From NCBI GenBank assembly GCA_017849555.1, contig JAFIGU010000062.1, forward strand, positions 118,956 through 182,955: a stretch of DNA of 64,000 nt. Direction: 5' to 3'. Position numbers and translations under genes: made by a program. How positions within the stretch are numbered: the first letter of the stretch is position 1; the number at the start of each line of letters is the position of its first letter. The notes beneath the pieces were generated by a model. The model was not told the origin of the DNA, ran no database searches, and saw only the letters and a list, made by a program, of their open reading frames with translations. Positions 1 through 64,000 of this stretch are shown in pieces. This DNA is from Sphingomonas sp. (GTDB lineage Bacteria; Pseudomonadota; Alphaproteobacteria; Sphingomonadales; Sphingomonadaceae).

Positions 1-266
1 TCAAAGTAAAATCAAGTTAACTCGTGAAATCTTTTTTATATAGGCGTCATGTTGTCCATTTCAACGGATTACATTGCTATAAGATGAACGGCTATTGAAA
101 GCGGGTCGAGAATTTGTCTTCTTGGAACCCGATGGTTCCGTTGGTGTTATGATCGAAAGACGTTAGGTCAACTTGTGTTTGGCTGCGATGACTGGTTGCG
201 GATGACCTTTGGCGCCTGGAAGCGCGTGCCTCGTTCGCTGCGACCTCTCGCGGCGAGGAGGCAAAT
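1..266. other. Intergenic stretch at left edge
   Basis: No convincing gene. The first 150 bases are AT-richer than the rest and probably hold the promoter of the Crp-like gene at 267. A strong ribosome binding site (gaggaggc) lies about 7 bases before that ATG. Confidence 0.5.
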
Positions 267-1001
267 ATGGCGGACGCCAATGTTGAATCGAATGCGCTGC
301 TGGCGGAACTCGAACCCACCGTGCGCGCGCGCTTTCTCCCTTATTTCCAGCGCGTCGACCTGCGCCGCGCCGATGTGATCCACAGCGACGGCCAGATGGT
401 GGAATGGGTCTATTTCCCGCTGACCGGGCTGGTCGCGGTGCTGACGCAGACGATCGCCGGCGAGAGCGTCCAGACCGGGATGATCGGGTGCAACGGCGCC
501 GTCGGCGTGCTAGAAGCGTTTGGCAGCGGCCGCTTCCGATCGCGCGGCGAGGTGCAGATTCCCGGCACGGCGCTGCGCGTGGGGGTCGGGCGGTATCGCG
601 AGATGGTGCATTCCTCCCCCGCGCTCCAGGCGGCGGTCGAGCAGCATCTCGAGATGCTGGTGACCGAGGCTCGTCAACTGATGGCGTGCAACGCGCTGCA
701 CCCGATCGAGGGCCGGCTGAGTCGTTCGATCCTCGACGCGCTGGACCGAAGCTGCCTCGATCGGGTCTTGCCGCTCACGCAGGAAGCACTCGCCCAGATG
801 CTCGGCGCGCAGCGCACGTCGGTGTCCGGTTGCATCGCCAAGCTGCAGCGGCGCGGCCTGATCCGCAGCAGCCGGGGCGCGATCGAGGTGCTCGACGTGG
901 CGCGGCTGGAGCAGGTCGCCTGCGATTGTCGGGTGAGCCTCGCATTGGCGAAGGACGAAATCTGGACCACGCCGGATCGCCAGCGGTCGGCGTCCGGATA
1001 G
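267..1001 (+). CDS. Crp/Fnr-family transcriptional regulator
   Basis: A 244-residue DNA-binding regulator. The N-terminal cyclic-nucleotide-type beta-roll covers about residues 10-125, followed by a long dimerisation helix and a winged helix-turn-helix at about residues 170-210 (LTQEALAQMLGAQRTSVSG, then LQRRGLIRSSRG). The roll lacks a recognisable cAMP-binding cassette and has no Fnr-type cysteine cluster, so its ligand is unknown; many sphingomonad Crp-like proteins share this layout. The ATG is preceded by gaggaggc. It converges on a paralogous regulator on the other strand, with only 21 bases between the stop codons. Family is certain; regulon is not known. Confidence 0.93.
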   Translation: MADANVESNALLAELEPTVRARFLPYFQRVDLRRADVIHSDGQMVEWVYFPLTGLVAVLTQTIAGESVQTGMIGCNGAVGVLEAFGSGRFRSRGEVQIPGTALRVGVGRYREMVHSSPALQAAVEQHLEMLVTEARQLMACNALHPIEGRLSRSILDALDRSCLDRVLPLTQEALAQMLGAQRTSVSGCIAKLQRRGLIRSSRGAIEVLDVARLEQVACDCRVSLALAKDEIWTTPDRQRSASG

Positions 1002-1022
1002 CGGTCAGCCGGCCGTCGGCGG

Positions 1023-1745
1023 TCACCCGTCGCAGACGTCGTCCGGCGCGCGATCGATCTCCTGCCGGGCATAAGCGATCGTCCGGCGGCACGAGCAGGC
1101 TGCAGCTTCGAGACGGTCGAAATCGATGATGTCGACGCCCCCGCGACGGCTGCGGATGAGTCCCCCGCGCTGGAGCGCGGACGAGGTGACCGCGATCGTC
1201 GACCGTTGCACGCCCAGGATGTTGGCAAGCTCCTCCTGCGTCAGCGTCAAATGACTGCCCTGGTGGCTGCGTGCCGATGCGTCGAGCAATACCCGGCACA
1301 AGCGGTTTTCCACGCGATGGATCGCGGTGCAGGCGACGAGTTGCCGGGCCTCGATCAGCAGCGCTTCGACGTGCTTGTGGATCGCCACGCGGAGATTGGG
1401 CGAGTGATCGAACAGCGCGCGATAATGCGAGGCCCGGATGCGCCAGGCGGCGCCGCCGATCTGGACGAGCGCCCTGGCATAGCTCAGCCGGCTGCCGCAG
1501 GCCTCGAAGGCGCCGAAGGCACCGTTGCGGCCCACCATGCCGCCGCTGACGCTTTCCCCCTCGATGCTTTCGGAGGCCATGCAGATCAGCGCATTGTCCG
1601 GAAACCAGACCCAGATCACCTCCTCACCAGTCTCCTGGAGGACGTCACCGCGCACGAGTTCGACGCTTTCGAGATACGGCGAGAATTTCATCGCGACCGC
1701 CGGCTCGATCTCCGCCAGAATCTCGTTTTTGGGATTGAAGGTCAT
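1023..1745 (-). CDS. Crp/Fnr-family transcriptional regulator, paralogue
   Basis: A 240-residue Crp-like regulator that aligns along its length with the neighbour at 267-1001 (for example NEILAEIEPAV against NALLAELEPTV, and GMVGRNGAFGAFEA against GMIGCNGAVGVLEA). It has a beta-roll, dimer helix and C-terminal HTH (LTQEELANILGVQRSTIAV). The ATG at 1745 was chosen because GGAGGAAA lies directly before it; a TTG four codons upstream is the alternative. There are no Fe-S cysteines and no clear cAMP site. The convergent arrangement with its paralogue suggests an old duplication with inversion. Confidence 0.92.
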   Translation of the reverse strand: MTFNPKNEILAEIEPAVAMKFSPYLESVELVRGDVLQETGEEVIWVWFPDNALICMASESIEGESVSGGMVGRNGAFGAFEACGSRLSYARALVQIGGAAWRIRASHYRALFDHSPNLRVAIHKHVEALLIEARQLVACTAIHRVENRLCRVLLDASARSHQGSHLTLTQEELANILGVQRSTIAVTSSALQRGGLIRSRRGGVDIIDFDRLEAAACSCRRTIAYARQEIDRAPDDVCDG

Positions 1746-1901
1746 TTTCCTCCGCAAGCACCCGGCGCCGCTCCGGAACGTAACTGAAGAGAGATCAGGT
1801 CCCGGCTCTCGACCCGTTCGATTTTGCGGCCGCTGGAACCCGGCGGCCTGCGGGCGCTTTTAGGCGATGGCAATCACGGACCGGCAGCGGAGACGGAACG
1901 C

Positions 1902-2111
1902 ATGACGCTCAATGCGGAAGAGCAGCCTCTCAAGGTCGACGTGCTCAACGGCGAGGTGGTCATGACCGGGCCGCGCGTCGCCATTGCGTTGCGGCCCAGC
2001 GCAGCGACCGAGACGGCGCGGCGGCTGGTCGCGGCCGCGGAGCTGGCGATCGAGCAAGCAGCAGGCGTGCCGGTTCAGCCTCTCGAAGGTGGTGCTGCGT
2101 CCAATGATTAG
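1902..2111 (+). CDS. Small hypothetical protein
   Basis: A 69-residue ORF starting MTLNAEEQPLKVDVLNGEVV. It is predicted soluble and mildly acidic, with a short beta-rich N-terminus and an Ala/Glu-rich helix (about residues 38-56). I recognise no family. A weak purine-rich stretch (ggagacgg) lies before the ATG. It sits between a divergently transcribed Crp gene and the KaiC-like operon and may be cotranscribed with the latter across a 162-base gap. The ORF can be extended in frame to 1824, but that extension has no good start signal. Confidence 0.55.
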   Translation: MTLNAEEQPLKVDVLNGEVVMTGPRVAIALRPSAATETARRLVAAAELAIEQAAGVPVQPLEGGAASND

Positions 2112-2273
2112 CAGGCATCGGGGCCGCGAAGCCGAGGTCCCCCAAAACGATAGCAGAAAACCGCGGCATCCTATCAGCATAGCGGACTCAATCGCGCGCT
2201 TCTGTTCGGTATCAAACACAACGCGCGAGCGTAGCCGATTATAGCGCGCCCTTGTTCATTGAGGGACGCACCT

Positions 2274-3767
2274 ATGGAACTGGCGTATCGCCCCACGGCC
2301 CTGATTCCGACGGGCGTCCCGGGCCTCGATCCGATTCTCAGCGGCGGCTATGCGGAAAACCGCATCCATCTGATCGAAGGGCAGCCTGGATCGGGCAAGA
2401 CGAGCATGGCGCTCCAGTTCCTGATGGACGGCGCAAAGCAGGGGGAGCTTGGCCTCTATATCACCCTCTCGGAGACGGCGGCCGAGCTTTATGCGGTGGC
2501 CGCCAGCCACGGCTGGACCTTCGACGGCATCGAGCTTTTCGAACTGATGCCGCCCGAACTTTCGCTCGATCCCAAGGCCCAGCAGACGGTGCTCTATTCC
2601 TCGGAGCTCGAACTCGGCGAAACGGTCCAGATGGTCATGGCCGAGGTGGAGCGGGTCAAGCCCAAGCGGCTCGTGTTCGACAGCCTTTCCGAGATCCGGC
2701 TGCTCTCGCAAGGCTCGTTGCGCTATCGGCGTCAGGTCCTCGCGCTTAAGCATTTCTTCCTGAAGCTGGGGTGCACCGTGCTGATGCTCGACGATCTGAC
2801 CTCGGAGCAGGATGACCTCAACCTGCACAGCATCAGCCACGGGGTGCTGCGCCTCGAACAGGTCGTCGCGCTCTACGGCGCCGAGCGGCGGCGGCTGCGC
2901 TGCATCAAGATGCGCGGTGTCAAATTTCGTGGCGGCTATCATGACTTCACGATCGAGCGCGGCGGCGTTCACGTCTATCCTCGGCTCGTCGCCGCCGACC
3001 ATCATGTCGATTATGCGGCCGGGGTGATCGGAAGCGATGTGCCTGAGCTCGATTCGCTCGTCGGCGGAGGGCTGGATCGCGGCACCAGCACGTTGATCAT
3101 CGGCCCGTCGGGCTCGGGGAAATCATCGCTCGCGCTTCAATTCGTCTATGCTGCGCTCAAACGCGGCGAGCCGGCGCTCGCCCTGGTGTTCGACGAGATA
3201 CGCAGCGTGTTCCTGCGGCGCGCGGCGGGCATGGGCTTCGAACTTCGGCCGTTCATCGACCAGGGATTGCTCCAGCTGAAGCAGATCGATCCGGCGGAGC
3301 TGACGCCGGGCGAGCTTACCGCCCGCGTGCGCGACGCCGTGGAGGGGCATGGCGCGCGGATCGTCGTCCTCGACAGCCTGAGCGGCTATCTGAACGCGAT
3401 GCCCGAAGAGCATTTCATGATGCTGCAGATGCACGAAATGCTCTCCTACCTGAACCAGCAGGGGATCGTGACGATCCTGGTCCTCGCCCAGCACGGCATG
3501 GTCGGACAGATGGCGAGCCCGGTCGACCTCACCTATCTCAGCGACGCCGTGATCATGCTCCGCTTCTTCGAAGCGGGCGGCAGGCTCAGGCGGGCGCTCT
3601 CGGTGCTAAAGAAGCGCACCGGCCATCACGAGGAAACGATCCGTGAATATCGGATCAGCGCCCATGGGGTTTCGGTCGGCCACGCGTTGACCGAATTCCA
3701 GGGCGTCCTGACCGGCGTGCCGACCTATACCGGCGCGGAAGCGGACCTCCTCAACGAGGCGCCTTGA
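2274..3767 (+). CDS. KaiC-like tandem RecA/RAD55-family ATPase
   Basis: A 497-residue protein with two KaiC domains. The Walker A motifs are GQPGSGKT (about residues 36-43) and GPSGSGKS (about 277-284). Acidic residues follow the beta-strand in each half (TLSE and VFDE), at the place of the KaiC catalytic glutamates. In cyanobacteria KaiC is the circadian oscillator; non-cyanobacterial homologues are linked to signalling and stress. The C-terminal phosphosite region reads [13 protein letters not shown], so the Ser431/Thr432 pair of KaiC is replaced by Thr/Tyr. No kaiA or kaiB is nearby. ATG 2274 was chosen over TTG 2259 because GAGGGA is correctly spaced. The stop overlaps the next gene's start (TGATG), which implies coupling with the kinase. 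Confidence 0.9.
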
Positions 3768-6379
3768 TGATCGCTGCGCCGCCCGTCCTAATCTGGGCCC
3801 CGGTCGGACGCGATGGCCCGGTCATCCAGCGACTGCTCGGCGATGCGGGGATCGCGAGCCGGGCGTGCGAGGGAATCGATGATCTGCTGCGCGGGCTCGA
3901 TGAAGCCGCCGGCGCGGTCATCGCGCAGGAGGGCCTGCTCGGCGCCGACTTCGCGCGCGTCGACGAATGGATCAAGGGCCAACCGAGCTGGTCGGATTTT
4001 CCGTTCGTGCTGCTGTCGCATCGCGGCGGCGTGATCGACCGCCGCATGGTCGCGCTTCTCGGCAACGTGACGGTGCTCGAGCGGCCGGTCAATCAGACCA
4101 CGCTGATCTCCGCCGTCGGCTCGGCGCGCCGCGCGCGGATGCGGCAATTCCAGGCGGGCGAGCATCTCGCCGAGCAACTGCGCATGCGCCGCGCGCTCGC
4201 CGAGGAAACCCGGACTCTCGGCATTCTCAACCAGCTCGGCGCGACGCTGAGTGCCGAGCTCGATCTCGAACGCGTGGTGCAGGCGGCGACCGACGCGGGC
4301 GTCGCGCTGACCGGCGCCGAATTCGGCGCGTTCTTCTACAATCTCGTCGACGAGAAGGGCGAATCCTACACGCTTTACACCTTGTCCGGCGCGCCGCGGA
4401 GCCGGTTCGCCTCCTTCCCGATGCCGCGCAACACCGTGGTGTTCGCGCCAACCTTCTCCGGGGAGGGGATCGTGCGCTCGGGTGACATCACCCGCGATCC
4501 CCGCTACGGGCGGAATGCGCCTTATTCGGGGATGCCCGAGGGGCACCTGCCGGTTCGCAGCTATCTGGCGGTTCCCGTCGTCTCGCGCAGCGGGGAAGTG
4601 CTTGGGGGCCTATTCCTCGGCCACTCCGAACCCGATGTTTTCGGAGAATCGGCCGAGCAACTGATGGCGGGCGTCGCCGGCCAGGCCGCGACGTCGATCG
4701 ACAATGTCCGCCTGTTCATTGCCGAGCAGCGCGAGCTCGAGGAGCGGCGGCGCGCCGAAGCGGAGTTGCAGCGCCAGCGCGACGAGTTCCTGACGCTGGC
4801 GAACAACATTTCGTCGCTGTGCTGGCTCGCCTACGGCGACGGCACGATCTTCTGGTACAATTTGCGGTGGTACGAATTCACCGGCGCGCGCGAGGGAGAC
4901 GATTTCGGCTGGGAGTCCGCGCACGATCCGCTGGTCCTGCCGGAGGTGCGCAGGCGCTGGCACGATGCGCTGCAAACCAGCGAACGGTTCGAGATGATCT
5001 TTCCGATGCGGCGGCACGACGGGGTCTATCGCCAATTCCTCTGCCGGATCGTGCCGATCAGGGACGAGACGGGGCAGGTCTTCCGCTGGTGCGGCACGCA
5101 TGCCGACATCACCGAGCAGCGAGAGGTCGAGGCCGCGCTCGAAGCGCGGGTCGCGGAGCGCACGATCGACCTGCAACGCGCGCTAACCCGCCTCGAAGAA
5201 GAGGCGGCGGAGCGCGAGCGCGTCGAAGAAGCGCTGAGACAATCGCAGAAGATGGAAGCGATCGGGCAGCTCACCGGGGGCGTCGCGCACGATTTCAACA
5301 ACCTGCTGACGGTGATCATGTCCGGGGTCGATGCGTTGCGCCGGCCGGACATGAGCGAGGAGCGCCGGTCCCGCTATATCAACGCGATCGCCGAGACGGC
5401 CGATCGGGCGGCAAAGCTCACCTCCCAGCTGCTCGCCTTTGCCCGGCGCCAGCCGCTGCGCGAGACCGTGTTCGACGCGGCGGACAAAGTCGGCCGCATC
5501 GTCGAAATGCTCGCCAGCGTGGTGGGGTCGCGGATCCGGATTGGCACCGATCTGAAGCTCTCGCCCGCGCCCGTGAAGGCCGACGTCATTCAGTTCGAAA
5601 CCGCGCTCGTCAACATGGCGGTCAATGCGCGCGATGCGATGGGCGGCGAGGGCACGATCACCCTGACGGTCGACGCATGTCGGCAGATTCCGGCGACATC
5701 CGGGCAGGCGGCGCTGCCGGGCGAGTTCATCATGGTCAGCATCACGGACAGCGGGGTCGGCCTCGCCCAGGATCAGATCGCGCGGATCTTCGAACCGTTC
5801 TACACCACCAAGGCGATCGGCAAGGGGACCGGGCTTGGCCTCAGCCAGGTATATGGCTTTGCCAAACAATCCGGCGGCGACGTTCGGGTAGAAAGCACGC
5901 CGGGTCACGGCGCTACTTTCACGCTCTATCTACCCCGTGCTTCCGAAACGGACCTGGCGGTCGAGCCGGCGCCCGAAGTGGAAAGCGTCGAAGGGGGCGG
6001 GCGCGGCCGGATTCTCGTTGTGGAGGATAATGAGGACGTCGGCGAGCATGCCTCGCAGCTGCTGTCCGATCTTGGCTATCAGACCGTGCTCGCGCCGGAC
6101 GCGCACGAGGCGCTGCATCTTTTGGAGGAAGCGGACGAGCCGTTCGATCTGGTGCTGACCGATGTCGTGATGCCGGGCGGGATGAGCGGCGTCGAACTGG
6201 CCCGGACGCTCGCGCGAAGCTATCCCGACCTGCCGGTGATTCTGACCAGCGGCTACAGCGACGTCCTCGCCGACGAAGGGGCGGGCGATGTCGAACTGCT
6301 GCGCAAGCCTTATTCGATGGATGCGTTGGGCGCGCTGGTCCGCCGCCTGATCAAGCCCAAGGTCGAGCGCGTCTCGTGA
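3767..6379 (+). CDS. Hybrid sensor histidine kinase (pseudo-receiver, GAF, PAS, HisKA, HATPase, REC)
   Basis: An 870-residue cytoplasmic hybrid kinase with no membrane segment. Domains in order: a receiver-like N-terminus (about 1-120), GAF (about 150-320), PAS/PAC (about 335-460), coiled coil and HisKA with the phosphoacceptor His near residue 508 ([11 protein letters not shown]), HATPase_c with N box ([11 protein letters not shown]), G1 (DSGVGLA) and G2 (GKGTGLGLS), and a C-terminal receiver whose Asp is near residue 799 (LTDVVMPGG). Its start overlaps the kaiC-like stop by one base. Its own stop overlaps the next receiver gene. The signal sensed by GAF/PAS is unknown. The three genes look like one phosphorelay operon. 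Confidence 0.93.
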
Positions 6380-6738
6380 GCGACCTCGACGGCAAGCGGA
6401 TCCTGATCGTCGACGACGAACCGCTCATCGCGATGTTGCTCGAGGATATCCTTGCCGACCTTCGCTGCGTGATCGTCGGCCCCGCCTTCGATATCCCCGA
6501 AGCAGAGCGATTGGCGCGCAGCGAAGCGATCGATGCCGCGATCCTCGATCTCAATGTCGAGGGCCGGACCAGCCATTCCGTCGCCGCGCTGCTGCAGGCC
6601 AGGCGGATCCCCTTCGTCCTGGCGAGCGGGTATGACGACGGCAGTCTGCTGCCGGGGGCCGGCGGCACGTTGAACAAGCCGTTCCGTCCCCATCACGTGA
6701 GGGCGGCGCTCGAAGATTGCCTTGCCGATACCGGTTGA
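6376..6738 (+). CDS. Single-domain response regulator
   Basis: A 120-residue stand-alone receiver domain. It has the acidic pocket (IVDDEP), phosphoacceptor Asp in ILDLNVEG, a Ser in FVLASGY at the Thr/Ser switch position and the conserved Lys in LNKPF. It has no output domain, so it probably acts by protein interaction or as a phosphate shuttle or sink for the hybrid kinase upstream. It starts at GTG 6376 inside the kinase stop (GTGA overlap), indicating translational coupling. Confidence 0.9.
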
Positions 6739-6775
6739 GGGGGATTTCCGTTACCGGCCCTTATCGCCTTCCTGG

Positions 6776-6892
6776 CTAGGGCTTGAGCGCGAGGCGGATG
6801 AGGCCGGCGACCGCCCCCAGCGCGAGGACGCTGCCGCACCAGATCGCGGCCATCCACGCGAGCCGCTTCGACAAAGGCGCTTGTTCGGCCAT
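6776..6892 (-). CDS. Cytochrome bd oxidase small subunit (CydX/DUF2474-like)
   Basis: A 38-residue protein: MAEQAPLSKRLAW, then one hydrophobic helix (about residues 14-34) and a short basic tail. Size, single helix and position directly after cydB match the CydX-type small subunits that stabilise the haem b/d centres of bd oxidases. Its ATG overlaps the cydB stop by one base (TGATG). The family assignment rests on context and topology more than on diagnostic residues. Confidence 0.8.
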   Translation of the reverse strand: MAEQAPLSKRLAWMAAIWCGSVLALGAVAGLIRLALKP

Positions 6893-7896
6893 CAATGATA
6901 GCCCTCGGTCCCGGCCTTGCCGCGAAACACCCAATAGGCCCAGCCGGTGTAAGCGAGAATGATCGGGATGATGATGACCGAGCCGATCAGCATGAAGGAC
7001 TGGCTTTGCGCGGGCGCGGCGGCATCCCAGATCGTGACGGCGCGCGGGACGACATAGGGGAACATGCTGATCCCCAGCCCGACAAACCCCAGCAGGAACA
7101 ATGCCAGCGCCATGAAGAACGGCAGGCGCTCGGCGTCGCGTCTCAGGCTCCAGAGGAAGGTGCCGGCACAGATCACCACCAGCAACGGGACCTGCGCGGT
7201 GAGGAGCACGCCGGGCAATGCGAACCAGCGATGCCAATAATCATATTGGAGGAACGGCGTCGCCGCGCTCACCGCCGCCAGCGCGATCAAGGTCGCCACG
7301 CCCACGGGGAGCGCAAGATGCCGCGCACGCTGCTGGCACCGTAATTCGGTCTTCCAGATCAGCCAGGTCGCGCCAAGCAGCGCGTAACCGAAGACGACCG
7401 CGACGCCGGTGAGCAGGCTGAACGGGCTCAGCCAATCGAGCCAGCCGCCGGCATAAGCGTCGCCGCGGACCTCGATGCCCTGGAGGATCGCGCCGAGCGT
7501 CACCCCTTGTGCGAATGCCGCGGTGACCGAGCCGAGCGAAAAGGCGATGTCCCAGAACGGGCGGTGGCGCGGGTCGCGCCAGCGGAATTCGAACGCCACG
7601 CCGCGGAAGACCAGCCCGAGCAGCATCGCGATCATCAGCGGATAGGTCGCCGGCAGAATGATCGCATAAGCGAGCGGGAAGGCGGCAAAGAGCCCGCCGC
7701 CGCCCAGCACCAGCCAGGTCTCGTTCCCGTCCCATACCGGCGCGATCGAGTTCATCGCCTGGTCGCGTTCCTCGCCGACCGAGAAAATCGGAAACAATAT
7801 GCCGATCCCGAGATCGAATCCGTCCATCACGACATACGCAAAGACGGCAAAGCCGATGATGCCTGCCCAGACGATCGTGAGGTCGACGTGCGCCAT
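6892..7896 (-). CDS. cydB: Cytochrome bd ubiquinol oxidase subunit II
   Basis: A 334-residue integral membrane subunit of the quinol:O2 oxidoreductase, which works at low oxygen and resists cyanide and NO. The N-terminal helix with the motif MDGFDLGIG, followed by WDGNETWLV and FRGVAFEFR, is diagnostic of CydB/CioB. About eight membrane helices are expected and the hydropathy agrees. It follows cydA by 3 bases and overlaps the small-subunit gene. Confidence 0.96.
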   Translation of the reverse strand: MAHVDLTIVWAGIIGFAVFAYVVMDGFDLGIGILFPIFSVGEERDQAMNSIAPVWDGNETWLVLGGGGLFAAFPLAYAIILPATYPLMIAMLLGLVFRGVAFEFRWRDPRHRPFWDIAFSLGSVTAAFAQGVTLGAILQGIEVRGDAYAGGWLDWLSPFSLLTGVAVVFGYALLGATWLIWKTELRCQQRARHLALPVGVATLIALAAVSAATPFLQYDYWHRWFALPGVLLTAQVPLLVVICAGTFLWSLRRDAERLPFFMALALFLLGFVGLGISMFPYVVPRAVTIWDAAAPAQSQSFMLIGSVIIIPIILAYTGWAYWVFRGKAGTEGYH

Positions 7897-7899
7897 CGC

Positions 7900-9312
7900 T
7901 CATGCCTCCCCGGGAAGATGTGCAGCCACGCTTGCCGCCGGCGTAATCCCCGCCGCGCGCTGCGGTATCGGCTGGGGTTCGGGTTCACCGGCGAGCGGGG
8001 GCTTGGACATGAGCCGGAGCAGATAGAAGATGCCCGCGCCAAAGGCTGTGAAATAGACGATCACGAAGGCGAGCAGCGAAACCGCGACCGCAGGTGCGCC
8101 GATCGGCGAATGCGACTGCGCCGTCCGCAATAGTCCATATATCGTGAAGGGTTGCCGCCCCACTTCCGTCGTGACCCAGCCGGCGATGACCGCGACGAAG
8201 CCCGAGGGGCCCATGAGGATCGCAGCGCGTTTGAGCCAGCGCCAGTCGTAGAGCTTGCCACGCGCGCGCGCCAGCAGGCTCCACAGCCCCAATCCGAGCA
8301 TCGCGAACCCCAGCGCGACCATGATCCGGAACGACCAGAAGATGATCGGTGCCGGCGGCCAGATGTCCCGCGGATAGTCCTTGAGCCCGGGAAGCGGCGC
8401 ATGGGGATCATGCTTGAGGATCAGCGACCCGATATGCGGCACCGCGACCTCGTAACGAACGCGGCCCTCGTCGTTGCTCGGCAACCCGAACAGGATCAGC
8501 GGCGCGCCATCGGGGCTCGGCTCATAGTCCCCCTCCATCGCGAGCACCTTGGCGGGCTGATGTTCGAGCGTGTTGAGGCCATGCTGGTCCCCGGCGAGAA
8601 TCTGGATCGGCGCGACGATCGCGGCCATCCACATCGCCATCGAGAACATCTTGCGCGCGCCGCGATTGGCCGGATCCTTGAGCAGATGCCAGGCGCCGAC
8701 CGCGCCGACCGCCATCGCCGTCGTCAGATAGGAGGCGATCACGGTGTGGACGAGGCGATAGGGGAAGCTTGCGGTGAAGATGATCGGGAGCCACGATCCC
8801 GCCGGTACGAATTGTCCCTTGACGTTGATCGCATAGCCCGCCGGGGTCTGCATCCAGCTGTTGACCGAAATGATCCAGGTCGCCGAGATGAGCGTGCCCA
8901 GCGCGACCATGCAGGTGGCGAAGAAGTGAAGCCCCTTGCCGACCCTGCTGATGCCGAAGAGCATGACGCCGAGAAAACCGGCCTCGAGGAAAAATGCGGT
9001 AAGAACCTCATAGGCCATCAGCGGGCCGACGATCGGACCCGCCTTGGTCGAGAAGGCCGACCAATTGGTGCCGAACTGATAGGACATCACGACACCGGAG
9101 ACGACGCCCATCCCGAACACGACGGCGAAGATCTTCAGCCAATAGCGATAGAGATTGGCATAAACGCCGTTTCCGGTCTTCAGCCACAGCCCCTCGAGCA
9201 CCATGAGATAGCTCGCAAGCCCGATCGAGAAGGACGGAAAGATGAAGTGATAGGAGATCGTGAATGCGAATTGCGCACGCGCCAGCGTAACGGGATCGAA
9301 GTTCGCAATCAC
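7900..9312 (-). CDS. cydA: Cytochrome bd ubiquinol oxidase subunit I (CIO type)
   Basis: A 470-residue quinol-binding, haem-carrying subunit. The N-terminal His sits in LARAQFAFTISYHFIFP. The quinol loop is short (GDQHGLNTLEHQPAKVLAMEGDYE region, with the conserved Lys and Glu), which marks the cyanide-insensitive CioA subgroup. Haem ligand candidates lie in the helices carrying YRLVHTV and MGVVSGVVMSYQFGTN. It starts at GTG with a modest GGGGA before it. It precedes cydB and follows a YdeP-like gene by 69 bases on the same strand, so all four genes may be cotranscribed. Confidence 0.96.
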   Translation of the reverse strand: MIANFDPVTLARAQFAFTISYHFIFPSFSIGLASYLMVLEGLWLKTGNGVYANLYRYWLKIFAVVFGMGVVSGVVMSYQFGTNWSAFSTKAGPIVGPLMAYEVLTAFFLEAGFLGVMLFGISRVGKGLHFFATCMVALGTLISATWIISVNSWMQTPAGYAINVKGQFVPAGSWLPIIFTASFPYRLVHTVIASYLTTAMAVGAVGAWHLLKDPANRGARKMFSMAMWMAAIVAPIQILAGDQHGLNTLEHQPAKVLAMEGDYEPSPDGAPLILFGLPSNDEGRVRYEVAVPHIGSLILKHDPHAPLPGLKDYPRDIWPPAPIIFWSFRIMVALGFAMLGLGLWSLLARARGKLYDWRWLKRAAILMGPSGFVAVIAGWVTTEVGRQPFTIYGLLRTAQSHSPIGAPAVAVSLLAFVIVYFTAFGAGIFYLLRLMSKPPLAGEPEPQPIPQRAAGITPAASVAAHLPGEA

Positions 9313-9381
9313 AGGCTCTGTCCCCCTGTTCCTTGTTCGTCATTGCCCCATTGACGAAAGAGCTGAGCGGTGGGCGTGGCG

Positions 9382-11649
9382 CTAGGCAGCCACCACGCGC
9401 ACGGGTATCGACTTTGCCGCCGGCGTCCCGCTGATGCGATCGTAATAATCGAGCGGCAGCAATGGGTTGAGTTCCGGATAATAGCCGGCGACCGCGCCGC
9501 GCGGCATCGGATAGTCGATCACGGTCAGCGCATCGACCCGCCGGCGCACGCCATCGCTGCTGATCGTTTCGAGCGCGACCTGCGAACGTGCCTCGATGCC
9601 GCGCGCGATCCGGTCGTCCTCGTTCATGAAGAGAACCATGCGATCGTTGTACACGCCGCGATAACGGTCGTTGTAGCTGTAGATCGTCGTGTTGAACTGG
9701 TCGTGCGAGCGCACCGTCGCGAGCCGCAGCATCGCGGGATCGGCGACCGGCTCGTTGACGTCGAGCCCCGGCAAAGGGAGAAAGTTCGCCTTTCCGTTGG
9801 GGGTCGGCCAGACCAGCCGGCGCGGCGGAATATCGAGATGGAAACCCTTGGGATCCTTGATCCGCTCGGAAAAATCCGCGTAGATTTCGGGATAGACCTC
9901 GGCGATCTTGTCGCGGATCAGCGAATAATCATCGATATAGCGATCCCACGGGATAGCACTTTCCGGCAGCGCGGCCATCGCCATGCGACAGACGATCTCC
10001 ACCTCGGGCTTGAGATCGGGGCTTGCGGGCGCGAGCACGCCGCGCGACGCGGTCACGTTCGACATCGAATCCTCGATCGTGACGAATTGCTCGCCCAGTG
10101 AGGTCTCGATCCGCTCGGAGCGCGCGACCACCGGGAGGATCAGCGCGTCCTTGCCATGAACGAGATGGCCGCGATTGAGCTTGGTGGCGATCCCGACGGT
10201 CAGCGCGAGCTTGCGCATCGCCTCATAGGAGCGCTCGGTATCGGGGATCGCGCGGACGAAATTGCCGCCCATGCCGATGAACACCTTGGCGGTGCCGTCG
10301 TGCATCGCCTCGACCGTTTCGATCGTATGATGTCCGTGCTCACGCGGCGGATCGAAGCCGAATATATCGCGAACGCGGTCGAGATATTCCTGGCTCGGCT
10401 TTTCGTCGATCCCGACGGTGCGATCGCCCTGGACGTTGGAATGGCCGCGGATCGGCGAGATACCCGCGCCGGGCTTGCCGAAATTTCCCTTGAGCAGGAG
10501 GAGGTTGGCGACCTGCTGGAGGAGCTGTGAGCCGAACTGATGCTGGGTGAGGCCCATGCCGTAGCAGATGATCGTCGCCTTCGAGCGGATATAGATTTCC
10601 GCGCAGCGGCGGATCTGCGCTTCCTCGAGGCCCGAATGCTCGACGATCGCGCTCCAGTCGAGCGACATCACCTCGTCGCGCACCGCTTCCATGCCGATCG
10701 TATGCTCGGCAAGGAAAGCGTGGTCGAGAATGGTCTCGCCCTTCGCCTCGCGCTCGAACATCACCTTCATCATGCCTTTGATCAGCGCAAGGTCGCCGCC
10801 GATCTTGATGTGGACGAATTCGCTGGCGATCGCGGTCGAGCCGAAGGTCGCCATCTGCAGGACGTCCTGCGGCTCGGTGAAGCGGATCAGCGCCCGCTCG
10901 GGCATCGGGTTGACCGCCACGATCGGCGCGCCACGCTTACGCGCCTCGACGAGGTTGGTCATCATCCGCGGCGAGTTGGTGCCGGTATTCTGGCCGATGA
11001 CGAAGATCGCCTCGGCATGTTCGAAGTCCTCGAGCACCACCGTGCCCTTGCCGACCCCGATCGCGGGCGGCAGTCCGCGGCTGGTCGGCTCGTGGCACAT
11101 GTTCGAGCAATCGGGGAAATTGTTGGTCCCGAATTGCCGGACGAAGATCGAATAAAGGAAAGCCGCCTCATTGGGGGTGCGGCCCGAGGTGTAGAATTCG
11201 GCATGATGCGGGCTTTCCAGCGCGCGCAGATGCTGCCCGATCAGACCGAACGCCGCGTCCCAGCTGATCGGGACATAGCGGTCGCTCGCGGCATCATATC
11301 GCATCGGCTCGGTGAGACGGCCCTGCATCTCGAGCCAGTAATCCGATTTCTCCATCAGTTCGGTGACGGTGTGCTGCGCGAAGAAATCGCGCGTGACGCG
11401 GAATTTGGTCGCCTCGTGCGCCAGCGCCTTCGCGCCATTTTCGCAGAATTCGAGCGTCTTCTTGCAATCGGCATCGGGAAAGGCGCAGCTCGGGCATTTG
11501 AAACCACCCGGCTGGTTCATCGCGAGAAGCGCGCGCGAACCCTTGGTGACGACGCTCTGCTCAAGCAACACCTTCGCCGTTGCAGCGGCAGCGCCCCATC
11601 CGCCCGCGGGATGGTCGTAGGGTTTGAAGCGGGGGGCGTCCTCAGCCAT
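9382..11649 (-). CDS. FdhF/YdeP-family molybdopterin oxidoreductase
   Basis: A 755-residue cytoplasmic catalytic subunit of the bis-MGD (DMSO reductase) superfamily. The cysteine-rich N-terminus has C52, C55, C62 and C69 (FKCPSCAFPDADCKK). It is followed by SNMCHEPTSRG near the cofactor, VNPMPERALIRF, and a C-terminal molydopterin dinucleotide-binding domain (SHDQFNTTIYSYNDRYRGV). E. coli YdeP is tied to acid resistance; the physiological substrate is unresolved. Sequences resembling formate dehydrogenase H explain the need for FdhD, which is encoded at 28110. ATG 11649 was preferred to 11700 because the upstream 17 residues look unlike the family start. It lies just before cydAB. Confidence 0.9.
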   Translation of the reverse strand: MAEDAPRFKPYDHPAGGWGAAAATAKVLLEQSVVTKGSRALLAMNQPGGFKCPSCAFPDADCKKTLEFCENGAKALAHEATKFRVTRDFFAQHTVTELMEKSDYWLEMQGRLTEPMRYDAASDRYVPISWDAAFGLIGQHLRALESPHHAEFYTSGRTPNEAAFLYSIFVRQFGTNNFPDCSNMCHEPTSRGLPPAIGVGKGTVVLEDFEHAEAIFVIGQNTGTNSPRMMTNLVEARKRGAPIVAVNPMPERALIRFTEPQDVLQMATFGSTAIASEFVHIKIGGDLALIKGMMKVMFEREAKGETILDHAFLAEHTIGMEAVRDEVMSLDWSAIVEHSGLEEAQIRRCAEIYIRSKATIICYGMGLTQHQFGSQLLQQVANLLLLKGNFGKPGAGISPIRGHSNVQGDRTVGIDEKPSQEYLDRVRDIFGFDPPREHGHHTIETVEAMHDGTAKVFIGMGGNFVRAIPDTERSYEAMRKLALTVGIATKLNRGHLVHGKDALILPVVARSERIETSLGEQFVTIEDSMSNVTASRGVLAPASPDLKPEVEIVCRMAMAALPESAIPWDRYIDDYSLIRDKIAEVYPEIYADFSERIKDPKGFHLDIPPRRLVWPTPNGKANFLPLPGLDVNEPVADPAMLRLATVRSHDQFNTTIYSYNDRYRGVYNDRMVLFMNEDDRIARGIEARSQVALETISSDGVRRRVDALTVIDYPMPRGAVAGYYPELNPLLPLDYYDRISGTPAAKSIPVRVVAA

Positions 11650-11863
11650 AACGACGCATTCCAAGATGCCTATGATCGCTTCATTATAGGAGCGTTCCAT
11701 AGTGGTTTGCTATGGACAATAGGTCCTCGCAACGTGGACAAATTGTCCCGGATCGGCGTCGCTGATTTCTTATAAACGGCAACGGAAAATAGTCCCGGCC
11801 GCATCGATCACCACCTATTCGGGGTGGATCTGGTTTCCGTTGCGAGGATCCGTCCCAGGTGCG

Positions 11864-14212
11864 TCATGCGGCGTCGTGCCAGATTCCGACGGGGCGGCTT
11901 GATTTCGCGCCCTCGACGGTCGGATGCGGCCGCCCGAGCAGATAGCCTTGCGCCTCGTCGCACCCTTGTTCGCGCAGGAATACGAGTTGATCGTGCGTTT
12001 CGACGCCTTCGGCGAGCACCGGAATGTCGAGACTGCTTCCCAAGGCGAGAACGGCACGGATGATCGCTGCCGACTGGGGGGCGCCGTCGAGTTCGGTCAT
12101 GAACGACCGGTCGAGCTTGATCTTGTCGAAGGGGAAGGCGCGCAGCGTGGAGAGCGACGAATAGCCGGTGCCGAAATCATCCATCGCCACCGCCACGCCC
12201 AGCGCCTTGATTTGCCGGAGGACATGGGTCGTCCGGTCGAAATCGGCGATCATCGCGGTTTCGGTGATTTCGAGTTCGAGGCGCGACGGCGGCAAGCCGG
12301 TTTCAAGCAGAATCTGATGGATGAGCCGCGGCAAATCGACATGGCCGAGCTGCACCGGCGACAGATTGACCGCGATCTTATGGGGCTCCCGCCACCCTGC
12401 CGCTTCCGCGCAGGCAGTGCGAAGCACCCATTCGCCGATCGGCAGGATAAGACCCGATTGCTCGGCGATGGGAATGAATTCTTCGGGGGAGGTCGTCGTC
12501 CCGTCATCCCGAATCCACCGCACCAATGCCTCGTAGCCGGTAATATCGCCGGTTCGAACGGCGGTCTGGACTTGCCAATGGATGCATAAATGCCCTTGAT
12601 CGAGCGCTTCGCGCAGCTCCTGCACCATCCGGCGACGCGCGCGGACGGCCTTGTCCATCGCCTCTTCGTAGAAGCACACATCGGTGGTGAGAGATGCCTT
12701 GGCCCGATACATGGCGAGATCGGCATTGTTGATCAGCGAGGATATCTCGCGCGCATCCTGCGGCCACAGCGCCACGCCAGCGCTCAACCCGCAGGAAAGC
12801 TGATTGCCGTCGAGATCGACCGGCGCAGTCACCGCGTCGCGCAGGCGGTCGACCAGTTCGAGCGCATCCTCGCGTTCCTGCAGCGTCATGAGCGCAACGA
12901 ACTCGTCGCCTCCGAGCCGCGCGACGAATTCGCCCGGCCGTATCGCTGCCTTCATCCGCTCTGCGATGGTGATCAGCAATTGATCGCCGGCGGCATGGCC
13001 ATGAACGTCGTTGACCTCCTTGAAGCGGTCCAGATCGATCGACAGCAATGCGAGCGGCGCGCACGGGCCATTCTCATCGGTCTGCCTGGTGAGCCATTCG
13101 AGGAACGAGGCGCGATTGGGCAGGCCGGTCAGGCTGTCGTTGCGGGCGAGATGCGCGATGCGTCGCTCCTGCGCGAGCCGCGGGCGCAGATCGCGAACCG
13201 CATAGATCATGCTCGGCCGCGCCTGCTGATCATCTTTTCGCAGCGCGACCTCGACCGGTATCGATCGCTGGTCGCCGGCCGCAAGGGTCGCCTGGGTGAG
13301 CGCGCCGATCGGGACTCTGTCTATATCCGGAAGCCACTTGCTCAACGCGCCGCCGACAATCTCGTCATGGTCGACCCCGGCGAGCGATGCAAAGGCTGCA
13401 TTCGTCGCGACGATGTGTCCATCCTGTTCGACGATCATGCCGTCCACGCTGCCTTCCAAAAGCTCGACCAGCCGGCGGCGCGCCTGCGCGAGCGATTGTG
13501 CCTCGAGCGCGTGGCTGCACAACGCCGTGCCCAGGATCAAAAGGCCGACGCCGGTTACCGCGAAGGCCATTGCGAGGTTTGCCGCGCTCGCGGTGAGCTC
13601 GCCGTCGCGCGGCGCGAACGGAACGATCTCGATCGCGGCCATCGCCGTGAAATGGAGGATGATGATGCAAAGCACCATCAGCGCGGCCGGCGCCCAGACC
13701 GGATCTCTTCGGCCCGCGGCATGACCGCGATGGAACGCCAGGGCACCGAATAGGACCGCGCCGGCAATCGATGCGGCAACATAGTGCGCGGACCAGAATA
13801 TCACGCCGCGTACCGCAAATGCCTGCATGCCGGTATAGTGCATGGCCGTCACGGCGAGCCCGAAGATCATCCCGCCCAATGCACCGGCGGCGCGGAAATC
13901 GTGATTGGCGACCCATAGCGCCAGCGCGCTCCCGAGGATCGCAAGGCCGAGCGAGGCGCCGGTCAAGATCGGCTCATATTCCACGGGGATGCCCGGCTGG
14001 TACGCGATCATCGCGACGAAATGGGTACACCAGATCGTCGCGCCGGTGGCGACCGCGCCCATGAAGGTCCACGCGACGCGCGTGCCCTCTTCGGCGTGCC
14101 GCAGGCGCTGCAAAAGCCGGAAAGTGATGTGAGAGCCGAGCAGGCAGATGACCGCTGCCAGGCCGACCAGCCAAAGATTGTGCTCCTGGGTCAGGCACAA
14201 AGCAAAGCGCAT
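11864..14212 (-). CDS. MHYT-GGDEF-EAL cyclic-di-GMP turnover protein
   Basis: A 782-residue membrane protein. The N-terminal seven-helix MHYT sensor (about residues 1-240) carries its three motifs (THFVAM, MHYTGM, LHFTAM), thought to bind a metal and sense a diatomic gas. A PAS-like linker (about 250-345) leads to GGDEF with an intact active site (RLGGDEF) and EAL with GYEALVRW, DDFGTGYSSL and AEGVET. Both catalytic centres look complete, so either synthesis or hydrolysis of c-di-GMP is possible. Placement beside the bd oxidase fits an oxygen- or NO-linked signal, which is inference. It is probably monocistronic. Confidence 0.95.
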   Translation of the reverse strand: MRFALCLTQEHNLWLVGLAAVICLLGSHITFRLLQRLRHAEEGTRVAWTFMGAVATGATIWCTHFVAMIAYQPGIPVEYEPILTGASLGLAILGSALALWVANHDFRAAGALGGMIFGLAVTAMHYTGMQAFAVRGVIFWSAHYVAASIAGAVLFGALAFHRGHAAGRRDPVWAPAALMVLCIIILHFTAMAAIEIVPFAPRDGELTASAANLAMAFAVTGVGLLILGTALCSHALEAQSLAQARRRLVELLEGSVDGMIVEQDGHIVATNAAFASLAGVDHDEIVGGALSKWLPDIDRVPIGALTQATLAAGDQRSIPVEVALRKDDQQARPSMIYAVRDLRPRLAQERRIAHLARNDSLTGLPNRASFLEWLTRQTDENGPCAPLALLSIDLDRFKEVNDVHGHAAGDQLLITIAERMKAAIRPGEFVARLGGDEFVALMTLQEREDALELVDRLRDAVTAPVDLDGNQLSCGLSAGVALWPQDAREISSLINNADLAMYRAKASLTTDVCFYEEAMDKAVRARRRMVQELREALDQGHLCIHWQVQTAVRTGDITGYEALVRWIRDDGTTTSPEEFIPIAEQSGLILPIGEWVLRTACAEAAGWREPHKIAVNLSPVQLGHVDLPRLIHQILLETGLPPSRLELEITETAMIADFDRTTHVLRQIKALGVAVAMDDFGTGYSSLSTLRAFPFDKIKLDRSFMTELDGAPQSAAIIRAVLALGSSLDIPVLAEGVETHDQLVFLREQGCDEAQGYLLGRPHPTVEGAKSSRPVGIWHDAA

Positions 14213-14685
14213 TCCGATTCGTCCATTCGTACACGTGAACGGCCGGGCCTATGCTGGCAGATCGTTATGAATTCGTTCATTTCGAGCGATTGTTACATCG
14301 ATGTTAAAATATTGATTGCCAACCGCACCAAGTTCCTTCGCTTACAGGCGATTGTCGATACGAGATGCCATCGCGACAATCGAAACTATCGACTCGGTAG
14401 AATGGGTTTAACAGCGATGTAAAATCGTGCCGAAGCCTATAAACATTGTTATCGTTACTCTTTAAACTGTAGACGGTGAATATAGAGACGCTCCACCATT
14501 TTGCTGTGATGCCGGTCGTCTAAGTGCGAGACCAAAGGCAATCGTCGTTCGTGACGTGAGAGGCATCCCGTGATCGGGGGATTGAATCATCAGCCCCGGC
14601 CGATCAATCTGGCGGTGGAGGGCACCGGCCGGCACGGGCCGCCCTCGACGGGAGGCGCGGTGGCCCATAGTCGAAACGGACGCGG
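14213..14685. other. Intergenic region between divergent signalling genes
   Basis: About 470 bases without a supportable gene. The stretch 14265-14500 is clearly AT-richer than its surroundings (for example tgttaaaatattgattgcc) and probably contains promoters for the MHYT gene (minus) and the NarL-type pair (plus). I found no sigma-54 motif or strong terminator. Confidence 0.5.
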
Positions 14686-15336
14686 TTGACGGCGAGCGTC
14701 GTCATCGTCGAGGACGACCCGCTCGTGGCTACGCATGTCGCGCGCGGGGTGGAGGCGCATGAGGGGCTGTCGCTGGTCGCCACGGCTGCCACGCTGGCAC
14801 AGGCGCGGGCGCTGCTCGATCGCTCGGTGGACCTGTTCATCCTCGATCTCGGCCTGCCCGACGGTAGCGGGATCGAATTGATCGCCGATATTCGGGCGCG
14901 CGGCGGGCCGGAGCCGAAGATCCTCGTCCTATCCGTCCTCGGCGATCAGGAGACGGTGCTGGCAGCGGTGCTCGCGGGGGCGGACGGTTATCTGCTGAAG
15001 GACCTCGACAGCCTCGATATCGGGCAGCAGGCGGCCGATGCCCTGACCGGCAGCGCGCCGCTCTCGCCCAGCATCGCCGCTTATGTGCTGCGCCATCTGC
15101 GCAAGCAGCAGGAGCAGGCGAGAACGGTGGAATGGGATCCGGGGCTTTCGCCGCGCGAGATCGAATTGCTGCAGTTGCTGGCGCGCGGCTACAGCAATCG
15201 ACAAGCCGCCGTTGCGCTGGAGATATCGCCGCACACGATCGGCGATCATGTGAAATCGATTTATCGCAAACTCCGGGTGAGCAGCCGGGGCGAGGCGATG
15301 GTCCGCGCCTTCCGCAACGGGTTGCTGCATCCGTGA
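14686..15336 (+). CDS. NarL/LuxR-family response regulator
   Basis: A 216-residue response regulator. The receiver domain (about 1-120) has acidic pocket VEDDP, phosphoacceptor Asp in FILDLGLPDGSG and the Lys in YLLKD. The LuxR-type HTH (about 148-210) reads LSPREIELLQLLARGYSNRQAAVALEIS. It uses a TTG start at 14686 with a weak ribosome binding site. The stop overlaps the start of the cognate kinase (GTGA), so the two form an operon. Target genes are unknown; the PEPxxWA-CTERM gene downstream is a candidate by position only. Confidence 0.92.
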   Translation: MTASVVIVEDDPLVATHVARGVEAHEGLSLVATAATLAQARALLDRSVDLFILDLGLPDGSGIELIADIRARGGPEPKILVLSVLGDQETVLAAVLAGADGYLLKDLDSLDIGQQAADALTGSAPLSPSIAAYVLRHLRKQQEQARTVEWDPGLSPREIELLQLLARGYSNRQAAVALEISPHTIGDHVKSIYRKLRVSSRGEAMVRAFRNGLLHP

Positions 15337-17054
15337 CGGCGATGCGGCGGCCGACCGGTTGGCGGCGTGCGGTGATCATCATCCTCGGCGTGCAACTGCT
15401 GTTCTGGAGCATCTACGCCCTGATCGTCCTTGGCGTGCGCCCGATCGAGTCTCCCGAGGCGGACCGGGTGACGGCGGCGCGCGCGGCGCTGCCCGTCGGG
15501 CCGGGGCGAATGGGCGCGTACGTCGCCGATCTGCCGGGACCGGCGGTGCTGCGTCTCCCCGGCTGGCAACCCGTCGTGCTGCATCCTGCCCGCGCCAGCC
15601 CGCTGTCGCCCGCGCAAACCGGCGGGCGGGAGGCGGCGTCCCTGTCTTGTCTCGACGGCGATTGCCCCGAGCCGGCGGCGATCTACGCCGGGCCGTTCGA
15701 CCGGATGAGTCGCGCGGCAGCGTTGGAAAGCTTCCAGCGGTTCGACATGGTCTGGGTGGCGATCGCGGTGGCGATGGTGACGGGAACGGCGTTGCTCGTC
15801 CTGCTGCCGGTCAATCGCATGTCGCGGCTGCAAACCGTGACCGGCCTTTTCCAGATCCTGGTCGGCGCGGATGCGTGGCTCACCACCTTTGGCGCCGCGA
15901 GCCTGCCCTATCGCTGGTTTCCGCTCCTGCGGTTCGGCACCGAATATCTCATGCTGACGGGAGCGGCGCTGGCCGTGAACGCCTTTGCCGGCTGGCGCGC
16001 GAGCGAGGCGCGGATGGTGGTTGCGTGCTTCGTGGCCGCCTTCGCTGCGCTGCTGGCGGCGATGGCGCTGGGAGAAGGGGTCGCCACGATCGTGCCGTGG
16101 CTCGACGCAGCGGCGCTCACCTTGCTGGTCGGCTATGGCCTGCTCGCCTTGCTGCGGATGGCGCGCACCGCGCCGGGGCCGGCGATCCGTGTGCTGGCAT
16201 TGCTGCTTGCCGGGCTGGCGTCGATCGCTTTCGACCTGTTCTTTCGCCCGCCCAATCTCACGCTTCAGGCATCGGTTCTCGCCCCGCCGCTGGCGACCTT
16301 CGGGATATTGTTCGAAATTGCGCTGCAAGGCCGGCTGCTCAACCAGGAGGCTGAGGAGGCGCGCAGCGATCTTGAGCGGCAGGTGCTGGAGCAGGACGCC
16401 AGTTTACTGCGCTCGTCACAATTGCTGCGCCATCAGGAGCGACTGATCGCGATCGACGCCGAGCGCCAGCGACTGCTGCGCGATATGCATGATGGGGTAG
16501 GGGGCGTGCTGACCCACCTGCTGCTCGACTTGCGCGGCAGCCGGCTGACGCAAGGAGAGGTCGAGCAGGGATTGCAATCGGCGGTCGACGACCTGCGCAA
16601 TATGGCGAGTGCGATCGATGCCGGGAACGAGCCGATCGACGAGGCGCTGGCGATGTTCTGCGAGCGTATCGAGGGGCGGCTCGCGCGGTCAGGCATCGCT
16701 TTCGATTATCGCTGCACGCTACCGATCCCCGCGCCTAGCCTCGACGTGCGGCGGCTGCTCAGTCTCTATCGGCTGTTGCAGGAAGGGATTGCCAATAGCG
16801 TGCGACACGCCCGCGCCACCCGGATCGCGCTGACGGTCGAAGCGGCCGAGGGCAAGGCGATCCGGATAACGCTGGCGGACGATGGCATCGGATTCGATCC
16901 TGGCCGGGCGGCCGGTTCGCCAGGGGAGGGACGGGGCTTGACCAACATCCGTCGCCGCGCCGAGCAAATGCGCGGCAGGATCGCGATCGATAGCGCGCCG
17001 GGCGAGGGCGCGCGGCTGATCCTGACCATCCCCGTCGCCGAGCGTAAATCCTGA
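15333..17054 (+). CDS. NarL-type sensor histidine kinase (HisKA_3)
   Basis: A 573-residue membrane kinase. An N-terminal membrane helix (about residues 11-33) and an extracytoplasmic segment (about 35-135) are followed by a block of hydrophobic helices (about 145-330), a coiled coil, a dimerisation/phosphoacceptor region with His in LLRDMHDGVGG (HisKA_3 type) and a short HATPase with N box NSVRHA, DDGIGFD and GLTNIRRRAEQM. It starts at GTG 15333, overlapping the regulator's stop by 4 bases; ATG 15342 is an alternative. An in-frame extension back to 15132 lies inside the regulator gene and is not credible. Confidence 0.92.
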   Translation: MTAMRRPTGWRRAVIIILGVQLLFWSIYALIVLGVRPIESPEADRVTAARAALPVGPGRMGAYVADLPGPAVLRLPGWQPVVLHPARASPLSPAQTGGREAASLSCLDGDCPEPAAIYAGPFDRMSRAAALESFQRFDMVWVAIAVAMVTGTALLVLLPVNRMSRLQTVTGLFQILVGADAWLTTFGAASLPYRWFPLLRFGTEYLMLTGAALAVNAFAGWRASEARMVVACFVAAFAALLAAMALGEGVATIVPWLDAAALTLLVGYGLLALLRMARTAPGPAIRVLALLLAGLASIAFDLFFRPPNLTLQASVLAPPLATFGILFEIALQGRLLNQEAEEARSDLERQVLEQDASLLRSSQLLRHQERLIAIDAERQRLLRDMHDGVGGVLTHLLLDLRGSRLTQGEVEQGLQSAVDDLRNMASAIDAGNEPIDEALAMFCERIEGRLARSGIAFDYRCTLPIPAPSLDVRRLLSLYRLLQEGIANSVRHARATRIALTVEAAEGKAIRITLADDGIGFDPGRAAGSPGEGRGLTNIRRRAEQMRGRIAIDSAPGEGARLILTIPVAERKS

Positions 17055-17182
17055 ATTCTCGGGCATTATTTGTCCTTACCCGACACGTACCATTTTGAGA
17101 CGATGACGGCGGGATTGTCGGTTTATTATCCATACCCCCGCGAACGCGGGATTGTTGCCCCGATCCGATCGACCGAAAATGG

Positions 17183-17230
17183 CGCCACGGACGTTCGGCG
17201 AGAACGCCAAAACCGTGGCGATGTCGCCAC
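17183..17230 (+). promoter_or_regulatory. Mutually exclusive hairpins in leader of PEPxxWA-CTERM gene
   Basis: CGCCACGG (17183-17190) can pair with CCGTGGCG (17213-17220), while GTGGCG (17215-17220) can instead pair with CGCCAC (17225-17230). The shared middle segment makes the two stems exclusive. They lie 38 bases before the ATG at 17268. This may be a leader switch or an operator; only the pairing is seen. Confidence 0.4.
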
Positions 17231-17267
17231 GTCGCCGAGAACGACATTTTTGGGGACGAGGGAACCG

Positions 17268-18029
17268 ATGAAAAGATCCGCATTCTTCTTCGCTGGCCTA
17301 TGCGCGGCCCTGTCGGGCGTCGCCCATGCCGACACCTTCCATGTGACGATCGAAAATCCCGGCGTCGAGCATTCCACCGCCGCTTTCACCTCGATGGGTG
17401 TCGAAACGTTCGATTCGATCGTCTCCGGGTACAACCGGTCGTTCACCACCGATTTCGGGTCGGGCGGCGTGATCTCGGGCAGCTATGCCGGCGTCGATGT
17501 TGTCCCCGCAAACCAATATGGCGGCGCGGGCGGCGCGGGCAATTTCGCGAGCACATCGAGCGGCGCGGGTTTCTCGCTCTCGCTTGCCACCACCAATCCC
17601 GCCGGAATCAATTATTTCGGCTTCTGGTTGTCCGCGCTCGACAGCGGCAACACCCTGACCTTCTCAAAAGCCGGGACATCGCTTTTCACTTTCTCGGCGG
17701 CTGACGTGCTCGCGCTGGTCGGCAATATGCCCGGCTATTTCGGCAATCCCGACGCGCCGTTCGGCGGCAACAACGGCGGCCAACCCTATGTCTTTCTAAA
17801 CTTCTTCGATACCAACGGCACCTTCGACAAGGTGACCTTTTCGGAGAATCTGGCGAACGCCGGCTATGAGTCGGACAATCATACCGTCGGCTTTTTCACC
17901 AGGGAAAGCGGCACGCCGGTCGGCGGGGTGCCGGAACCCGCGACCTGGGCGATGATGATCGTCGGCTTTGGCGCGGTGGCGGGCGCGATGCGGCGCCGTC
18001 AGGGCCGGGCAAGGCTGACCGCCGCGTAA
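17268..18029 (+). CDS. PEPxxWA-CTERM exported protein
   Basis: A 253-residue secreted protein. A Sec signal peptide (MKRSAFFFAGLCAALSGVAHA, cleavage after the AHA at about residue 21) is followed by a Gly/Ser/Asn-rich beta-type domain (about 30-220). The C-terminal sorting signal reads VPEPATWAMMIVGFG, then a basic RRRQGR tail. This PEPxxWA variant is typical of sphingomonads, where an exosortase/rhombosortase-like system anchors or exports such proteins, often in exopolysaccharide settings. The ATG at 17268 has GACGAGGGA before it. An in-frame extension to 17070 was rejected because it precedes the signal peptide. Confidence 0.9.
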   Translation: MKRSAFFFAGLCAALSGVAHADTFHVTIENPGVEHSTAAFTSMGVETFDSIVSGYNRSFTTDFGSGGVISGSYAGVDVVPANQYGGAGGAGNFASTSSGAGFSLSLATTNPAGINYFGFWLSALDSGNTLTFSKAGTSLFTFSAADVLALVGNMPGYFGNPDAPFGGNNGGQPYVFLNFFDTNGTFDKVTFSENLANAGYESDNHTVGFFTRESGTPVGGVPEPATWAMMIVGFGAVAGAMRRRQGRARLTAA

Positions 18030-18387
18030 TCTTCCCCGATCGCGGGGAGGCGCCGTCCGACCCTGCTCCTGCGGACGGCAGGAGCAGGGCGGCGCCATTG
18101 TGGTCGGTGATATAGGGCCCTTCGTCGCAATCGTCGCGCCGGACGTCGTCCTCGCTCGTCGATGTGTCCAGACACGCCCTCGGTAGATCGAGGATCAAGC
18201 TGTAGACGAGACGCAGGCCGGCGAACTCGATTCGCCGCCAGCATGTCACGGTTCATCGCAGCATCCACCTCGTCCGCCTTGACGCCCGGCGGACTGCGAT
18301 CAGAACCAAATTGAAGGTTTTTAGGTACTTTAACAGTATTGTTAAATTCTGCTACCGCGCAGTTTCTTACAATTTTTGGCGGATTTA
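18030..18387. other. Intergenic stretch, AT-rich at its right end
   Basis: No supportable gene. From about 18295 the composition turns sharply AT-rich (tttttaggtactttaacag), unlike the flanking GC-rich DNA, and this continues into the small membrane ORF that follows. Confidence 0.45.
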
Positions 18388-18573
18388 ATGAGTTTAGCGT
18401 CTCTTTCAAGGTACATTCTGCTATTATTTTTAATAGCAATTGTGTGCGCGATCATCGTTAGGTTGACGTTCAGCAACGCATCGCCGATGTTCGCCTGGAT
18501 CATTTATATTTCATTCTTCCTTGCGTCTTTTCTTGTCTTGCAGCTCCTGAGAAGCAAGAGGAAGAGCAGTTAA
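18388..18573 (+). CDS. Putative small membrane protein
   Basis: A 61-residue ORF, MSLASLSRYILLLFLIAIV onwards, with two predicted membrane helices (about residues 8-28 and 36-55) and a basic C-terminus (RSKRKSS). A weak GGCGGA lies 5-10 bases before the ATG. It sits in an AT-rich islet and uses codons unlike its neighbours, which suggests transfer or a non-coding origin. I recognise no family. Confidence 0.4.
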   Translation: MSLASLSRYILLLFLIAIVCAIIVRLTFSNASPMFAWIIYISFFLASFLVLQLLRSKRKSS

Positions 18574-18889
18574 AGAATGATCCAAGCCGACCTCCCTATC
18601 CAGCCGGACCGGAATATAGGCGTCGTCTGGCGGGGGAAGGGGAACGGCCTTTCGGGCGTCGCTCCAACTCGCCCCACCAATAATAGAGCGAAAGTCGCGC
18701 GGCGCATGCATCGCCTTCTAAATATCAATTCTTCGATACGGACATGCGCGACCGCGTGCGCAATCCGCCGATCTTTCACCTTGTCTCAACCTAGCACCGG
18801 CAATGCTTCTGGATATCGAGCCCGAATACGGGTTGCAATATGAGCGTGCCGCTCGCTGTCCAGTCTTCTATTAAAGAAGGACCCTGAAC
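18574..18889. other. Intergenic stretch before tetR-type gene
   Basis: No supportable gene. Two small dyads near the right end, CCCG-aata-CGGG (about 18820-18835) and GAGCG-tgc-CGCTC (18842-18854), lie within 70 bases of the TetR start and could be operators; this is inference from symmetry only. Confidence 0.35.
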
Positions 18890-19492
18890 ATGCGTTCGCC
18901 GACACCCAGGGCGCGAAGCAAGCGGAATGGCCCGAGGGTACGTGAGGAGGCGCTCGTTATCGCCCGCCGGCTGTTGCTGGAGCGCGGCCCGCGCGCGGTA
19001 ACGCTCGCCAATGTCGGCCATGAGCTCGGCATGACGCATGCCAATGTCATCTACCATTTCGGATCGGCGGCGGACCTTCAATCGACGCTGATGGAATCGA
19101 TGATCAAGGACCTGATCGCTGCGCTCGACACGATCCGGGCAGACGCGGGCGCCCCCGTCATCGTCGTCGACCAAATGTTCGATGCGTTCGGCAAGGGGGG
19201 CGCCGGGTCGCTCGCGGCATGGATCATTCTGTCGGGCAATGCCGCGCGTCTCGAACCTGTGCGTAACGCAGTGAAGGCATTGGTCGCGGCGATCGTCGAT
19301 CAGACCGGGGACGTCGAAACTGCGCGCGGGGTCCATGAAGCCGTGCTGATGATGACACTGATGGCATTCGGCGACGCGGTCATCGGCCCCTATATTCGCG
19401 ACATGCTCGATGAACGGAACGACGCGGCGGTCGGCCTGGCGGCGCGTGTCCTGCCGCATCTTCTGCGTCCGTCGGGCGGTCCTGCTTCCTAA
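18890..19492 (+). CDS. TetR-family transcriptional regulator
   Basis: A 200-residue regulator. The N-terminal HTH (about residues 15-62) reads ALVIARRLLLERGPRAVTLANVG, then HELGMTHANVIYHFGSA; the C-terminal helical ligand domain is TetR_C-like. AAGAAGGA precedes the ATG. It converges on the type II NADH dehydrogenase gene, and their stop codons overlap by 4 bases. Ligand and targets are unknown; autoregulation through the small dyads upstream is possible. Confidence 0.9.
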   Translation: MRSPTPRARSKRNGPRVREEALVIARRLLLERGPRAVTLANVGHELGMTHANVIYHFGSAADLQSTLMESMIKDLIAALDTIRADAGAPVIVVDQMFDAFGKGGAGSLAAWIILSGNAARLEPVRNAVKALVAAIVDQTGDVETARGVHEAVLMMTLMAFGDAVIGPYIRDMLDERNDAAVGLAARVLPHLLRPSGGPAS

Positions 19493-20772
19493 TCGGAAAC
19501 TTCCCGCTCTTCCGATCCGGATTGGGTGATGAGCCGCGCGCTGCGTTGGCCGGTCCAATAGATCCACAGCCAGCTGAGCGCCACCATCAGCCGGTTGCGG
19601 ACGCCGATCAGGAAGAAGATATGGACAAAGCCCCATAGCCACCACGCGAGGCGCCCGCGCAGCCGCACCCAGCCGAAATCGACGATCGCGGCGCGTTTTC
19701 CGATCGTGGCCAGGCTGCCGTCATTCTTGTACCGGAACCTTTCGGGCGGTGTCTTGCCAGCCAGTCGCGCCCGGATGACCTCGGCAACGAACCGTCCCTC
19801 CTGCTTTGCGGCGGGGGCGACACCGGGAACGAGCGTTCCCTCGTCATCCTCGACATGCGCGGTATCGCCGATCACGAACACGTCGGGAAACCCCGGGGCG
19901 GTGAGATTCGGCTCGACCAGCACGCGCCCGGCGCGGTCGCACGGCAGATCCAGCCACGCGCCCGCCGGCGATGCCTGGACGCCTGCCGCCCAGAGAATGG
20001 TTCGGGTGGCGAGGTGCGTTTCGCCGAGATGGACGCCGCCCGCATCGCATTCGGTCACCATATGATCGGTCAACACCTCGACCTTGAGCCTTTCAAGCGC
20101 ACGCTTGGCATAAGCGGCAAGATGCTCCTTGAAGCTCGGCAGGATGCGCGGGCCGGCTTCGATCAGGATGACGCGTACTTCATCCATGCTGAAGTTTCGG
20201 AATTCGCCCCGCAGCGTTTCATGGGCCAATTCGGCGATCGTCCCGGCAAGTTCGACCCCTGTCGGCCCACCCCCGATGATGGCGAAGGTCAGATAGGCTG
20301 CCCGCTCCGCGGGGTTGTTTGATCGCTCCGCCTCCTCGAACGCGAACAGGATATTGCGCCGGATATGCGTCGCGTCCTCGATCGTCTTGAGGCCCGGCGC
20401 ATAAGGCTCCCAATCGTCGTGACCGAAATAGGCGTGGCGGGCGCCGGTCGCGAGCACGAGCGTGTCATAGTCGATCGTCGCGCCGTAACTCGTCAGCAGC
20501 CGCTTGTGCCGCGCGTCGATGCTCACCACTTCGCCGAGCAGCGTCGTCGCGTTCTTCGCACCCCGGACGAGGCTGCGGATCGGCCATGCGATATCGGAAG
20601 GCGCAAGCGCGGTTCCCGCGACCTGATAGAGGAGCGGCTGGAAGAGATGATAATTGCGCCGGTCGAGGAGCGTGATCCGGACCGGTGCGTCGGCGAGGGC
20701 GCGCGCCGCCTCGACCCCGCCGAACCCCGCGCCGACGATCACGACATGATGCGCGAGGGATTCTGAAGGCAC
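19489..20772 (-). CDS. ndh: Type II NADH dehydrogenase
   Basis: A 427-residue single-subunit flavoprotein that passes electrons from NADH to quinone without pumping protons. There are two dinucleotide folds: FAD (VVIVGAGFGGVEAARAL, residues about 9-25) and NADH (IIGGGPTGVELAG, about 165-177). The FAD-contact motif is DVFVIGDTAH, and a C-terminal amphipathic/hydrophobic segment (about 370-405, WLWGFVHIFFLIG) anchors it to the membrane. It follows cbpM by 59 bases on the same strand and may be read from the dnaK promoter. It would supply the quinol used by the bd oxidase at 6.8-9.3 kb. Confidence 0.93.
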   Translation of the reverse strand: MPSESLAHHVVIVGAGFGGVEAARALADAPVRITLLDRRNYHLFQPLLYQVAGTALAPSDIAWPIRSLVRGAKNATTLLGEVVSIDARHKRLLTSYGATIDYDTLVLATGARHAYFGHDDWEPYAPGLKTIEDATHIRRNILFAFEEAERSNNPAERAAYLTFAIIGGGPTGVELAGTIAELAHETLRGEFRNFSMDEVRVILIEAGPRILPSFKEHLAAYAKRALERLKVEVLTDHMVTECDAGGVHLGETHLATRTILWAAGVQASPAGAWLDLPCDRAGRVLVEPNLTAPGFPDVFVIGDTAHVEDDEGTLVPGVAPAAKQEGRFVAEVIRARLAGKTPPERFRYKNDGSLATIGKRAAIVDFGWVRLRGRLAWWLWGFVHIFFLIGVRNRLMVALSWLWIYWTGQRSARLITQSGSEEREVSD

Positions 20773-20831
20773 GTTAAACTCCTTCTATTTGCTTTTCGCC
20801 GGCGTTCGCGATCCGTCGGTCGGCGATCCTA

Positions 20832-21176
20832 TCAGGGCCGGCGACGCTTCGCGGCGATTTGCCCGACCTTGCGGACCCTCGTGCGTCGGATCGTCGAGCG
20901 CCGCGTTGTTTGCATGTCGCGCCGCAACTCCACCAGCACGCGGCGAAGTCCGTGAATCTGGTCGACGAGGTGGAGCACGATCTCGACCCCCTCGTCGTTG
21001 ACGCCAAAGTCTCCCTTGAGATCGCGAATGAGGCGCGCGCGTGCGGCGTCCAGCTCGGAGAGGATGAGCGCGGCGTCGCCGCGATCGGGCCGCAACCATT
21101 CGCGTTCGATCCATTGCTGGAGCAACCGCATGTCGATGCCCGATCGGGCCAGGAATTCGTCGGTATCGATCGTCAT
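20832..21176 (-). CDS. cbpM: Chaperone modulator CbpM
   Basis: A 114-residue MerR-like helical protein with N-terminal LQQWIEREWLRPD, typical of CbpM. CbpM binds the J domain of CbpA and restrains both its co-chaperone and DNA-binding activities. It overlaps the cbpA stop by 4 bases. The C-terminus is unusually basic (RRSTIRRTRVRK, AAKRRRP), which could favour nucleic-acid contact. Confidence 0.88.
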   Translation of the reverse strand: MTIDTDEFLARSGIDMRLLQQWIEREWLRPDRGDAALILSELDAARARLIRDLKGDFGVNDEGVEIVLHLVDQIHGLRRVLVELRRDMQTTRRSTIRRTRVRKVGQIAAKRRRP

Positions 21177-22090
21177 CTGGCGATATCCTCCCGTGGGTTG
21201 AACGCCTTGCCCGCCTCCCAGTTCGATACGAACGCGCGAAGGTCGGGATCGATCGGCTTTTCGAGAACGATCCTGAGCTTGACGAACTCATCGCCGCGCG
21301 CCCCGCCGCGACGTGGTGCGCCCTTGCCCTTCAACCGCAGCGTGGTGCCGCTGTTGGCGCCGGCGGGAACCGTCATGGTCACGTCGCCGGTCGGCGTCGG
21401 CACCCGGATTTTTCCTCCCAGCACCGCCTCCGACAGGGAGATCGGGAGGTCGATCGTGATATCGTCGCCGTCACGCTTGAAGCGTGGATCGGGACGCACC
21501 TCGATTTCGATCAATGCGTCGCCGGGGCCGCCTTTGCCCGAACCCGGTGTGCCCTTGCCCTTCAGGCGCAGGGTCTGGCCGTCGACGATGCCCGCCGGGA
21601 TCGACACGTCGAGCGTGCCGCCGGTCGGCAAAGTGATACGTTCGGACCCGCCCGTGATCGACTCGACGAAGCTGATTTCGAGCCGGTAGTGAAGATCGCG
21701 GCCGCGGCGATTGGCGCGTGCCTCGGCGCTGCGCCGGAACAGATCAGCGAACGGATCGTCGCCCTGGGCGAAATCAGCGAAGCCGCCGTCGCTGGCGTAG
21801 TGACCGAAGTCGGAGTCGGCGAAGTCGCGATAATATTGGTGCTGCGGCCGCTCGGCGCCGCTTTCGTCGATCTCGCCCGCGTCATAGCGTTTGCGTTTTT
21901 CGGGATCGCTGAGAAGGTCATAGGCGCCGGCGACCTCCTTGAACTTTTCCTCGGCGCCCTTGTCGCCGGGATTGAGGTCCGGATGGAGCTTCTTCGCGAG
22001 CTTGCGATAGGCGCTTTGGATCTCCGCGGCGGAAGCGGCCGGCGCGACACCTAATATGTCATAGGGATTCTTCACTCTCGCCCCCGCCAC
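21173..22090 (-). CDS. cbpA: Curved-DNA-binding protein CbpA / DnaJ-type co-chaperone
   Basis: A 305-residue class B J-protein. The N-terminal J domain (about residues 7-72) has HPD in KKLHPDLNPGD. A Gly/Asp linker replaces the zinc-finger region, and the two beta-barrel substrate domains follow (LPTGGTLDVSIPAG; VPTPTGDVTMTVPAG). It stimulates the ATPase of DnaK and delivers clients. It lies between dnaK (115-base gap) and cbpM (4-base overlap), forming a dedicated chaperone operon. Confidence 0.93.
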   Translation of the reverse strand: MAGARVKNPYDILGVAPAASAAEIQSAYRKLAKKLHPDLNPGDKGAEEKFKEVAGAYDLLSDPEKRKRYDAGEIDESGAERPQHQYYRDFADSDFGHYASDGGFADFAQGDDPFADLFRRSAEARANRRGRDLHYRLEISFVESITGGSERITLPTGGTLDVSIPAGIVDGQTLRLKGKGTPGSGKGGPGDALIEIEVRPDPRFKRDGDDITIDLPISLSEAVLGGKIRVPTPTGDVTMTVPAGANSGTTLRLKGKGAPRRGGARGDEFVKLRIVLEKPIDPDLRAFVSNWEAGKAFNPREDIAR

Positions 22091-22205
22091 TTTCCGGCGC
22101 CTCGCTGCGGTGACAATGCCCGAAGGTCATTGCCGGCAATCGGCCGCGATCTTCCGATCCATGCCACGAAACGCGGCATCTTTCGCCGTCATTCGCGAAC
22201 CGTCG

Positions 22206-24116
22206 CTATTTTTTTGATCCCTTCTCGTCGTCGGCGAGCTCGGTGAATTCGGCATCGACGACATCATCGTCGTTATCGCCGCCCGAACCAGGTCCCGCGC
22301 TCGCGCCGGCCTGCGCGGCTGAATGGATCGCCTGGGCCAGCTTCATCGCCTGTTGGCTGAGCGCCGCAGTCTTTGCCGTGATGGCGGCTGCGTCATCGCC
22401 CTGCAATGCCGTGCGCAGATCGCTCATCGCGCTTTCCGCCGCTTGCTTGTCGGCAGGGGAAAGCTTGTCCTTAAGCTCCTCGATGTCCCGCTCGGTCGCA
22501 TGGAGCAGCGACTCGGCGACGTTCCTGGCTTCGATGACTTCCTTGCGCTTCTTGTCTTCGGTGGCATGCTCCTCGGCCTCCTTGATCATGCGCCGGATGT
22601 CGTCGTCCGAAAGGCCGCCCGACGCCTGGATCCGGATCGTCTGCTCCTTCCCGGTTCCCTTGTCCTTGGCCGAGACGTTGACGATGCCATTGGCGTCGAT
22701 ATCGAAGGTCACCTCGATCTGCGGAACACCCCGCGGCGCGGCCGGGATACCGATGAGGTCGAATTGCCCGAGCAGCTTGTTGTCGGCCGCCAGCTCGCGC
22801 TCGCCCTGGAAGACGCGGATCGTAACGGCCGGCTGATTGTCGTCCGCCGTCGAGAAGGTCTGGCTTCTTTTGGCTGGAACCGTGGTGTTGCGGTCGATGA
22901 GCCGGGTGAAGACACCGCCGAGCGTCTCGATGCCGAGCGACAGCGGGGTCACGTCGAGCAGCAGGATATCCTCGACATCGCCCTGAAGGACCCCGGCCTG
23001 GATCGCCGCGCCGAACGCCACGACTTCGTCGGGATTGACCCCCTTATGCGGCTCCTTGCCGAAGATTTTCTGCACCACTTCCTGGATTTTCGGCATGCGC
23101 GTCATCCCGCCGACGAGAATGACCTCGTCGATCTGCTCCGCCTTGAGCCCGGCGTCCTGAAGCGCGTTGAGACACGGCTCCATCGTGCGCTGGATGAGGT
23201 CTTCGACGAGCGACTCGAGCTTGCTGCGGGTGAGGGTGATCAGGAGATGCTTCGGGCCGGAGGCATCGGCCGAGACATAGGGCAGGTTGATTTCGGTCTG
23301 CTTGCTCGCCGACAATTCGATCTTGGCCTTTTCGGCAGCCTCCTTCAACCGCTGGAGCGCGAGCTTGTCGCCGCGCAGGTCGATGCCCTGATCCTTCTTG
23401 AAGGCGTCCGCGAGGTAATTGACGATCCGCATGTCGAAATCCTCGCCGCCGAGGAAGGTATCGCCGTTGGTCGCCTTCACCTCGAATACGCCATCGCCGA
23501 TGTCGAGGATCGAGATGTCGAACGTGCCCCCGCCAAGGTCGTAGACGGCGACCTTGCCCTGCTTCTTCTTCTCGAGCCCATAGGCCAGCGCCGCAGCCGT
23601 CGGTTCGTTGATGATCCGCAGCACCTCGAGACCCGCGATCTTTCCCGCATCCTTGGTCGCCTGGCGTTGCGCGTCGTTGAAATAGGCCGGCACCGTGATG
23701 ACCGCCTGCGTCACGGTTTCGCCGAGGTGCGCCTCGGCCGTTTCCCTCATCTTCTGCAGGATGAAGGCCGAGATTTGCGACGGCGAATAGGATTTTCCAT
23801 CGGCCTCGATCCAGGCGTCGCCGTTCGGCCCTTCGACGATCTTATAAGGGACCAGCGATTTGTCGCGCTCGACCACGGGGTCGTCGAAACGCCGCCCGAT
23901 CAGTCGCTTGACGGCGAAGATCGTGTTGGTCGGGTTGGTCACCGCCTGCCGCTTGGCGGGTTGCCCCACCAGGCGTTCGCCATCCTTGGTAAAAGCGACA
24001 ATCGATGGCGTGGTACGTGCGCCTTCGCTGTTCTCGATAATGCGCGCGCTCTTCCCGTCCATCACCGAAACGCACGAATTGGTGGTGCCCAGGTCAATTC
24101 CGATGGCTTTGCCCAT
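22206..24116 (-). CDS. dnaK: Hsp70 chaperone DnaK
   Basis: A 636-residue complete Hsp70. The nucleotide-binding domain (GIDLGTTNS at residues 5-13; [19 protein letters not shown]) is followed by the linker [13 protein letters not shown], a substrate domain and the helical lid ending in [24 protein letters not shown] precedes the ATG. The partner is cbpA rather than dnaJ/grpE and the upstream promoter looks sigma-54 type, which suggests a second, specialised copy beside a housekeeping dnaK elsewhere; that is inference. Confidence 0.97.
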
Positions 24117-24176
24117 TTCGCTGCTCCTCTGCGCTCGATGCCCTCGACGAGCGTTCCGTGTGTCGGCGCGGAGGGA

Positions 24177-24191
24177 GCAAGAACTATGCCG
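24177..24191 (-). promoter_or_regulatory. Candidate sigma-54 promoter of dnaK-cbpA-cbpM
   Basis: Read on the minus strand it is CGGCAT-AGTTC-TTGC followed by T. The GG and GC dinucleotides have the exact -24/-12 spacing, and the -12 half is perfect. It lies 60 bases before the dnaK ATG and beside the gene block of an NtrC-type activator. Only the first base and the last base of the -24 half differ from consensus. Confidence 0.6.
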
Positions 24192-24276
24192 TATCTGCAG
24201 CGGCGATTAAGCAACGAGGATCAAGCAGCTTGGGGTCGATTGGCGGGGCCGTGGGGGACAGTCTGTCCGCAGGCGC

Positions 24277-26346
24277 CTAGACAGAATGTCCTTCACGCCT
24301 TGTCCCGTCATCGCCGGCTTCGGGAAGCCACAGGAAGAAGGTCGATCCGATGTCCGGCGTGCTCGACGCAGTAAGCGTGCCTCCCGTATGGGATATGAGC
24401 ATTTGGCAGATCGCCAGGCCGAGCCCGTTGCCGTCGCGCTGCTTGGTGGTGAAAAAGGGATCGAAGATGCGGGCGAGCACATTATCGCTCATCCCGATTC
24501 CGGTATCCTGCACCTCGATAACGGCGCCGGGCTCACCGCCCGCGCCCTCGGCATCATAGCTGCGCAAGGTCAGCGTGCCGCCGCTGGGCATCGCATCGAT
24601 CGCGTTCACCATGAGGTTGACCAGAACCTGCTGGAGCTCGGTTCGGTTGATCCGCACTTCGCGGCGCGCCCGATCGTCGCGCACGACGGTGACCGCCGCT
24701 CTTTTGAGCAGGTGCTCGACAAGCGGGAGGGTGTCGGAGATCATCGCCGCAATGTCCTGCCGATCCTCATAGCCGGCATATTCCGCAGGTCGGGCGAATT
24801 GCAGAAGCTTCCGCACGATTTCGCTGATGCGCCCGATCTGCTCGTCGACCAGCCTGAACTCGAGGTCGAGATCGTCGGTTCGGCCGGCCAGCACCGCCCG
24901 GATGATCTCCAGATTGCCCTGCATCACCGCGAGCGGATTGTTGATTTCATGCGCGATGCCGGCGCTGATCTCGCCGAGCGTTGCGAGCTTCTCCGCCAGG
25001 ACGAGCTGTTTTGTGGTATCTTCGATCTGCTTGCGCGCCGCGACCAGATGCTCGGTTCGTTCTTCGACGCGCCGATTGAGTTCGTCGTTCCATGCGCGAA
25101 GCTGCCGATCGCGATCCTGAATTTCATCAAGAAGGCCATCGAGATGCTTGGCCACCATGCCGATTTCACCCGCATCGCCGCTCGATCCGGTTCGCGCGGC
25201 GAGATCGCCGGATTCGACCTGCGCGATGGTCGTCGCCATTCGCTCGAGCGGTTTGAAGATATCGCTCGCCCAGCGCAGGAATAAGGGAACTGTCAGCCCC
25301 GTGACGAGCAGAAAGGCGAAGGCGAGCGACAGGACGATCTCGCGGCGCATCGCGGTGAACGGCTTTTCGAGAAAGCCGACATAGAGCATCCCGACACGCC
25401 TGCCATCGGTGTCGACGAGCGGCTGATAGGCGGAAATATACCAATCGTTGACGACGAACGCGCTGTCGAGCCAGGTGCGTCCTTCGCCGAGCACCGCGCT
25501 CCGCACCGCGCTCGACACTCGCGTTCCGATCGCGCGATGGCCCTCGAACAATCGGACGTTCGTGCTGATGCGAACGTCACCGAGGAACAGCGACGCCGTG
25601 CCGTGGCTCCCGCGTGGAACGCTGGTATCGTGATACACCAGAGCGTTGATCGTATCGATGAAGCGCAGATTGCGATTGAGCAACATGCCACTGACCAATG
25701 CGGCCGATGTGCCGTCGGCTAAGGTGACGGGCACCGCCGAATGGACCACCATGCCGCGATTCTCGATCGTTCGGGAGGTCGGGGCTGCTTTCTCGGTAGC
25801 AATCAGATGGATCGTCGCGCGGCCTGCCAGTTGCGGCGATATCGCCGCCAGATCCGCCTGGGAAAACAGATCGATTCCGGTTTTCGGCTGGCCGCGCAGC
25901 GCGCGCGTGATGATCGGCCAATCATATCTGATCGCGCCCGGCGCGCGCGACGCAAACGGGCGGCTCGACGCGATGACCCGATGCCCGGCGTCAACCAGAT
26001 ATAGAAAGTCGGCGCCGGTTTTGCCGGCTTCGCGCGCGAGCAGCATATCAAGCGACGCGTCCTGCTTTGCCTTGCCGTAAAGCACATCCAAAAATCGCGC
26101 CGACTAGGCCAGCGACGAAAGCGAGGCCTGATCACCGGCCAGCAATCGGGACAGATATTGGTTTGCGGTGGTGAGATCGCCATCGACCTTCGACAGCAGC
26201 ATCGCGTCGAACCGGTCGTTCCATCGCTTCATCGCGATGCCAAGGAAGATCGGCAGGATAACCAGCATCGGCAAGAGCGCGATCGCCAGCAGCCGGTAAC
26301 GCACCGAATGCCGCCGCTTCATCCCCGCCGCTATGGCATCAGACAT
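24277..26346 (-). pseudogene. Sensor histidine kinase interrupted by an in-frame TAG
   Basis: One continuous reading frame of about 690 codons, broken only by TAG at 26104-26106 (codon 81). Before it lie MSDAIAAGMKRRHSV, a membrane helix (about residues 17-38) and the start of a periplasmic Cache-like sensor ending SLSSLA. After it the frame continues SARFLDVLYGKAKQ through the rest of the sensor, a second membrane helix, HAMP, coiled coil, HisKA (GIAHEINNPLAV) and HATPase (NLMVNAIDAM, DTGIGMS, GNGLGLAI). It overlaps the NtrC-type regulator by 8 bases. Reinitiation at TTG 26091 would give a 604-residue protein without the first membrane helix. It may be a true nonsense mutation, readthrough or a sequence error. 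Confidence 0.85.
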
Positions 26347-27736
26347 TCCAGGTCGCGCATTTGCGGTCGACGGTCTTTCGCGAGATGCCGAGCCGCCGGG
26401 CGGTCTCCTCGCGGTCGCCGCCCGTTTCCTTCAACATGGCTAGAATATGCCGCCGCTCGACCTCCGCCAGCGTCCTGGGCTTGCGACCGGGGGGTTCCTC
26501 GGCCCGTTCATAAGCATTGGGAAACCGGCCCAGGATCACCGCGCGTTCGATGAAATTGCGCAATTCCCGAATATTGCCGGGCCATTCGTAACGCGTGAGA
26601 TACCGACGCACATTTTGATCGATGGGTACCGGGGCCATGCCGAGCTGCAGCGCTACGTCGCTCATAAAGGCCGAAGCGAGCTCCTCCACGTCATCACCGC
26701 GCTCGACAAGCCGCGGCAGCCGAATCTCCAGGACGTTGATACGATAGAAAAGGTCCTGCCGGAACCGTCCCTCGTTCACACGCTCGGCAAGGTCGGCGTT
26801 GGTCGCGAAGACGAAACGGACGTCGATCGGCGTTTCCCGCTCCGCGCCGACGGGGCGCACCCGGCGATCTTCGATCACCCGGAGCAATTTGACCTGCATC
26901 GGCAAGGGAAGGTCGCCGATCTCATCGAGAAAGATCGTCCCGCCCTTGGCATATTGGATCAGACCCTCACGCGCGCCGTGAGCACCGGTGAACGACCCTT
27001 TGACATGTCCGAACAGTTCGCTTTCGAGAAGTTCGGATGGAATCGCGCCGCAATTCACCGGCACGAAGAGCTTGTCGCCGCGATCCGAAAGCGCGTGGAT
27101 CGAGCGCGCCGCCACTTCCTTGCCGGTTCCGGATTCGCCGGTGAGCAGCACCGAGCTCGGCAGTGGCGCGACGCGCGCGATGATCTTCCGGATCTCCTCG
27201 ATTGCGGGCGACCTTCCCGTCAATGTGCTGCGAAGCCCCTCTCGTCCCGACGCACCTTTGAGTTCCTGACGGAGAACCGCATTCTCGCGCTGCAGCCGAT
27301 CGCGATCGAGGCATCGCGCGACGGCGCTGAGCAATTGATTGGAGCGGAAAGGCTTCAGTACGAAGTCGACGACCCCGACCCTCAGCGCGGCGATTGCGGT
27401 GTCGAGATCCGCATGCGCGGTGATCAGGATGACATCCGCAAAGAGGCCCGATGCGCGCTGTTCCGCCAGCCATTCGAGCCCGGTCCTGCCGGGGAGAAGA
27501 TTATCGAGAATGACGACGTCATAGGGCCGGGCATCGAGTTTGCGCGAAGCCTCGCGCGCGTCGGACGCCTCGTCGATCCGCTTGCATCGCGGTCGCAGCG
27601 TGCGCACGAGAAAATTCCGCATCCCGGGTTCGTCGTCGACCACCAGGATCGAGGCTTGCGCAAGCCAGGGCCAGAAATCCGGGTCGACGCCGTTATTCTC
27701 TTCTGTCTCCTGACCCGGCACGCCCTGTTCCTCCAT
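26339..27736 (-). CDS. NtrC-family sigma-54-dependent response regulator
   Basis: A 465-residue activator. The receiver (about residues 28-145) has VVDDEPG, phospho-Asp in VVILDNLLPG and Lys in LKPF. The AAA+ domain (about 170-400) has Walker A GESGTGKE, the sigma-54-contact loop as GSFTGA instead of the usual GAFTGA, Walker B TIFLDEIGD and the arginine-finger region. A Fis-type HTH (EETARRLGISRKTVDRK) is at the C-terminus. It pairs with the adjacent Cache-type kinase. Sigma-54 promoters in front of fdhD (divergent) and dnaK are its natural candidate targets. GTP/ATP-driven open-complex formation is known for the family. Confidence 0.95.
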   Translation of the reverse strand: MEEQGVPGQETEENNGVDPDFWPWLAQASILVVDDEPGMRNFLVRTLRPRCKRIDEASDAREASRKLDARPYDVVILDNLLPGRTGLEWLAEQRASGLFADVILITAHADLDTAIAALRVGVVDFVLKPFRSNQLLSAVARCLDRDRLQRENAVLRQELKGASGREGLRSTLTGRSPAIEEIRKIIARVAPLPSSVLLTGESGTGKEVAARSIHALSDRGDKLFVPVNCGAIPSELLESELFGHVKGSFTGAHGAREGLIQYAKGGTIFLDEIGDLPLPMQVKLLRVIEDRRVRPVGAERETPIDVRFVFATNADLAERVNEGRFRQDLFYRINVLEIRLPRLVERGDDVEELASAFMSDVALQLGMAPVPIDQNVRRYLTRYEWPGNIRELRNFIERAVILGRFPNAYERAEEPPGRKPRTLAEVERRHILAMLKETGGDREETARRLGISRKTVDRKCATWNV

Positions 27737-28109
27737 CTGCTATCCTTGTCCGTCGAAACCCGATCTTACCCTGGATCGGACGCCCGAGCGTTGCCGCGCG
27801 CGAATCGGTCCTTTGTTCGCGCGGGTTACAGCTACCATTGCAGTCGACGAAGCGCATCGGGCCGCGTGGGCTGGAACGAAGACAATTTGTCGCGACCGGT
27901 TTGGACCTTTTGTCTTCGTCCCTTGTCGCTCAATGAATAAGACATTGAATTAAGACGACATCACGTCTGGCACATCTATTGCTCCATCCGGGCCGATGGT
28001 GGAATCAACCGGAGCGCGCGCCTTGACCCCCTTTAAGCCCGGATACCTTGCGCTCAAGATGTTCACCGCGCTCAGGCTCGGCCGCAGGCCGAGCGACTGA
28101 AAGTCGAGC
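27737..28109. other. Divergent intergenic region carrying the fdhD promoter
   Basis: About 370 bases without a gene, between the NtrC-type regulator (minus) and fdhD (plus). The sigma-54 promoter is at 27968-27982; the 230 bases upstream of it are the right place for activator-binding enhancer sites, though I could not identify a clear dyad. Confidence 0.6.
27968..27982 (+). promoter_or_regulatory. Sigma-54 promoter of fdhD-mscS
   Basis: TGGCAC-ATCTA-TTGC followed by T: a perfect match to the sigma-54 consensus TGGCAC-N5-TTGC(A/T), in the correct orientation. Transcription is expected to start near 27994, giving a leader of about 115 bases before fdhD. The divergent NtrC-type activator gene ends its promoter region only 230 bases away. 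Confidence 0.8.
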
Positions 28110-28922
28110 ATGGCCCTCGATAAGCTACAAGCCGTCAACCTTGCGGTTCGCCGCGTTGGTTTCGCCGAGATCGGCGATGCGGCGCTGCTGCGCACTATTC
28201 CGGTCGAGGCCCCGGTTTCGATCGAGGTGTGCGGGGTCGCTTATACCGTGGTGATGGCAACGCCGTCGGACTTGCGCGACTATGCATTGGGCTTCGCGCT
28301 CAGCGACGGGCTTGTGGACCGGGCGGATCAGATCGAGAGCATCGACATCCAGCGGGTCGATGGCGGCTGGGCGATCCGGCTATCGTTACCGGCCGAACGG
28401 GCTGAGCGCGTGTTCAGACGCGCGCGCCGGCGCGAGGCGGAGGGCAGTTGCGGCCTTTGCGGCGTCGGGAAGGTCGAGCAGCTGTTGCGGTCGCTCCCGC
28501 CGGTAAAAGCACAGATATCGACCGATCGGCTCGCGATCATGCGCGCGCTGGCCGGTTTCCGGGATCATCAGCCATTGGGTCACGCCACGGGCGGCTCGCA
28601 TGCTGCTGCCTTCTGTTCTCCCGCTGGTGCGATCCTGCGCGTCCGAGAGGATGTCGACCGGCACAATGCGCTCGACAAACTGATCGGTGCGCTCGCCAGC
28701 GACGCAATCGATCCAGCGACGGGCTTTTACCTGCTTTCCGCGCGATGCAGTTACGAACTCGTCGAAAAAGCGGTTCGCTCAGGCTGTTCGATGCTGGTGA
28801 CGATCTCGGCGCCGACCAGCCTCGCCGTGGAACGCGCGATGAGGGCAGGGTTGACGCTGGTCGCGATCGCGCGCACCGATTCGGCTTTGATCATCACCGA
28901 TGAGCAGGGCAGCGTCGAATGA
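28110..28922 (+). CDS. fdhD: Formate dehydrogenase accessory sulfurtransferase FdhD
   Basis: A 270-residue protein that transfers sulfur from a cysteine desulfurase to the molybdenum cofactor before its insertion into formate dehydrogenase-type enzymes. The conserved double-Cys loop is SCGLCGVG (Cys near residues 114 and 117). HATGGSHAAAF, REDVDRHNALDK and VTISAPTSLAVERA are family signatures. The only visible client in the window is the YdeP-like enzyme at 9382-11649. It overlaps mscS by 4 bases and is probably transcribed from the sigma-54 promoter upstream. Confidence 0.95.
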   Translation: MALDKLQAVNLAVRRVGFAEIGDAALLRTIPVEAPVSIEVCGVAYTVVMATPSDLRDYALGFALSDGLVDRADQIESIDIQRVDGGWAIRLSLPAERAERVFRRARRREAEGSCGLCGVGKVEQLLRSLPPVKAQISTDRLAIMRALAGFRDHQPLGHATGGSHAAAFCSPAGAILRVREDVDRHNALDKLIGALASDAIDPATGFYLLSARCSYELVEKAVRSGCSMLVTISAPTSLAVERAMRAGLTLVAIARTDSALIITDEQGSVE

Positions 28923-29485
28923 GGATCGAATTATTCGATCCCAATACGATCTTTGGCGCCTTGTTGTCGGGTGCTATCTTTCTGTTGGTCGGGCTGATCC
29001 TTTCATGGGTGCTGCGCTATGCGGTCGGCGCCGCGCTCCGTCACGACCAGTCGGACCGTATCGACCAGATCACCTTGTCCTTCCTCAGCCACCTTGCCGT
29101 GCTGGTGATGTGGGTCATCCTCATCGTCGCTTATACGCGCGTCGTTCCCGCCTTGAACCGCTTTGGCACCGCGCTGCTCGCCGGGGTCAGTCTCGTCTCC
29201 GTGGTGATCGGATTCGCCGCCCAGACGACGCTGGGGAATCTTGTCGCGGGGATAAGCCTCGTCCTCTACAAGCCCTTCCGGCGAGGCGATCGTATCCAGA
29301 TCAGCGCGCCGACCAAGGATGATTTCGACGTCGGCGTCGTTGAGGACATTTCGTTGGGATTCACGGTGTTGCGCACCGATGACGGCCGCCGGATCATCGT
29401 TGCCAACGGGAAGATGGCGCAACAGACGATGATCAAGCTGTCGCCGACCGACGAACAACCGATAGCACCGGCTCCGCCGGTGTAA
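28919..29485 (+). CDS. Small MscS-family mechanosensitive channel
   Basis: A 188-residue minimal MscS-type channel. Two to three membrane helices (about residues 11-35, 55-75, 80-100) are followed by the pore helix/beta-domain hallmark GFAAQTTLGNLVAGISLVL and KPFRRGDRIQI. The usual large C-terminal cytoplasmic cage is cut short, with an Ala/Pro-rich end. Its ATG overlaps the fdhD stop (ATGA). Why a channel is coupled to molybdoenzyme maturation is unclear; osmotic or anion (formate-like) flux is a speculation. Confidence 0.88.
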   Translation: MRIELFDPNTIFGALLSGAIFLLVGLILSWVLRYAVGAALRHDQSDRIDQITLSFLSHLAVLVMWVILIVAYTRVVPALNRFGTALLAGVSLVSVVIGFAAQTTLGNLVAGISLVLYKPFRRGDRIQISAPTKDDFDVGVVEDISLGFTVLRTDDGRRIIVANGKMAQQTMIKLSPTDEQPIAPAPPV

Positions 29486-29505
29486 GCTTGTAGTGCAAAC
29501 CGGGT

Positions 29506-29535
29506 AGCCCGGCCGAATTACTTTTCGGCCGGGCT
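29506..29535. terminator. Hairpin between convergent mscS and M20 genes
   Basis: AGCCCGGCCGAA (29506-29517) pairs perfectly with TTCGGCCGGGCT (29524-29535) across a 6-base loop. It lies 21 bases after the mscS stop and 14 bases after the M20 stop on the other strand. No U-run follows on either side, so it is a probable bidirectional terminator or mRNA 3' end rather than a textbook one. Confidence 0.6.
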
Positions 29536-29548
29536 TGCGCCATTTCGA

Positions 29549-31126
<1,578 letters not shown>

Positions 31127-31144
31127 TCGACCCTCCTTTTCCCC

Positions 31145-34100
31145 TTAGAATTTCACGCCCGCCGATACGCGGAATACCCGACCGACCACGTCATAGAGCT
31201 GGCGGCTGGTCTGGGCGTAAGCCGGCACATTGTTGCCGTCGGGCCCATTGCCCACCAGCACGGGATCCTTGTTGAACATATTGTTGACTACGAAGGTCAA
31301 GCTGCCGTCATGGCTGCCGGCGGAGAATTTGAAGCTGATCGATGCGTCGAAATAGGTCGCGCCGGGAATGTGGTTGTTGTTGATCGTGCGATATTGATTG
31401 GTCGAGGCCGGGCATCCCGAGGTGCATTGGATGTAATCATTGCCATAGACCCCCGATCCGAAGCCGCGCGCGACCAGATTGATCGTCACCGGATCAACCT
31501 TGTAAAAGGCGCTGACGCGATAGACCCAATGGGGCGCGTTGTAGGTGCCCGCCAGGCTGCCGCCGTTCACCCCGGCATAGTCGATCGGGAAAATCCCGTT
31601 GTTGATCACGTTCTTTATGTAATGGGTTATCGCGGTGCTGATGCTGAAACTGCCGGGCAGATCGGCCGATATCGCGGAAAGATCGGTGCGGTAGGTCGCA
31701 TCGATGTCGAATCCCGTCTCATGCTGGCTGGCGAAGTTGAACGGCTGGATGACGATCTGGCTCAACGCGCCGCCGTTATAGACGATGTTGTTGCAATAGG
31801 CCGTTGACCCGGAATAGCAGAAATCCACCGTATTCTGGGAGGTGATCGATCCGATCGCATCGGTGATCCTGATATCATAATAGTCGAACGACATGGTGAA
31901 GCCGGGCAACCAGCGCGGCGTCGCGACCGCGCCCGCCGTCCATGTATTCGCCTTCTCGGGCTTGAGGTTCGGGTTGCCGATCGTGCTCTCGACGAACTGG
32001 AAGGCCCCCGCGCCGAGCGGCGAGTTGGCCGGCATGATCACCGAATTGGTGCGCGCCGTTCCCGAAGCGAACAATTCCTGGAGGTTTGGCGCGCGGATAT
32101 CGTGGCTGTAGGTGGCGCGGAACTTGATATCGGGCAGCGGCGTGTAGGTTCCGCCGACCTTCCAGGTCTGCACCGCGCCCGAGGTCGAATAATCCGTATA
32201 GCGGCCGGCGGCGTTGAGGTTGATGCCTTTCACGATCGGCAGATCGACTTCGATGAAGCCTTCCTTGACATTATATTCGCCGAAATTGGGCAGGTAATTG
32301 CCGTAGAGCCAGTTGTTCGTGGTGGTTCCATTGGCATTGCGGACGGGCTGATATTCGGTCGGAACATAGCCGCTGATCTGCTCCTTGCGCCATTCGGCGC
32401 CGAGCGCCACCGCCGCGGGGCCGCCGGGGAGATTGAACAATTCCCCGCTGGCGCTCGCCGCTGCGACATCCTCCTTGATCGTCTCGTCGCGATAGGGTTG
32501 CCCCGCGCCGTAGATATAGGCCAGCGCCTTCGGGTCGGGGCCGCCGTGGATGCCGAGCCGGTTGACCGGTACGCAGCCGTTGGTCGGCGCGGTGAGCGTC
32601 GAACGGCAGGCAATGCTGCCGAGCGCCAGCCCGGATGACCCGACATTGGCGGAGGTCACGATCACCGCATCCTGCGCCAGCGCCATTCGCGCGACGTTCC
32701 AGGTATTGGTCAGCTCCTCATGCGCCTTGGTCATGCCGTGCTGATAATAAGCATTCCATTTCCAGGTCCGCCCGAAGAGCCCGAATTTGCCGTTAACCCC
32801 GGCGACATAGCGATAGACCTCACGCCGGTTGTCGCTTCCCGGGGCGGGGAAGCCATTGTTGCTGGTGCCGATCGTAAAAGGCGCGGTCACCTGAGCCGCC
32901 AGTGTGGGATAATAAGTGCGCAGATAAGCATTGTCCGGCTGGATCGTCACGCCGGTGCTGGGGGTTTGCTGATAGAAGCTTTGCCCCTCGTATCGATTCC
33001 ACGAGAATTGACCGTAGATCTGGATATCGTTGGTGAGATCGTAAGCGACGCGGTTGAACACGCCGATCCGCTCCTCGGTCGGCAAGAGCGAATTGGTGCC
33101 CCTGTGCCCCGCCATCGTGACCTTGTAATCGCCCCCGATCATCCACGGCGAGGAAACGGCACTGCGCGTGCCGAAATTGAGCGCCGCTGTCTGATTGTTG
33201 CCGAGGAAATAGGTGCCGGCGAGTGGCCCCGAGGTGATCAGTCCGCCGGTCGTATAGGTGCTGACGCCGAAGCCTGATCCGACGAGCCGCTGTGGTTGGC
33301 CGTTGGTCGGCGTATAGGCCGGATTGTTGATCTGGAAATAGTCGGCGTTGTTCCAGCCGCGGTTGATCGTGTCGACGCCGTCCTGGTGGAAATATTCCGC
33401 ATTGACCAGGACATGCAACCGATCGTCCAGTGCGGAGAAACCGGCGCTGCCGCTGAACCGGTAATTCATCCCGTCGCCATAGGTGCTGACGCCATTGTCG
33501 ACCTTGAGCTCGACGCCCTTGAAATTCTTGTTGAGAATGAAATTGACGACGCCCCCTACCGCGTCCGACCCATATTGCGCGGACGCGCCGCCGGTCACCA
33601 CCTCGACTCGCTCGACCAGATCCTGCGGGATCGTGTTGATGTCGACCACGCCGCCGATCGAGGAGGCCACCGATCGTTGTCCGTCGACCAGCACCAGCGT
33701 CCGCCCCACGCCAAGGCCGCGCAGACTGATCGAGTTGATGCCGGCGATCCCGTTCGACAGGCTTCCCGAACTGGTCGCCGAGGTGCCGCTCCCCGCGATC
33801 GAGGGGAGGGTATTGACGAAATCGGCGATATTTGCCGGCGCCTGCGCTGCGATCTCCGCCGCCCCCAGCACCGAGACCGGGGTCGGCGCGGCATAGCCGT
33901 CGCGCACGATGCGCGAGCCGGTGACGACGATATCGCCCTTCGGCGTCGCACCTTCATCGCCGAGGTCGTCGCCGGGAATGCCGGTGGCAGCGGGCGCGGG
34001 CTTCGCACCGGAGGTATTGACCGGGCCGCCCGATTGGGCAGGCGCCTGGCGGATCGGTCCGATCTGGGGCGCGCCCGGCACCGGAGCAACTTCTTGCGCC

Positions 34101-34210
34101 CATGCGCCGCCGGCGGAGAGCGTCGCCAACGCCGTCGTGGCGAGAGCGGTAGGCTTCAGGAAACGATGGCCGCGCGCCAGCAACGCTGACGAGAGCAGGA
34201 AAACAGACAT
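31145..34210 (-). CDS. TonB-dependent receptor, large sphingomonad type
   Basis: A 1021-residue outer-membrane active importer. The signal peptide ends in GGAWA (about residue 38). A Pro-rich spacer and the TonB box region (DIVVTGSRI, about 92-100) are followed by the plug domain (to about 235, with RTLVLVDGQR and AQYGSDAVGGVVN) and a 22-strand barrel ending in the outer-membrane sorting motif SAGVKF. The substrate is unknown; the barrel lacks features of a known siderophore receptor. It is upstream of and probably cotranscribed with the M20 amidohydrolase, and downstream of an Lrp-type regulator. Confidence 0.93.
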   Translation of the reverse strand: MSVFLLSSALLARGHRFLKPTALATTALATLSAGGAWAQEVAPVPGAPQIGPIRQAPAQSGGPVNTSGAKPAPAATGIPGDDLGDEGATPKGDIVVTGSRIVRDGYAAPTPVSVLGAAEIAAQAPANIADFVNTLPSIAGSGTSATSSGSLSNGIAGINSISLRGLGVGRTLVLVDGQRSVASSIGGVVDINTIPQDLVERVEVVTGGASAQYGSDAVGGVVNFILNKNFKGVELKVDNGVSTYGDGMNYRFSGSAGFSALDDRLHVLVNAEYFHQDGVDTINRGWNNADYFQINNPAYTPTNGQPQRLVGSGFGVSTYTTGGLITSGPLAGTYFLGNNQTAALNFGTRSAVSSPWMIGGDYKVTMAGHRGTNSLLPTEERIGVFNRVAYDLTNDIQIYGQFSWNRYEGQSFYQQTPSTGVTIQPDNAYLRTYYPTLAAQVTAPFTIGTSNNGFPAPGSDNRREVYRYVAGVNGKFGLFGRTWKWNAYYQHGMTKAHEELTNTWNVARMALAQDAVIVTSANVGSSGLALGSIACRSTLTAPTNGCVPVNRLGIHGGPDPKALAYIYGAGQPYRDETIKEDVAAASASGELFNLPGGPAAVALGAEWRKEQISGYVPTEYQPVRNANGTTTNNWLYGNYLPNFGEYNVKEGFIEVDLPIVKGINLNAAGRYTDYSTSGAVQTWKVGGTYTPLPDIKFRATYSHDIRAPNLQELFASGTARTNSVIMPANSPLGAGAFQFVESTIGNPNLKPEKANTWTAGAVATPRWLPGFTMSFDYYDIRITDAIGSITSQNTVDFCYSGSTAYCNNIVYNGGALSQIVIQPFNFASQHETGFDIDATYRTDLSAISADLPGSFSISTAITHYIKNVINNGIFPIDYAGVNGGSLAGTYNAPHWVYRVSAFYKVDPVTINLVARGFGSGVYGNDYIQCTSGCPASTNQYRTINNNHIPGATYFDASISFKFSAGSHDGSLTFVVNNMFNKDPVLVGNGPDGNNVPAYAQTSRQLYDVVGRVFRVSAGVKF

Positions 34211-34528
34211 GATTGCCCCTTTCTATTTTCCTTCGGGCAATCCTCACCTCGGTCGGTTTCTCTCTCTCGTTGGTTCCTGCGCGGGGGTCATCTGTTCTGG
34301 CCGGGTGATCCCGGTCCGAGCCAACCGATCGCCGCATACCGGAAGGGCGCGGCGTCTTCGAACTCGAATAGGAAGCTAACAGAAGCTTGGGGTGAGTTCC
34401 CACTAAATTCGTAGCCGCATTGCGGTTTCTGCGCAGGATTCCTGCGTGAAATAGCGAAAGGGCGCGTGATACCTCCGCCCGGAAGCGTGGGGTACGTGCC
34501 CTTGCGATCGCGTATCGGGCGGTTCGCG
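34211..34528. other. Intergenic region upstream of the TonB receptor
   Basis: About 320 bases without a gene. It should contain the minus-strand promoter of the receptor-amidohydrolase operon and includes the 15-bp dyad at 34432-34446. I found no sigma-54 motif here. Confidence 0.5.
34432..34446. promoter_or_regulatory. 15-bp perfect dyad, candidate Lrp/AsnC operator
   Basis: CGCAGGA-T-TCCTGCG is a perfect palindrome with 7-base arms. Its length matches the 15-bp sites of Lrp/AsnC proteins, and it lies between an lrp-type gene and the TonB receptor gene on the same strand. The base content is GC-richer than the E. coli Lrp consensus. Confidence 0.45.
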
Positions 34529-35023
34529 TTACGGTTGCACCGCCAGCACTGCCGCCGGCACCTTGCGATCGAGCACCTTGCGCATCACGAAGCTGCTTCT
34601 GATCTTCGCGACATGAGGAAGGGTGGAAAGCTCCTTTCGATAGACGCTGTCATAATGTTCGAACGATTTCACATGGACCATCATGATGAAATCCGTGTCT
34701 CCCGATACGAAACTGCAGAAAGACATGGAGGGGCATTGCGACACGGCTTGCTCGAATTCGTTCAGGACATGTTCGGCTTGCGAGCTCAATTCAATCGCGA
34801 CGATCACCGTCGTGCCAAAGCCAAGCCGCGACAGGCTGAGATCGGCGCTGTAGCCCTGGACCATTCCGCGATCCTCGAGCAATTTTCGCCGCCGCCCGAC
34901 GGCGGTGCTGGAAAGATGCACCCGCTCGCTCAACGCCACATCGGATGCACGGCCGTCGCGCGTCAGCTCCCGCAGGAGTCGATAATCCATCTGATCGATG
35001 TCGATGTCGGCAGAATCCTGCAC
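34529..35023 (-). CDS. Lrp/AsnC-family transcriptional regulator
   Basis: A 164-residue regulator. The N-terminal HTH (about residues 12-60, SDVALSERVHLSSTAVGRRRKLL) is followed by the RAM/ligand-binding beta domain (about 75-150). The start is GTG with AGGAG before it. Such proteins usually sense amino acids and form octamers. It is just upstream, on the same strand, of a receptor-M20 amidohydrolase pair whose product may be an amino acid, so local control is plausible. Confidence 0.9.
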   Translation of the reverse strand: MQDSADIDIDQMDYRLLRELTRDGRASDVALSERVHLSSTAVGRRRKLLEDRGMVQGYSADLSLSRLGFGTTVIVAIELSSQAEHVLNEFEQAVSQCPSMSFCSFVSGDTDFIMMVHVKSFEHYDSVYRKELSTLPHVAKIRSSFVMRKVLDRKVPAAVLAVQP

Positions 35024-35115
35024 AACCTGCTCCTATCGTGGTGAAATGCTGCTCAAGTCGACATAAAAGTGCAGGAAAACCGCGTCGCCTTCAACGCCCA
35101 GGCGGGCGTGTGGCA

Positions 35116-36141
35116 TCATTCGGCCACAGCGGCGCTGCCCGGCTTCGCAAAACGCGCCCGATATGCCCCCGGAGTCACGCCGAGCTCGCGGCGGAACAGG
35201 CGGTGCAGCGTATCGACCCCGCCCAACCCGCTACGTTCGGCCACGCGGTCGAGCGGCCAATCGGTCGATTCGAGATCCCGCCGCGCATGATCGAGTCGTA
35301 CTTCCAACACATGGCGCGCCGGTGTCCTGCCGATCTCCTGCGCGAAACGTCGCGCAAAATTGCGCTCGCTCATCGCGGATCGAGCGGCAAGCGCCGATAC
35401 GGACAAGTCCGCGGTCGGATTGTCGGCGATCCACGGCAGGATATCGGCGAAGCGGCTGCTGGCATGAGACTGGGCGGCGAGCGTCTGGCTGAACTGGCGC
35501 TGCCCGCCGGGGCGGTGAAGAAACAGCACCAGATCGCGCGCGATTTTCGCGGCGACGCCTTGCCCCAGATCGGCGGCGACCAGCGCCAATGCGAGATCGA
35601 TGCCGGCGGTGACCCCGGCGGATGTGCAAATCGGGCCGTCGATCCGGTAGACTGCGTCGGCATCCACACGCGCCAGGGGAAAATAGGCCTGTAACGCGCG
35701 CGCCGCCGCCCAGTGCGTCGCGGCGCAGCGCCCGTCGAGTAGCCCCGCTGCGCCGAGCACGAACGCACCGGTGCAGATGCTGCCGATTCGGCGCGTGCGC
35801 GGCGCACGTTCGGTCAGCCAGTTGATAAGATGCGCGTCGGTTGCCGCAGCGCGAACCGCTTTCTCGCTGCCGCCTGCGACGAGGATCGTGTCGGGATCGG
35901 CCTCGACGCTGCCGAGCGCGACCGTCCCGCCCAGCGTCAAGCCGGTCGCAGTAACGACCGCGGTGCTGCCGAGGCTCGCCACGCGCAGATCATAGCTGCC
36001 CGGAAGCTGCTCCTCGGCGCGATGGAAAACCGCCATCGGCCCGGTAACGTCCAGCGGCTCCACGCCCTCGAAGGCGATCAAAATCACCAGCCGCCGCCGG
36101 TCCCGTCGCGATTTTGGCTGTTTTTCCGATGTCTGTGGCAT
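35116..36141 (-). CDS. GlxA-type AraC regulator with DJ-1/PfpI domain
   Basis: A 341-residue regulator. The N-terminal DJ-1/PfpI domain (about residues 15-190) has its elbow Cys in SICTGAFVLGAAGLL. The C-terminal AraC double HTH (about 235-330, RSAMSERNFARRFAQEIGRTPARHV; RSGLGGVDTLHRLFRRELG) binds DNA. Homologues act on choline/glycine betaine, arginine or amide-type nitrogen sources. It is divergent from a secreted DJ-1 lipoprotein with only 36 bases between starts, so it very likely controls that gene and itself. Confidence 0.9.
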   Translation of the reverse strand: MPQTSEKQPKSRRDRRRLVILIAFEGVEPLDVTGPMAVFHRAEEQLPGSYDLRVASLGSTAVVTATGLTLGGTVALGSVEADPDTILVAGGSEKAVRAAATDAHLINWLTERAPRTRRIGSICTGAFVLGAAGLLDGRCAATHWAAARALQAYFPLARVDADAVYRIDGPICTSAGVTAGIDLALALVAADLGQGVAAKIARDLVLFLHRPGGQRQFSQTLAAQSHASSRFADILPWIADNPTADLSVSALAARSAMSERNFARRFAQEIGRTPARHVLEVRLDHARRDLESTDWPLDRVAERSGLGGVDTLHRLFRRELGVTPGAYRARFAKPGSAAVAE

Positions 36142-36177
36142 TTAAGCCAGATAAGCTTTGCGCATAGATTTGTCTGC

Positions 36178-37320
36178 ATGATGAGCGAGCGGATTGATGA
36201 TCGATTGGGGCGCCGGGGCTTTCTGGCGGGCGCGGCCGGGTTTGGCGTTGCGACACTGGCGGCGGGGTGCAGCGGGAAAGCGGGAAGCGTCGCGCTGCCG
36301 CTCGCTGCCGACGAACAGCGGCGCCTCATCGCCGGGATGAAACCGCCGAAACGCGCGCGGCCCCTGGTTGCGATCGTCGCCGATAATCGCGGCGCGGAGA
36401 CGACGGACCTGATGATCCCGCAGGCTGTCCTGACGCGATCGGGGCTCGTCGACGTGACGGTGATCGCACCGACAGACGCAACGATCGCGATGATGCCGGC
36501 GCTCTCGATCGAGCCGCAGGATACGCTTGCCGGTTTCGACAAGGCGCACCCCGACGGCGCGGATTATGTCATCGTGCCGGCCTATCGTCACGACGACCGC
36601 GAGGGGCCGATCGTTGCGTGGATAAGGCAGCAGGCGGCATCGCGGGCGACGATCATCGGCATCTGCGAAGGTGCGAAGGTGCTGGGGCGCGCCGGTCTGC
36701 TCGATGGACGGATGGCGACGACGCACTGGTATGCGATCGACGGTCTGATGCGCGCGCATCCCGCGATGCGTTACGCGCGCGACCGGCGTTATGTTGTGGA
36801 CCGCGGCGTCGTCACGACAACCGGGGTAACGGCGTCGTTTCCGGTTTCCTTGGCGTTGGTGGAGGCGATCGGCGGGAAGGAGCACGCCGAGAAGCTCGCT
36901 GCGCAACTTGGGGTGTCGGGCTATGACGCTGCGCATGACAGCCGCGAGCTCCACCTCAATGCGGGTTGGGTGTGGCAACTGGTTTCCAACAGCGCGGCAG
37001 TCTGGGGCCATGAAACCATCGGTATCCCGGTTGCCGACGGTGTGGATGGCATCGCCCTCGCGCTTACCGCGGACGCCTGGTCGCGCACCTATCGCTCGAA
37101 GGCGCTGGCGCTGACCTCGCAGGCGACAGTGCTTACCGCCGACGGTTTGAAGCTCACAACGGGCGGGCGTTCCGCGCGTGAAACGGACCTGACCCGGTCT
37201 CTGGACCCTGCCATTCCCCCGGCGTCGCAACTCGATCGTGCGCTTGAGGCGATTGCGGCGCGCTATGGCAGAGGAACCGCCGGGTTCGTTGCCTTGCAAC
37301 TCGAATTTCCGTGGCGATGA
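36178..37320 (+). CDS. Secreted DJ-1/PfpI-superfamily lipoprotein
   Basis: A 380-residue protein. The start has a Tat-like twin arginine (RRGFLAGAAGFGVATLAAGC) with a lipobox ending in Cys, so it is probably an inner-membrane-anchored periplasmic lipoprotein. A DJ-1/PfpI domain (about residues 55-230) carries the nucleophile elbow IIGICEGAKVLGRAGLL and a His partner region TTHWYAIDG. A second region of about 130 residues is not recognised. Two adjacent ATGs (36178, 36181) are possible starts. It is divergent from a GlxA-type regulator whose own sensor is also a DJ-1 domain. Confidence 0.82.
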   Translation: MMSERIDDRLGRRGFLAGAAGFGVATLAAGCSGKAGSVALPLAADEQRRLIAGMKPPKRARPLVAIVADNRGAETTDLMIPQAVLTRSGLVDVTVIAPTDATIAMMPALSIEPQDTLAGFDKAHPDGADYVIVPAYRHDDREGPIVAWIRQQAASRATIIGICEGAKVLGRAGLLDGRMATTHWYAIDGLMRAHPAMRYARDRRYVVDRGVVTTTGVTASFPVSLALVEAIGGKEHAEKLAAQLGVSGYDAAHDSRELHLNAGWVWQLVSNSAAVWGHETIGIPVADGVDGIALALTADAWSRTYRSKALALTSQATVLTADGLKLTTGGRSARETDLTRSLDPAIPPASQLDRALEAIAARYGRGTAGFVALQLEFPWR

Positions 37321-37347
37321 AGCGGCGTTGGCAACTCTGTTCCCGGT

Positions 37348-38181
37348 ATGAATGCCGCTGCCACCGCGAGCGAGAATGGAAATGGGCGGCCGTCCGGTCC
37401 GGTGCTAGAGGGGCGGCACATTGGGGATTGGGAAGGATCTCGCGCATTGGCTGGCTCCATCATCACGATCGAGGATATCGACCAGGCCTTGGCGAACAGC
37501 GGATATATTCATCTGGCGGCGCCGGCGCTCCAGCAGATCGTCGGCTGGACCGGGGAACAATGGCAGACGTTCGCGGCCTCGTGGGAGCGGCTCGGCGAGG
37601 ACCGCTACATGGCCGACGGCGGGCGATACCGGCGCCGGCGTCATGCCGCTTTCGAAGTGCGCGGCGGTGATCTGGTACGGAAGCCCGACCAGCCTCATTT
37701 CCAGAGCCGCGACTATAACCCGCTGAACGGAGACGTGCAGCGCTGGTTCGATGCGGTCGAGACCGATATCGCCGAAAGCGCGATCGTGGCATCGATCTTC
37801 CGGTCGCTGACCCCGCTGTTCGCGACGCTCGATCGGCGAGCGCCGACCGCCCCCTGGCATAGCGAAATGCACCAGTTCAGGATCGAGACGTCACCGGAAG
37901 AACTTGGCCGCCCTACGCCGGAAGGCCTGCACCGCGACGGTGTCGACTGGGTTCTGGTAATTCTGGTTGCGCGTCAGAATGTTGAAGAAGGTGTGACCGA
38001 AATCGGTGGAGCGGACGGCCGCCGGCTGGGGCGGTTCACGCTGCTCGATCCGGGCGATGCTGTCCTCCTCGACGATCGCCGGATCCGGCACGGGGTGACC
38101 CCGATCCGGGTGACCGCGAACGCCGCGGCGGCCTATCGCGATGCGCTGGTCGTGACGTGGAAGGCGAGCGGCGCACCCTGA
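37348..38181 (+). CDS. 2-oxoglutarate/Fe(II) dioxygenase family protein
   Basis: A 277-residue protein resembling the 2OG-Fe dioxygenase family that includes amino-acid hydroxylases of the isoleucine dioxygenase group. The iron ligands are visible as HRD in GLHRDGVDW and a distal His in RIRHGVTPI, followed by a conserved Arg (RVT). The N-terminal region has no signal peptide, so it is cytoplasmic. No strong ribosome binding site supports the ATG; a start further in, before SIITIEDIDQAL, is possible. It lies 27 bases after the DJ-1 lipoprotein gene and may share its transcript. Substrate unknown. Confidence 0.78.
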   Translation: MNAAATASENGNGRPSGPVLEGRHIGDWEGSRALAGSIITIEDIDQALANSGYIHLAAPALQQIVGWTGEQWQTFAASWERLGEDRYMADGGRYRRRRHAAFEVRGGDLVRKPDQPHFQSRDYNPLNGDVQRWFDAVETDIAESAIVASIFRSLTPLFATLDRRAPTAPWHSEMHQFRIETSPEELGRPTPEGLHRDGVDWVLVILVARQNVEEGVTEIGGADGRRLGRFTLLDPGDAVLLDDRRIRHGVTPIRVTANAAAAYRDALVVTWKASGAP

Positions 38182-38200
38182 TGCCCTGGCGACTGGTTAA

Positions 38201-39559
38201 TCAAAGGCCGTCGCCCTCGACCCAATGCGCATTTGAAAGCCGGCGTGCCAGATCCCACGCCTGCCGCCGGATATCGGGAACGGCGGTCACTTCCCAGAAC
38301 GTCCCGCGGGTCATCGGCCCGATGCAATAAAGCTCGGGATGGATGCTGCCGTTTGCCGCGCGGACATGGCATTGCGCATCGACCTCGATCCCGAGATCGA
38401 GCGGGTCGGCCGCGATCGCGCCGCTCGCGAGAAGCGCCTTCGTCAGCGGATCGTCCGCGCGGCGCAGATCCGCACCGACCCCGGTGCAATTGACGATCCG
38501 GTGGACCCTCGCGGTTTGCATCGTGGGCGACCCGCGCGGCCGCCAGCGCGCCTCGATCGCCCCCGCCACGGGGGCGACGCCAAGGAGCTTGCCGGCTTTG
38601 ACTCGCAACCGGCGCGACTTGGTCAGCGCGTCGATGCGGCTTGCGATTTGCGGGGCGAGCCGGTGGCGATGAACATCCCAATAAGCGCGCAGATGACGGA
38701 GGAAACGGGCGCGCTTTTGAAGCGGCCAGCGTGCCCAGAGGTGCTGGCTGATCGGCCTGAAACGGTCGATCGCATTGCGCCAGCCACTGCGCGATGCGGC
38801 CTGGCGCGTATCGTTGAGCAGCACCGAAATGTCCGCATCGGGCATGTCCTTGAGGAAATCGACCTTCGGTTGCGCGATGTCGTGCGGCTGGGGCAGCAAG
38901 CCACGGCGCGACAGCGCGATGATCGGACCGGGAAAGCCGCGATCGACCAGATCGAGAACGGTGTCGATCGCGGTCAGGCCGGTGCCGAGCACCAATATCG
39001 TGCTTTCGGGACCGAGGCCGTCGAGAATGTCCTGCCGCCACGGATCGTTGACGATATCGGGTGCGGCAAGGCCGGAATCGCGCAACGGGGGGAGTTCGGC
39101 CGGTGGGAGATTTCCCAGCGCCAGAACGACGGTCGCCGCTGCGATCTCCTCGCTTCCCGCCACACGAATATGGAATCCGCCGCCCGGGCGCGGGAGCACA
39201 TCCAGCGCCTCGCCGACGACGATATTCAGCCGGTCGGGCTCTCGTTCGACCGTATTTTGCAGCAATTCGCGCAGATAGATGCCGTAGAGCCGCCGCCTGA
39301 CGAACGGGCTATGCTCGGCATCGCGTCGATCGAGCCATTTCACGAAATGGTCGGGATCGTCGGGAAAGGCACTCATCCCGCCGGCGCGCACGTTGAGCAA
39401 TTGCTCGGGCCGCGCGGCGCCATAAGCGAGGCCACGCCCCAGCACATCGGCGTCGCGTTCGATCAGCGTCACATGCGGGCCGCCGAAGCGTGCGATATTG
39501 ATCGCAAGCAAGCTGCCGCTGAAACCGCCGCCGATGATAACGATATTGCCGCCGGTCAA
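38201..39559 (-). CDS. FAD/NAD(P)-binding flavoprotein (NAD_binding_9 type)
   Basis: A 452-residue flavoprotein. The N-terminal dinucleotide fold (IVIIGGGFSGSLLA, residues about 6-19) is followed by Arg/Asn motifs of the FAD_NAD_binding group (LLNVRAGGMSAFPD) and a second Rossmann motif (ILVLGTGLTAIDTV, about 195-208). It resembles the HI0933/YdhS-like group of hydroxyacylglutathione- or flavin-linked proteins with unknown substrates. It starts at TTG with AGAAGGA eight bases upstream. It converges on the dioxygenase, with stops 19 bases apart. Confidence 0.85.
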   Translation of the reverse strand: MTGGNIVIIGGGFSGSLLAINIARFGGPHVTLIERDADVLGRGLAYGAARPEQLLNVRAGGMSAFPDDPDHFVKWLDRRDAEHSPFVRRRLYGIYLRELLQNTVEREPDRLNIVVGEALDVLPRPGGGFHIRVAGSEEIAAATVVLALGNLPPAELPPLRDSGLAAPDIVNDPWRQDILDGLGPESTILVLGTGLTAIDTVLDLVDRGFPGPIIALSRRGLLPQPHDIAQPKVDFLKDMPDADISVLLNDTRQAASRSGWRNAIDRFRPISQHLWARWPLQKRARFLRHLRAYWDVHRHRLAPQIASRIDALTKSRRLRVKAGKLLGVAPVAGAIEARWRPRGSPTMQTARVHRIVNCTGVGADLRRADDPLTKALLASGAIAADPLDLGIEVDAQCHVRAANGSIHPELYCIGPMTRGTFWEVTAVPDIRRQAWDLARRLSNAHWVEGDGL

Positions 39560-39788
39560 TGCTCGATCCTTCTCTGCCGCCGTATGTCCAACCCCCGGCG
39601 CGAGAATAAGTATGCGAACAAGGTTGAGCGCGCTCCGTCAAATCCGCACTAATATGGTAGACATATAGCGCGGCCGCGCGAATGGGAACTTCCTTGCCGC
39701 ACGGATGGGAGGCGGGCTACGGGGCCTGAAGCTGGCGCGGTCGTCTCCACGCTGCACGATGGCAAGAATTCGGAAGGAAGTCCGGTGC

Positions 39789-40166
39789 ATGGGCGATACC
39801 ATTCGAGATGAATTTGCCTCGAACAGGGATAGGCTCTTCCTGCTTCGCCCTGGGTTCGAAGATCCGGCTTATCCGGAACAGACTTTCTATTGCTGGCATT
39901 GTGCGCTGCTGGAGGGCGTGCTGGCTTCCTTTCCGGGCCTTGCGCGCGGGCTCGACGTCGAGCGGATCGCATGGCCTCGTCCGAGGCGACCGGTTATCGA
40001 ATTGGTGGGCGAGGAGAACCAGTCGTTGCCTCTGCTCGTCCTGGCCGATGGTGAAATATCTCATTACCAAACCGGCAGCTATCGTGGACGTGTCTTCATA
40101 GCCGAGAAGGCCAAAATTCTGGCGGCCCTGTCAGAGCGACATGGATTTCCGCATCCCCACCCATGA
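39789..40166 (+). CDS. DUF3088-like small protein
   Basis: A 125-residue cytoplasmic protein. The N-terminal segment RDRLFLLRPGFEDP, then YCWHCALLEG, is the signature of DUF3088; the CWHC pair resembles a thioredoxin-like or metal-binding CxxC. GGAAGGAAG precedes the ATG at 39789; a longer frame back to 39705 lacks a start signal. It converges on the ABC transporter operon. Function unknown; the CxxC and the position beside sulfur genes hint at redox or metal handling. Confidence 0.75.
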   Translation: MGDTIRDEFASNRDRLFLLRPGFEDPAYPEQTFYCWHCALLEGVLASFPGLARGLDVERIAWPRPRRPVIELVGEENQSLPLLVLADGEISHYQTGSYRGRVFIAEKAKILAALSERHGFPHPHP

Positions 40167-40200
40167 TGGTTTTGAATGGATGATGACGTTCGTCCGGCAA

Positions 40201-41994
40201 TCAGGATGCGAGCGCCAGCTCGGCGGCGCTCGCGGAATCGGCGATCAGGCGCCGGGTGTAGGCATGCGCTGGCCGGTCGAGCACCGCATCGGCCTCGCCT
40301 TGCTCGACGATGCGCCCGTCCTTGAGGACGATGATATGATCGGCGATGACGCGCACGACCGCGAGGTCGTGGGTCACGAACAAGATGGTCAGCCCTTCCG
40401 CCTTGAGCCGCATGAGGAGATCGAGCACCGCCGCCTGGACCGACACGTCGAGCGCGGACGTGATCTCGTCGCAGATCAGCACCTCGGGCTCGCACAGCAG
40501 CGCCCGCGCGATCGCGACCCGCTGACGCTCGCCGCCCGAAAGCTTCCCGGGCCGGCGATCGAGCACGGTCGCGGGCAGCGCGACGCGCGCGATCGCGGCC
40601 CGCGCGCGCTCGCGCGCTTCCTGGGCGCTGACGGGGAAAAAGTGCCGAACCACCGCGACGAGGTTATCCGCCACGTTTTGACGCGGGTTGAGCGCGCGGA
40701 ACGGATTCTGGAAGATATATTGGATACGGCGGCGCAGGTCCCTGGCGCGCGGGGATGATCCGATGCCGATCGGCGTGCCGCCGATGACGAGCTCGCCGGT
40801 GACGGCGGAACCCAGCCCGCCGAGTGCGCGGGCGAGCGTGGTCTTGCCCGACCCCGACTGGCCGACGATCGCGGTGCATTGCCGCGCCTGCACCGAAAAT
40901 CCGACGTCGAACAGCACTTGATTGGCGCCATAATAAGCGTCGATGCCCGCCGCGGTAAGCAGGGCAGGCCGATCGGCCGGCGCCGGCGTGGAAGGCTGGG
41001 CGGTGCGGCGCTCCAGCGGTGTCTGAAGCAGCGGGTGGTGGCATGCGACGAAGGTGCCCGATACGCCTTCCGTCAGCCTCGGCTCGGTCGCGCGGCAGAG
41101 GTCGGTGGCGCGGGCGCAGCGCGGCGCGAAGGCACAGCCGTCGGGACGCTGGCCGGGGGACGGGGCGTGGCCGGGAATATGGCTCAGCGCGTGTCGCCGG
41201 TCGACGCCGGGCATCGCGCCGAGCAGGCCGCGCGTATAGGGGTGCATCGGCTGGGCGAAGATCGCGCGGCTGTCGGCCACTTCCGCCAGCCGGCCGGCGT
41301 AGAGCACCGCGGCACGGTCGACGAGATCCTGCACGACGGAGAGGTCGTGCGAGATATAGACGGCCGCGACGCCCTGTTCCCGGCAATAACCGCGGATGAG
41401 ATCGAGCACCTGCGCCTGCGTGATCACGTCGAGCGCGGTGGTCGGCTCGTCGAGCACGATCACGCGCGGGCGCAGGATGAAGGCGAGCGCCAGAAGCACG
41501 CGCTGTTGCTGGCCGCCCGAAAGCTGGTGCGGATAGCGGCGCAGGAAGGCCGGATCGTTCGGAAGGCCGACGTCCGCCAACGCCGCCGCGACCGCGGCTG
41601 CGCGCGCCGCGGGCGGCAGCTCGCGCCGGTGAATGGCCAGCGTCTCCGACAATGAGCCGCCGATCCGTGCGAGGGGGTTGAGCGCCATCGCCGGGTCCTG
41701 CGGGACATGCGCGATCAGCCGTCCCCGCGCGGCGCGTCTTTCGCCGTCGGTGAGCGCGAGGATGTCCTGGCCGTCGACCAGCACCGATCCGCCCGTGATG
41801 CGCGTCCCGCGCCGGGCATAGCCGAGCAGCGCATTGGCCAGCGTCGTCTTGCCGCTGCCCGATTCGCCGACCAGCCCGAGGATCTCGCCGGGCGCGAGCG
41901 TCAGCGATATATCGGCGACGATCGGCGCGCCGCGCGGCGCCAGGTCGACGCGCAGGTCGCGCACGACCAGCGCCGGGGAGGCGGCGGGCATCAC
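40201..41994 (-). CDS. ABC importer ATPase with two fused NBDs (DppD-DppF type)
   Basis: A 597-residue protein with two complete ATPase domains. The first (about residues 8-260) has GESGSGKT, QLSGGQQQR and VIVLDEPTTALD. It is followed by the oligopeptide-family Cys segment (CAFAPRCARATDLC). The second (about 345-590) has GQSGSGKT, LSGGERQR and LICDEITSALD, ending with DLAVV and a His switch (THDLAV). It drives the peptide/nickel-class importer formed by the two permeases upstream. It overlaps the permease stop (GTGATG). Confidence 0.94.
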   Translation of the reverse strand: MMPAASPALVVRDLRVDLAPRGAPIVADISLTLAPGEILGLVGESGSGKTTLANALLGYARRGTRITGGSVLVDGQDILALTDGERRAARGRLIAHVPQDPAMALNPLARIGGSLSETLAIHRRELPPAARAAAVAAALADVGLPNDPAFLRRYPHQLSGGQQQRVLLALAFILRPRVIVLDEPTTALDVITQAQVLDLIRGYCREQGVAAVYISHDLSVVQDLVDRAAVLYAGRLAEVADSRAIFAQPMHPYTRGLLGAMPGVDRRHALSHIPGHAPSPGQRPDGCAFAPRCARATDLCRATEPRLTEGVSGTFVACHHPLLQTPLERRTAQPSTPAPADRPALLTAAGIDAYYGANQVLFDVGFSVQARQCTAIVGQSGSGKTTLARALGGLGSAVTGELVIGGTPIGIGSSPRARDLRRRIQYIFQNPFRALNPRQNVADNLVAVVRHFFPVSAQEARERARAAIARVALPATVLDRRPGKLSGGERQRVAIARALLCEPEVLICDEITSALDVSVQAAVLDLLMRLKAEGLTILFVTHDLAVVRVIADHIIVLKDGRIVEQGEADAVLDRPAHAYTRRLIADSASAAELALAS

Positions 41995-42833
41995 GCTTCC
42001 TCCTCGATGCGGGCGTTGATGCGGCCGATGCCCTCGGCGATGAGGTTGGTACCGAGCGCGAACAGCGCGATCATCGCCACCGGCGCCAGCACCGCCCAGG
42101 GCTGTACGAGCAGGCCGGCGCGATTCTCGTTGATCATCAGCCCCCAGTCGGCGGCCGGCGGCGCGACGCCATAGCCGAGGAAACTGAGGCCGGAGAGCAT
42201 CCCGATCGCCCAGGTCAGCATCACCCCGAACTGGACGAGCAGCGGCGTGATCATATTGGGCAGCACCTCGCGGAGCAGGATATGCGCGGAGGAGAAACCC
42301 ATCATGCGCGCGCTATCGACATATTCCTGCTCGACGATCCCCAGCGTCACGCCGCGCGACAGGCGAATGACGCCGGGCAGAAAGGCGATCGCGACGAGCA
42401 GCACGATGAGCCACGGCGCGCGCCCCAGCATCGAAACGACGAGGAGGACGAGGATGAGGTCGGGAAAGGCGAACAGCACGTCCGTCGACCAGACGACGCC
42501 CTGGTCCACCGCGCCCTTGCGATAGGCGCTCAACATCCCGATCGCCGCGCCGGCGGCGAGCGCGAGGATCGAGGCGGCGATGCTCATCCAGAATATCGAA
42601 AGGCCACCCGCCAGCAGCCGCGACCAGATGTCGCGACCGAGATAGTCATAGCCCAGCCAGGCGCCGGCCCCGGGCGGGCCGTAAGGGGCGCCGATCAGGG
42701 CATTGGGATCGTGCGGCGCGAGCCACGGCCCCGGCAATGCGATCGCGAGCACGGCCGCCAGCAGCACCGTCCCTGCGCGGATCTGGCGCTCGTTGCGCCA
42801 TCGGTTTGGCCTGCGCCGGCGGCTCGTCATCAT
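41991..42833 (-). CDS. ABC importer permease, DppC type
   Basis: A 280-residue inner-membrane permease of the peptide/nickel class. An N-terminal helix precedes LGYDYLGRDIWSRLLAG, followed by five further helices. The EAA loop is YVDSARMMGFSSAHILLREVLPN. It overlaps both neighbours (ATGA with dppB-type, GTGATG with the ATPase), which indicates a single translationally coupled operon. Confidence 0.94.
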   Translation of the reverse strand: MMTSRRRRPNRWRNERQIRAGTVLLAAVLAIALPGPWLAPHDPNALIGAPYGPPGAGAWLGYDYLGRDIWSRLLAGGLSIFWMSIAASILALAAGAAIGMLSAYRKGAVDQGVVWSTDVLFAFPDLILVLLVVSMLGRAPWLIVLLVAIAFLPGVIRLSRGVTLGIVEQEYVDSARMMGFSSAHILLREVLPNMITPLLVQFGVMLTWAIGMLSGLSFLGYGVAPPAADWGLMINENRAGLLVQPWAVLAPVAMIALFALGTNLIAEGIGRINARIEEEA

Positions 42834-43915
42834 GCGCCTCCCGCGCGCAGGCGCAGTCTTGCCCCGGTGCCGCTACGTAGCCGGGGCCGGGTCGTCGTGC
42901 GCAGCCGCGGCGTCAGCAGAACGGTCGCGAAGTCCGCGACGAGATTGATGAAGACGACGGCGATCGCGGTCAGCAGCGCGATCGCCTGGACGACCGGAAT
43001 GTCGCGTGTCTCGATCGCCGCGTTGAGCGCGCTGCCGATTCCCGGATAGCTGAACACCACCTCCACGATCAGCGCGCCGCCCAGCACCATCCGCGTCGCC
43101 ATCGCGAAGCCCTGGATGACCGGGGGGAGCGCATTGGGCACGGCATGGCGCCAGACGATGCGCCGTTCCGGCAGGCCCCGCAGCCGGGCGGCGGCGATAT
43201 AGTCCGCCTCGAGCGTCTCGGTCAGGCTCGCGCGGATCAGCCGGGTGAGGAAGGGCAGGACGAGCAGCAGCAGCGTCGTCGCCGGCAGCACCAGATAGAG
43301 CGGCTGGGCAAAGGGCGACAGCGACGGATCGAGGATCGATACGGCGGGCAGGATCGCCAGCGGACCGGTGGAGAAGAGCAGGATCAGCGCCACCGCGATC
43401 GCGAAGGGCGGCACCGCCTTGAACCCGATCAGCAGCGTCATCGCTGTGCGGTCGAACCGGCTGTCGCGCTTCACCGCCATCGCCACCCCGAGGAGGAAGG
43501 CGGCGGGCGCGGTGACGAGCAGGACGAAGATCATCAGCGCGATGCTGTTGCCGAGCCGCTCGATGACGAGGCCAAAGGCCGGCACGTTGGAATCGAGCGA
43601 ATTGCCGAAATCGCCGACCGCGACATGACGCAGCCAGTCGACATATTGCACCGCGATCGGCCGGTTGAGGCCGAGCTGCTCGCGCAGGATCGCAACCGCC
43701 TTGTCGGTCGCCTCGGGGCCGAGGATGACGCGTGCGGGATCGGAGGGGAGGGCGAGCGTCGCGAGATAGACGATCGCGCTCACCGCCAGCACCGTTCCGA
43801 ACCCCGCCAACAGGCGGCCGGCCAGCCACGGGAACCAGCCGGGGAGCGGCAGCCGTGCCGCCTGCCAGCGATCCACGATACCGACGGAGGGGGGCGCGCC
43901 CGCCTGTGTCGCCAT
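42830..43915 (-). CDS. ABC importer permease, DppB type
   Basis: A 361-residue inner-membrane permease. There is a first helix near residues 35-55, the family motif LGLNRPIAVQYVDWL in the periplasmic loop, and five more helices; the EAA loop reads YIAAARLRGLPERRIVWRHAVPNALPP. The basic C-terminal tail (PRLRSGTGARLRLRAGG) is longer than usual. The ATG at 43915 overlaps the stop of the binding-protein gene by one base. The long in-frame extension upstream runs through that gene and was rejected. Confidence 0.93.
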   Translation of the reverse strand: MATQAGAPPSVGIVDRWQAARLPLPGWFPWLAGRLLAGFGTVLAVSAIVYLATLALPSDPARVILGPEATDKAVAILREQLGLNRPIAVQYVDWLRHVAVGDFGNSLDSNVPAFGLVIERLGNSIALMIFVLLVTAPAAFLLGVAMAVKRDSRFDRTAMTLLIGFKAVPPFAIAVALILLFSTGPLAILPAVSILDPSLSPFAQPLYLVLPATTLLLLVLPFLTRLIRASLTETLEADYIAAARLRGLPERRIVWRHAVPNALPPVIQGFAMATRMVLGGALIVEVVFSYPGIGSALNAAIETRDIPVVQAIALLTAIAVVFINLVADFATVLLTPRLRTTTRPRLRSGTGARLRLRAGGA

Positions 43916-45468
43916 TATGCGTCCTTCCGCCAGAATTCGTCGACGCGCCAGCCGCCGAACTGGGTCTTTTCCGCCACCAGGCCGCCGATCGTGTCGCGCG
44001 CGGCGGCCCGGACATGGGTGAAGCCCCAGATCAGCAGGCTGCCCCGGTCGTGCTGGATATGCTGTGCCTCGTGCACCAGCGGTTTGCGCTTCTCGACGTC
44101 GGGCTGCGACAGCGCCGCGTTGATCAGCGCGCCAAACCTCGGATCGTGGAAGTTGGTGCGGTTGATGATCGCGTCGGGCGCGTCGTAATGGAGCGCGCTT
44201 GCCAGGAAGCCGCGCGCCGGAATCCCCCCGGTGGTGATCGCCCGGCCGGGCGGCGCAGGCACGGCGAAGCTTGCCGCATCGAGCCGCTCGACCTTGAGGT
44301 CCAGCCCCGATTTGCGCGCCTGTTCGGCAAAGACCAGCGCCGCGGGCGCGCCGGCGGCATTGGCGGTGATGGTGAGCGCGAGCGAGGGGTGACCGGCCTG
44401 CGCCAACAGCCATTTCGCTTTGTCCGGATCGTGCGCGCGCTGGGCGATATCGTGATCATAGGTCGGGTCGTGCGGCGAATAGAGATCGTTGCCCGTCGTC
44501 CCTTCGCCGTGCAGCGCGCGTTTCACCAGGTCGGGGCGGTCGGCGAGAAGCCGCAGCGCCTGTCGAACGCGCACGTCCGACAGCGCCGGGTGCAGCACGT
44601 TCATGTCGAGCGACTGGACATTATTGGTGGGTGAGGTGACGACCTTCACCCCCGGCGACCGGCGGAGCAGCTGCGCCTGCTCCACCGGCACGAGGTCGGC
44701 AAGATCGATCTGCCCGGACTGGAGCGCATAGGCGCGCGCCGTCTGGTCCTTGAACTCGATGATCTCGAGCTCGTCGACATAGGGCTGGCCGGGTTTGAAA
44801 TAATTCTCGAATCTGGTGAAGGTCGACCTCTGGCCCGGCTTGAAACTCTTCAGGCGGAACGGGCCGCAGCCCACGACATTGTGCACCGGGTCATAATCGG
44901 TCGGGACGATGCCGCCGAAACTGATCCAGGTATCCATCAGCGCGACCAGCCCCTTGCCGGGATGTGCGTGGAGCCGCACCGTCCGCGGGTCGAGCGTCTC
45001 GATCGTGTCGCGGTTCACCGCGGCGACCAGCCCCGCGTAGGGTGAGGCGAGCTGCGGATCGGAAATACGGCGGATGGAATAGACGAGGTCCTCGGCCGAG
45101 ACGGTCTTGCCGTGGTGGAATTCCAGTCCCTGGTGCAGGCGGATGACCACGCTCTGTCCGTCGGGCGCGATCTCGGTGCTTTCGGCGAGCGCGCCGGTGG
45201 GCTCGCATGCCTTGGTCCATTCCCACAATTTGGAATAGATCGCCCAGCCGCGGATGATGCCCGCGCCGACCGGCTTGTGCGCGTCGAGGTTGCCGGCCTG
45301 GGTCGGCTCGATCGTTCCGATGCGCAAACGGCCGCCGCGTCTGGGCTTGCCTTCGTCCACACCGGCCTGCGGCGCGCGCGCGCCGCCGCATCCGGCGAGC
45401 AGGCCGAGGCCGGTCATCCCGGCGGTGGCGAGGAGCCCGCGGCGATCGAGCAGCAGCGGGGCGATCAT
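43915..45468 (-). CDS. Solute-binding lipoprotein of peptide-class ABC importer (SBP_bac_5)
   Basis: A 517-residue periplasmic binding protein. The N-terminus has a twin-Arg (LDRRGLLATAG) and a lipobox (GLLAGC), then the DppA/OppA-type fold: GLEFHHGKTVSAEDLVYSIRRI, FGGIVPTDY and GCGPFRLKSF. Together with the LLM oxidoreductase that overlaps it by 4 bases (ATGA), it suggests import of an organosulfur or peptide-like ligand. A close paralogue without its own permeases is at 57534-59075. The ORF extends far upstream in frame, but the signal peptide fixes the start. Confidence 0.93.
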   Translation of the reverse strand: MIAPLLLDRRGLLATAGMTGLGLLAGCGGARAPQAGVDEGKPRRGGRLRIGTIEPTQAGNLDAHKPVGAGIIRGWAIYSKLWEWTKACEPTGALAESTEIAPDGQSVVIRLHQGLEFHHGKTVSAEDLVYSIRRISDPQLASPYAGLVAAVNRDTIETLDPRTVRLHAHPGKGLVALMDTWISFGGIVPTDYDPVHNVVGCGPFRLKSFKPGQRSTFTRFENYFKPGQPYVDELEIIEFKDQTARAYALQSGQIDLADLVPVEQAQLLRRSPGVKVVTSPTNNVQSLDMNVLHPALSDVRVRQALRLLADRPDLVKRALHGEGTTGNDLYSPHDPTYDHDIAQRAHDPDKAKWLLAQAGHPSLALTITANAAGAPAALVFAEQARKSGLDLKVERLDAASFAVPAPPGRAITTGGIPARGFLASALHYDAPDAIINRTNFHDPRFGALINAALSQPDVEKRKPLVHEAQHIQHDRGSLLIWGFTHVRAAARDTIGGLVAEKTQFGGWRVDEFWRKDA

Positions 45469-46712
45469 GCGATCAGCCGTTCCTTGGGCTCGGCGGCGAC
45501 GCGGCGGGTGACGGTCGCGGGCCGTTCGGCCGGGCGCGGCGCGCGCAGGCTGCCGATGTCGAACCCGTGATCGAGGTCGAGGAGCGGGAAGAGCAGATCG
45601 GCCACCCGATGCGCCTCGCCGACCAGCGGAAAACCGGAGAGGATGAAGGCGCTGGCGCCCTGTTCGGCATATTCCCTGAGCCGCGCGGCGACATTCTCGG
45701 CGCTGCCGACCAGCGTCGTGCCCGATGCGGGGCCCATGATGTCGAAGCCGAACCAGGCCGGCCCGACCCAGACGTTGGGATAGATTTCGAGATCGCGCGC
45801 GCCCGGCAGGCGGCCTTGCCGCACGGTCTCGATATTGCGCTGCACCTGCGGATCGGGGCTGCGATAGGTTTCGATCGTCTCGCCGGGCGGCAGCCGCATC
45901 TCGATCGAGCGGCGCGCATGCTCGACCGAGGATTTGGACAGCAGCCACTCGGCATGCGCCCAGGCTTCCTCTTCGGTTTCCCGCACGATGATCTGGAGCC
46001 GGGTGCCATATTCCAGCGTGCGGCCGATCTTCGCGGCTTCGGCGCCGACGCGGCGGAACTTGTCGCCGAGCAGCGGCGGCGTGTTGGCGAAGCTGAGATA
46101 GACGTCGAGCAGCTCGGCCGAATGCGCGACGCCCGGCGCCGAGGTCCCGGCGCCCCAGAGCGGCACGCCGCCCGGCTGGTGCGGCCCCGCCCATATCGAC
46201 ATCGGCGCCGCACCCTCGCCGCGCGGGGCGATCTTGACGAACGCGCCGTCATAGCCGCTGCGATCGCCCGCGTAGACGCGGCGGAAGGCGTCCCAATATT
46301 CGCGGCTGAATTCATAACGCTGGTCGTGCGGATAATGGACGCCCAGCGCCGCCAGCCCCGCATCATTGCCGTTCACGACATTGAAGATCAGGCGGCCGCC
46401 CGAAAAATGATCGAAGGTCTGCGCCCATTTCGCCAGCACGGCGGGCTGGATCTCGCCCGGATGCTGCGCGACGAGGAAACGCAGCCGCTCCGTCGCGCCG
46501 ATCATCGCCGGGGCGACGGCCAGCGTCTCATAGCTGCTGGTGCCCAGCAGCACCCCGTAGAAGCCCAGCCGGTCGGCAGTGACCGCGATCTGCTGGAGAT
46601 CGTCGAAACCGGTCTCCCAGCGGCCTTCGGGCGCCCAGGGATAAGGCCCGTCGGGCGCGGTGAGATACCAGAGGAGCTTGATCGGGGGCGAGGCAGGGGC
46701 AGGGCGCGACAT
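45465..46712 (-). CDS. SsuD-family FMN-dependent monooxygenase (LLM class), first of three
   Basis: A 415-residue luciferase-like monooxygenase. The SsuD signature runs LLWYLTAPDGPYPW, then LQQIAVTADRLGFYGVLLGT, FNVVNGNDAGLAALGV, LQIIVRETEEEAW and the C-terminal EYAEQGASAFILSGFP. SsuD enzymes use FMNH2 and O2 to split C-S bonds of sulfonates, releasing sulfite. It is the first gene after a perfect sigma-54 promoter and heads the importer operon. GAAAG precedes the ATG. It shares high similarity with the next gene upstream. Substrate not predictable. Confidence 0.92.
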   Translation of the reverse strand: MSRPAPASPPIKLLWYLTAPDGPYPWAPEGRWETGFDDLQQIAVTADRLGFYGVLLGTSSYETLAVAPAMIGATERLRFLVAQHPGEIQPAVLAKWAQTFDHFSGGRLIFNVVNGNDAGLAALGVHYPHDQRYEFSREYWDAFRRVYAGDRSGYDGAFVKIAPRGEGAAPMSIWAGPHQPGGVPLWGAGTSAPGVAHSAELLDVYLSFANTPPLLGDKFRRVGAEAAKIGRTLEYGTRLQIIVRETEEEAWAHAEWLLSKSSVEHARRSIEMRLPPGETIETYRSPDPQVQRNIETVRQGRLPGARDLEIYPNVWVGPAWFGFDIMGPASGTTLVGSAENVAARLREYAEQGASAFILSGFPLVGEAHRVADLLFPLLDLDHGFDIGSLRAPRPAERPATVTRRVAAEPKERLIA

Positions 46713-46762
46713 GAAGCTTTCTTTCCCGGGTGACGGTCTCGGCGGGTGCTTGGCGTCGCGGC

Positions 46763-46777
46763 GCAAGGGTTGTGCCA
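46763..46777 (-). promoter_or_regulatory. Sigma-54 promoter of monooxygenase-ABC importer operon
   Basis: Read on the minus strand: TGGCAC-AACCC-TTGC, an exact match to the core consensus. It lies in the 188-base gap between two monooxygenase genes; the start site is expected near 46751, giving a leader of about 40 bases before the ATG at 46712. Confidence 0.8.
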
Positions 46778-46900
46778 ATTGCCGCGATCCGCGAAAATCC
46801 GGGCATCCGCCGCCGGATCGCGCACGCCGGTGTTGAAAATTCACCTGGGGCTGCGGCCGCCAGATGATCGAATCGGTGCATCGGAAGGTCGCCAGCCGGA

Positions 46901-48097
46901 TCAGCGGCGACCGCCTGCGCGGCGCAAGCGACTGCCCGATACGGGGAGGTCGAAGCCATGATCGATATCGAGAAGCGGGAAGACAAGATCGGCGAAACGC
47001 TGCGCCTCGCTGATCAGCGGATAGCCCGACAGAATGAACGCGCCGGTTCCCTGCGCCGCATATTCGGTGAGCCGCGCGGCGACATTCTCCGCGCTGCCGA
47101 CCAATGCCGTCCCCGCCAGCGGCGATACGATGTTGAACCCGAACAGGCTCGGTCCGACCCAGACATTCGGGTAGATTTCGAGATCTCTGGCGCGCGGCAG
47201 ACGCCCCGCGCGCACCGCGGCGAGGTTCGCCTCCACCTGCGGATCGGGGCTATGATAGCTCTCGATCGTCTCGCCGCGCGGGATCTGCATCTCGATCGAC
47301 TGGCGCGCATAGTCGATATGCGTGTGGTCGAGCAGCCACTGGGCATAGTCCCACGCCTCTTCCTCGGTCTCGCGCACGATGATCTGGAGACGGGTGCCAT
47401 AGTCGAGCCTGCGCCCGATCCTGGCGGCTTCCGCGCCGACCGCGCGGAACTTGTCGCCGAGCCTGGGCGGGGTGTCGGCGAAGCTCAGATAGGTGTCGAG
47501 CAGCTTGACCGAATGCGCCACACCAGCGGGCGAGGTGCCCGCTCCCCATAACGGGACGCCGCCCGGCTGGACCGGCTGAAGCGGCGGTTCCTTCGCGCCG
47601 CGCCGGCCGAGACCATATTCGGCCGGCGCCGGCGCCAGCTTGATGAAGCGCCCGTCGTAACCGTCGCGCTGGCCGGTGTAGAAGCGGCGGAACGCGTCCC
47701 AATATTCGAAGCTGAAATCATATCGTTCGTCATGCTCGTAGTTCACGCCGAACGCGGGCAGGATCAGGTCGTTGCCGTTGACGACATTGTACAGCATCCG
47801 GCCACCCGACAGCCGGTCCTGCGTCAGCGCGATCTGCGCCAGCTTGACGGGGGAGAGGAGGCCCGGGTGGATCGCGGCGAGAAAGCGCATCCGCTTCGTC
47901 ACGCCGAACATCGCCGAGGAGACGGTGAGAACGTCGTCGGACAATCCCGTCCCCAGCAAGGCGCCATAATAGCCGAGCCGGTCGATCGTCGCCGCCAGTT
48001 GCTGGAGGTGGCGGAAATCGGTGTTCCAACGGCCCTCGGGCTCCCACGGAAAGGGGCCGTCGGGGGCGGTGAGATACCACAGGATCTTGATGCTCAT
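46901..48097 (-). CDS. SsuD-family FMN-dependent monooxygenase, second of three
   Basis: A 398-residue paralogue of the gene at 45465-46712 (ILWYLTAPDGPFPWEPEGRW; YNVVNGNDLILPAFGV; RLQIIVRETEEEAWDYAQWLL; AAQGTGAFILSGYPLI). A strong AAGGAGG precedes the ATG at 48097. It follows the TonB receptor by 26 bases and should share its transcript. It has a short insertion (PAPAEYGLGRRGAKEPP, about residues 178-194) near the active-site mouth that its paralogue lacks, so substrate range may differ. Confidence 0.92.
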   Translation of the reverse strand: MSIKILWYLTAPDGPFPWEPEGRWNTDFRHLQQLAATIDRLGYYGALLGTGLSDDVLTVSSAMFGVTKRMRFLAAIHPGLLSPVKLAQIALTQDRLSGGRMLYNVVNGNDLILPAFGVNYEHDERYDFSFEYWDAFRRFYTGQRDGYDGRFIKLAPAPAEYGLGRRGAKEPPLQPVQPGGVPLWGAGTSPAGVAHSVKLLDTYLSFADTPPRLGDKFRAVGAEAARIGRRLDYGTRLQIIVRETEEEAWDYAQWLLDHTHIDYARQSIEMQIPRGETIESYHSPDPQVEANLAAVRAGRLPRARDLEIYPNVWVGPSLFGFNIVSPLAGTALVGSAENVAARLTEYAAQGTGAFILSGYPLISEAQRFADLVFPLLDIDHGFDLPVSGSRLRRAGGRR

Positions 48098-48123
48098 GCG
48101 AAATGCCCTCCTTGAACGATGCG

Positions 48124-50733
48124 TCAGAAGCGCAGGCCGAGCTGGCCCTGAACGGAGAAGGGCGCCGTCGGCTGGAGGAATTCGCCCCCGGTCAGCGCGT
48201 TGAGGAAGCTGCGCTTGTTGGTGAGGTTGAGGAAGCGGACCGAGACATCGTAGCTCTTCCGCCGATAATAGATCGTCAGGTTGGTCTGATAGGAGGCGGG
48301 CACCACCACCGTCGCGCTGAGGTTGGTGATGAATTTGTCCGTCCACCAGCCCTCGATCTGCGCCCCCAGCCCATTGTCGAAATGATAGTCGACGAAGCCG
48401 TTGAGCGAATAGGCGGGGACGCCCGGCAACGGATAACGCCCGCCCGGCCGCCCGATCAGCCGGTTGGAATCGCCGAATACGGTGGCATTGTCCGCGACGA
48501 AGCCGAAGGGTGAAAAGCCGCCCGGGACGATATAGGTGTTGACCCCGTCGAGCCAGGTGAAGTTCGCGCCGCCCGACAGGTTGCGCGACGGCTGGAAGCG
48601 CAGCGAAGCCTCGACGCCCTTGATCCGGACGCGCGCCATATTGCCATTGGTGTCGGGGCTGAGATCGCGGTTCTGAACGAAGCCGGCGAGCGAGGCGAAC
48701 AGCTTGCCCGGCACGATATCCGCCTTCGCGCCGGCCTCGTACAATTCCGAAAGGCTGCGGAAGGCGAGGTCATTGAGCTTGTTGCCGGGGCCCCAGACGA
48801 GGAAGTTGCCGAAGACCCCGGTGTTGAGCGCATAGCTATGGTCATAGGTGCCGTAGAGCGTCACCTGGCGTATCGGCTTGATGAAGAGGCTCGCCTGATA
48901 ACTGGGCAAAGTATAGCTGCGATGATCGCCGCGTGCGGCCTGCACCGCGGTGAGCGCGACGGGGTTGCTGATGCGCGCGCTGATCCGCGTCACGTTGATG
49001 CCGAGATTGAGCCCGACGACGTCGCCGAAGTTCAGATTCTGCTGCGTGAAGATGCTGAACTGCCGGATGCTCCCTTGCGATGTGTAAACCGCGCCGCCCG
49101 ACGTCGGAAAACCCCCGATCTCGGAATAGAATCCGTCGTTCACCGGCACCATGACGGGCAGGTTGAGATAGCCGAAATAGGTCGATTGCGGCACGCCCGG
49201 CTGGCCGATCCACGATCCCGACGAATTGGGATTGGCGAGCGGCAGCCCATAGAGCGCGGCGGGTGTGATCGTGCTGGGATCGAGCGTCAGGTCATAGGGG
49301 TTGTAATTGAAATTGTTGTTCGCCGACAGCGCGGTGTAGGTGAGTGAGCGATAGGAGACGCCGGTATTCGATTGCAGCGTCGCGTCGATCCCCAGCACAT
49401 TGCTCTTCGCCTTGGTCCGCAGTTCGAGCCGCTGATCGATCAGCGTGCTGCGATTCTGGTAGATGAAGGAGCCGACCGAATCGTTGGTATTTTCCGAGCG
49501 CTGGAAATAGGTGCTCGAAAGAATATCGGCATTCGTGCCGATGTCCGCGCCGATCTGGAGCTGCGAGATATAGCGTTTCGCCTTGTTGATGTCTTCCGGG
49601 CGTCCGGACCCCGTCGCCCCGGAAATCTTGGTCAGGCCGTTGCCGGGAATGCTGGGGTCATAGACCCAGCCGACGATTGTCCCTGCCTGCGCCGCGGTCG
49701 CGCCGGGCATCGGCGTCGTCTGCACCGCGCCGGCGATATATTGCGCGTTGGCGTTGCGCGTCCGGGTCTGCCAGCCGACGGGCGCCGCGGTGGGGTTGCT
49801 CGAGGCGAAGACCGGCGACCAGATGCCGACGCCCGGCGTGCTGATGAGCGGCGTCGCGCGGCCCGCGTAATAGGAACCGAAATTGTCGACCAGTTCCTGC
49901 GTCGGCCGGTTCCAGCCGCGCGTGATGTTGAAGTCGTAATAATTGTCGAAAGAGCCGTTCCAGTCGACGCGGATCGAGCTCGTCGGCCGCCACGAAAGCG
50001 CGCCGTAGAAGCTGTTATAATTGTTGCGGACGTTGCGATAATAGGTGTCGCCGCGCTGCCCCTTGATGCTGATGCGATAGGCGAGCTTGTCGGTGATCGG
50101 CCCGCCATTGTCGAGCGTCAGGTTGAAATCGGGATAGGACGCGCCCTTCTCGCCCGCGGTCCAGGTGCCGAGCTGCGCGGTGATCTGGCTGTGCTGGCCG
50201 TCGAAATAGGGCTTTTTGGTGATATAATTGACATAGCCGCCGGTGTTGCTCGACGGGCCGAAGATGACGGAGGAGGGGCCGGCGACGATATCCGCCCCCT
50301 CATAAGCATTGAGGTTCAGTGGATGGTCGTTGCCGTCCTTGTAGATGCGCTGGCCGTTCTGGAACACTTCCGCCGCGAGCCCGCGCAAAGTGGGGGCGGC
50401 GCTGTTGCCCTGGCCGCCGCCGCGGGTGATGCCGGGCGCATATTTGATGAAATCGTCGGTGCTCTTGAGCGGGTCGCGCAGCAATTGGTCCGCCGTCACC
50501 TGCGAAACGGACCGGGGCGTGTCGAGGACCGAAACGTCGGTGCCGTAGATCGAGCTTTGCGGCCGATCCGGCAGGACGGTGGAATCGATGCGGCGACCGG
50601 TGACGACGACGGTTGAATGGCTATCGGCATCATCGGCTACCGGGCCGTTGTCGCTGGCCGCGGCAACGCCGGGCAGCGCGATGACGAATGCGCTCGCGGT
50701 CAAGAGCAATGAGCGCACGGTTGCAGTGCTCAT
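48124..50733 (-). CDS. TonB-dependent receptor, FhuA/siderophore-like architecture
   Basis: An 869-residue outer-membrane importer. The signal peptide ends in GVAAA (about residue 26). It is followed by a TonB box region (STVVVTGRRI), the plug domain (SVLDTPRSVSQVTADQL; RGLAAEVFQNGQRIYKD; GPSSNTGGYVNYITKKP) and the barrel with C-terminal LGLRF. Plug motifs resemble siderophore receptors, but placement among sulfur monooxygenases argues for an organosulfur ligand. GGGGGAAA precedes the ATG 50733. A sigma-54 promoter lies 92-106 bases upstream. Confidence 0.93.
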   Translation of the reverse strand: MSTATVRSLLLTASAFVIALPGVAAASDNGPVADDADSHSTVVVTGRRIDSTVLPDRPQSSIYGTDVSVLDTPRSVSQVTADQLLRDPLKSTDDFIKYAPGITRGGGQGNSAAPTLRGLAAEVFQNGQRIYKDGNDHPLNLNAYEGADIVAGPSSVIFGPSSNTGGYVNYITKKPYFDGQHSQITAQLGTWTAGEKGASYPDFNLTLDNGGPITDKLAYRISIKGQRGDTYYRNVRNNYNSFYGALSWRPTSSIRVDWNGSFDNYYDFNITRGWNRPTQELVDNFGSYYAGRATPLISTPGVGIWSPVFASSNPTAAPVGWQTRTRNANAQYIAGAVQTTPMPGATAAQAGTIVGWVYDPSIPGNGLTKISGATGSGRPEDINKAKRYISQLQIGADIGTNADILSSTYFQRSENTNDSVGSFIYQNRSTLIDQRLELRTKAKSNVLGIDATLQSNTGVSYRSLTYTALSANNNFNYNPYDLTLDPSTITPAALYGLPLANPNSSGSWIGQPGVPQSTYFGYLNLPVMVPVNDGFYSEIGGFPTSGGAVYTSQGSIRQFSIFTQQNLNFGDVVGLNLGINVTRISARISNPVALTAVQAARGDHRSYTLPSYQASLFIKPIRQVTLYGTYDHSYALNTGVFGNFLVWGPGNKLNDLAFRSLSELYEAGAKADIVPGKLFASLAGFVQNRDLSPDTNGNMARVRIKGVEASLRFQPSRNLSGGANFTWLDGVNTYIVPGGFSPFGFVADNATVFGDSNRLIGRPGGRYPLPGVPAYSLNGFVDYHFDNGLGAQIEGWWTDKFITNLSATVVVPASYQTNLTIYYRRKSYDVSVRFLNLTNKRSFLNALTGGEFLQPTAPFSVQGQLGLRF

Positions 50734-50824
50734 GAATATTTCCCCCTGTGGTTTCCCCGTCCGTCCAGATGTCATGTGCTCTGGTGCCGGAACGATCCGA
50801 GATTATCGCTTCGAGATATTTTAA

Positions 50825-50839
50825 GCATGAACCGTGCCA
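50825..50839 (-). promoter_or_regulatory. Candidate sigma-54 promoter of receptor-monooxygenase operon
   Basis: Minus strand TGGCAC-GGTTC-ATGC followed by T. The -24 half is perfect and the -12 half differs by one base (ATGC for TTGC). It lies 92 bases before the receptor ATG, downstream of a hairpin that ends the preceding transcript. Confidence 0.7.
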
Positions 50840-50891
50840 ATCGCGGATTCTGAGATATTACAGGGATCTCGAAGAATATATCCGTAGAGAT

Positions 50892-50929
50892 GGTTGGAGA
50901 AATCAGCAGCTATGCTGATTTCTCCAACC
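50892..50929 (-). terminator. Strong 17-bp hairpin after the SfnB-like gene
   Basis: GGTTGGAGAAATCAGCA (50892-50908) pairs perfectly with its complement at 50913-50929 around a 4-base loop (gcta). It begins 11 bases after the stop of the SfnB-like gene. No U-run follows, so it may stop transcription with Rho or protect the 3' end. Confidence 0.65.
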
Positions 50930-50939
50930 GATTTCCCGA

Positions 50940-52208
50940 TCATTCTCCGAGGAACGTCTTCCGGCCCTCGGGCGACAGCGGGAAGTCGATCGGTGCGGCG
51001 TCGTTCAGCCGGTGGTCGCCGATCGCGTGCAGGCGCCAGCGGATCGGATCGTGCGTGGTGTGCGCGCGGGCATTTCTCCAGAAGCGGTCGAGGTTGAACT
51101 TCTCCTGCACCGCGCTCGCGCCCATCAGGTCGAAGATATGGGCGCCGACGAACAATGATGCCTTATCCGCCTGGACACGGGCATGGGCAACGGCAAGGAT
51201 CGCCAGCGTCTGGAGCGCCTCGCTGTCGGGATCGGCGAGCTGGCGGTCGAACGCCCGCGCCGCTTCGCGCAGCAGCAATTCGGCGGCATAGACGGCATTC
51301 TCGAACTCGCCCACCTGCTTGATGACATGGGGTTCGTCGACGATGCGCTCTTCACCGCTTTCGATCCACGCGCGCGAGGCGTTGCGCAGATAGTCGACCG
51401 CGGCGGTCAGCGCGCCCCGCGCGATGCCGGTATCGATCGCGGCATGCAGGATTTGCGCGCGGGTGAGCGCGGTGCGGGCGGGCTTGCGGCCCCTGGGCGA
51501 AAAGAAGGCGGGGACGTGGACGTCCTCGAAGATCACCGTGCCGCTCATCGTGTTGCGCTGGCCGAACGCGCGCCAATCGTCGATGACCGTCAGCCCGGGC
51601 GCGTCGCGCGGGATGATGACGTTGCCGCGCCCGCCGCCCTCGGGGGTGGCGACGCCGACCGACAGCCAATGTGCGAGATAGGAGCCGGTCGCGTAGAATT
51701 TCCGTCCGTTCAGGCGATAGCTGCCGTCGTCATGGGGAGAGAGAATGGTGCGCAGATCGAGCTTGTTCTTGCCCCCGACCTCCGCCAGCGCATTGCCGAA
51801 CCGCTCGCCGGCCAGGATGCGCGGCGCGAAGAAGGCGCGATAGGCCGCGTCCGGCGAAGCCAGGATGCCGCCGATCATGACATTGTGAAGCTGGAGGATC
51901 TGACCGACGCCGCCGTCGGCGGTGCTGATGATGCGTACCGTTTCGACGATCGTCTCGATCGACGCGCCGAGGCCGCCCAGTTCCTTGGGCACCGCGATCG
52001 CGGTCACCCCGCTTTCGGAAAGGAGGCGGAGCTGTTCGCCGGGGATCTCGCCCTCGCGATCATGGTCACGCGTGATCGGCGCGATCGCGGCGGCGACCTC
52101 ATGCGCGGCGGCGATCGCCTCCGCCTCGCTGGCGAGGCGCCGCGCCGGGGCGGCGGACAGATCGGGGAGACCGGCGATCGCCGTGGTGGTCGCCAGGTGT
52201 AATGTCAT
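50940..52208 (-). CDS. sfnB: SfnB-type acyl-CoA-dehydrogenase-like flavoprotein
   Basis: A 422-residue flavoprotein of the acyl-CoA dehydrogenase superfamily. Order: an N-terminal helical domain (ITRDHDREGEIP; AVPKELGGLGAS), a beta domain (GNALAEVGGKNKLDLRT; LNGRKFYATGSYLA) and a C-terminal helical domain. It lacks the dehydrogenase catalytic Glu context. Close groups are SfnB, in sulfone/sulfonate use by pseudomonads, and DszC/XiaF-type flavin monooxygenases. AGGGA precedes the ATG 52208. It follows the third LLM monooxygenase by 16 bases in one operon. Confidence 0.88.
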   Translation of the reverse strand: MTLHLATTTAIAGLPDLSAAPARRLASEAEAIAAAHEVAAAIAPITRDHDREGEIPGEQLRLLSESGVTAIAVPKELGGLGASIETIVETVRIISTADGGVGQILQLHNVMIGGILASPDAAYRAFFAPRILAGERFGNALAEVGGKNKLDLRTILSPHDDGSYRLNGRKFYATGSYLAHWLSVGVATPEGGGRGNVIIPRDAPGLTVIDDWRAFGQRNTMSGTVIFEDVHVPAFFSPRGRKPARTALTRAQILHAAIDTGIARGALTAAVDYLRNASRAWIESGEERIVDEPHVIKQVGEFENAVYAAELLLREAARAFDRQLADPDSEALQTLAILAVAHARVQADKASLFVGAHIFDLMGASAVQEKFNLDRFWRNARAHTTHDPIRWRLHAIGDHRLNDAAPIDFPLSPEGRKTFLGE

Positions 52209-52224
52209 CTCGGTCCCTTTTAGG

Positions 52225-53433
52225 TCAGTTGCCGCCGGACAGCCCGGCGACGAGCGGAATGGGTTGCAGGTCGTTCGCGACGCTGGGCTGCGCACTGGCG
52301 CGGAAACGCGGGAGGAGATGTTCGCCGAGCCGGTAGATCTCCTCGAGATGGGGATAGCCGTTGATGAAGAACTTGCTGATCCCGAGCGCGGCGAACTCAC
52401 GCACGCGTGCCTCGACCGCGGCATAGCTGCCGACGAAGGCGAAGCCCGGCGGAATGCCGACATAGCTGAACCCCGCCCAGAGATTGGGGGCGATGAACAG
52501 ATCCTCGTAACCGTTGATCGCGCGACCCAGATAGCGGCGGTAGCGCGACTGATGCGTCTGCGACATCTGGCCGGTGCGCTCGGCGGCGATCTGGACGGTG
52601 CCCGCCGCGACGCCGCTGTCGAACACGCGTTTCGCCTCGGCGAAAGCCTCTTCGTCGGTTTCGCGCAGGATCACGTCCACCGAGAGGCCGAAGCGGATGG
52701 TGTCGGCCCGACCATAAACCTCGGCGCGGCGGCGGACGTCGGCGATCGTTTCCGCGACCACCGCCGGGTCCTCCGCCAGCATCAGATAATAATCGGCATG
52801 TTTTGCAGCGAGATCGCGTGCCGCGTCGGACGATCCGGCGGTGCAGATCACCGGCAGTTGCGCCTTGCGCAGCGCGCCGCGCAGCCCCATGCCGTTGGCC
52901 TCGTAATAATGCCCCTTATAGTGGAAGCTCTCGCTCGCCCAGAAGCCCTTGACGACGTCCATGAACTCGCTCGCGCGCGCATAGCGTTCGTCGTGGGGCA
53001 GCGCATCGCCGAGCGCTTTCTGCATCGCGTCCGACCCGCCCTGGATGAGGTTCCAGATCAGCCGCCCGCCGCTCGACCGCTGGAAGGATGCCGCCATCTG
53101 CGTCGCCTGCCACGGGCTGAAATGAAACGGGTGGAAGGCGGCGACATAGCGTAGCCTTTTGGTTTCGCGCGCCAGGACGGAGGCGACGATCCACGGCTCG
53201 TCGCCGAACGGCGCGTTGACCATCAGCGCGCCCTTGAAGCCGTTGATCTCCGCCGCGCGGGCGACCTGCGAGAGATAGTCGATATAGGTGAAGTCATCGC
53301 CGATATCGAAGTGCGACACGGCGCCCGTGCTCTCGCTCGGCGAGCGGTTCCAGTCGCCGCGGTTGCGGTTGTCGCCCGGGATGAATTGCGTTTCGCCATG
53401 CAGCGGCAGGCGGGAATAGAATTCTATGGTCAT
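52225..53433 (-). CDS. SsuD-family FMN-dependent monooxygenase, third of three
   Basis: A 402-residue luciferase-like monooxygenase from a different SsuD branch (FYSRLPLHGETQF; GGRLIWNLIQGGSDAMQKALG; VICTAGSSDAARDLAAKHADYYL; DVILRETDEEAFAEAKRVF; LFIAPNLWAGFSYVG; ALGISKFFINGYPHLEEIYRLGEHLLPRF). GAGGG precedes the ATG at 53433; an in-frame extension to 53493 crosses the promoter. It heads the LLM-sfnB transcript behind a sigma-54 motif. No flavin reductase is encoded in the operon, so reduced FMN must come from elsewhere. Confidence 0.92.
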   Translation of the reverse strand: MTIEFYSRLPLHGETQFIPGDNRNRGDWNRSPSESTGAVSHFDIGDDFTYIDYLSQVARAAEINGFKGALMVNAPFGDEPWIVASVLARETKRLRYVAAFHPFHFSPWQATQMAASFQRSSGGRLIWNLIQGGSDAMQKALGDALPHDERYARASEFMDVVKGFWASESFHYKGHYYEANGMGLRGALRKAQLPVICTAGSSDAARDLAAKHADYYLMLAEDPAVVAETIADVRRRAEVYGRADTIRFGLSVDVILRETDEEAFAEAKRVFDSGVAAGTVQIAAERTGQMSQTHQSRYRRYLGRAINGYEDLFIAPNLWAGFSYVGIPPGFAFVGSYAAVEARVREFAALGISKFFINGYPHLEEIYRLGEHLLPRFRASAQPSVANDLQPIPLVAGLSGGN

Positions 53434-53477
53434 CGCGCAGCCCTCGCTTCGCACGTAGATCGTCGCGCCGGTGACAA

Positions 53478-53492
53478 GCATGATCCATGCCA
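53478..53492 (-). promoter_or_regulatory. Candidate sigma-54 promoter of LLM3-sfnB operon
   Basis: Minus strand TGGCAT-GGATC-ATGC followed by T, with exact GG/GC spacing and two departures from consensus. The predicted start near 53466 gives a leader of about 33 bases before the ATG at 53433. Confidence 0.6.
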
Positions 53493-53658
53493 TCGGCAGA
53501 ACTGCGGGGTTTCTCAGGGCAGCTCACCGGCGCGCTGCGGCGATCGGTGCAGGGGGTGGCGGGATATCAACAATCTTCAGGACTGATATGCGCTCGCTCG
53601 ATTGAAGAAGCTCTATCCAAAAGCACGCGATTATTGGCATTATTGGCCCCCCGGCCTT

Positions 53659-53698
53659 GGATATCCCGTCTTTGGAGCGCTCAAGACGGGAGATATCC
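53659..53698. repeat. Long inverted repeat in divergent promoter region
   Basis: GGATATCCCGTCTT (53659-53672) is complementary to 53683-53698 (AAGACGGG-AG-ATATCC) except for a 2-base bulge, with a 10-base spacer. Each outer end contains GATATC. It ends 6 bases upstream of the weak sigma-54 motif and may be an operator or a hairpin. Confidence 0.55.
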
Positions 53699-53704
53699 GC
53701 CAAA

Positions 53705-53719
53705 TGGCACGCTTCTTGA
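53705..53719 (+). promoter_or_regulatory. Weak sigma-54-like promoter before plus-strand receptor
   Basis: TGGCAC-GCTTC-TTGA. The -24 half is perfect, but the invariant C of the -12 half is A. Position is ideal (expected start near 53731, leader about 27 bases). Without the GC dinucleotide, function is uncertain. Confidence 0.35.
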
Positions 53720-53728
53720 TTGACATCG

Positions 53729-53747
53729 CCCACAGCGAAAATGTGGG
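53729..53747 (+). promoter_or_regulatory. Hairpin overlapping the receptor ribosome binding site
   Basis: CCCACA (53729-53734) pairs with TGTGGG (53742-53747) over a 7-base A-rich loop. The GGG of the second arm is part of GGGAG, the only ribosome binding site for ATG 53759, so folding would hide it. Confidence 0.4.
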
Positions 53748-53758
53748 AGCCATAATCG

Positions 53759-56014
53759 ATGAAGTCCTATCCGGGGGGACATACTCTTGTCGCGTGCCTG
53801 TTACTGACCGCTCCCGCTGCCGCTTATGCCGAGGATGCGGCGGACAAAGGCAGCAACGATATCGTCGTCACCGCGCTGAAGCGGGAAACGCGGCTGCAGG
53901 ACACCCCTGCCGCCGTCACCTCGCTCTCGGGCGACACCTTGCGCGCGGCCTCGATCGATTCCGCCAACGACCTGGTCCGCGCGGTGCCGAGCCTGACGAT
54001 CACCGATTCAGGGCCGGGCCAGCGCCGCATCACGTTGCGCGGCATTCGTAGCGCGGGCGATGCGCAGGTCGGCATCTATTATGACGAGACGGCGGTGGCC
54101 GGCCCGCCGGGCACGACCAGCGATGCGGGCGGAAGCCAGTCCGATTTCAAGCTGTTCGATCTGGAGCGGGTCGAGGTCCTGCGCGGGCCGCAAGGCACGT
54201 TGTACGGCGCGGGCGCGGTGGGCGGCGCGATCCGCCTCGTCACCCGCAAGCCGGACTTCACGTTCAGCGGCAAGCTCGACGCCAGCGTGACGAGCACGCG
54301 TAGCGGGGGCGAAGGCTATCAGCTCAACGCGGCGCTCAACCTGCCGGTCGTCAACGACGTGCTCGCGGTGCGCGGGGTCTATTTCCGGCGGCAGGACGAC
54401 GGTTGGGTCGACAATCCCGGGCTGCACCTCACCGGCATCAATGCCGAGCGCACCGACGGCGGGCGCATCCTCGTCCGTTTCGTCCCGGCCTCGTGGCTGA
54501 CGATCGACGGCGCGGCGCATTTCCTGTTCACCGAGGGCGGCGCCAGCACATGGTCGCCGAGCGCGGGGGCCTATAATGCCGTCAATGCGGCGCAGGTGCC
54601 GTATAGCGACAAGCAGCGCATCTACAGCCTGAGCGCTAAGGCGGAGCTGGGCTTCGCCGATCTGTTGGCGACCGCGGGCTATCAGGATCGCGACACCCTG
54701 GTCACGCGCGATCCGACGCCCTTGTTCAGGAGCTACAAGAATTCCGCGGCGCAGTGCAGGACGCATTTCTCCGCCGCCACCTGCGCCACGCCGGCGGGGA
54801 TCGCCAGTTTCAATGCCTATATCGACGGCATTACCCCGGCCATCTATTATCAGCCGCAGTCGCTCAAGGACTGGACGGGCGAGATCCGTCTGCAATCGAG
54901 CAAGCCCGGTTTCCTGCAATGGACGATCGGCGGCTTTTACGAAGACCGCACCGCCCACATCCTGTCCGAAGGCCGGCGGGTCAATGCCGCCGACGGGTCG
55001 CAGATCGCGGGTGCGCCGCCGCTGCTGCAACGCCATATCGTCGATTATCTGACGCAGAAGGCGGTGTTCGGCGAGCTTTCGGTGACGCCGGTGGAAAGCC
55101 TCACCGTCACGGGCGGGCTGCGCTATTATAATTACGACAAGACCGTGGGCGGCGACACGGTGATCGGCCTCGACATCCTGCGCACCGCGGCCACGCCCTT
55201 CGCTTATTACAAGTCGAACAACAACGGGTGGCTGTACAAGGCCAACGTCAGCTGGAAGCCGCTGCAAAATCTTCTGCTCTACGGCCAGGTGGCGACCGGT
55301 TACCGTCCGGGCGGGGTCAACCAGGTGCTCGGTCTTGCGCAGGCGCTGGCCTATGCGCCCGACAAGACCACGACCTATGAAGGCGGCCTGAAGACGACGC
55401 TGGCGGACGGCGCGTTCACCTTCAACCTGTCGGGCTACATCACCGACTGGAAGGACATGCAGGTCAGCATCAACAGCGGCAGCTTCCTCTATCTGGGCAA
55501 TGCGGGCGCGGCGCGTATCCGCGGGATCGAGGCGGAGACGGTGATCAGCCCGATCGCGGGTCTCACGTTCAACATCAACTTCGTGCTGACCGATGCGAAG
55601 CTGACGCAGGATCAGGTGCCGGACAATGTCACCCCCAGCGCCACCACCGCCCGCGCCGGCGACAAGATTCCGTTCATCGCGCCGCAGACGGTCGGGGTTG
55701 CGGGCCAATATGACTGGGCGATCGGCGAAAGCGGCAAGTTGCGCGCGCTGCTGCGCGGCGATCTCAGCTATGTCGGCAAGAGTTATGCGGACTTCCGCCC
55801 CAATGCGATCGGTTATCGTCAGGTCGGCGACTATACGCTCGCGAACCTGCGCGCCGGCATCCACACCGAACGCTATGGCGTCTACGTCTTCGTCAACAAT
55901 CTGTTCGACACGATCGCGCGGGTGGCGGCCGGCAATACTTTAGGCGGCACGACCGAGACGGTGACGACCGTTCCGCCCCGCACGATCGGCATCAACCTTA
56001 CCGGATCCTTCTGA
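53759..56014 (+). CDS. TonB-dependent receptor of the plus-strand sulfur block
   Basis: A 751-residue outer-membrane importer. The signal peptide ends AAAYA (about residue 24). TonB box DIVVTALKRE (about 34-43) is followed by the plug domain (TPAAVTSLSGDTLRAA; ITLRGIRSAGDAQVGIYYDETAV; LRGPQGTLYGAGAVGGAIRLVT) and a barrel ending NLTGSF. It resembles the FecA/Pupa-like family common in sphingomonads. It starts an operon with an M20 amidohydrolase and a binding lipoprotein, giving a complete capture and hydrolysis path. Confidence 0.93.
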   Translation: MKSYPGGHTLVACLLLTAPAAAYAEDAADKGSNDIVVTALKRETRLQDTPAAVTSLSGDTLRAASIDSANDLVRAVPSLTITDSGPGQRRITLRGIRSAGDAQVGIYYDETAVAGPPGTTSDAGGSQSDFKLFDLERVEVLRGPQGTLYGAGAVGGAIRLVTRKPDFTFSGKLDASVTSTRSGGEGYQLNAALNLPVVNDVLAVRGVYFRRQDDGWVDNPGLHLTGINAERTDGGRILVRFVPASWLTIDGAAHFLFTEGGASTWSPSAGAYNAVNAAQVPYSDKQRIYSLSAKAELGFADLLATAGYQDRDTLVTRDPTPLFRSYKNSAAQCRTHFSAATCATPAGIASFNAYIDGITPAIYYQPQSLKDWTGEIRLQSSKPGFLQWTIGGFYEDRTAHILSEGRRVNAADGSQIAGAPPLLQRHIVDYLTQKAVFGELSVTPVESLTVTGGLRYYNYDKTVGGDTVIGLDILRTAATPFAYYKSNNNGWLYKANVSWKPLQNLLLYGQVATGYRPGGVNQVLGLAQALAYAPDKTTTYEGGLKTTLADGAFTFNLSGYITDWKDMQVSINSGSFLYLGNAGAARIRGIEAETVISPIAGLTFNINFVLTDAKLTQDQVPDNVTPSATTARAGDKIPFIAPQTVGVAGQYDWAIGESGKLRALLRGDLSYVGKSYADFRPNAIGYRQVGDYTLANLRAGIHTERYGVYVFVNNLFDTIARVAAGNTLGGTTETVTTVPPRTIGINLTGSF

Positions 56015-56044
56015 GCCATCCGCGCGATGAAGAGGAAGAATTGC

Positions 56045-57505
56045 ATGAAGGCACGATATTTTCCGCGCGGGCTCGTCGCGGTCCTCGCCATTGGCGCGCC
56101 GGCGGCACAGGCGCACCCGCTGTCCGACGCGGATGTCTCGGCGATCACCGGGCAGGTCGAGGCGCGCAAACCGCAACTCGCGGCCAATGCGCGCAAGATC
56201 TGGGAATGGGCGGAGGTCGGGTTCCGCGAAGAGCGCAGCACCGCGCTGCTCCAGAGCCAGCTCAAGGCCGCGGGGTTCCGCGTCGAGACCGGCATTTCCG
56301 GCATCCCCACCGCTTTCGTCGCGACCTATGGCGATGGCGGCCCGGTGATCGCCTATCTCGCCGAATATGATGCCTTGCCCGGTCTTTCGCAGGTCGACGC
56401 GCCGCAACAGGCGACGCGCGGCGGCATCGCGGGTCACGCCTGCGGCCATAATCTGCTCGGCGCGGCATCGGTCGAGGCGGCGATCTCGCTCGCCAAATGG
56501 CTGAAGCAGACCGGCACGCCGGGAACGATCCGCGTCTATGGCAGCCCGGCGGAAGAGGGCGGTTCCTCCAAGATCTATTTCGTGCGCGACGGTCTGTTCA
56601 AGGATGTCGATGCGGTGCTGAGCTGGCATCCGTCGAGCCAGAACGGCGCTGCGCAGGGCACGATGCTCGCGGTGATCAGCGTCAAGTTCCGCTTCGAGGG
56701 CATCGCGGCGCATGCCGCCGCGGCGCCGGAACGCGGGCGATCCGCGCTCGACGGCGTGGAGATCCAGAATGTCGCGGTCAATTATCTGCGCGAGCATGTC
56801 CCGCAGGAAACGCGCATCCACTATACGATTACCGACGGCGGCGACCAGCCGAACATCGTGCCTGCGCACGCCGAGAGCTTCTATTATATCCGCCATTATG
56901 ACGCGGACGTGGTGCGCGATGTTTTCGACCGCGTGAAAAAGGCCGGCGAGGCGGCGGCACTCGCGACCGGCACCAAATTCTCCTATGAGATCGTCAGCGG
57001 CAGCTTCGGGGTTCTGCCCAACGACACGCTGGGCCGCGTCGTCGACGCCAATCTGCGCCGCGTTGGCGGGTATCGTTATACGCCGGAGGAGGCCCGCTTC
57101 GCCGAGGCCATCTCCAGGACATTGCCGGCCGGGGCGGGGAGGGCCGATCCGTCCGCGATCGGCGCCTATGATTTCGGTCGCCGGACCTCCGCGTCATCCG
57201 ATGTGGGCGACATCAGCTGGGTAACGCCGACCTCGAGCCTCGGCACCGCGACCTGGGTGCCGGGCACCGTCCCGCATAGCTGGCAGGCGGCTGCGGCGAG
57301 CGGCACGTCGATCGGGGTCGACGGTGCGCTGATCGCCGCCAAGACGCTCGCTTTGTCCGGGGCGGAGCTGCTGGTGAACCCCGACACGTTGAGGGCCGCG
57401 AAGGAGGAGCTCCACAAGAGCCAGGGCGCGGGCTTCCACTATCAGCCGCTCCTGGGCGATCGCAAACCGGCGCTCGATTATACCCAGGCGCCCGCGCGCC
57501 GCTGA
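56045..57505 (+). CDS. Exported M20-family amidohydrolase (AbgB-like), second module
   Basis: A 486-residue protein: signal peptide MKARYFPRGLVAVLAIGAPAAQA (cleavage near 23), then a complete M20D catalytic domain with YLAEYDALPG, metal loop GHACGHNLLG (Cys and His intact) and acid pair SPAEEGGSSK, plus the lid domain (about 205-330). ATG 56045 is preferred to 56027 because AGAGGAAG lies before it. It follows the receptor by 30 bases. Family members cut N-acyl or amide bonds; here the substrate is probably an N-acylated or amide organosulfur or amino acid compound, which is inference. Confidence 0.9.
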   Translation: MKARYFPRGLVAVLAIGAPAAQAHPLSDADVSAITGQVEARKPQLAANARKIWEWAEVGFREERSTALLQSQLKAAGFRVETGISGIPTAFVATYGDGGPVIAYLAEYDALPGLSQVDAPQQATRGGIAGHACGHNLLGAASVEAAISLAKWLKQTGTPGTIRVYGSPAEEGGSSKIYFVRDGLFKDVDAVLSWHPSSQNGAAQGTMLAVISVKFRFEGIAAHAAAAPERGRSALDGVEIQNVAVNYLREHVPQETRIHYTITDGGDQPNIVPAHAESFYYIRHYDADVVRDVFDRVKKAGEAAALATGTKFSYEIVSGSFGVLPNDTLGRVVDANLRRVGGYRYTPEEARFAEAISRTLPAGAGRADPSAIGAYDFGRRTSASSDVGDISWVTPTSSLGTATWVPGTVPHSWQAAAASGTSIGVDGALIAAKTLALSGAELLVNPDTLRAAKEELHKSQGAGFHYQPLLGDRKPALDYTQAPARR

Positions 57506-57533
57506 CGCAATTTCGATCGAAGGAGGAGGCGAT

Positions 57534-59075
57534 ATGGAGCAGTTCGTTTCGCGTCGGGCATTGTTGGGCGGGCTGACGGCGGCCGGCGGCGCGCTGATGC
57601 TGCCGGGCTGCGGCCCGTCGGCGGGCGGCGGCGCGGGCAATGCGCCACGCCGCGGCGGCACATTGCGCCTCGGCATCCTCGAGCCGGATCGGACGGGCGA
57701 TCTCGACGTCCACAAACCGATCAGCATGGGCAGCGTCATTCGCGGCTTCGCGATGTACAGCAAGCTCTGGGAATGGGACGATGACATGCTCCCGGTCCTC
57801 GATCTCGCCGAGACGAGCGAAGTCACGCCCGACGCCAGCGCGTGGACCGTGCGGCTGAAGAAGGGGCTGGAATTCCACCACGGCAAGTCGATCACCGCGG
57901 ATGATGTGATCTTCTCGCTGCGGCGACTGACCGACCCGCGGCTCGCCTCGCCGTTCGGCGCGCTGATCAACCCGGTCGACCGCGATTCGATTCGCAAGCT
58001 CGACGAGCGCACGGTGCGGATCGCGATGAAGCCGGGGCTGCCCTTCGTGGCATTGCCCGAGACGTGGGTGAATTTCGGCGGCATCGTGCCGACCGATTAC
58101 GATCCCGTCCACAATCCGGTCGGCGCGGGACCGTTCAAGCTCAAGGATTTCACCCCCGGCCAGCGCGCGCGCTTCGTCCGGTTCGAAAATTACCACAAGC
58201 CCGGCCGTCCCTATCCCGACGCGCTGGAGATCATCGAGTTCAAGGACCAGTTCGCGCGCGTCTCCGCGCTGCTCGCGGGGCAGATCGACCTCGCCAACAT
58301 GATCCTGCCCGAACATGCCGGGTTGCTGCGCGGCAAGGCGGGGGCGCAGGTGATCGTGTCGCCGTCCAACACCTGGCAGTCGTTCGACATGAATGTCGCG
58401 AGCGGCCCCTTCGCCGACGCGCGGGTGCGCGAGGCGTTCCGGCTGCTCGTCGACCGCGATGATCTGGTGAAGCGCGCGCTGCAAGGGCACGGCCGCGCAG
58501 CCAACGATCTTTATGCGCCGCAGGACCCGACCTTCGACCGGGCGATCGCCAGGCGCCCCTATGATCCGGACAAGGCGCGCAGCCTGCTTGCCGCCGCCGG
58601 CGCATCCAATCTTTCGGTGGAGCTCGTTACGACCGCCGCCGCCGCCAGCCCGGCGCTGGTCTTTACCGAACAGGCCAAGCGCGTCGGTGTCGATATCCGG
58701 GTGCGCAAGGTCGATTTCTCCGTCTTCAACGGCAAGTCGCGCCCGGATTGGGCGCTCAGCACCGGCGGCACGCTCGGCACGCCGTGGCTCGCCACCGCGC
58801 TCCACATCGACGCGCCCACCGCGGTCAACAACAAGACGCACTTCCGCGATCCCGAATTCTCCAGCCTGTTCCAGCGCGCGATGGGCGAGCCCGATCTCGA
58901 ACGGCGCAGCGCGCTGGTCCATCAGGCGCAGCGCATCCAGTTCGACCGCGGCGGCCTTCTCATCTGGGGTTTCACCGACGTGCTCGACGGCGCGGCGGCT
59001 CGGGTCGGCGGGATCAAACCCGAACGCTCGCATTTTCCCACCTGGCGGTTCGACCGCATGTGGGTGAAGGCCTGA
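57534..59075 (+). CDS. Solute-binding lipoprotein, paralogue of the ABC importer protein
   Basis: A 513-residue SBP_bac_5 protein. A twin-Arg start (VSRRALLGGL) and a lipobox (LMLPGC) precede the mature fold. Shared blocks with the protein at 43915-45468 include YSKLWEW, LEFHHGKS, NFGGIVPTDYDPVHN and GPFKLKDFTPGQR. AGGAGGAGGC lies before the ATG. No permease accompanies it, so it probably docks on the importer encoded at 40.2-43.9 kb, widening its ligand range. Confidence 0.93.
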   Translation: MEQFVSRRALLGGLTAAGGALMLPGCGPSAGGGAGNAPRRGGTLRLGILEPDRTGDLDVHKPISMGSVIRGFAMYSKLWEWDDDMLPVLDLAETSEVTPDASAWTVRLKKGLEFHHGKSITADDVIFSLRRLTDPRLASPFGALINPVDRDSIRKLDERTVRIAMKPGLPFVALPETWVNFGGIVPTDYDPVHNPVGAGPFKLKDFTPGQRARFVRFENYHKPGRPYPDALEIIEFKDQFARVSALLAGQIDLANMILPEHAGLLRGKAGAQVIVSPSNTWQSFDMNVASGPFADARVREAFRLLVDRDDLVKRALQGHGRAANDLYAPQDPTFDRAIARRPYDPDKARSLLAAAGASNLSVELVTTAAAASPALVFTEQAKRVGVDIRVRKVDFSVFNGKSRPDWALSTGGTLGTPWLATALHIDAPTAVNNKTHFRDPEFSSLFQRAMGEPDLERRSALVHQAQRIQFDRGGLLIWGFTDVLDGAAARVGGIKPERSHFPTWRFDRMWVKA

Positions 59076-59183
59076 TCCGGCGGTCTTCGCGTCGCTATCC
59101 TGCTTAACCCTACTGATTTGATAGGAAATCTATACCCGGGTTTGGCAATTCTGCCCGGCGCCGGGAGCGCATCCGGCTAATAT

Positions 59184-59211
59184 GGTCCGGACGGAACCGA
59201 ATACGGTCCGG
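59184..59211. repeat. GGTCCGG direct repeats 21 bp apart upstream of epsC
   Basis: GGTCCGG occurs at 59184-59190 and 59205-59211, exactly two helical turns apart, and the same block forms an imperfect inverted repeat (CCGGACGG at 59187-59194 with CGGTCCGG at 59204-59211). It ends 20 bases before the serine acetyltransferase ATG, so it may be an operator over the promoter. Confidence 0.4.
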
Positions 59212-59230
59212 GTAACCCCGAGGAGTTCCC

Positions 59231-60181
59231 ATGCCTGCCGCTTTGGACGGATCCATCACGATCCCGCGAGATCTCGGAATCGTGATCGACGAGCTGAAAC
59301 AGGCGCGCGCCGACTGGCGGATCGCGCATGACCGCGTGAGCGAGCGCGTCCTCGCTTTCCCCTCTCGCCAGTCGCTCAAAAGGATTTGCCGTGAACTCGG
59401 CACGGCCTTGTTCCCGCTCCGGCTCGGGCCACCCGAGCTCAATTCGTCCAACGAGAATCGCTGGATCGAAGCGACGCTCGAATCGACCCTGTCGCAACTG
59501 ACCGCGCAGGTCGCGCTCGAGGTTCGCCTCGCGCGGCCGGATATCAATAGTATCGAAGAGGCGCGCGTCGCGGACAATATCGTCGGCGCGTTCGCGGCGA
59601 GCCTGGCGGACATCCGGCGCCTTCTCGATGGCGATGTCGAAGCCGGTTACCGCAACGATCCGGCCGCCCGCAGCGTCGATGAAGTCCTGCTTTCCTATCC
59701 GTCGCTGACCGCGATCCTCCATTACCGGCTCGCCCACCGCCTGTACGAGCTCGGCGCGCCGCTGATTGCGCGGATCATCGGCGAGGTCGCGCATGCGGAA
59801 ACCGGGATCGATATTCATCCCGGCGCGACGATCGGGGCGCAATTGTTCATCGATCATGGCACCGGGATCGTGATCGGAGAGACCTGCGTGATCGGCGATC
59901 GGGTCCGGCTCTATCAGGGCGTGACGCTGGGCGGCGAGCCGTTGCCCGCCGGCGCCGCGCACAGCAATGCCGATCCTCGCGCCCGCCGGCATCCCTTCAT
60001 CGCGGATGATGTGGTGATCTTCGCCGGCGCGGTGCTGCTCGGGCCGATCACGATCGGCGCGCGGTCACGCATCGGGGGCAATCTGTGGCTCCGCACCGAT
60101 GTGCCGCCCGACAGCATCGTCGAACTCGAAACGCCGCGGATCAGGCCGGCGGGGACCAGCGCATCCCGAGAGGAGTTTTAG
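59231..60181 (+). CDS. epsC: Serine O-acetyltransferase (EpsC/CysE type)
   Basis: A 316-residue enzyme making O-acetylserine from serine and acetyl-CoA, the carbon acceptor for sulfide in cysteine synthesis. An N-terminal helical domain (about residues 1-170, with LLSYPSLTAILHYRLAH) is followed by the left-handed hexapeptide beta-helix (DIHPGATIGAQLFIDHGTG; GVTLGG) with catalytic His and Asp. The C-terminus ends near STSREEF-like residues instead of the usual Ile that binds cysteine synthase. AGGAG precedes the ATG. It closes the plus-strand sulfur block. Confidence 0.93.
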   Translation: MPAALDGSITIPRDLGIVIDELKQARADWRIAHDRVSERVLAFPSRQSLKRICRELGTALFPLRLGPPELNSSNENRWIEATLESTLSQLTAQVALEVRLARPDINSIEEARVADNIVGAFAASLADIRRLLDGDVEAGYRNDPAARSVDEVLLSYPSLTAILHYRLAHRLYELGAPLIARIIGEVAHAETGIDIHPGATIGAQLFIDHGTGIVIGETCVIGDRVRLYQGVTLGGEPLPAGAAHSNADPRARRHPFIADDVVIFAGAVLLGPITIGARSRIGGNLWLRTDVPPDSIVELETPRIRPAGTSASREEF

Positions 60182-60204
60182 ACCCTAGCGCGTCGCGCGC
60201 TTCG

Positions 60205-62028
60205 TCACGCGGGCTCGGCCAGGTTTCGGTCATAGGCGCGGTAGAGCGCCGCATAGGCGCCTTGCGCTTCGATCAGCTCGTGGTGCGGCCCGATTTCGGC
60301 GATCGCGCCGTCGCGGATCACGACGATGCGGTCCGCGTCCCTGATCGTGGCGAGCCGGTGCGCGATGATCAATGCCGTGCGCCCTTCGCACAAGCGCCGC
60401 AGCGCGGCCTGTATCCGCTGTTCGGTGCTGACGTCGACCGCCGAGGTCGCTTCGTCGAGCACCAGCACCGCCGGATCGGCCAGATAGGCCCGCACCAGAC
60501 ACACCAGCTGTCGCTGCCCCTGGCTGAGCTGCGCGCCGAGCGGCCCGACATCGGTCTCATAACCCCGCGGCAGCGCCTCGAGAACGTCGCCGGCGCCGAG
60601 TTCACGCGCCGCGTCGATGAGGGCCGCGTCGCTCGCCTCGGGGCGTGCGAGCCGGAGGTTGTCGAGCACGCTGCCGCTGAACAGGACATTGTCCTGAAGC
60701 ACGACCCCGACCTGCCGCCGAAGGCTGGCCTCGGACAGATGACGCAGATCGTGCCCGTCGAGCAGCACGCAGCCGGATCCGACATCGTAGAAACGGGTGA
60801 GAAGCTGGACCAGCGTGCTCTTGCCATGCCCGGTGGGGCCGACGATCGCGACTATTTCGCCTTCGCCGATCGTGAGGCTGAGATCGCGGATCACCGGCTT
60901 GCCGGCAAGATAGGAGAAATCCACGTTGCGGAATTCGATCTCGCCGCGGATGCGATCCAGATCGATCGCATCGGGCGCGTCGACGACTTCCGGCTCGGTA
61001 TCGAGCAGCAGGAAGATCCGCTGTGCGCAGGCCGATCCGTTGGCGAAGCGCTCGAACAGGTCGTTGAACTCCTGAAGCGGCGCGAGGAACAGGAAGACGT
61101 AGAACAGGCTCTGGGTCAGCTCGCCGATGGTCAGCGAGCCCAAGGCGACACCGCGCCCGCCGATCAGCAGGATCAGCGCGAGCGCGGCGGTGGTGAGCAG
61201 CCCGGTGAACGGCGCGAACCAGCCGGAGCGGGCATTGCCCCGGATCAGCGCGCTGTTGAAATCCTCGAGCAGCCCTTTGTAGCGCGCCAGATTCTCGGTC
61301 TCTCGCCCCGCCTGCTTGAGCAGCCGGACGCCGGCGACCGTCTCGACCAGATGCGCGGTAAAGCGGCTGCGGTTCTCCGCCACGCGTGCCCAGGTGCGTT
61401 GCGACAGCCGCTTGAAGGCGAAGGTCGCCAGCACGAGGATCGGCACGACCCCCACCAGCCCGAGCAGCAGTTGCGGGGCGATCGTCCATAGGAGGATCGC
61501 CGAGATCATGAGGCGCAATAATGCGGACAGAAATTGCGGCGGCCCCTGGATCAGCAGCGGTTCGAGCGTGTCCACGTCGCGGTCGGCGCGCGAGATGATG
61601 CGCCCCGCCTTGGTCCGGTCGAAATAGCCGACGCTCAATCGCTGGACGTGGGCGAACACCTCGCTGCGCAGATCGTTGAGGACGCGGATCGCCGCCGTGC
61701 CCGCGACATATTGCGAAACCCCGCTCAGCGCGAAGCGCGCCGCCCAGGTCGCGGCAAGCCCGAGGCACGCCCAGAGGATCAGGCGCTCGTCGAACGGCCG
61801 CCCATGATTGCCGAGCGCATGATCGATCACCAGCCCGATCAGCATCGGCCGCGCGAAGATCGCCAGCACCTGGACAAGCTCGATCGCGACGACCGCCGCT
61901 ATGCGCGAGCGCACCGGGCGCAGCAGCGGCGCAAGCCGATGCAGCATGAAGCGGTCCAGCGCCTTTTTCGCGAATTTCTCCTCAAGCTCGAGGTCGGACA
62001 GCGGCCGGTCACCGGCGAATGCGTTCAT
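60205..62028 (-). CDS. ABC exporter half-transporter, catalytically competent partner
   Basis: A 607-residue type IV ABC exporter subunit with six N-terminal helices (about residues 40-330) and a C-terminal NBD. The NBD has Walker A GPTGHGKS, Walker B VLVLDEATSAVD with the catalytic Glu, H-loop IIAHRLATI, but a modified signature LSQGQRQ. It pairs with the gene immediately upstream (1-base gap), whose site is degenerate. Substrate unknown; lipids, peptides or drugs are typical. Confidence 0.92.
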   Translation of the reverse strand: MNAFAGDRPLSDLELEEKFAKKALDRFMLHRLAPLLRPVRSRIAAVVAIELVQVLAIFARPMLIGLVIDHALGNHGRPFDERLILWACLGLAATWAARFALSGVSQYVAGTAAIRVLNDLRSEVFAHVQRLSVGYFDRTKAGRIISRADRDVDTLEPLLIQGPPQFLSALLRLMISAILLWTIAPQLLLGLVGVVPILVLATFAFKRLSQRTWARVAENRSRFTAHLVETVAGVRLLKQAGRETENLARYKGLLEDFNSALIRGNARSGWFAPFTGLLTTAALALILLIGGRGVALGSLTIGELTQSLFYVFLFLAPLQEFNDLFERFANGSACAQRIFLLLDTEPEVVDAPDAIDLDRIRGEIEFRNVDFSYLAGKPVIRDLSLTIGEGEIVAIVGPTGHGKSTLVQLLTRFYDVGSGCVLLDGHDLRHLSEASLRRQVGVVLQDNVLFSGSVLDNLRLARPEASDAALIDAARELGAGDVLEALPRGYETDVGPLGAQLSQGQRQLVCLVRAYLADPAVLVLDEATSAVDVSTEQRIQAALRRLCEGRTALIIAHRLATIRDADRIVVIRDGAIAEIGPHHELIEAQGAYAALYRAYDRNLAEPA

Positions 62029-62029
62029 C

Positions 62030-63832
62030 TCACAATCCCATCAAGGCGCGATAGGCCGGGTTGGAGGCGATCAGCGCATCATGGGCTCCCTCAGCAGCGA
62101 TCCCGCCGTTCTGGAGCAGCAGGACGCGATCGGCCGCGAGGATCGTCGACAGCCGGCTCGACACGATCAGCATCGTCACCGGCCGCGCCGTACCGCGCCT
62201 CAAGGCGCGGATATTGTCGATCGCGCGGCGCTCGGTCGCGGCGTCGAGCGCGCTGGTCGCATCGTCCAGCACCAAAAGGTCGGCATCGGCGAGGAGCGCG
62301 CGCGCAAGGCAGATGCGCTGCCGTTGCCCGCCCGACAAGGTCACGCCGCGGTCGCCGACCCGCGTCTCCAGCCCGTCCGGCAACCGTTCGAGCAATTCGC
62401 CCGCCGCCGCCTGCTCCAGCGCCGCGATCAATTGCGCGTCGCTGGCGTAAGGCGCGGTCAGGCGGAGATTGGCGGCGAGCGTGTCGGAGAACAGAAAGCT
62501 TTCCTGCGGCAACACATGGACGCGACGGCGTAACGCGCCGAGGTTCAGCATGCGCAGATCGCGCCAGCCGCCCGCGTCCGACCCGATCTCGATCGACCCG
62601 CTGTCGACATCGATGAGGCGCGGGAGCAGGCCGCACAGCAGGCTCTTGCCCGATCCGGTTGGCCCGACCAGCGCGACGATCTCGCCTGGCGCGATATCGA
62701 GCGACAGGTCGCGCAGCACGAGCCCGCCGTCGCCGAGCGGCGCGACCGAGACGCCGCGCAGCCTCAATCCGAGCGGCGCGCGCGGCAGCGGCGCCGTGCC
62801 GCTCACGATATCGGGCTCGGCGTCGAGCACCTCCCAGATGCGCCCGGCAGAGGCGCGCGCATCGGCGACGATCTGGAGCAGCATCCCGATCGTCTCGATC
62901 CTCAGCACCAGCGTGTTGACCACCAGCAACGCGGCGACCAGCGCGCCGACATCGAGCCGCTCGTGCCCGACCAGCCACGCGCCATAGCCGAGCACCCAGA
63001 CATGGCCGAGCGCGACGATCGTCTGGGGCAGGGGGACGTGCCGCGCCGCATAGGAGATCGCCGCGCGCGCCTCGCGGCGAAAGACCGAGACATGCGCGTC
63101 GAAGCGCGCGATCCGCGCCGCGCCCAGCCCGAACGCCTTGATCACGCGGACGCCGTTGACGCCTTCCGACAGATCCTGCGTCACCGCGTCATAAGCGCTG
63201 CCGATCCGGCGATCGAGCAGCACCAATGCGTCTGCCTGAGCGGCAAGCAGCGCCGTGCCGACCAGCATCAATATGAGCGGAACGATCCCCAGCCAGGGCG
63301 AATAATAGATCAGCAGCCCGGTCGAGATGATGACGATCAGCCCGGTCTCGAACATCTGGCGCCAGAAGTTGATCAGCGCGTCGCGCACCTTGTCGGCATC
63401 CCGCGTCATGCGCGTCACCATCTCGCCGACGCCGTGTCGCCAGTGATAGGCGAGGTCGAGCCGCTGGACCTGCATCAGGATCCGCTCGCGCAGGATGGTG
63501 AGCAGCCGCTGGCCAATCGACAGCGCCAGGAGCCCCGCGCCATATTGGACCGCGGCGCGCGCGAGCGAGAGCCCCAGCAGCACGGTAACCCAGAACCACG
63601 CCCGGCTGTAGTCGAGCTCGCCCGCGGCGCCGCGCGCGATCAGCCGCCCGGCGCCTGCCTCATGGACCGCGCGACCGACCAGCCCCTGCTGTGCGACCAG
63701 CGCGAGATTGACCGCGAGCAGCATGAGCGCGGTCAGCACGAACCGGCCTGGCATCCGGCGGTAGATCGCCAGGCAGCGGAGCAGCGGGGATGGGGCCGGG
63801 GTGGCGACCGGCCGCGACGTCTCCATCAGCAT
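62030..63832 (-). CDS. ABC exporter half-transporter with degenerate ATP site
   Basis: A 600-residue partner. Six helices (about residues 30-320) precede an NBD with Walker A GPTGSGKS and canonical LSGGQRQR, but Walker B reads LLVLDDATSALD (Asp for the catalytic Glu) and the H-loop is IVSSRLSTI (Ser for His). With the LSQGQ signature of the partner, one composite site is non-catalytic and the other is complete, as in heterodimeric exporters of the TM287/288 type. The start is ATG 63832 or 63826; neither has a clear ribosome binding site. Confidence 0.91.
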   Translation of the reverse strand: MLMETSRPVATPAPSPLLRCLAIYRRMPGRFVLTALMLLAVNLALVAQQGLVGRAVHEAGAGRLIARGAAGELDYSRAWFWVTVLLGLSLARAAVQYGAGLLALSIGQRLLTILRERILMQVQRLDLAYHWRHGVGEMVTRMTRDADKVRDALINFWRQMFETGLIVIISTGLLIYYSPWLGIVPLILMLVGTALLAAQADALVLLDRRIGSAYDAVTQDLSEGVNGVRVIKAFGLGAARIARFDAHVSVFRREARAAISYAARHVPLPQTIVALGHVWVLGYGAWLVGHERLDVGALVAALLVVNTLVLRIETIGMLLQIVADARASAGRIWEVLDAEPDIVSGTAPLPRAPLGLRLRGVSVAPLGDGGLVLRDLSLDIAPGEIVALVGPTGSGKSLLCGLLPRLIDVDSGSIEIGSDAGGWRDLRMLNLGALRRRVHVLPQESFLFSDTLAANLRLTAPYASDAQLIAALEQAAAGELLERLPDGLETRVGDRGVTLSGGQRQRICLARALLADADLLVLDDATSALDAATERRAIDNIRALRRGTARPVTMLIVSSRLSTILAADRVLLLQNGGIAAEGAHDALIASNPAYRALMGL

Positions 63833-63853
63833 CTATCGTGCGAGTCCCTTGGC

Positions 63854-63940
63854 TCAGAGCGGCTGCCGCCACGCGCCGGGGTGATGGCCGTGGCGCGTGA
63901 GGAACACGCCGAGCGCGAGCTTGCGCTGTTTCGCCGCCAT
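63854..63940 (-). pseudogene. N-terminal stump of an NtaA/DszA-type monooxygenase
   Basis: A 28-codon frame MAAKQRKLALGVFLTRHGHH, then PGAWRQPL and stop. It matches the start of NtaA/SnaA/DszA/DmoA-type FMN monooxygenases (LxLGxFLxxxGHHxxAWRxP), which are normally about 450 residues. The rest is missing: the ABC exporter gene begins 21 bases after the stop. It looks like a deletion junction in what was a longer sulfur/nitrogen monooxygenase gene. Confidence 0.55.
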
Positions 63941-63945
63941 CGGAA

Positions 63946-64000
63946 TTACTCGGCGGCCTGCGCATAATGGATGACGCCGTCGTCATCGACATGCGCGTCG
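63946..64000 (-). CDS. Partial CDS, C-terminal end only
   Basis: The frame entering from the right edge reads DAHVDDDGVIHYAQAAE and stops at 63946-63948. It is 5 bases from the NtaA-like stump, so the two were probably cotranscribed. Too short to identify. Confidence 0.4.
   Translation of the reverse strand, partial: DAHVDDDGVIHYAQAAE

Follow-up and report, generated by a model that had tools for sequence, protein, structure and literature searches.

A candidate organosulfur-acquisition island in Sphingomonas sp. with SsuD-related monooxygenases and an Opp-class importer

Known sulfur-scavenging systems and the layout of the island

The closest known kind of system to the island described here is the Pseudomonas sfn/msu sulfone pathway (SfnG, MsuC, MsuD, MsuE, SfnR, and sfnAB), along with ssu scavenging. 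As described in PMC8234197, that pathway has in common with what is predicted for the island a group D S-oxygenase, group C monooxygenases that cleave C–S bonds, a separate flavin reductase, and sigma-54 control. In the assimilation of DMS by Acinetobacter baylyi ADP1, which involves Dms1-3, MsuD, MsuC, and SsuD, group D enzymes take the thioether to the sulfone ahead of LLM cleavage, converting DMS and DMSO to DMSO2, and several oxygenases share one reductase (PMC13352529). The salvage of S-alkylcysteine by CmoO/CmoJ also has a flavin S-oxidation that is followed by C–S cleavage, together with an amide step (PMC10863075).

We analyzed a stretch of 64,000 nucleotides from Sphingomonas sp. (contig JAFIGU010000062.1, positions 118,956 to 182,955), hereafter the window, in which an organosulfur-acquisition island had been proposed. 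All genes named in that original prediction proved to be open frames, and their family matches are of the kinds given there (Table 1). The genes tbdr2, M20, sbp2, and epsC are divergent from the block of llm3 to nbd, and two ABC half-exporter genes that lie just past the end of the originally proposed region were added to the island by synteny; from the abc2 start codon to the contig end there are 168 bases. A second M20–receptor pair is located at 29549–34210 of the window and has no LLM beside it.

Table 1. Features of the island, in window coordinates. Gene coordinates are those of trimmed starts; motifs are the residues aligned with MsuD W195, R225, and R296 (alignment only).
Feature	Coordinates	Strand	Basis or detail
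nbd, ATP-binding subunit with two ABC domains, Opp/Dpp-class importer	40201..41994	-	NCBIfam/Pfam
permC, importer permease	41991..42833	-	PF00528
permB, importer permease	42830..43915	-	PF00528 + PF19300
sbp1, family-5 solute-binding protein	43915..45468	-	PF00496; lipobox-like LLAGC
llm1, group C flavin monooxygenase, SsuD-related	45465..46712	-	F-R-G in place of W-R-R
Candidate sigma-54 -24/-12 element, 50 nt before llm1	46762..46778	-	TTGGCACAACCCTTGCG, 2 mismatches
llm2, paralogue of llm1 (67% identity)	46901..48097	-	F-R-S
tbdr1, TonB-dependent receptor	48124..50733	-	PF07715 plug
Candidate sigma-54 -24/-12 element, 91 nt before tbdr1	50824..50840	-	TTGGCACGGTTCATGCT, 1 mismatch
Inverted repeat of 17 nt, perfect, between sfnB and tbdr1; possible terminator or activator site	50892..50929		
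sfnB-like group D flavin monooxygenase (DszC/MsuC kind)	50940..52208	-	TIGR04022, 395.7 bits
llm3, group C flavin monooxygenase	52225..53433	-	L-S-G
Weak candidate sigma-54 element, 44 nt before llm3	53477..53493	-	ATGGCATGGATCATGCT, 3 mismatches
Candidate sigma-54 element, imperfect -12 half, 39 nt before tbdr2	53704..53720	+	ATGGCACGCTTCTTGAT, 2 mismatches
tbdr2, TonB-dependent receptor	53759..56014	+	PF00593 + PF07715
M20 amidohydrolase	56027..57505	+	TIGR01891; N-terminus signal-peptide-like (judged by eye)
sbp2, family-5 solute-binding protein	57534..59075	+	54% identical to sbp1; lipobox-like LPGC
epsC, serine O-acetyltransferase	59231..60181	+	NF041874
abc1, ABC half-exporter	60205..62028	-	PF00664/PF00005
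abc2, ABC half-exporter	62030..63832	-	PF00664/PF00005

The island can be considered a variant of sfn/msu/ssu scavenging. Beyond the content of the sfn/msu pathway, it encodes TonB receptors, an Opp-class importer with two binding proteins, an M20 amidohydrolase, and epsC, and its LLMs, unlike those of sfn/msu, fall under both the SfnG and the SsuD equivalog cut-offs. As in ssuEADCB there is an SsuD relationship, LLM1-3 being 34–38% identical to SsuD of A. baylyi and P. putida, but the sulfonate motif is mostly lost, the importer is Opp-class rather than SsuABC, and there is no ssuE in the island, so that the layout differs from ssuEADCB as had been claimed. The predicted dedicated two-membrane uptake route of the island sets it apart from DMS assimilation in A. 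baylyi, although in that species one locus has an LLM1 orthologue beside an importer and an sfnB. In contrast to CmoO/CmoJ salvage, the island M20 looks secreted, and LLM1-3 match SsuD/MsuD with far higher scores than they match YtnJ, the presumed CmoJ.

The monooxygenases and the sulfonate motif

Genes resembling ssuD commonly carry the annotation alkanesulfonate monooxygenase, and the original prediction cited the release of sulfur from sulfonates or sulfones by the SsuD and SfnB families. Against TIGR03565, the SsuD equivalog, LLM1-3 scored 249.2, 242.6, and 249.9 bits (cut-off 518.2), compared to 633.2 and 638.1 bits for the control SsuD proteins of A. baylyi and P. putida, and against TIGR04021 (SfnG, dimethylsulfone monooxygenase) they scored 92.3, 87.5, and 146.9 bits (cut-off 382.95). 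For the SfnB-like protein TIGR04022 was the best family by far, yet its score was under the cut-off of 430.9. “SsuD-like” and “SfnB-type” are therefore valid as family labels only.

According to PMC8234197, MsuD needs W195, R225, and R296 for methanesulfonate, and sulfite was not measurable with the R225A, R296A, and W195A variants. By alignment only, none of LLM1-3 has the set of these three residues plus the RGGA loop that marks SsuD/MsuD: LLM1 and LLM2 each keep one of the three (R225) and LLM3 none, compared to all three in both SsuD controls. In the LLM1/2 clade W195 is replaced by F and R225 is kept in 69/69 sequences, and R at 296 is absent in 67/69, the two exceptions (L077 and L079) aligning R; in all 11 sequences of the LLM3 clade, S replaces R225 and G replaces R296. 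SfnG, a sulfone enzyme, is likewise without the W-R-R motif. Since the motif is also missing in 10 of 18 remoter rows labeled LLM1/2, including a sister group (seven tree rows), its loss is not confined to the importer-linked clade. The MsuD/SsuD fold of LLM1 was confirmed in a model built from eight sequences, whose mean pLDDT of 70.4 indicates moderate confidence, and LLM1 is overall nearer to MsuD and SsuD than to SfnG. However, the replaced loop contains alignment gaps and is poorly predicted, and so the model is silent on the pocket.

Desulfonation by SsuD chemistry is thus weakened for LLM1-3, and because residues of the sulfonate pocket are mostly missing, their natural substrate is probably not a simple sulfonate. 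Still, LLM1-3 could be classical monooxygenases for a bulky sulfonate that is bound by other residues, as SsuD and MsuD are the nearest characterized relatives by sequence and fold, R225 is kept in LLM1/2, and some LLMs of the larger group to which the clade belongs have an intact motif. We consider this the best of the alternatives but unlikely, given that the MsuD-essential W195 and R296 are missing and that LLM3 lacks all three residues. In addition, two other LLMs of the same genome (C3:9 kb and C94) keep W-R-R, so sulfonates look covered elsewhere in the genome; a third (C3:8 kb) is without the motif.

The nearest solved relatives of the SfnB-like protein include DszC and methanesulfinate monooxygenase. 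From its DszC/MsuC relatives and the group D enzymes of A. baylyi (PMC13352529), we infer that it carries out S-oxygenation of a thioether or sulfoxide. As these group D relatives make sulfones, the order we favor has SfnB oxygenating the sulfur first and the LLMs then cleaving the C–S bond of an uncharged S-oxide. The monooxygenases of the island need a flavin reductase, though none was found among its genes assigned by NCBIfam/Pfam profile matches. Reduced flavin must therefore be supplied by a reductase encoded outside the island, and the rest of the genome does contain FMN_red matches.

Conserved linkage and candidate sigma-54 control

The importer has the composition of the Opp/Dpp class, with a family-5 binding protein, two BPD permeases, and two ATPase domains, and the nearest solved relatives of sbp1 include AgaA and peptide/nickel binders. 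Synteny was examined in 63 loci that, among the matches listed, carry a close relative of LLM1/LLM2. A full importer was present in 56 of these (nbd 56/63, permC 57/63, and permB 59/63), compared to 0/15 loci with remoter LLMs at equal thresholds, and in 55 of the 63 a binding protein gene immediately follows the LLM. Homologues of sfnB (51/63), tbdr1 (32/63), and abc1 or abc2 (40/63) were also found in these listed loci. Seven were without the full importer, and four of those (L043, L059, L080, and L096) are seemingly uncut near the gap, as far as visible. Based on the linkage of the importer to the LLMs, the island looks like a real conserved system. A class II aldolase, for which a host genome search run without a positive control gave no match, clusters with LLM1 in 50 of the 63 listed loci (automatic clustering).

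The receptor block is less widely shared. M20 scored 243.3 bits against TIGR01891 (cut-off 153.75), and its nearest solved relatives are HmrA and Xaa-Arg dipeptidase; EpsC reached the cut-off of NF041874 (170.7 bits, cut-off 150) and scored 168.7 bits with the CysE model (cut-off 210.65). It is unlikely, in our estimation marginally more so than a bulky sulfonate, that the island is two independent neighboring modules, one for sulfur (LLM/importer) and one for peptides (receptor-amidohydrolase). The M20–receptor pair elsewhere in the window without an LLM is in keeping with such a division, as is the finding of m20 and tbdr2 homologues in just 2/63 listed loci, within the retrieved flanks. Against it, tbdr2 (with m20) adjoins llm genes in locus L036, S. 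quisquiliarum, and Novosphingobium resinovorum. In the last, llm genes, importer, receptor-amidohydrolase pair, and epsC lie inside ~50 kb, a tbdr2 relative (78%) adjoins an M20 relative, and an epsC homologue (52–53%) is next to tbdr2/m20. EpsC, found in 0/63 listed clade loci within the retrieved flanks, was first suspected of being a coincidental neighbor, a suspicion that was dropped on this last observation.

Of the four candidate sigma-54 sites before island operons, two are good, one is imperfect, and one is weak; the weak site before llm3 is one of 22 in the window at the 3-mismatch threshold. The pattern is not enriched in the whole window (6 sites versus 4.8 expected). The candidate promoters are backed by a spacing control in relatives: in five alphaproteobacterial loci, 13/21 correctly spaced sites preceded labeled operon heads, compared to 0/12 sites with wrong spacings, and the corresponding values for all 63 listed loci were 63/237 and 9/331. 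No shared activator-site word beyond short GC-rich ones was found upstream of 23 sigma-54 candidates. In the host genome there is a relative (59%) of the sigma-54 activator found at locus L036, and sigma-54 with an SfnR-like activator encoded elsewhere probably switches the island on. The importer–LLM linkage, the N. resinovorum region, and the candidate promoters support the view that this is one coherent organosulfur-acquisition system.

A possible uptake and desulfurization route and its distribution

We give a probability of about one half to the reading that this is a sulfur-starvation island for drawing sulfur out of an organosulfur compound that has to be actively transported over both membranes. 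The TonB receptors would carry the compound into the periplasm, where M20 may free an amide-linked part, and the two binding proteins would then serve the one Opp-class importer. In the cytosol, the SfnB-like group D enzyme would oxygenate the sulfur to a sulfoxide or sulfone, and LLM1/LLM2, with LLM3, would oxygenate the adjacent carbon and cut the C–S bonds of a group that, as most of the sulfonate motif is lost, is presumably not a simple sulfonate. Sulfur would be released as sulfite or sulfide, with EpsC giving O-acetylserine as acceptor. That the substrate is large and perhaps amide-containing and is trimmed in the periplasm, as originally predicted, is plausible from the TonB receptors and the secreted-looking M20. 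Some sphingomonad TonB receptors have been assigned to sulfonate contexts or sulfanilic acid (review, PMC7142613).

A non-sulfur substrate, such as a metal chelate or peptide-like compound oxidized by the LLM enzymes, is very improbable. In its favor, solved family-5 relatives bind ligands of peptide, nickel, heme, and opine type, and many TonB receptors take up chelates; against it, sulfur is indicated by the SfnB-type enzyme, by epsC, and by the candidate sigma-54 control, for which there is an SfnR-like activator candidate.

Returning to the organosulfur reading, the LLM1/2 clade has lost most residues defining alkanesulfonate activity and kept its linked importer in most loci examined. If this holds, the way the clade is annotated and the role assigned to it in sulfur cycling are probably mistaken. 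We tentatively suggest, as a possibility that may well prove wrong, that the clade comprises C–S-cleaving descendants of sulfonate enzymes that are without the pocket, have their own Opp-class importer, and desulfurize a large uncharged organosulfur natural product (a sulfone or sulfoxide of an amide-linked thioether), with a complete outer-membrane-to-cytosol route under sigma-54 control. The binding proteins and receptors offer a starting point in the search for the substrate, and the genes as a set make up a testable regulon. In the open literature searched (mostly titles and abstract starts), we recognized no description of the clade or this gene set.

The genome-scan matches listed were mostly from Pseudomonas and Acinetobacter, and the LLM1/2 clade was seen in these genera, several betaproteobacteria, a few alphaproteobacteria, and two actinobacterial records. 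The proposed search across sphingomonads did find the system, but it is rare near the host: in a sample of 396 other family genomes, with at most four first-look candidates per genome scored, LLM1-like proteins at E <= 1e-60 occurred in two (66% and 45% identity, the latter outside the clade). The system is present in N. resinovorum and N. clariflavum, neither of which was among the matches of this draw. A genus- or family-wide trait is not supported, as LLM1 matches of more than 37% identity were absent in all 60 relatives searched (36 of the same genus and 24 of the same order). A plasmid-borne origin is likewise not supported; 656 of 72,556 plasmid records matched at E <= 1e-5, 0 of them at 60% identity or more, and in the three plasmid contexts opened (H3, H24, and H26) the arrangements differ from the island. 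In H24, an unrelated-looking set of binding protein, permease, permease, and ATPase genes lies ~3 kb away.

Gene content of the island and its conservation

Gene calls and family matches bore out the gene set and layout in the original prediction. The minus strand carries, in order, llm3, sfnB, tbdr1, llm2, llm1, sbp1, permB, permC and nbd, i.e., three SsuD-family monooxygenases (LLMs), an SfnB-type flavoprotein, a TonB receptor, a binding protein and an Opp/Dpp-class importer. A divergent plus-strand block (tbdr2, m20, sbp2, epsC) contains a second receptor and binding protein, an M20 amidohydrolase and a serine O-acetyltransferase, and is followed by two minus-strand ABC half-exporters (abc1, abc2) close to the contig end. 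Identity is 67% between llm1 and llm2 and 54% between sbp1 and sbp2. No flavin reductase was found among the genes assigned in the island; the host genome had seven FMN_red matches and no Flavin_Reduct match.

A genome-collection scan with LLM1 and LLM2 returned at least 596 stretches, at least 425 of them encoding relatives, and the best 80 matches, which we analyzed, represent 78 loci. An LLM1/2-clade member (54% identity, a cut-off we set) was present in 63 of these 78: 37 Pseudomonas, nine Acinetobacter, five alphaproteobacterial and 12 other loci (two actinobacterial), a sample heavy in Pseudomonas whose loci are not independent events. At ≥40% identity (45% for nbd), homologues in the 63 clade loci were counted for the binding protein (60), permB (59), permC (57), nbd (56), sfnB (51), abc1/2 (40), tbdr1 (32), tbdr2 (2), m20 (2) and epsC (0). 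The complete importer was present in 56, and the binding protein gene lay directly 3' of the LLM gene in 55. This linkage of LLM and importer was observed in Streptosporangium as well as in alpha-, beta- and gammaproteobacteria. Three of the seven clade loci without a full importer (L038, L039, L091) are cut by the flank or contig end, which as far as inspected does not explain the gap in L043, L059, L080 and L096. The 15 non-clade loci had no island homologues at the same thresholds; one of them, L104, has weak homologues (28–44%) of the entire importer.

The tbdr2-m20 pair is tied to the LLMs by its arrangement in two relatives, and epsC by its position in one of them, N. resinovorum. The N. 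resinovorum region contains llm1 (81% identity), llm3 (71%), an llm2-like gene (65%), two sfnB-like genes, abc2-abc1, receptors, two sbp2-like genes, permB, permC (L083) and nbd, and ends with m20 (76%) and tbdr2 (78%) divergent from epsC (52%). Interspersed among these homologues are sigma-54 activators, NMT1-like binding proteins and class II aldolases. In S. quisquiliarum, sfnB-llm3 is divergent from tbdr2-m20-tbdr1-llm2, with no importer within the stretch seen. ORF clusters related to the NMT1-like protein and to the aldolase each occurred in 50 of the 63 loci (automatic clustering, some spurious frames included).

The search across sphingomonads proposed in the original prediction recovered the system rarely. 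None of 60 host relatives exceeded 37% identity to LLM1, and two of 396 other family genomes drawn had an LLM1-like match (E ≤ 1e-60), one of them outside the LLM1/2 clade. The system's rarity around the host and its spread elsewhere together suggest horizontal acquisition or repeated loss.

Sulfonate pocket and predicted chemistry

According to PMC8234197, MsuD holds the sulfonate with W195, R225, R296 and an RGGA loop, and sulfite was not measurable for R225A, R296A or W195A. In our alignment of 168 LLM sequences, this W-R-R motif is intact in the A. baylyi and P. putida SsuD proteins, each above the curated cut-off. The LLM1/2 clade (69 sequences from the loci) has F at 195 and keeps R225 in all 69, and lacks R296 in 67 (exceptions, Pseudomonas L077 and L079). 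In the LLM3 clade, S at 225 and G at 296 are found in all 11 sequences, and position 195 is L or R. More distant LLM1/2-labelled rows (n = 18) have W-R-R in eight and not in ten, and SfnG has N-N-N. AlphaFold modelling gave LLM1 the MsuD/SsuD fold, with the motif loop at low confidence.

A tree of 81 representatives (quick search, several long branches flagged) placed LLM1/2 in a clade of 27 rows (SH-aLRT 96), in which LLM1 (13 rows, 99) is sister to LLM2 (11 rows, 98) with a support of 90; the pair reflects an old duplication. The sister group of the whole clade (seven rows) has Y/F-L-G/D, and W-R-R is kept in SsuD, in the MsuD-like protein of P. putida and in further outer neighbours. Loss of the motif therefore looks derived and is older than the importer-linked clade.

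The general sulfur reading of the island is well supported; sulfonate chemistry is doubtful, as its LLMs lack the full pocket. As described in PMC13352529, group D enzymes put oxygen on sulfur (A. baylyi Dms1-3 convert DMS and DMSO to DMSO2), DMS oxidation was not detectable in any group C enzyme tested, and a single reductase served every oxygenase of that DMS pathway. Judging by its DszC/MsuC relatives, the island SfnB-like protein may be of the same kind as Dms1-3. Because the island pairs a group D enzyme with three group C enzymes lacking the full sulfonate pocket, the best-fitting order would be S-oxygenation by the SfnB-like enzyme, after which the LLMs would break the C-S bond of a group resembling a sulfone or sulfoxide. 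The island is a variant in kind of the sfn/msu/ssu scavenging systems, to which it adds an uptake route across both membranes as well as a distinct LLM clade.

Candidate sigma-54 control

Over the whole window the sigma-54 pattern was not enriched (six sites against an expectation of 4.8; at least six also occurred in 39 of 100 shuffles). Requiring the invariant GG/GC core left four sites, two of them 50 nt before llm1 and 91 nt before tbdr1 and a third before fdhD, outside the island; four wrong spacings gave 16 sites, none preceding island genes. Random placement put at least two of four sites before six island gene starts at a frequency of 0.0003, with heads and distance chosen post hoc. 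Weaker candidates lie upstream of tbdr2 and llm3. Among sites in the five alphaproteobacterial loci, those lying before labelled operon heads number 13 of 21 with the correct spacing and 0 of 12 with a wrong one; across all 63 loci the counts are 63/237 versus 9/331, so most correctly spaced sites there also do not precede labelled heads.

Within its second organosulfur cluster (L126), the host encodes a protein 59% identical to the sigma-54 activator found at locus L036. The match, at G000:C3:1394-2419, counts one TGA, and in the ORF listing the frame stops at the same end. Among named profiles the protein scored best, below cut-off, with generic NifA/NtrC-type activators; it may be SfnR-like.

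Other loci and neighbouring genes

Coordinates of the window, the host and relative loci, and neighbouring features
Feature	Position	Remarks
Window	G000:C3:118956-182955	4.87 Mb draft genome
Sensor kinase	window 24277-26091	near fdhD candidate
Sigma-54 response regulator	window 26339-27736	near fdhD candidate
Sigma-54 promoter candidate	window 27967-27983	1 mismatch; 127 nt before fdhD
Second M20 amidohydrolase and TonB receptor	window 29549-34210	secreted-looking; 34% to island M20
Lrp/AsnC regulator	window 34529-35023	near second M20-receptor pair
DJ-1/PfpI-domain gene, then 2OG-Fe dioxygenase	window 35830-38181	PF10014; HilB model far below cut-off
Inverted repeat	window 50892-50929	perfect 17 nt, 4-nt loop; between sfnB and tbdr1 promoter candidate
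Second organosulfur cluster (L126)	G000:C3:0.1-12.8 kb	
Sigma-54 activator in L126	G000:C3:1394-2419	
W-R-R-intact LLM locus	G000:C94 about 69-76 kb	L127:7805-14367
N. resinovorum island-like region	about 422-474 kb of its contig	
NMT1-like protein and aldolase, Pseudomonas	L064:7910-9940	upstream of llm1
NMT1-like protein and aldolase, Acinetobacter	L047:8177-9962	upstream of llm1; weak Pfam score (NMT1-like)
NMT1-like protein and aldolase, N. resinovorum	L188:8452-10325	upstream of llm1; weak Pfam score (NMT1-like)

No sulfur gene was recognised beside the second M20-receptor pair. Besides its activator, the second organosulfur cluster contains SsuA-like binding proteins, an SsuC-like permease, an ABC ATPase, a TonB receptor and two LLMs, one keeping W-R-R; it has four candidate sigma-54 sites, and two wrong spacings gave one site apiece. 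On C94, the LLM adjoins an aldo-keto reductase, a TonB receptor and an alpha-glucosidase matching NF007746 (YihQ; 878.2 bits, cut-off 553). The gene set looks like that of a locus for the sulfoquinovose monooxygenase pathway equipped with its own receptor.
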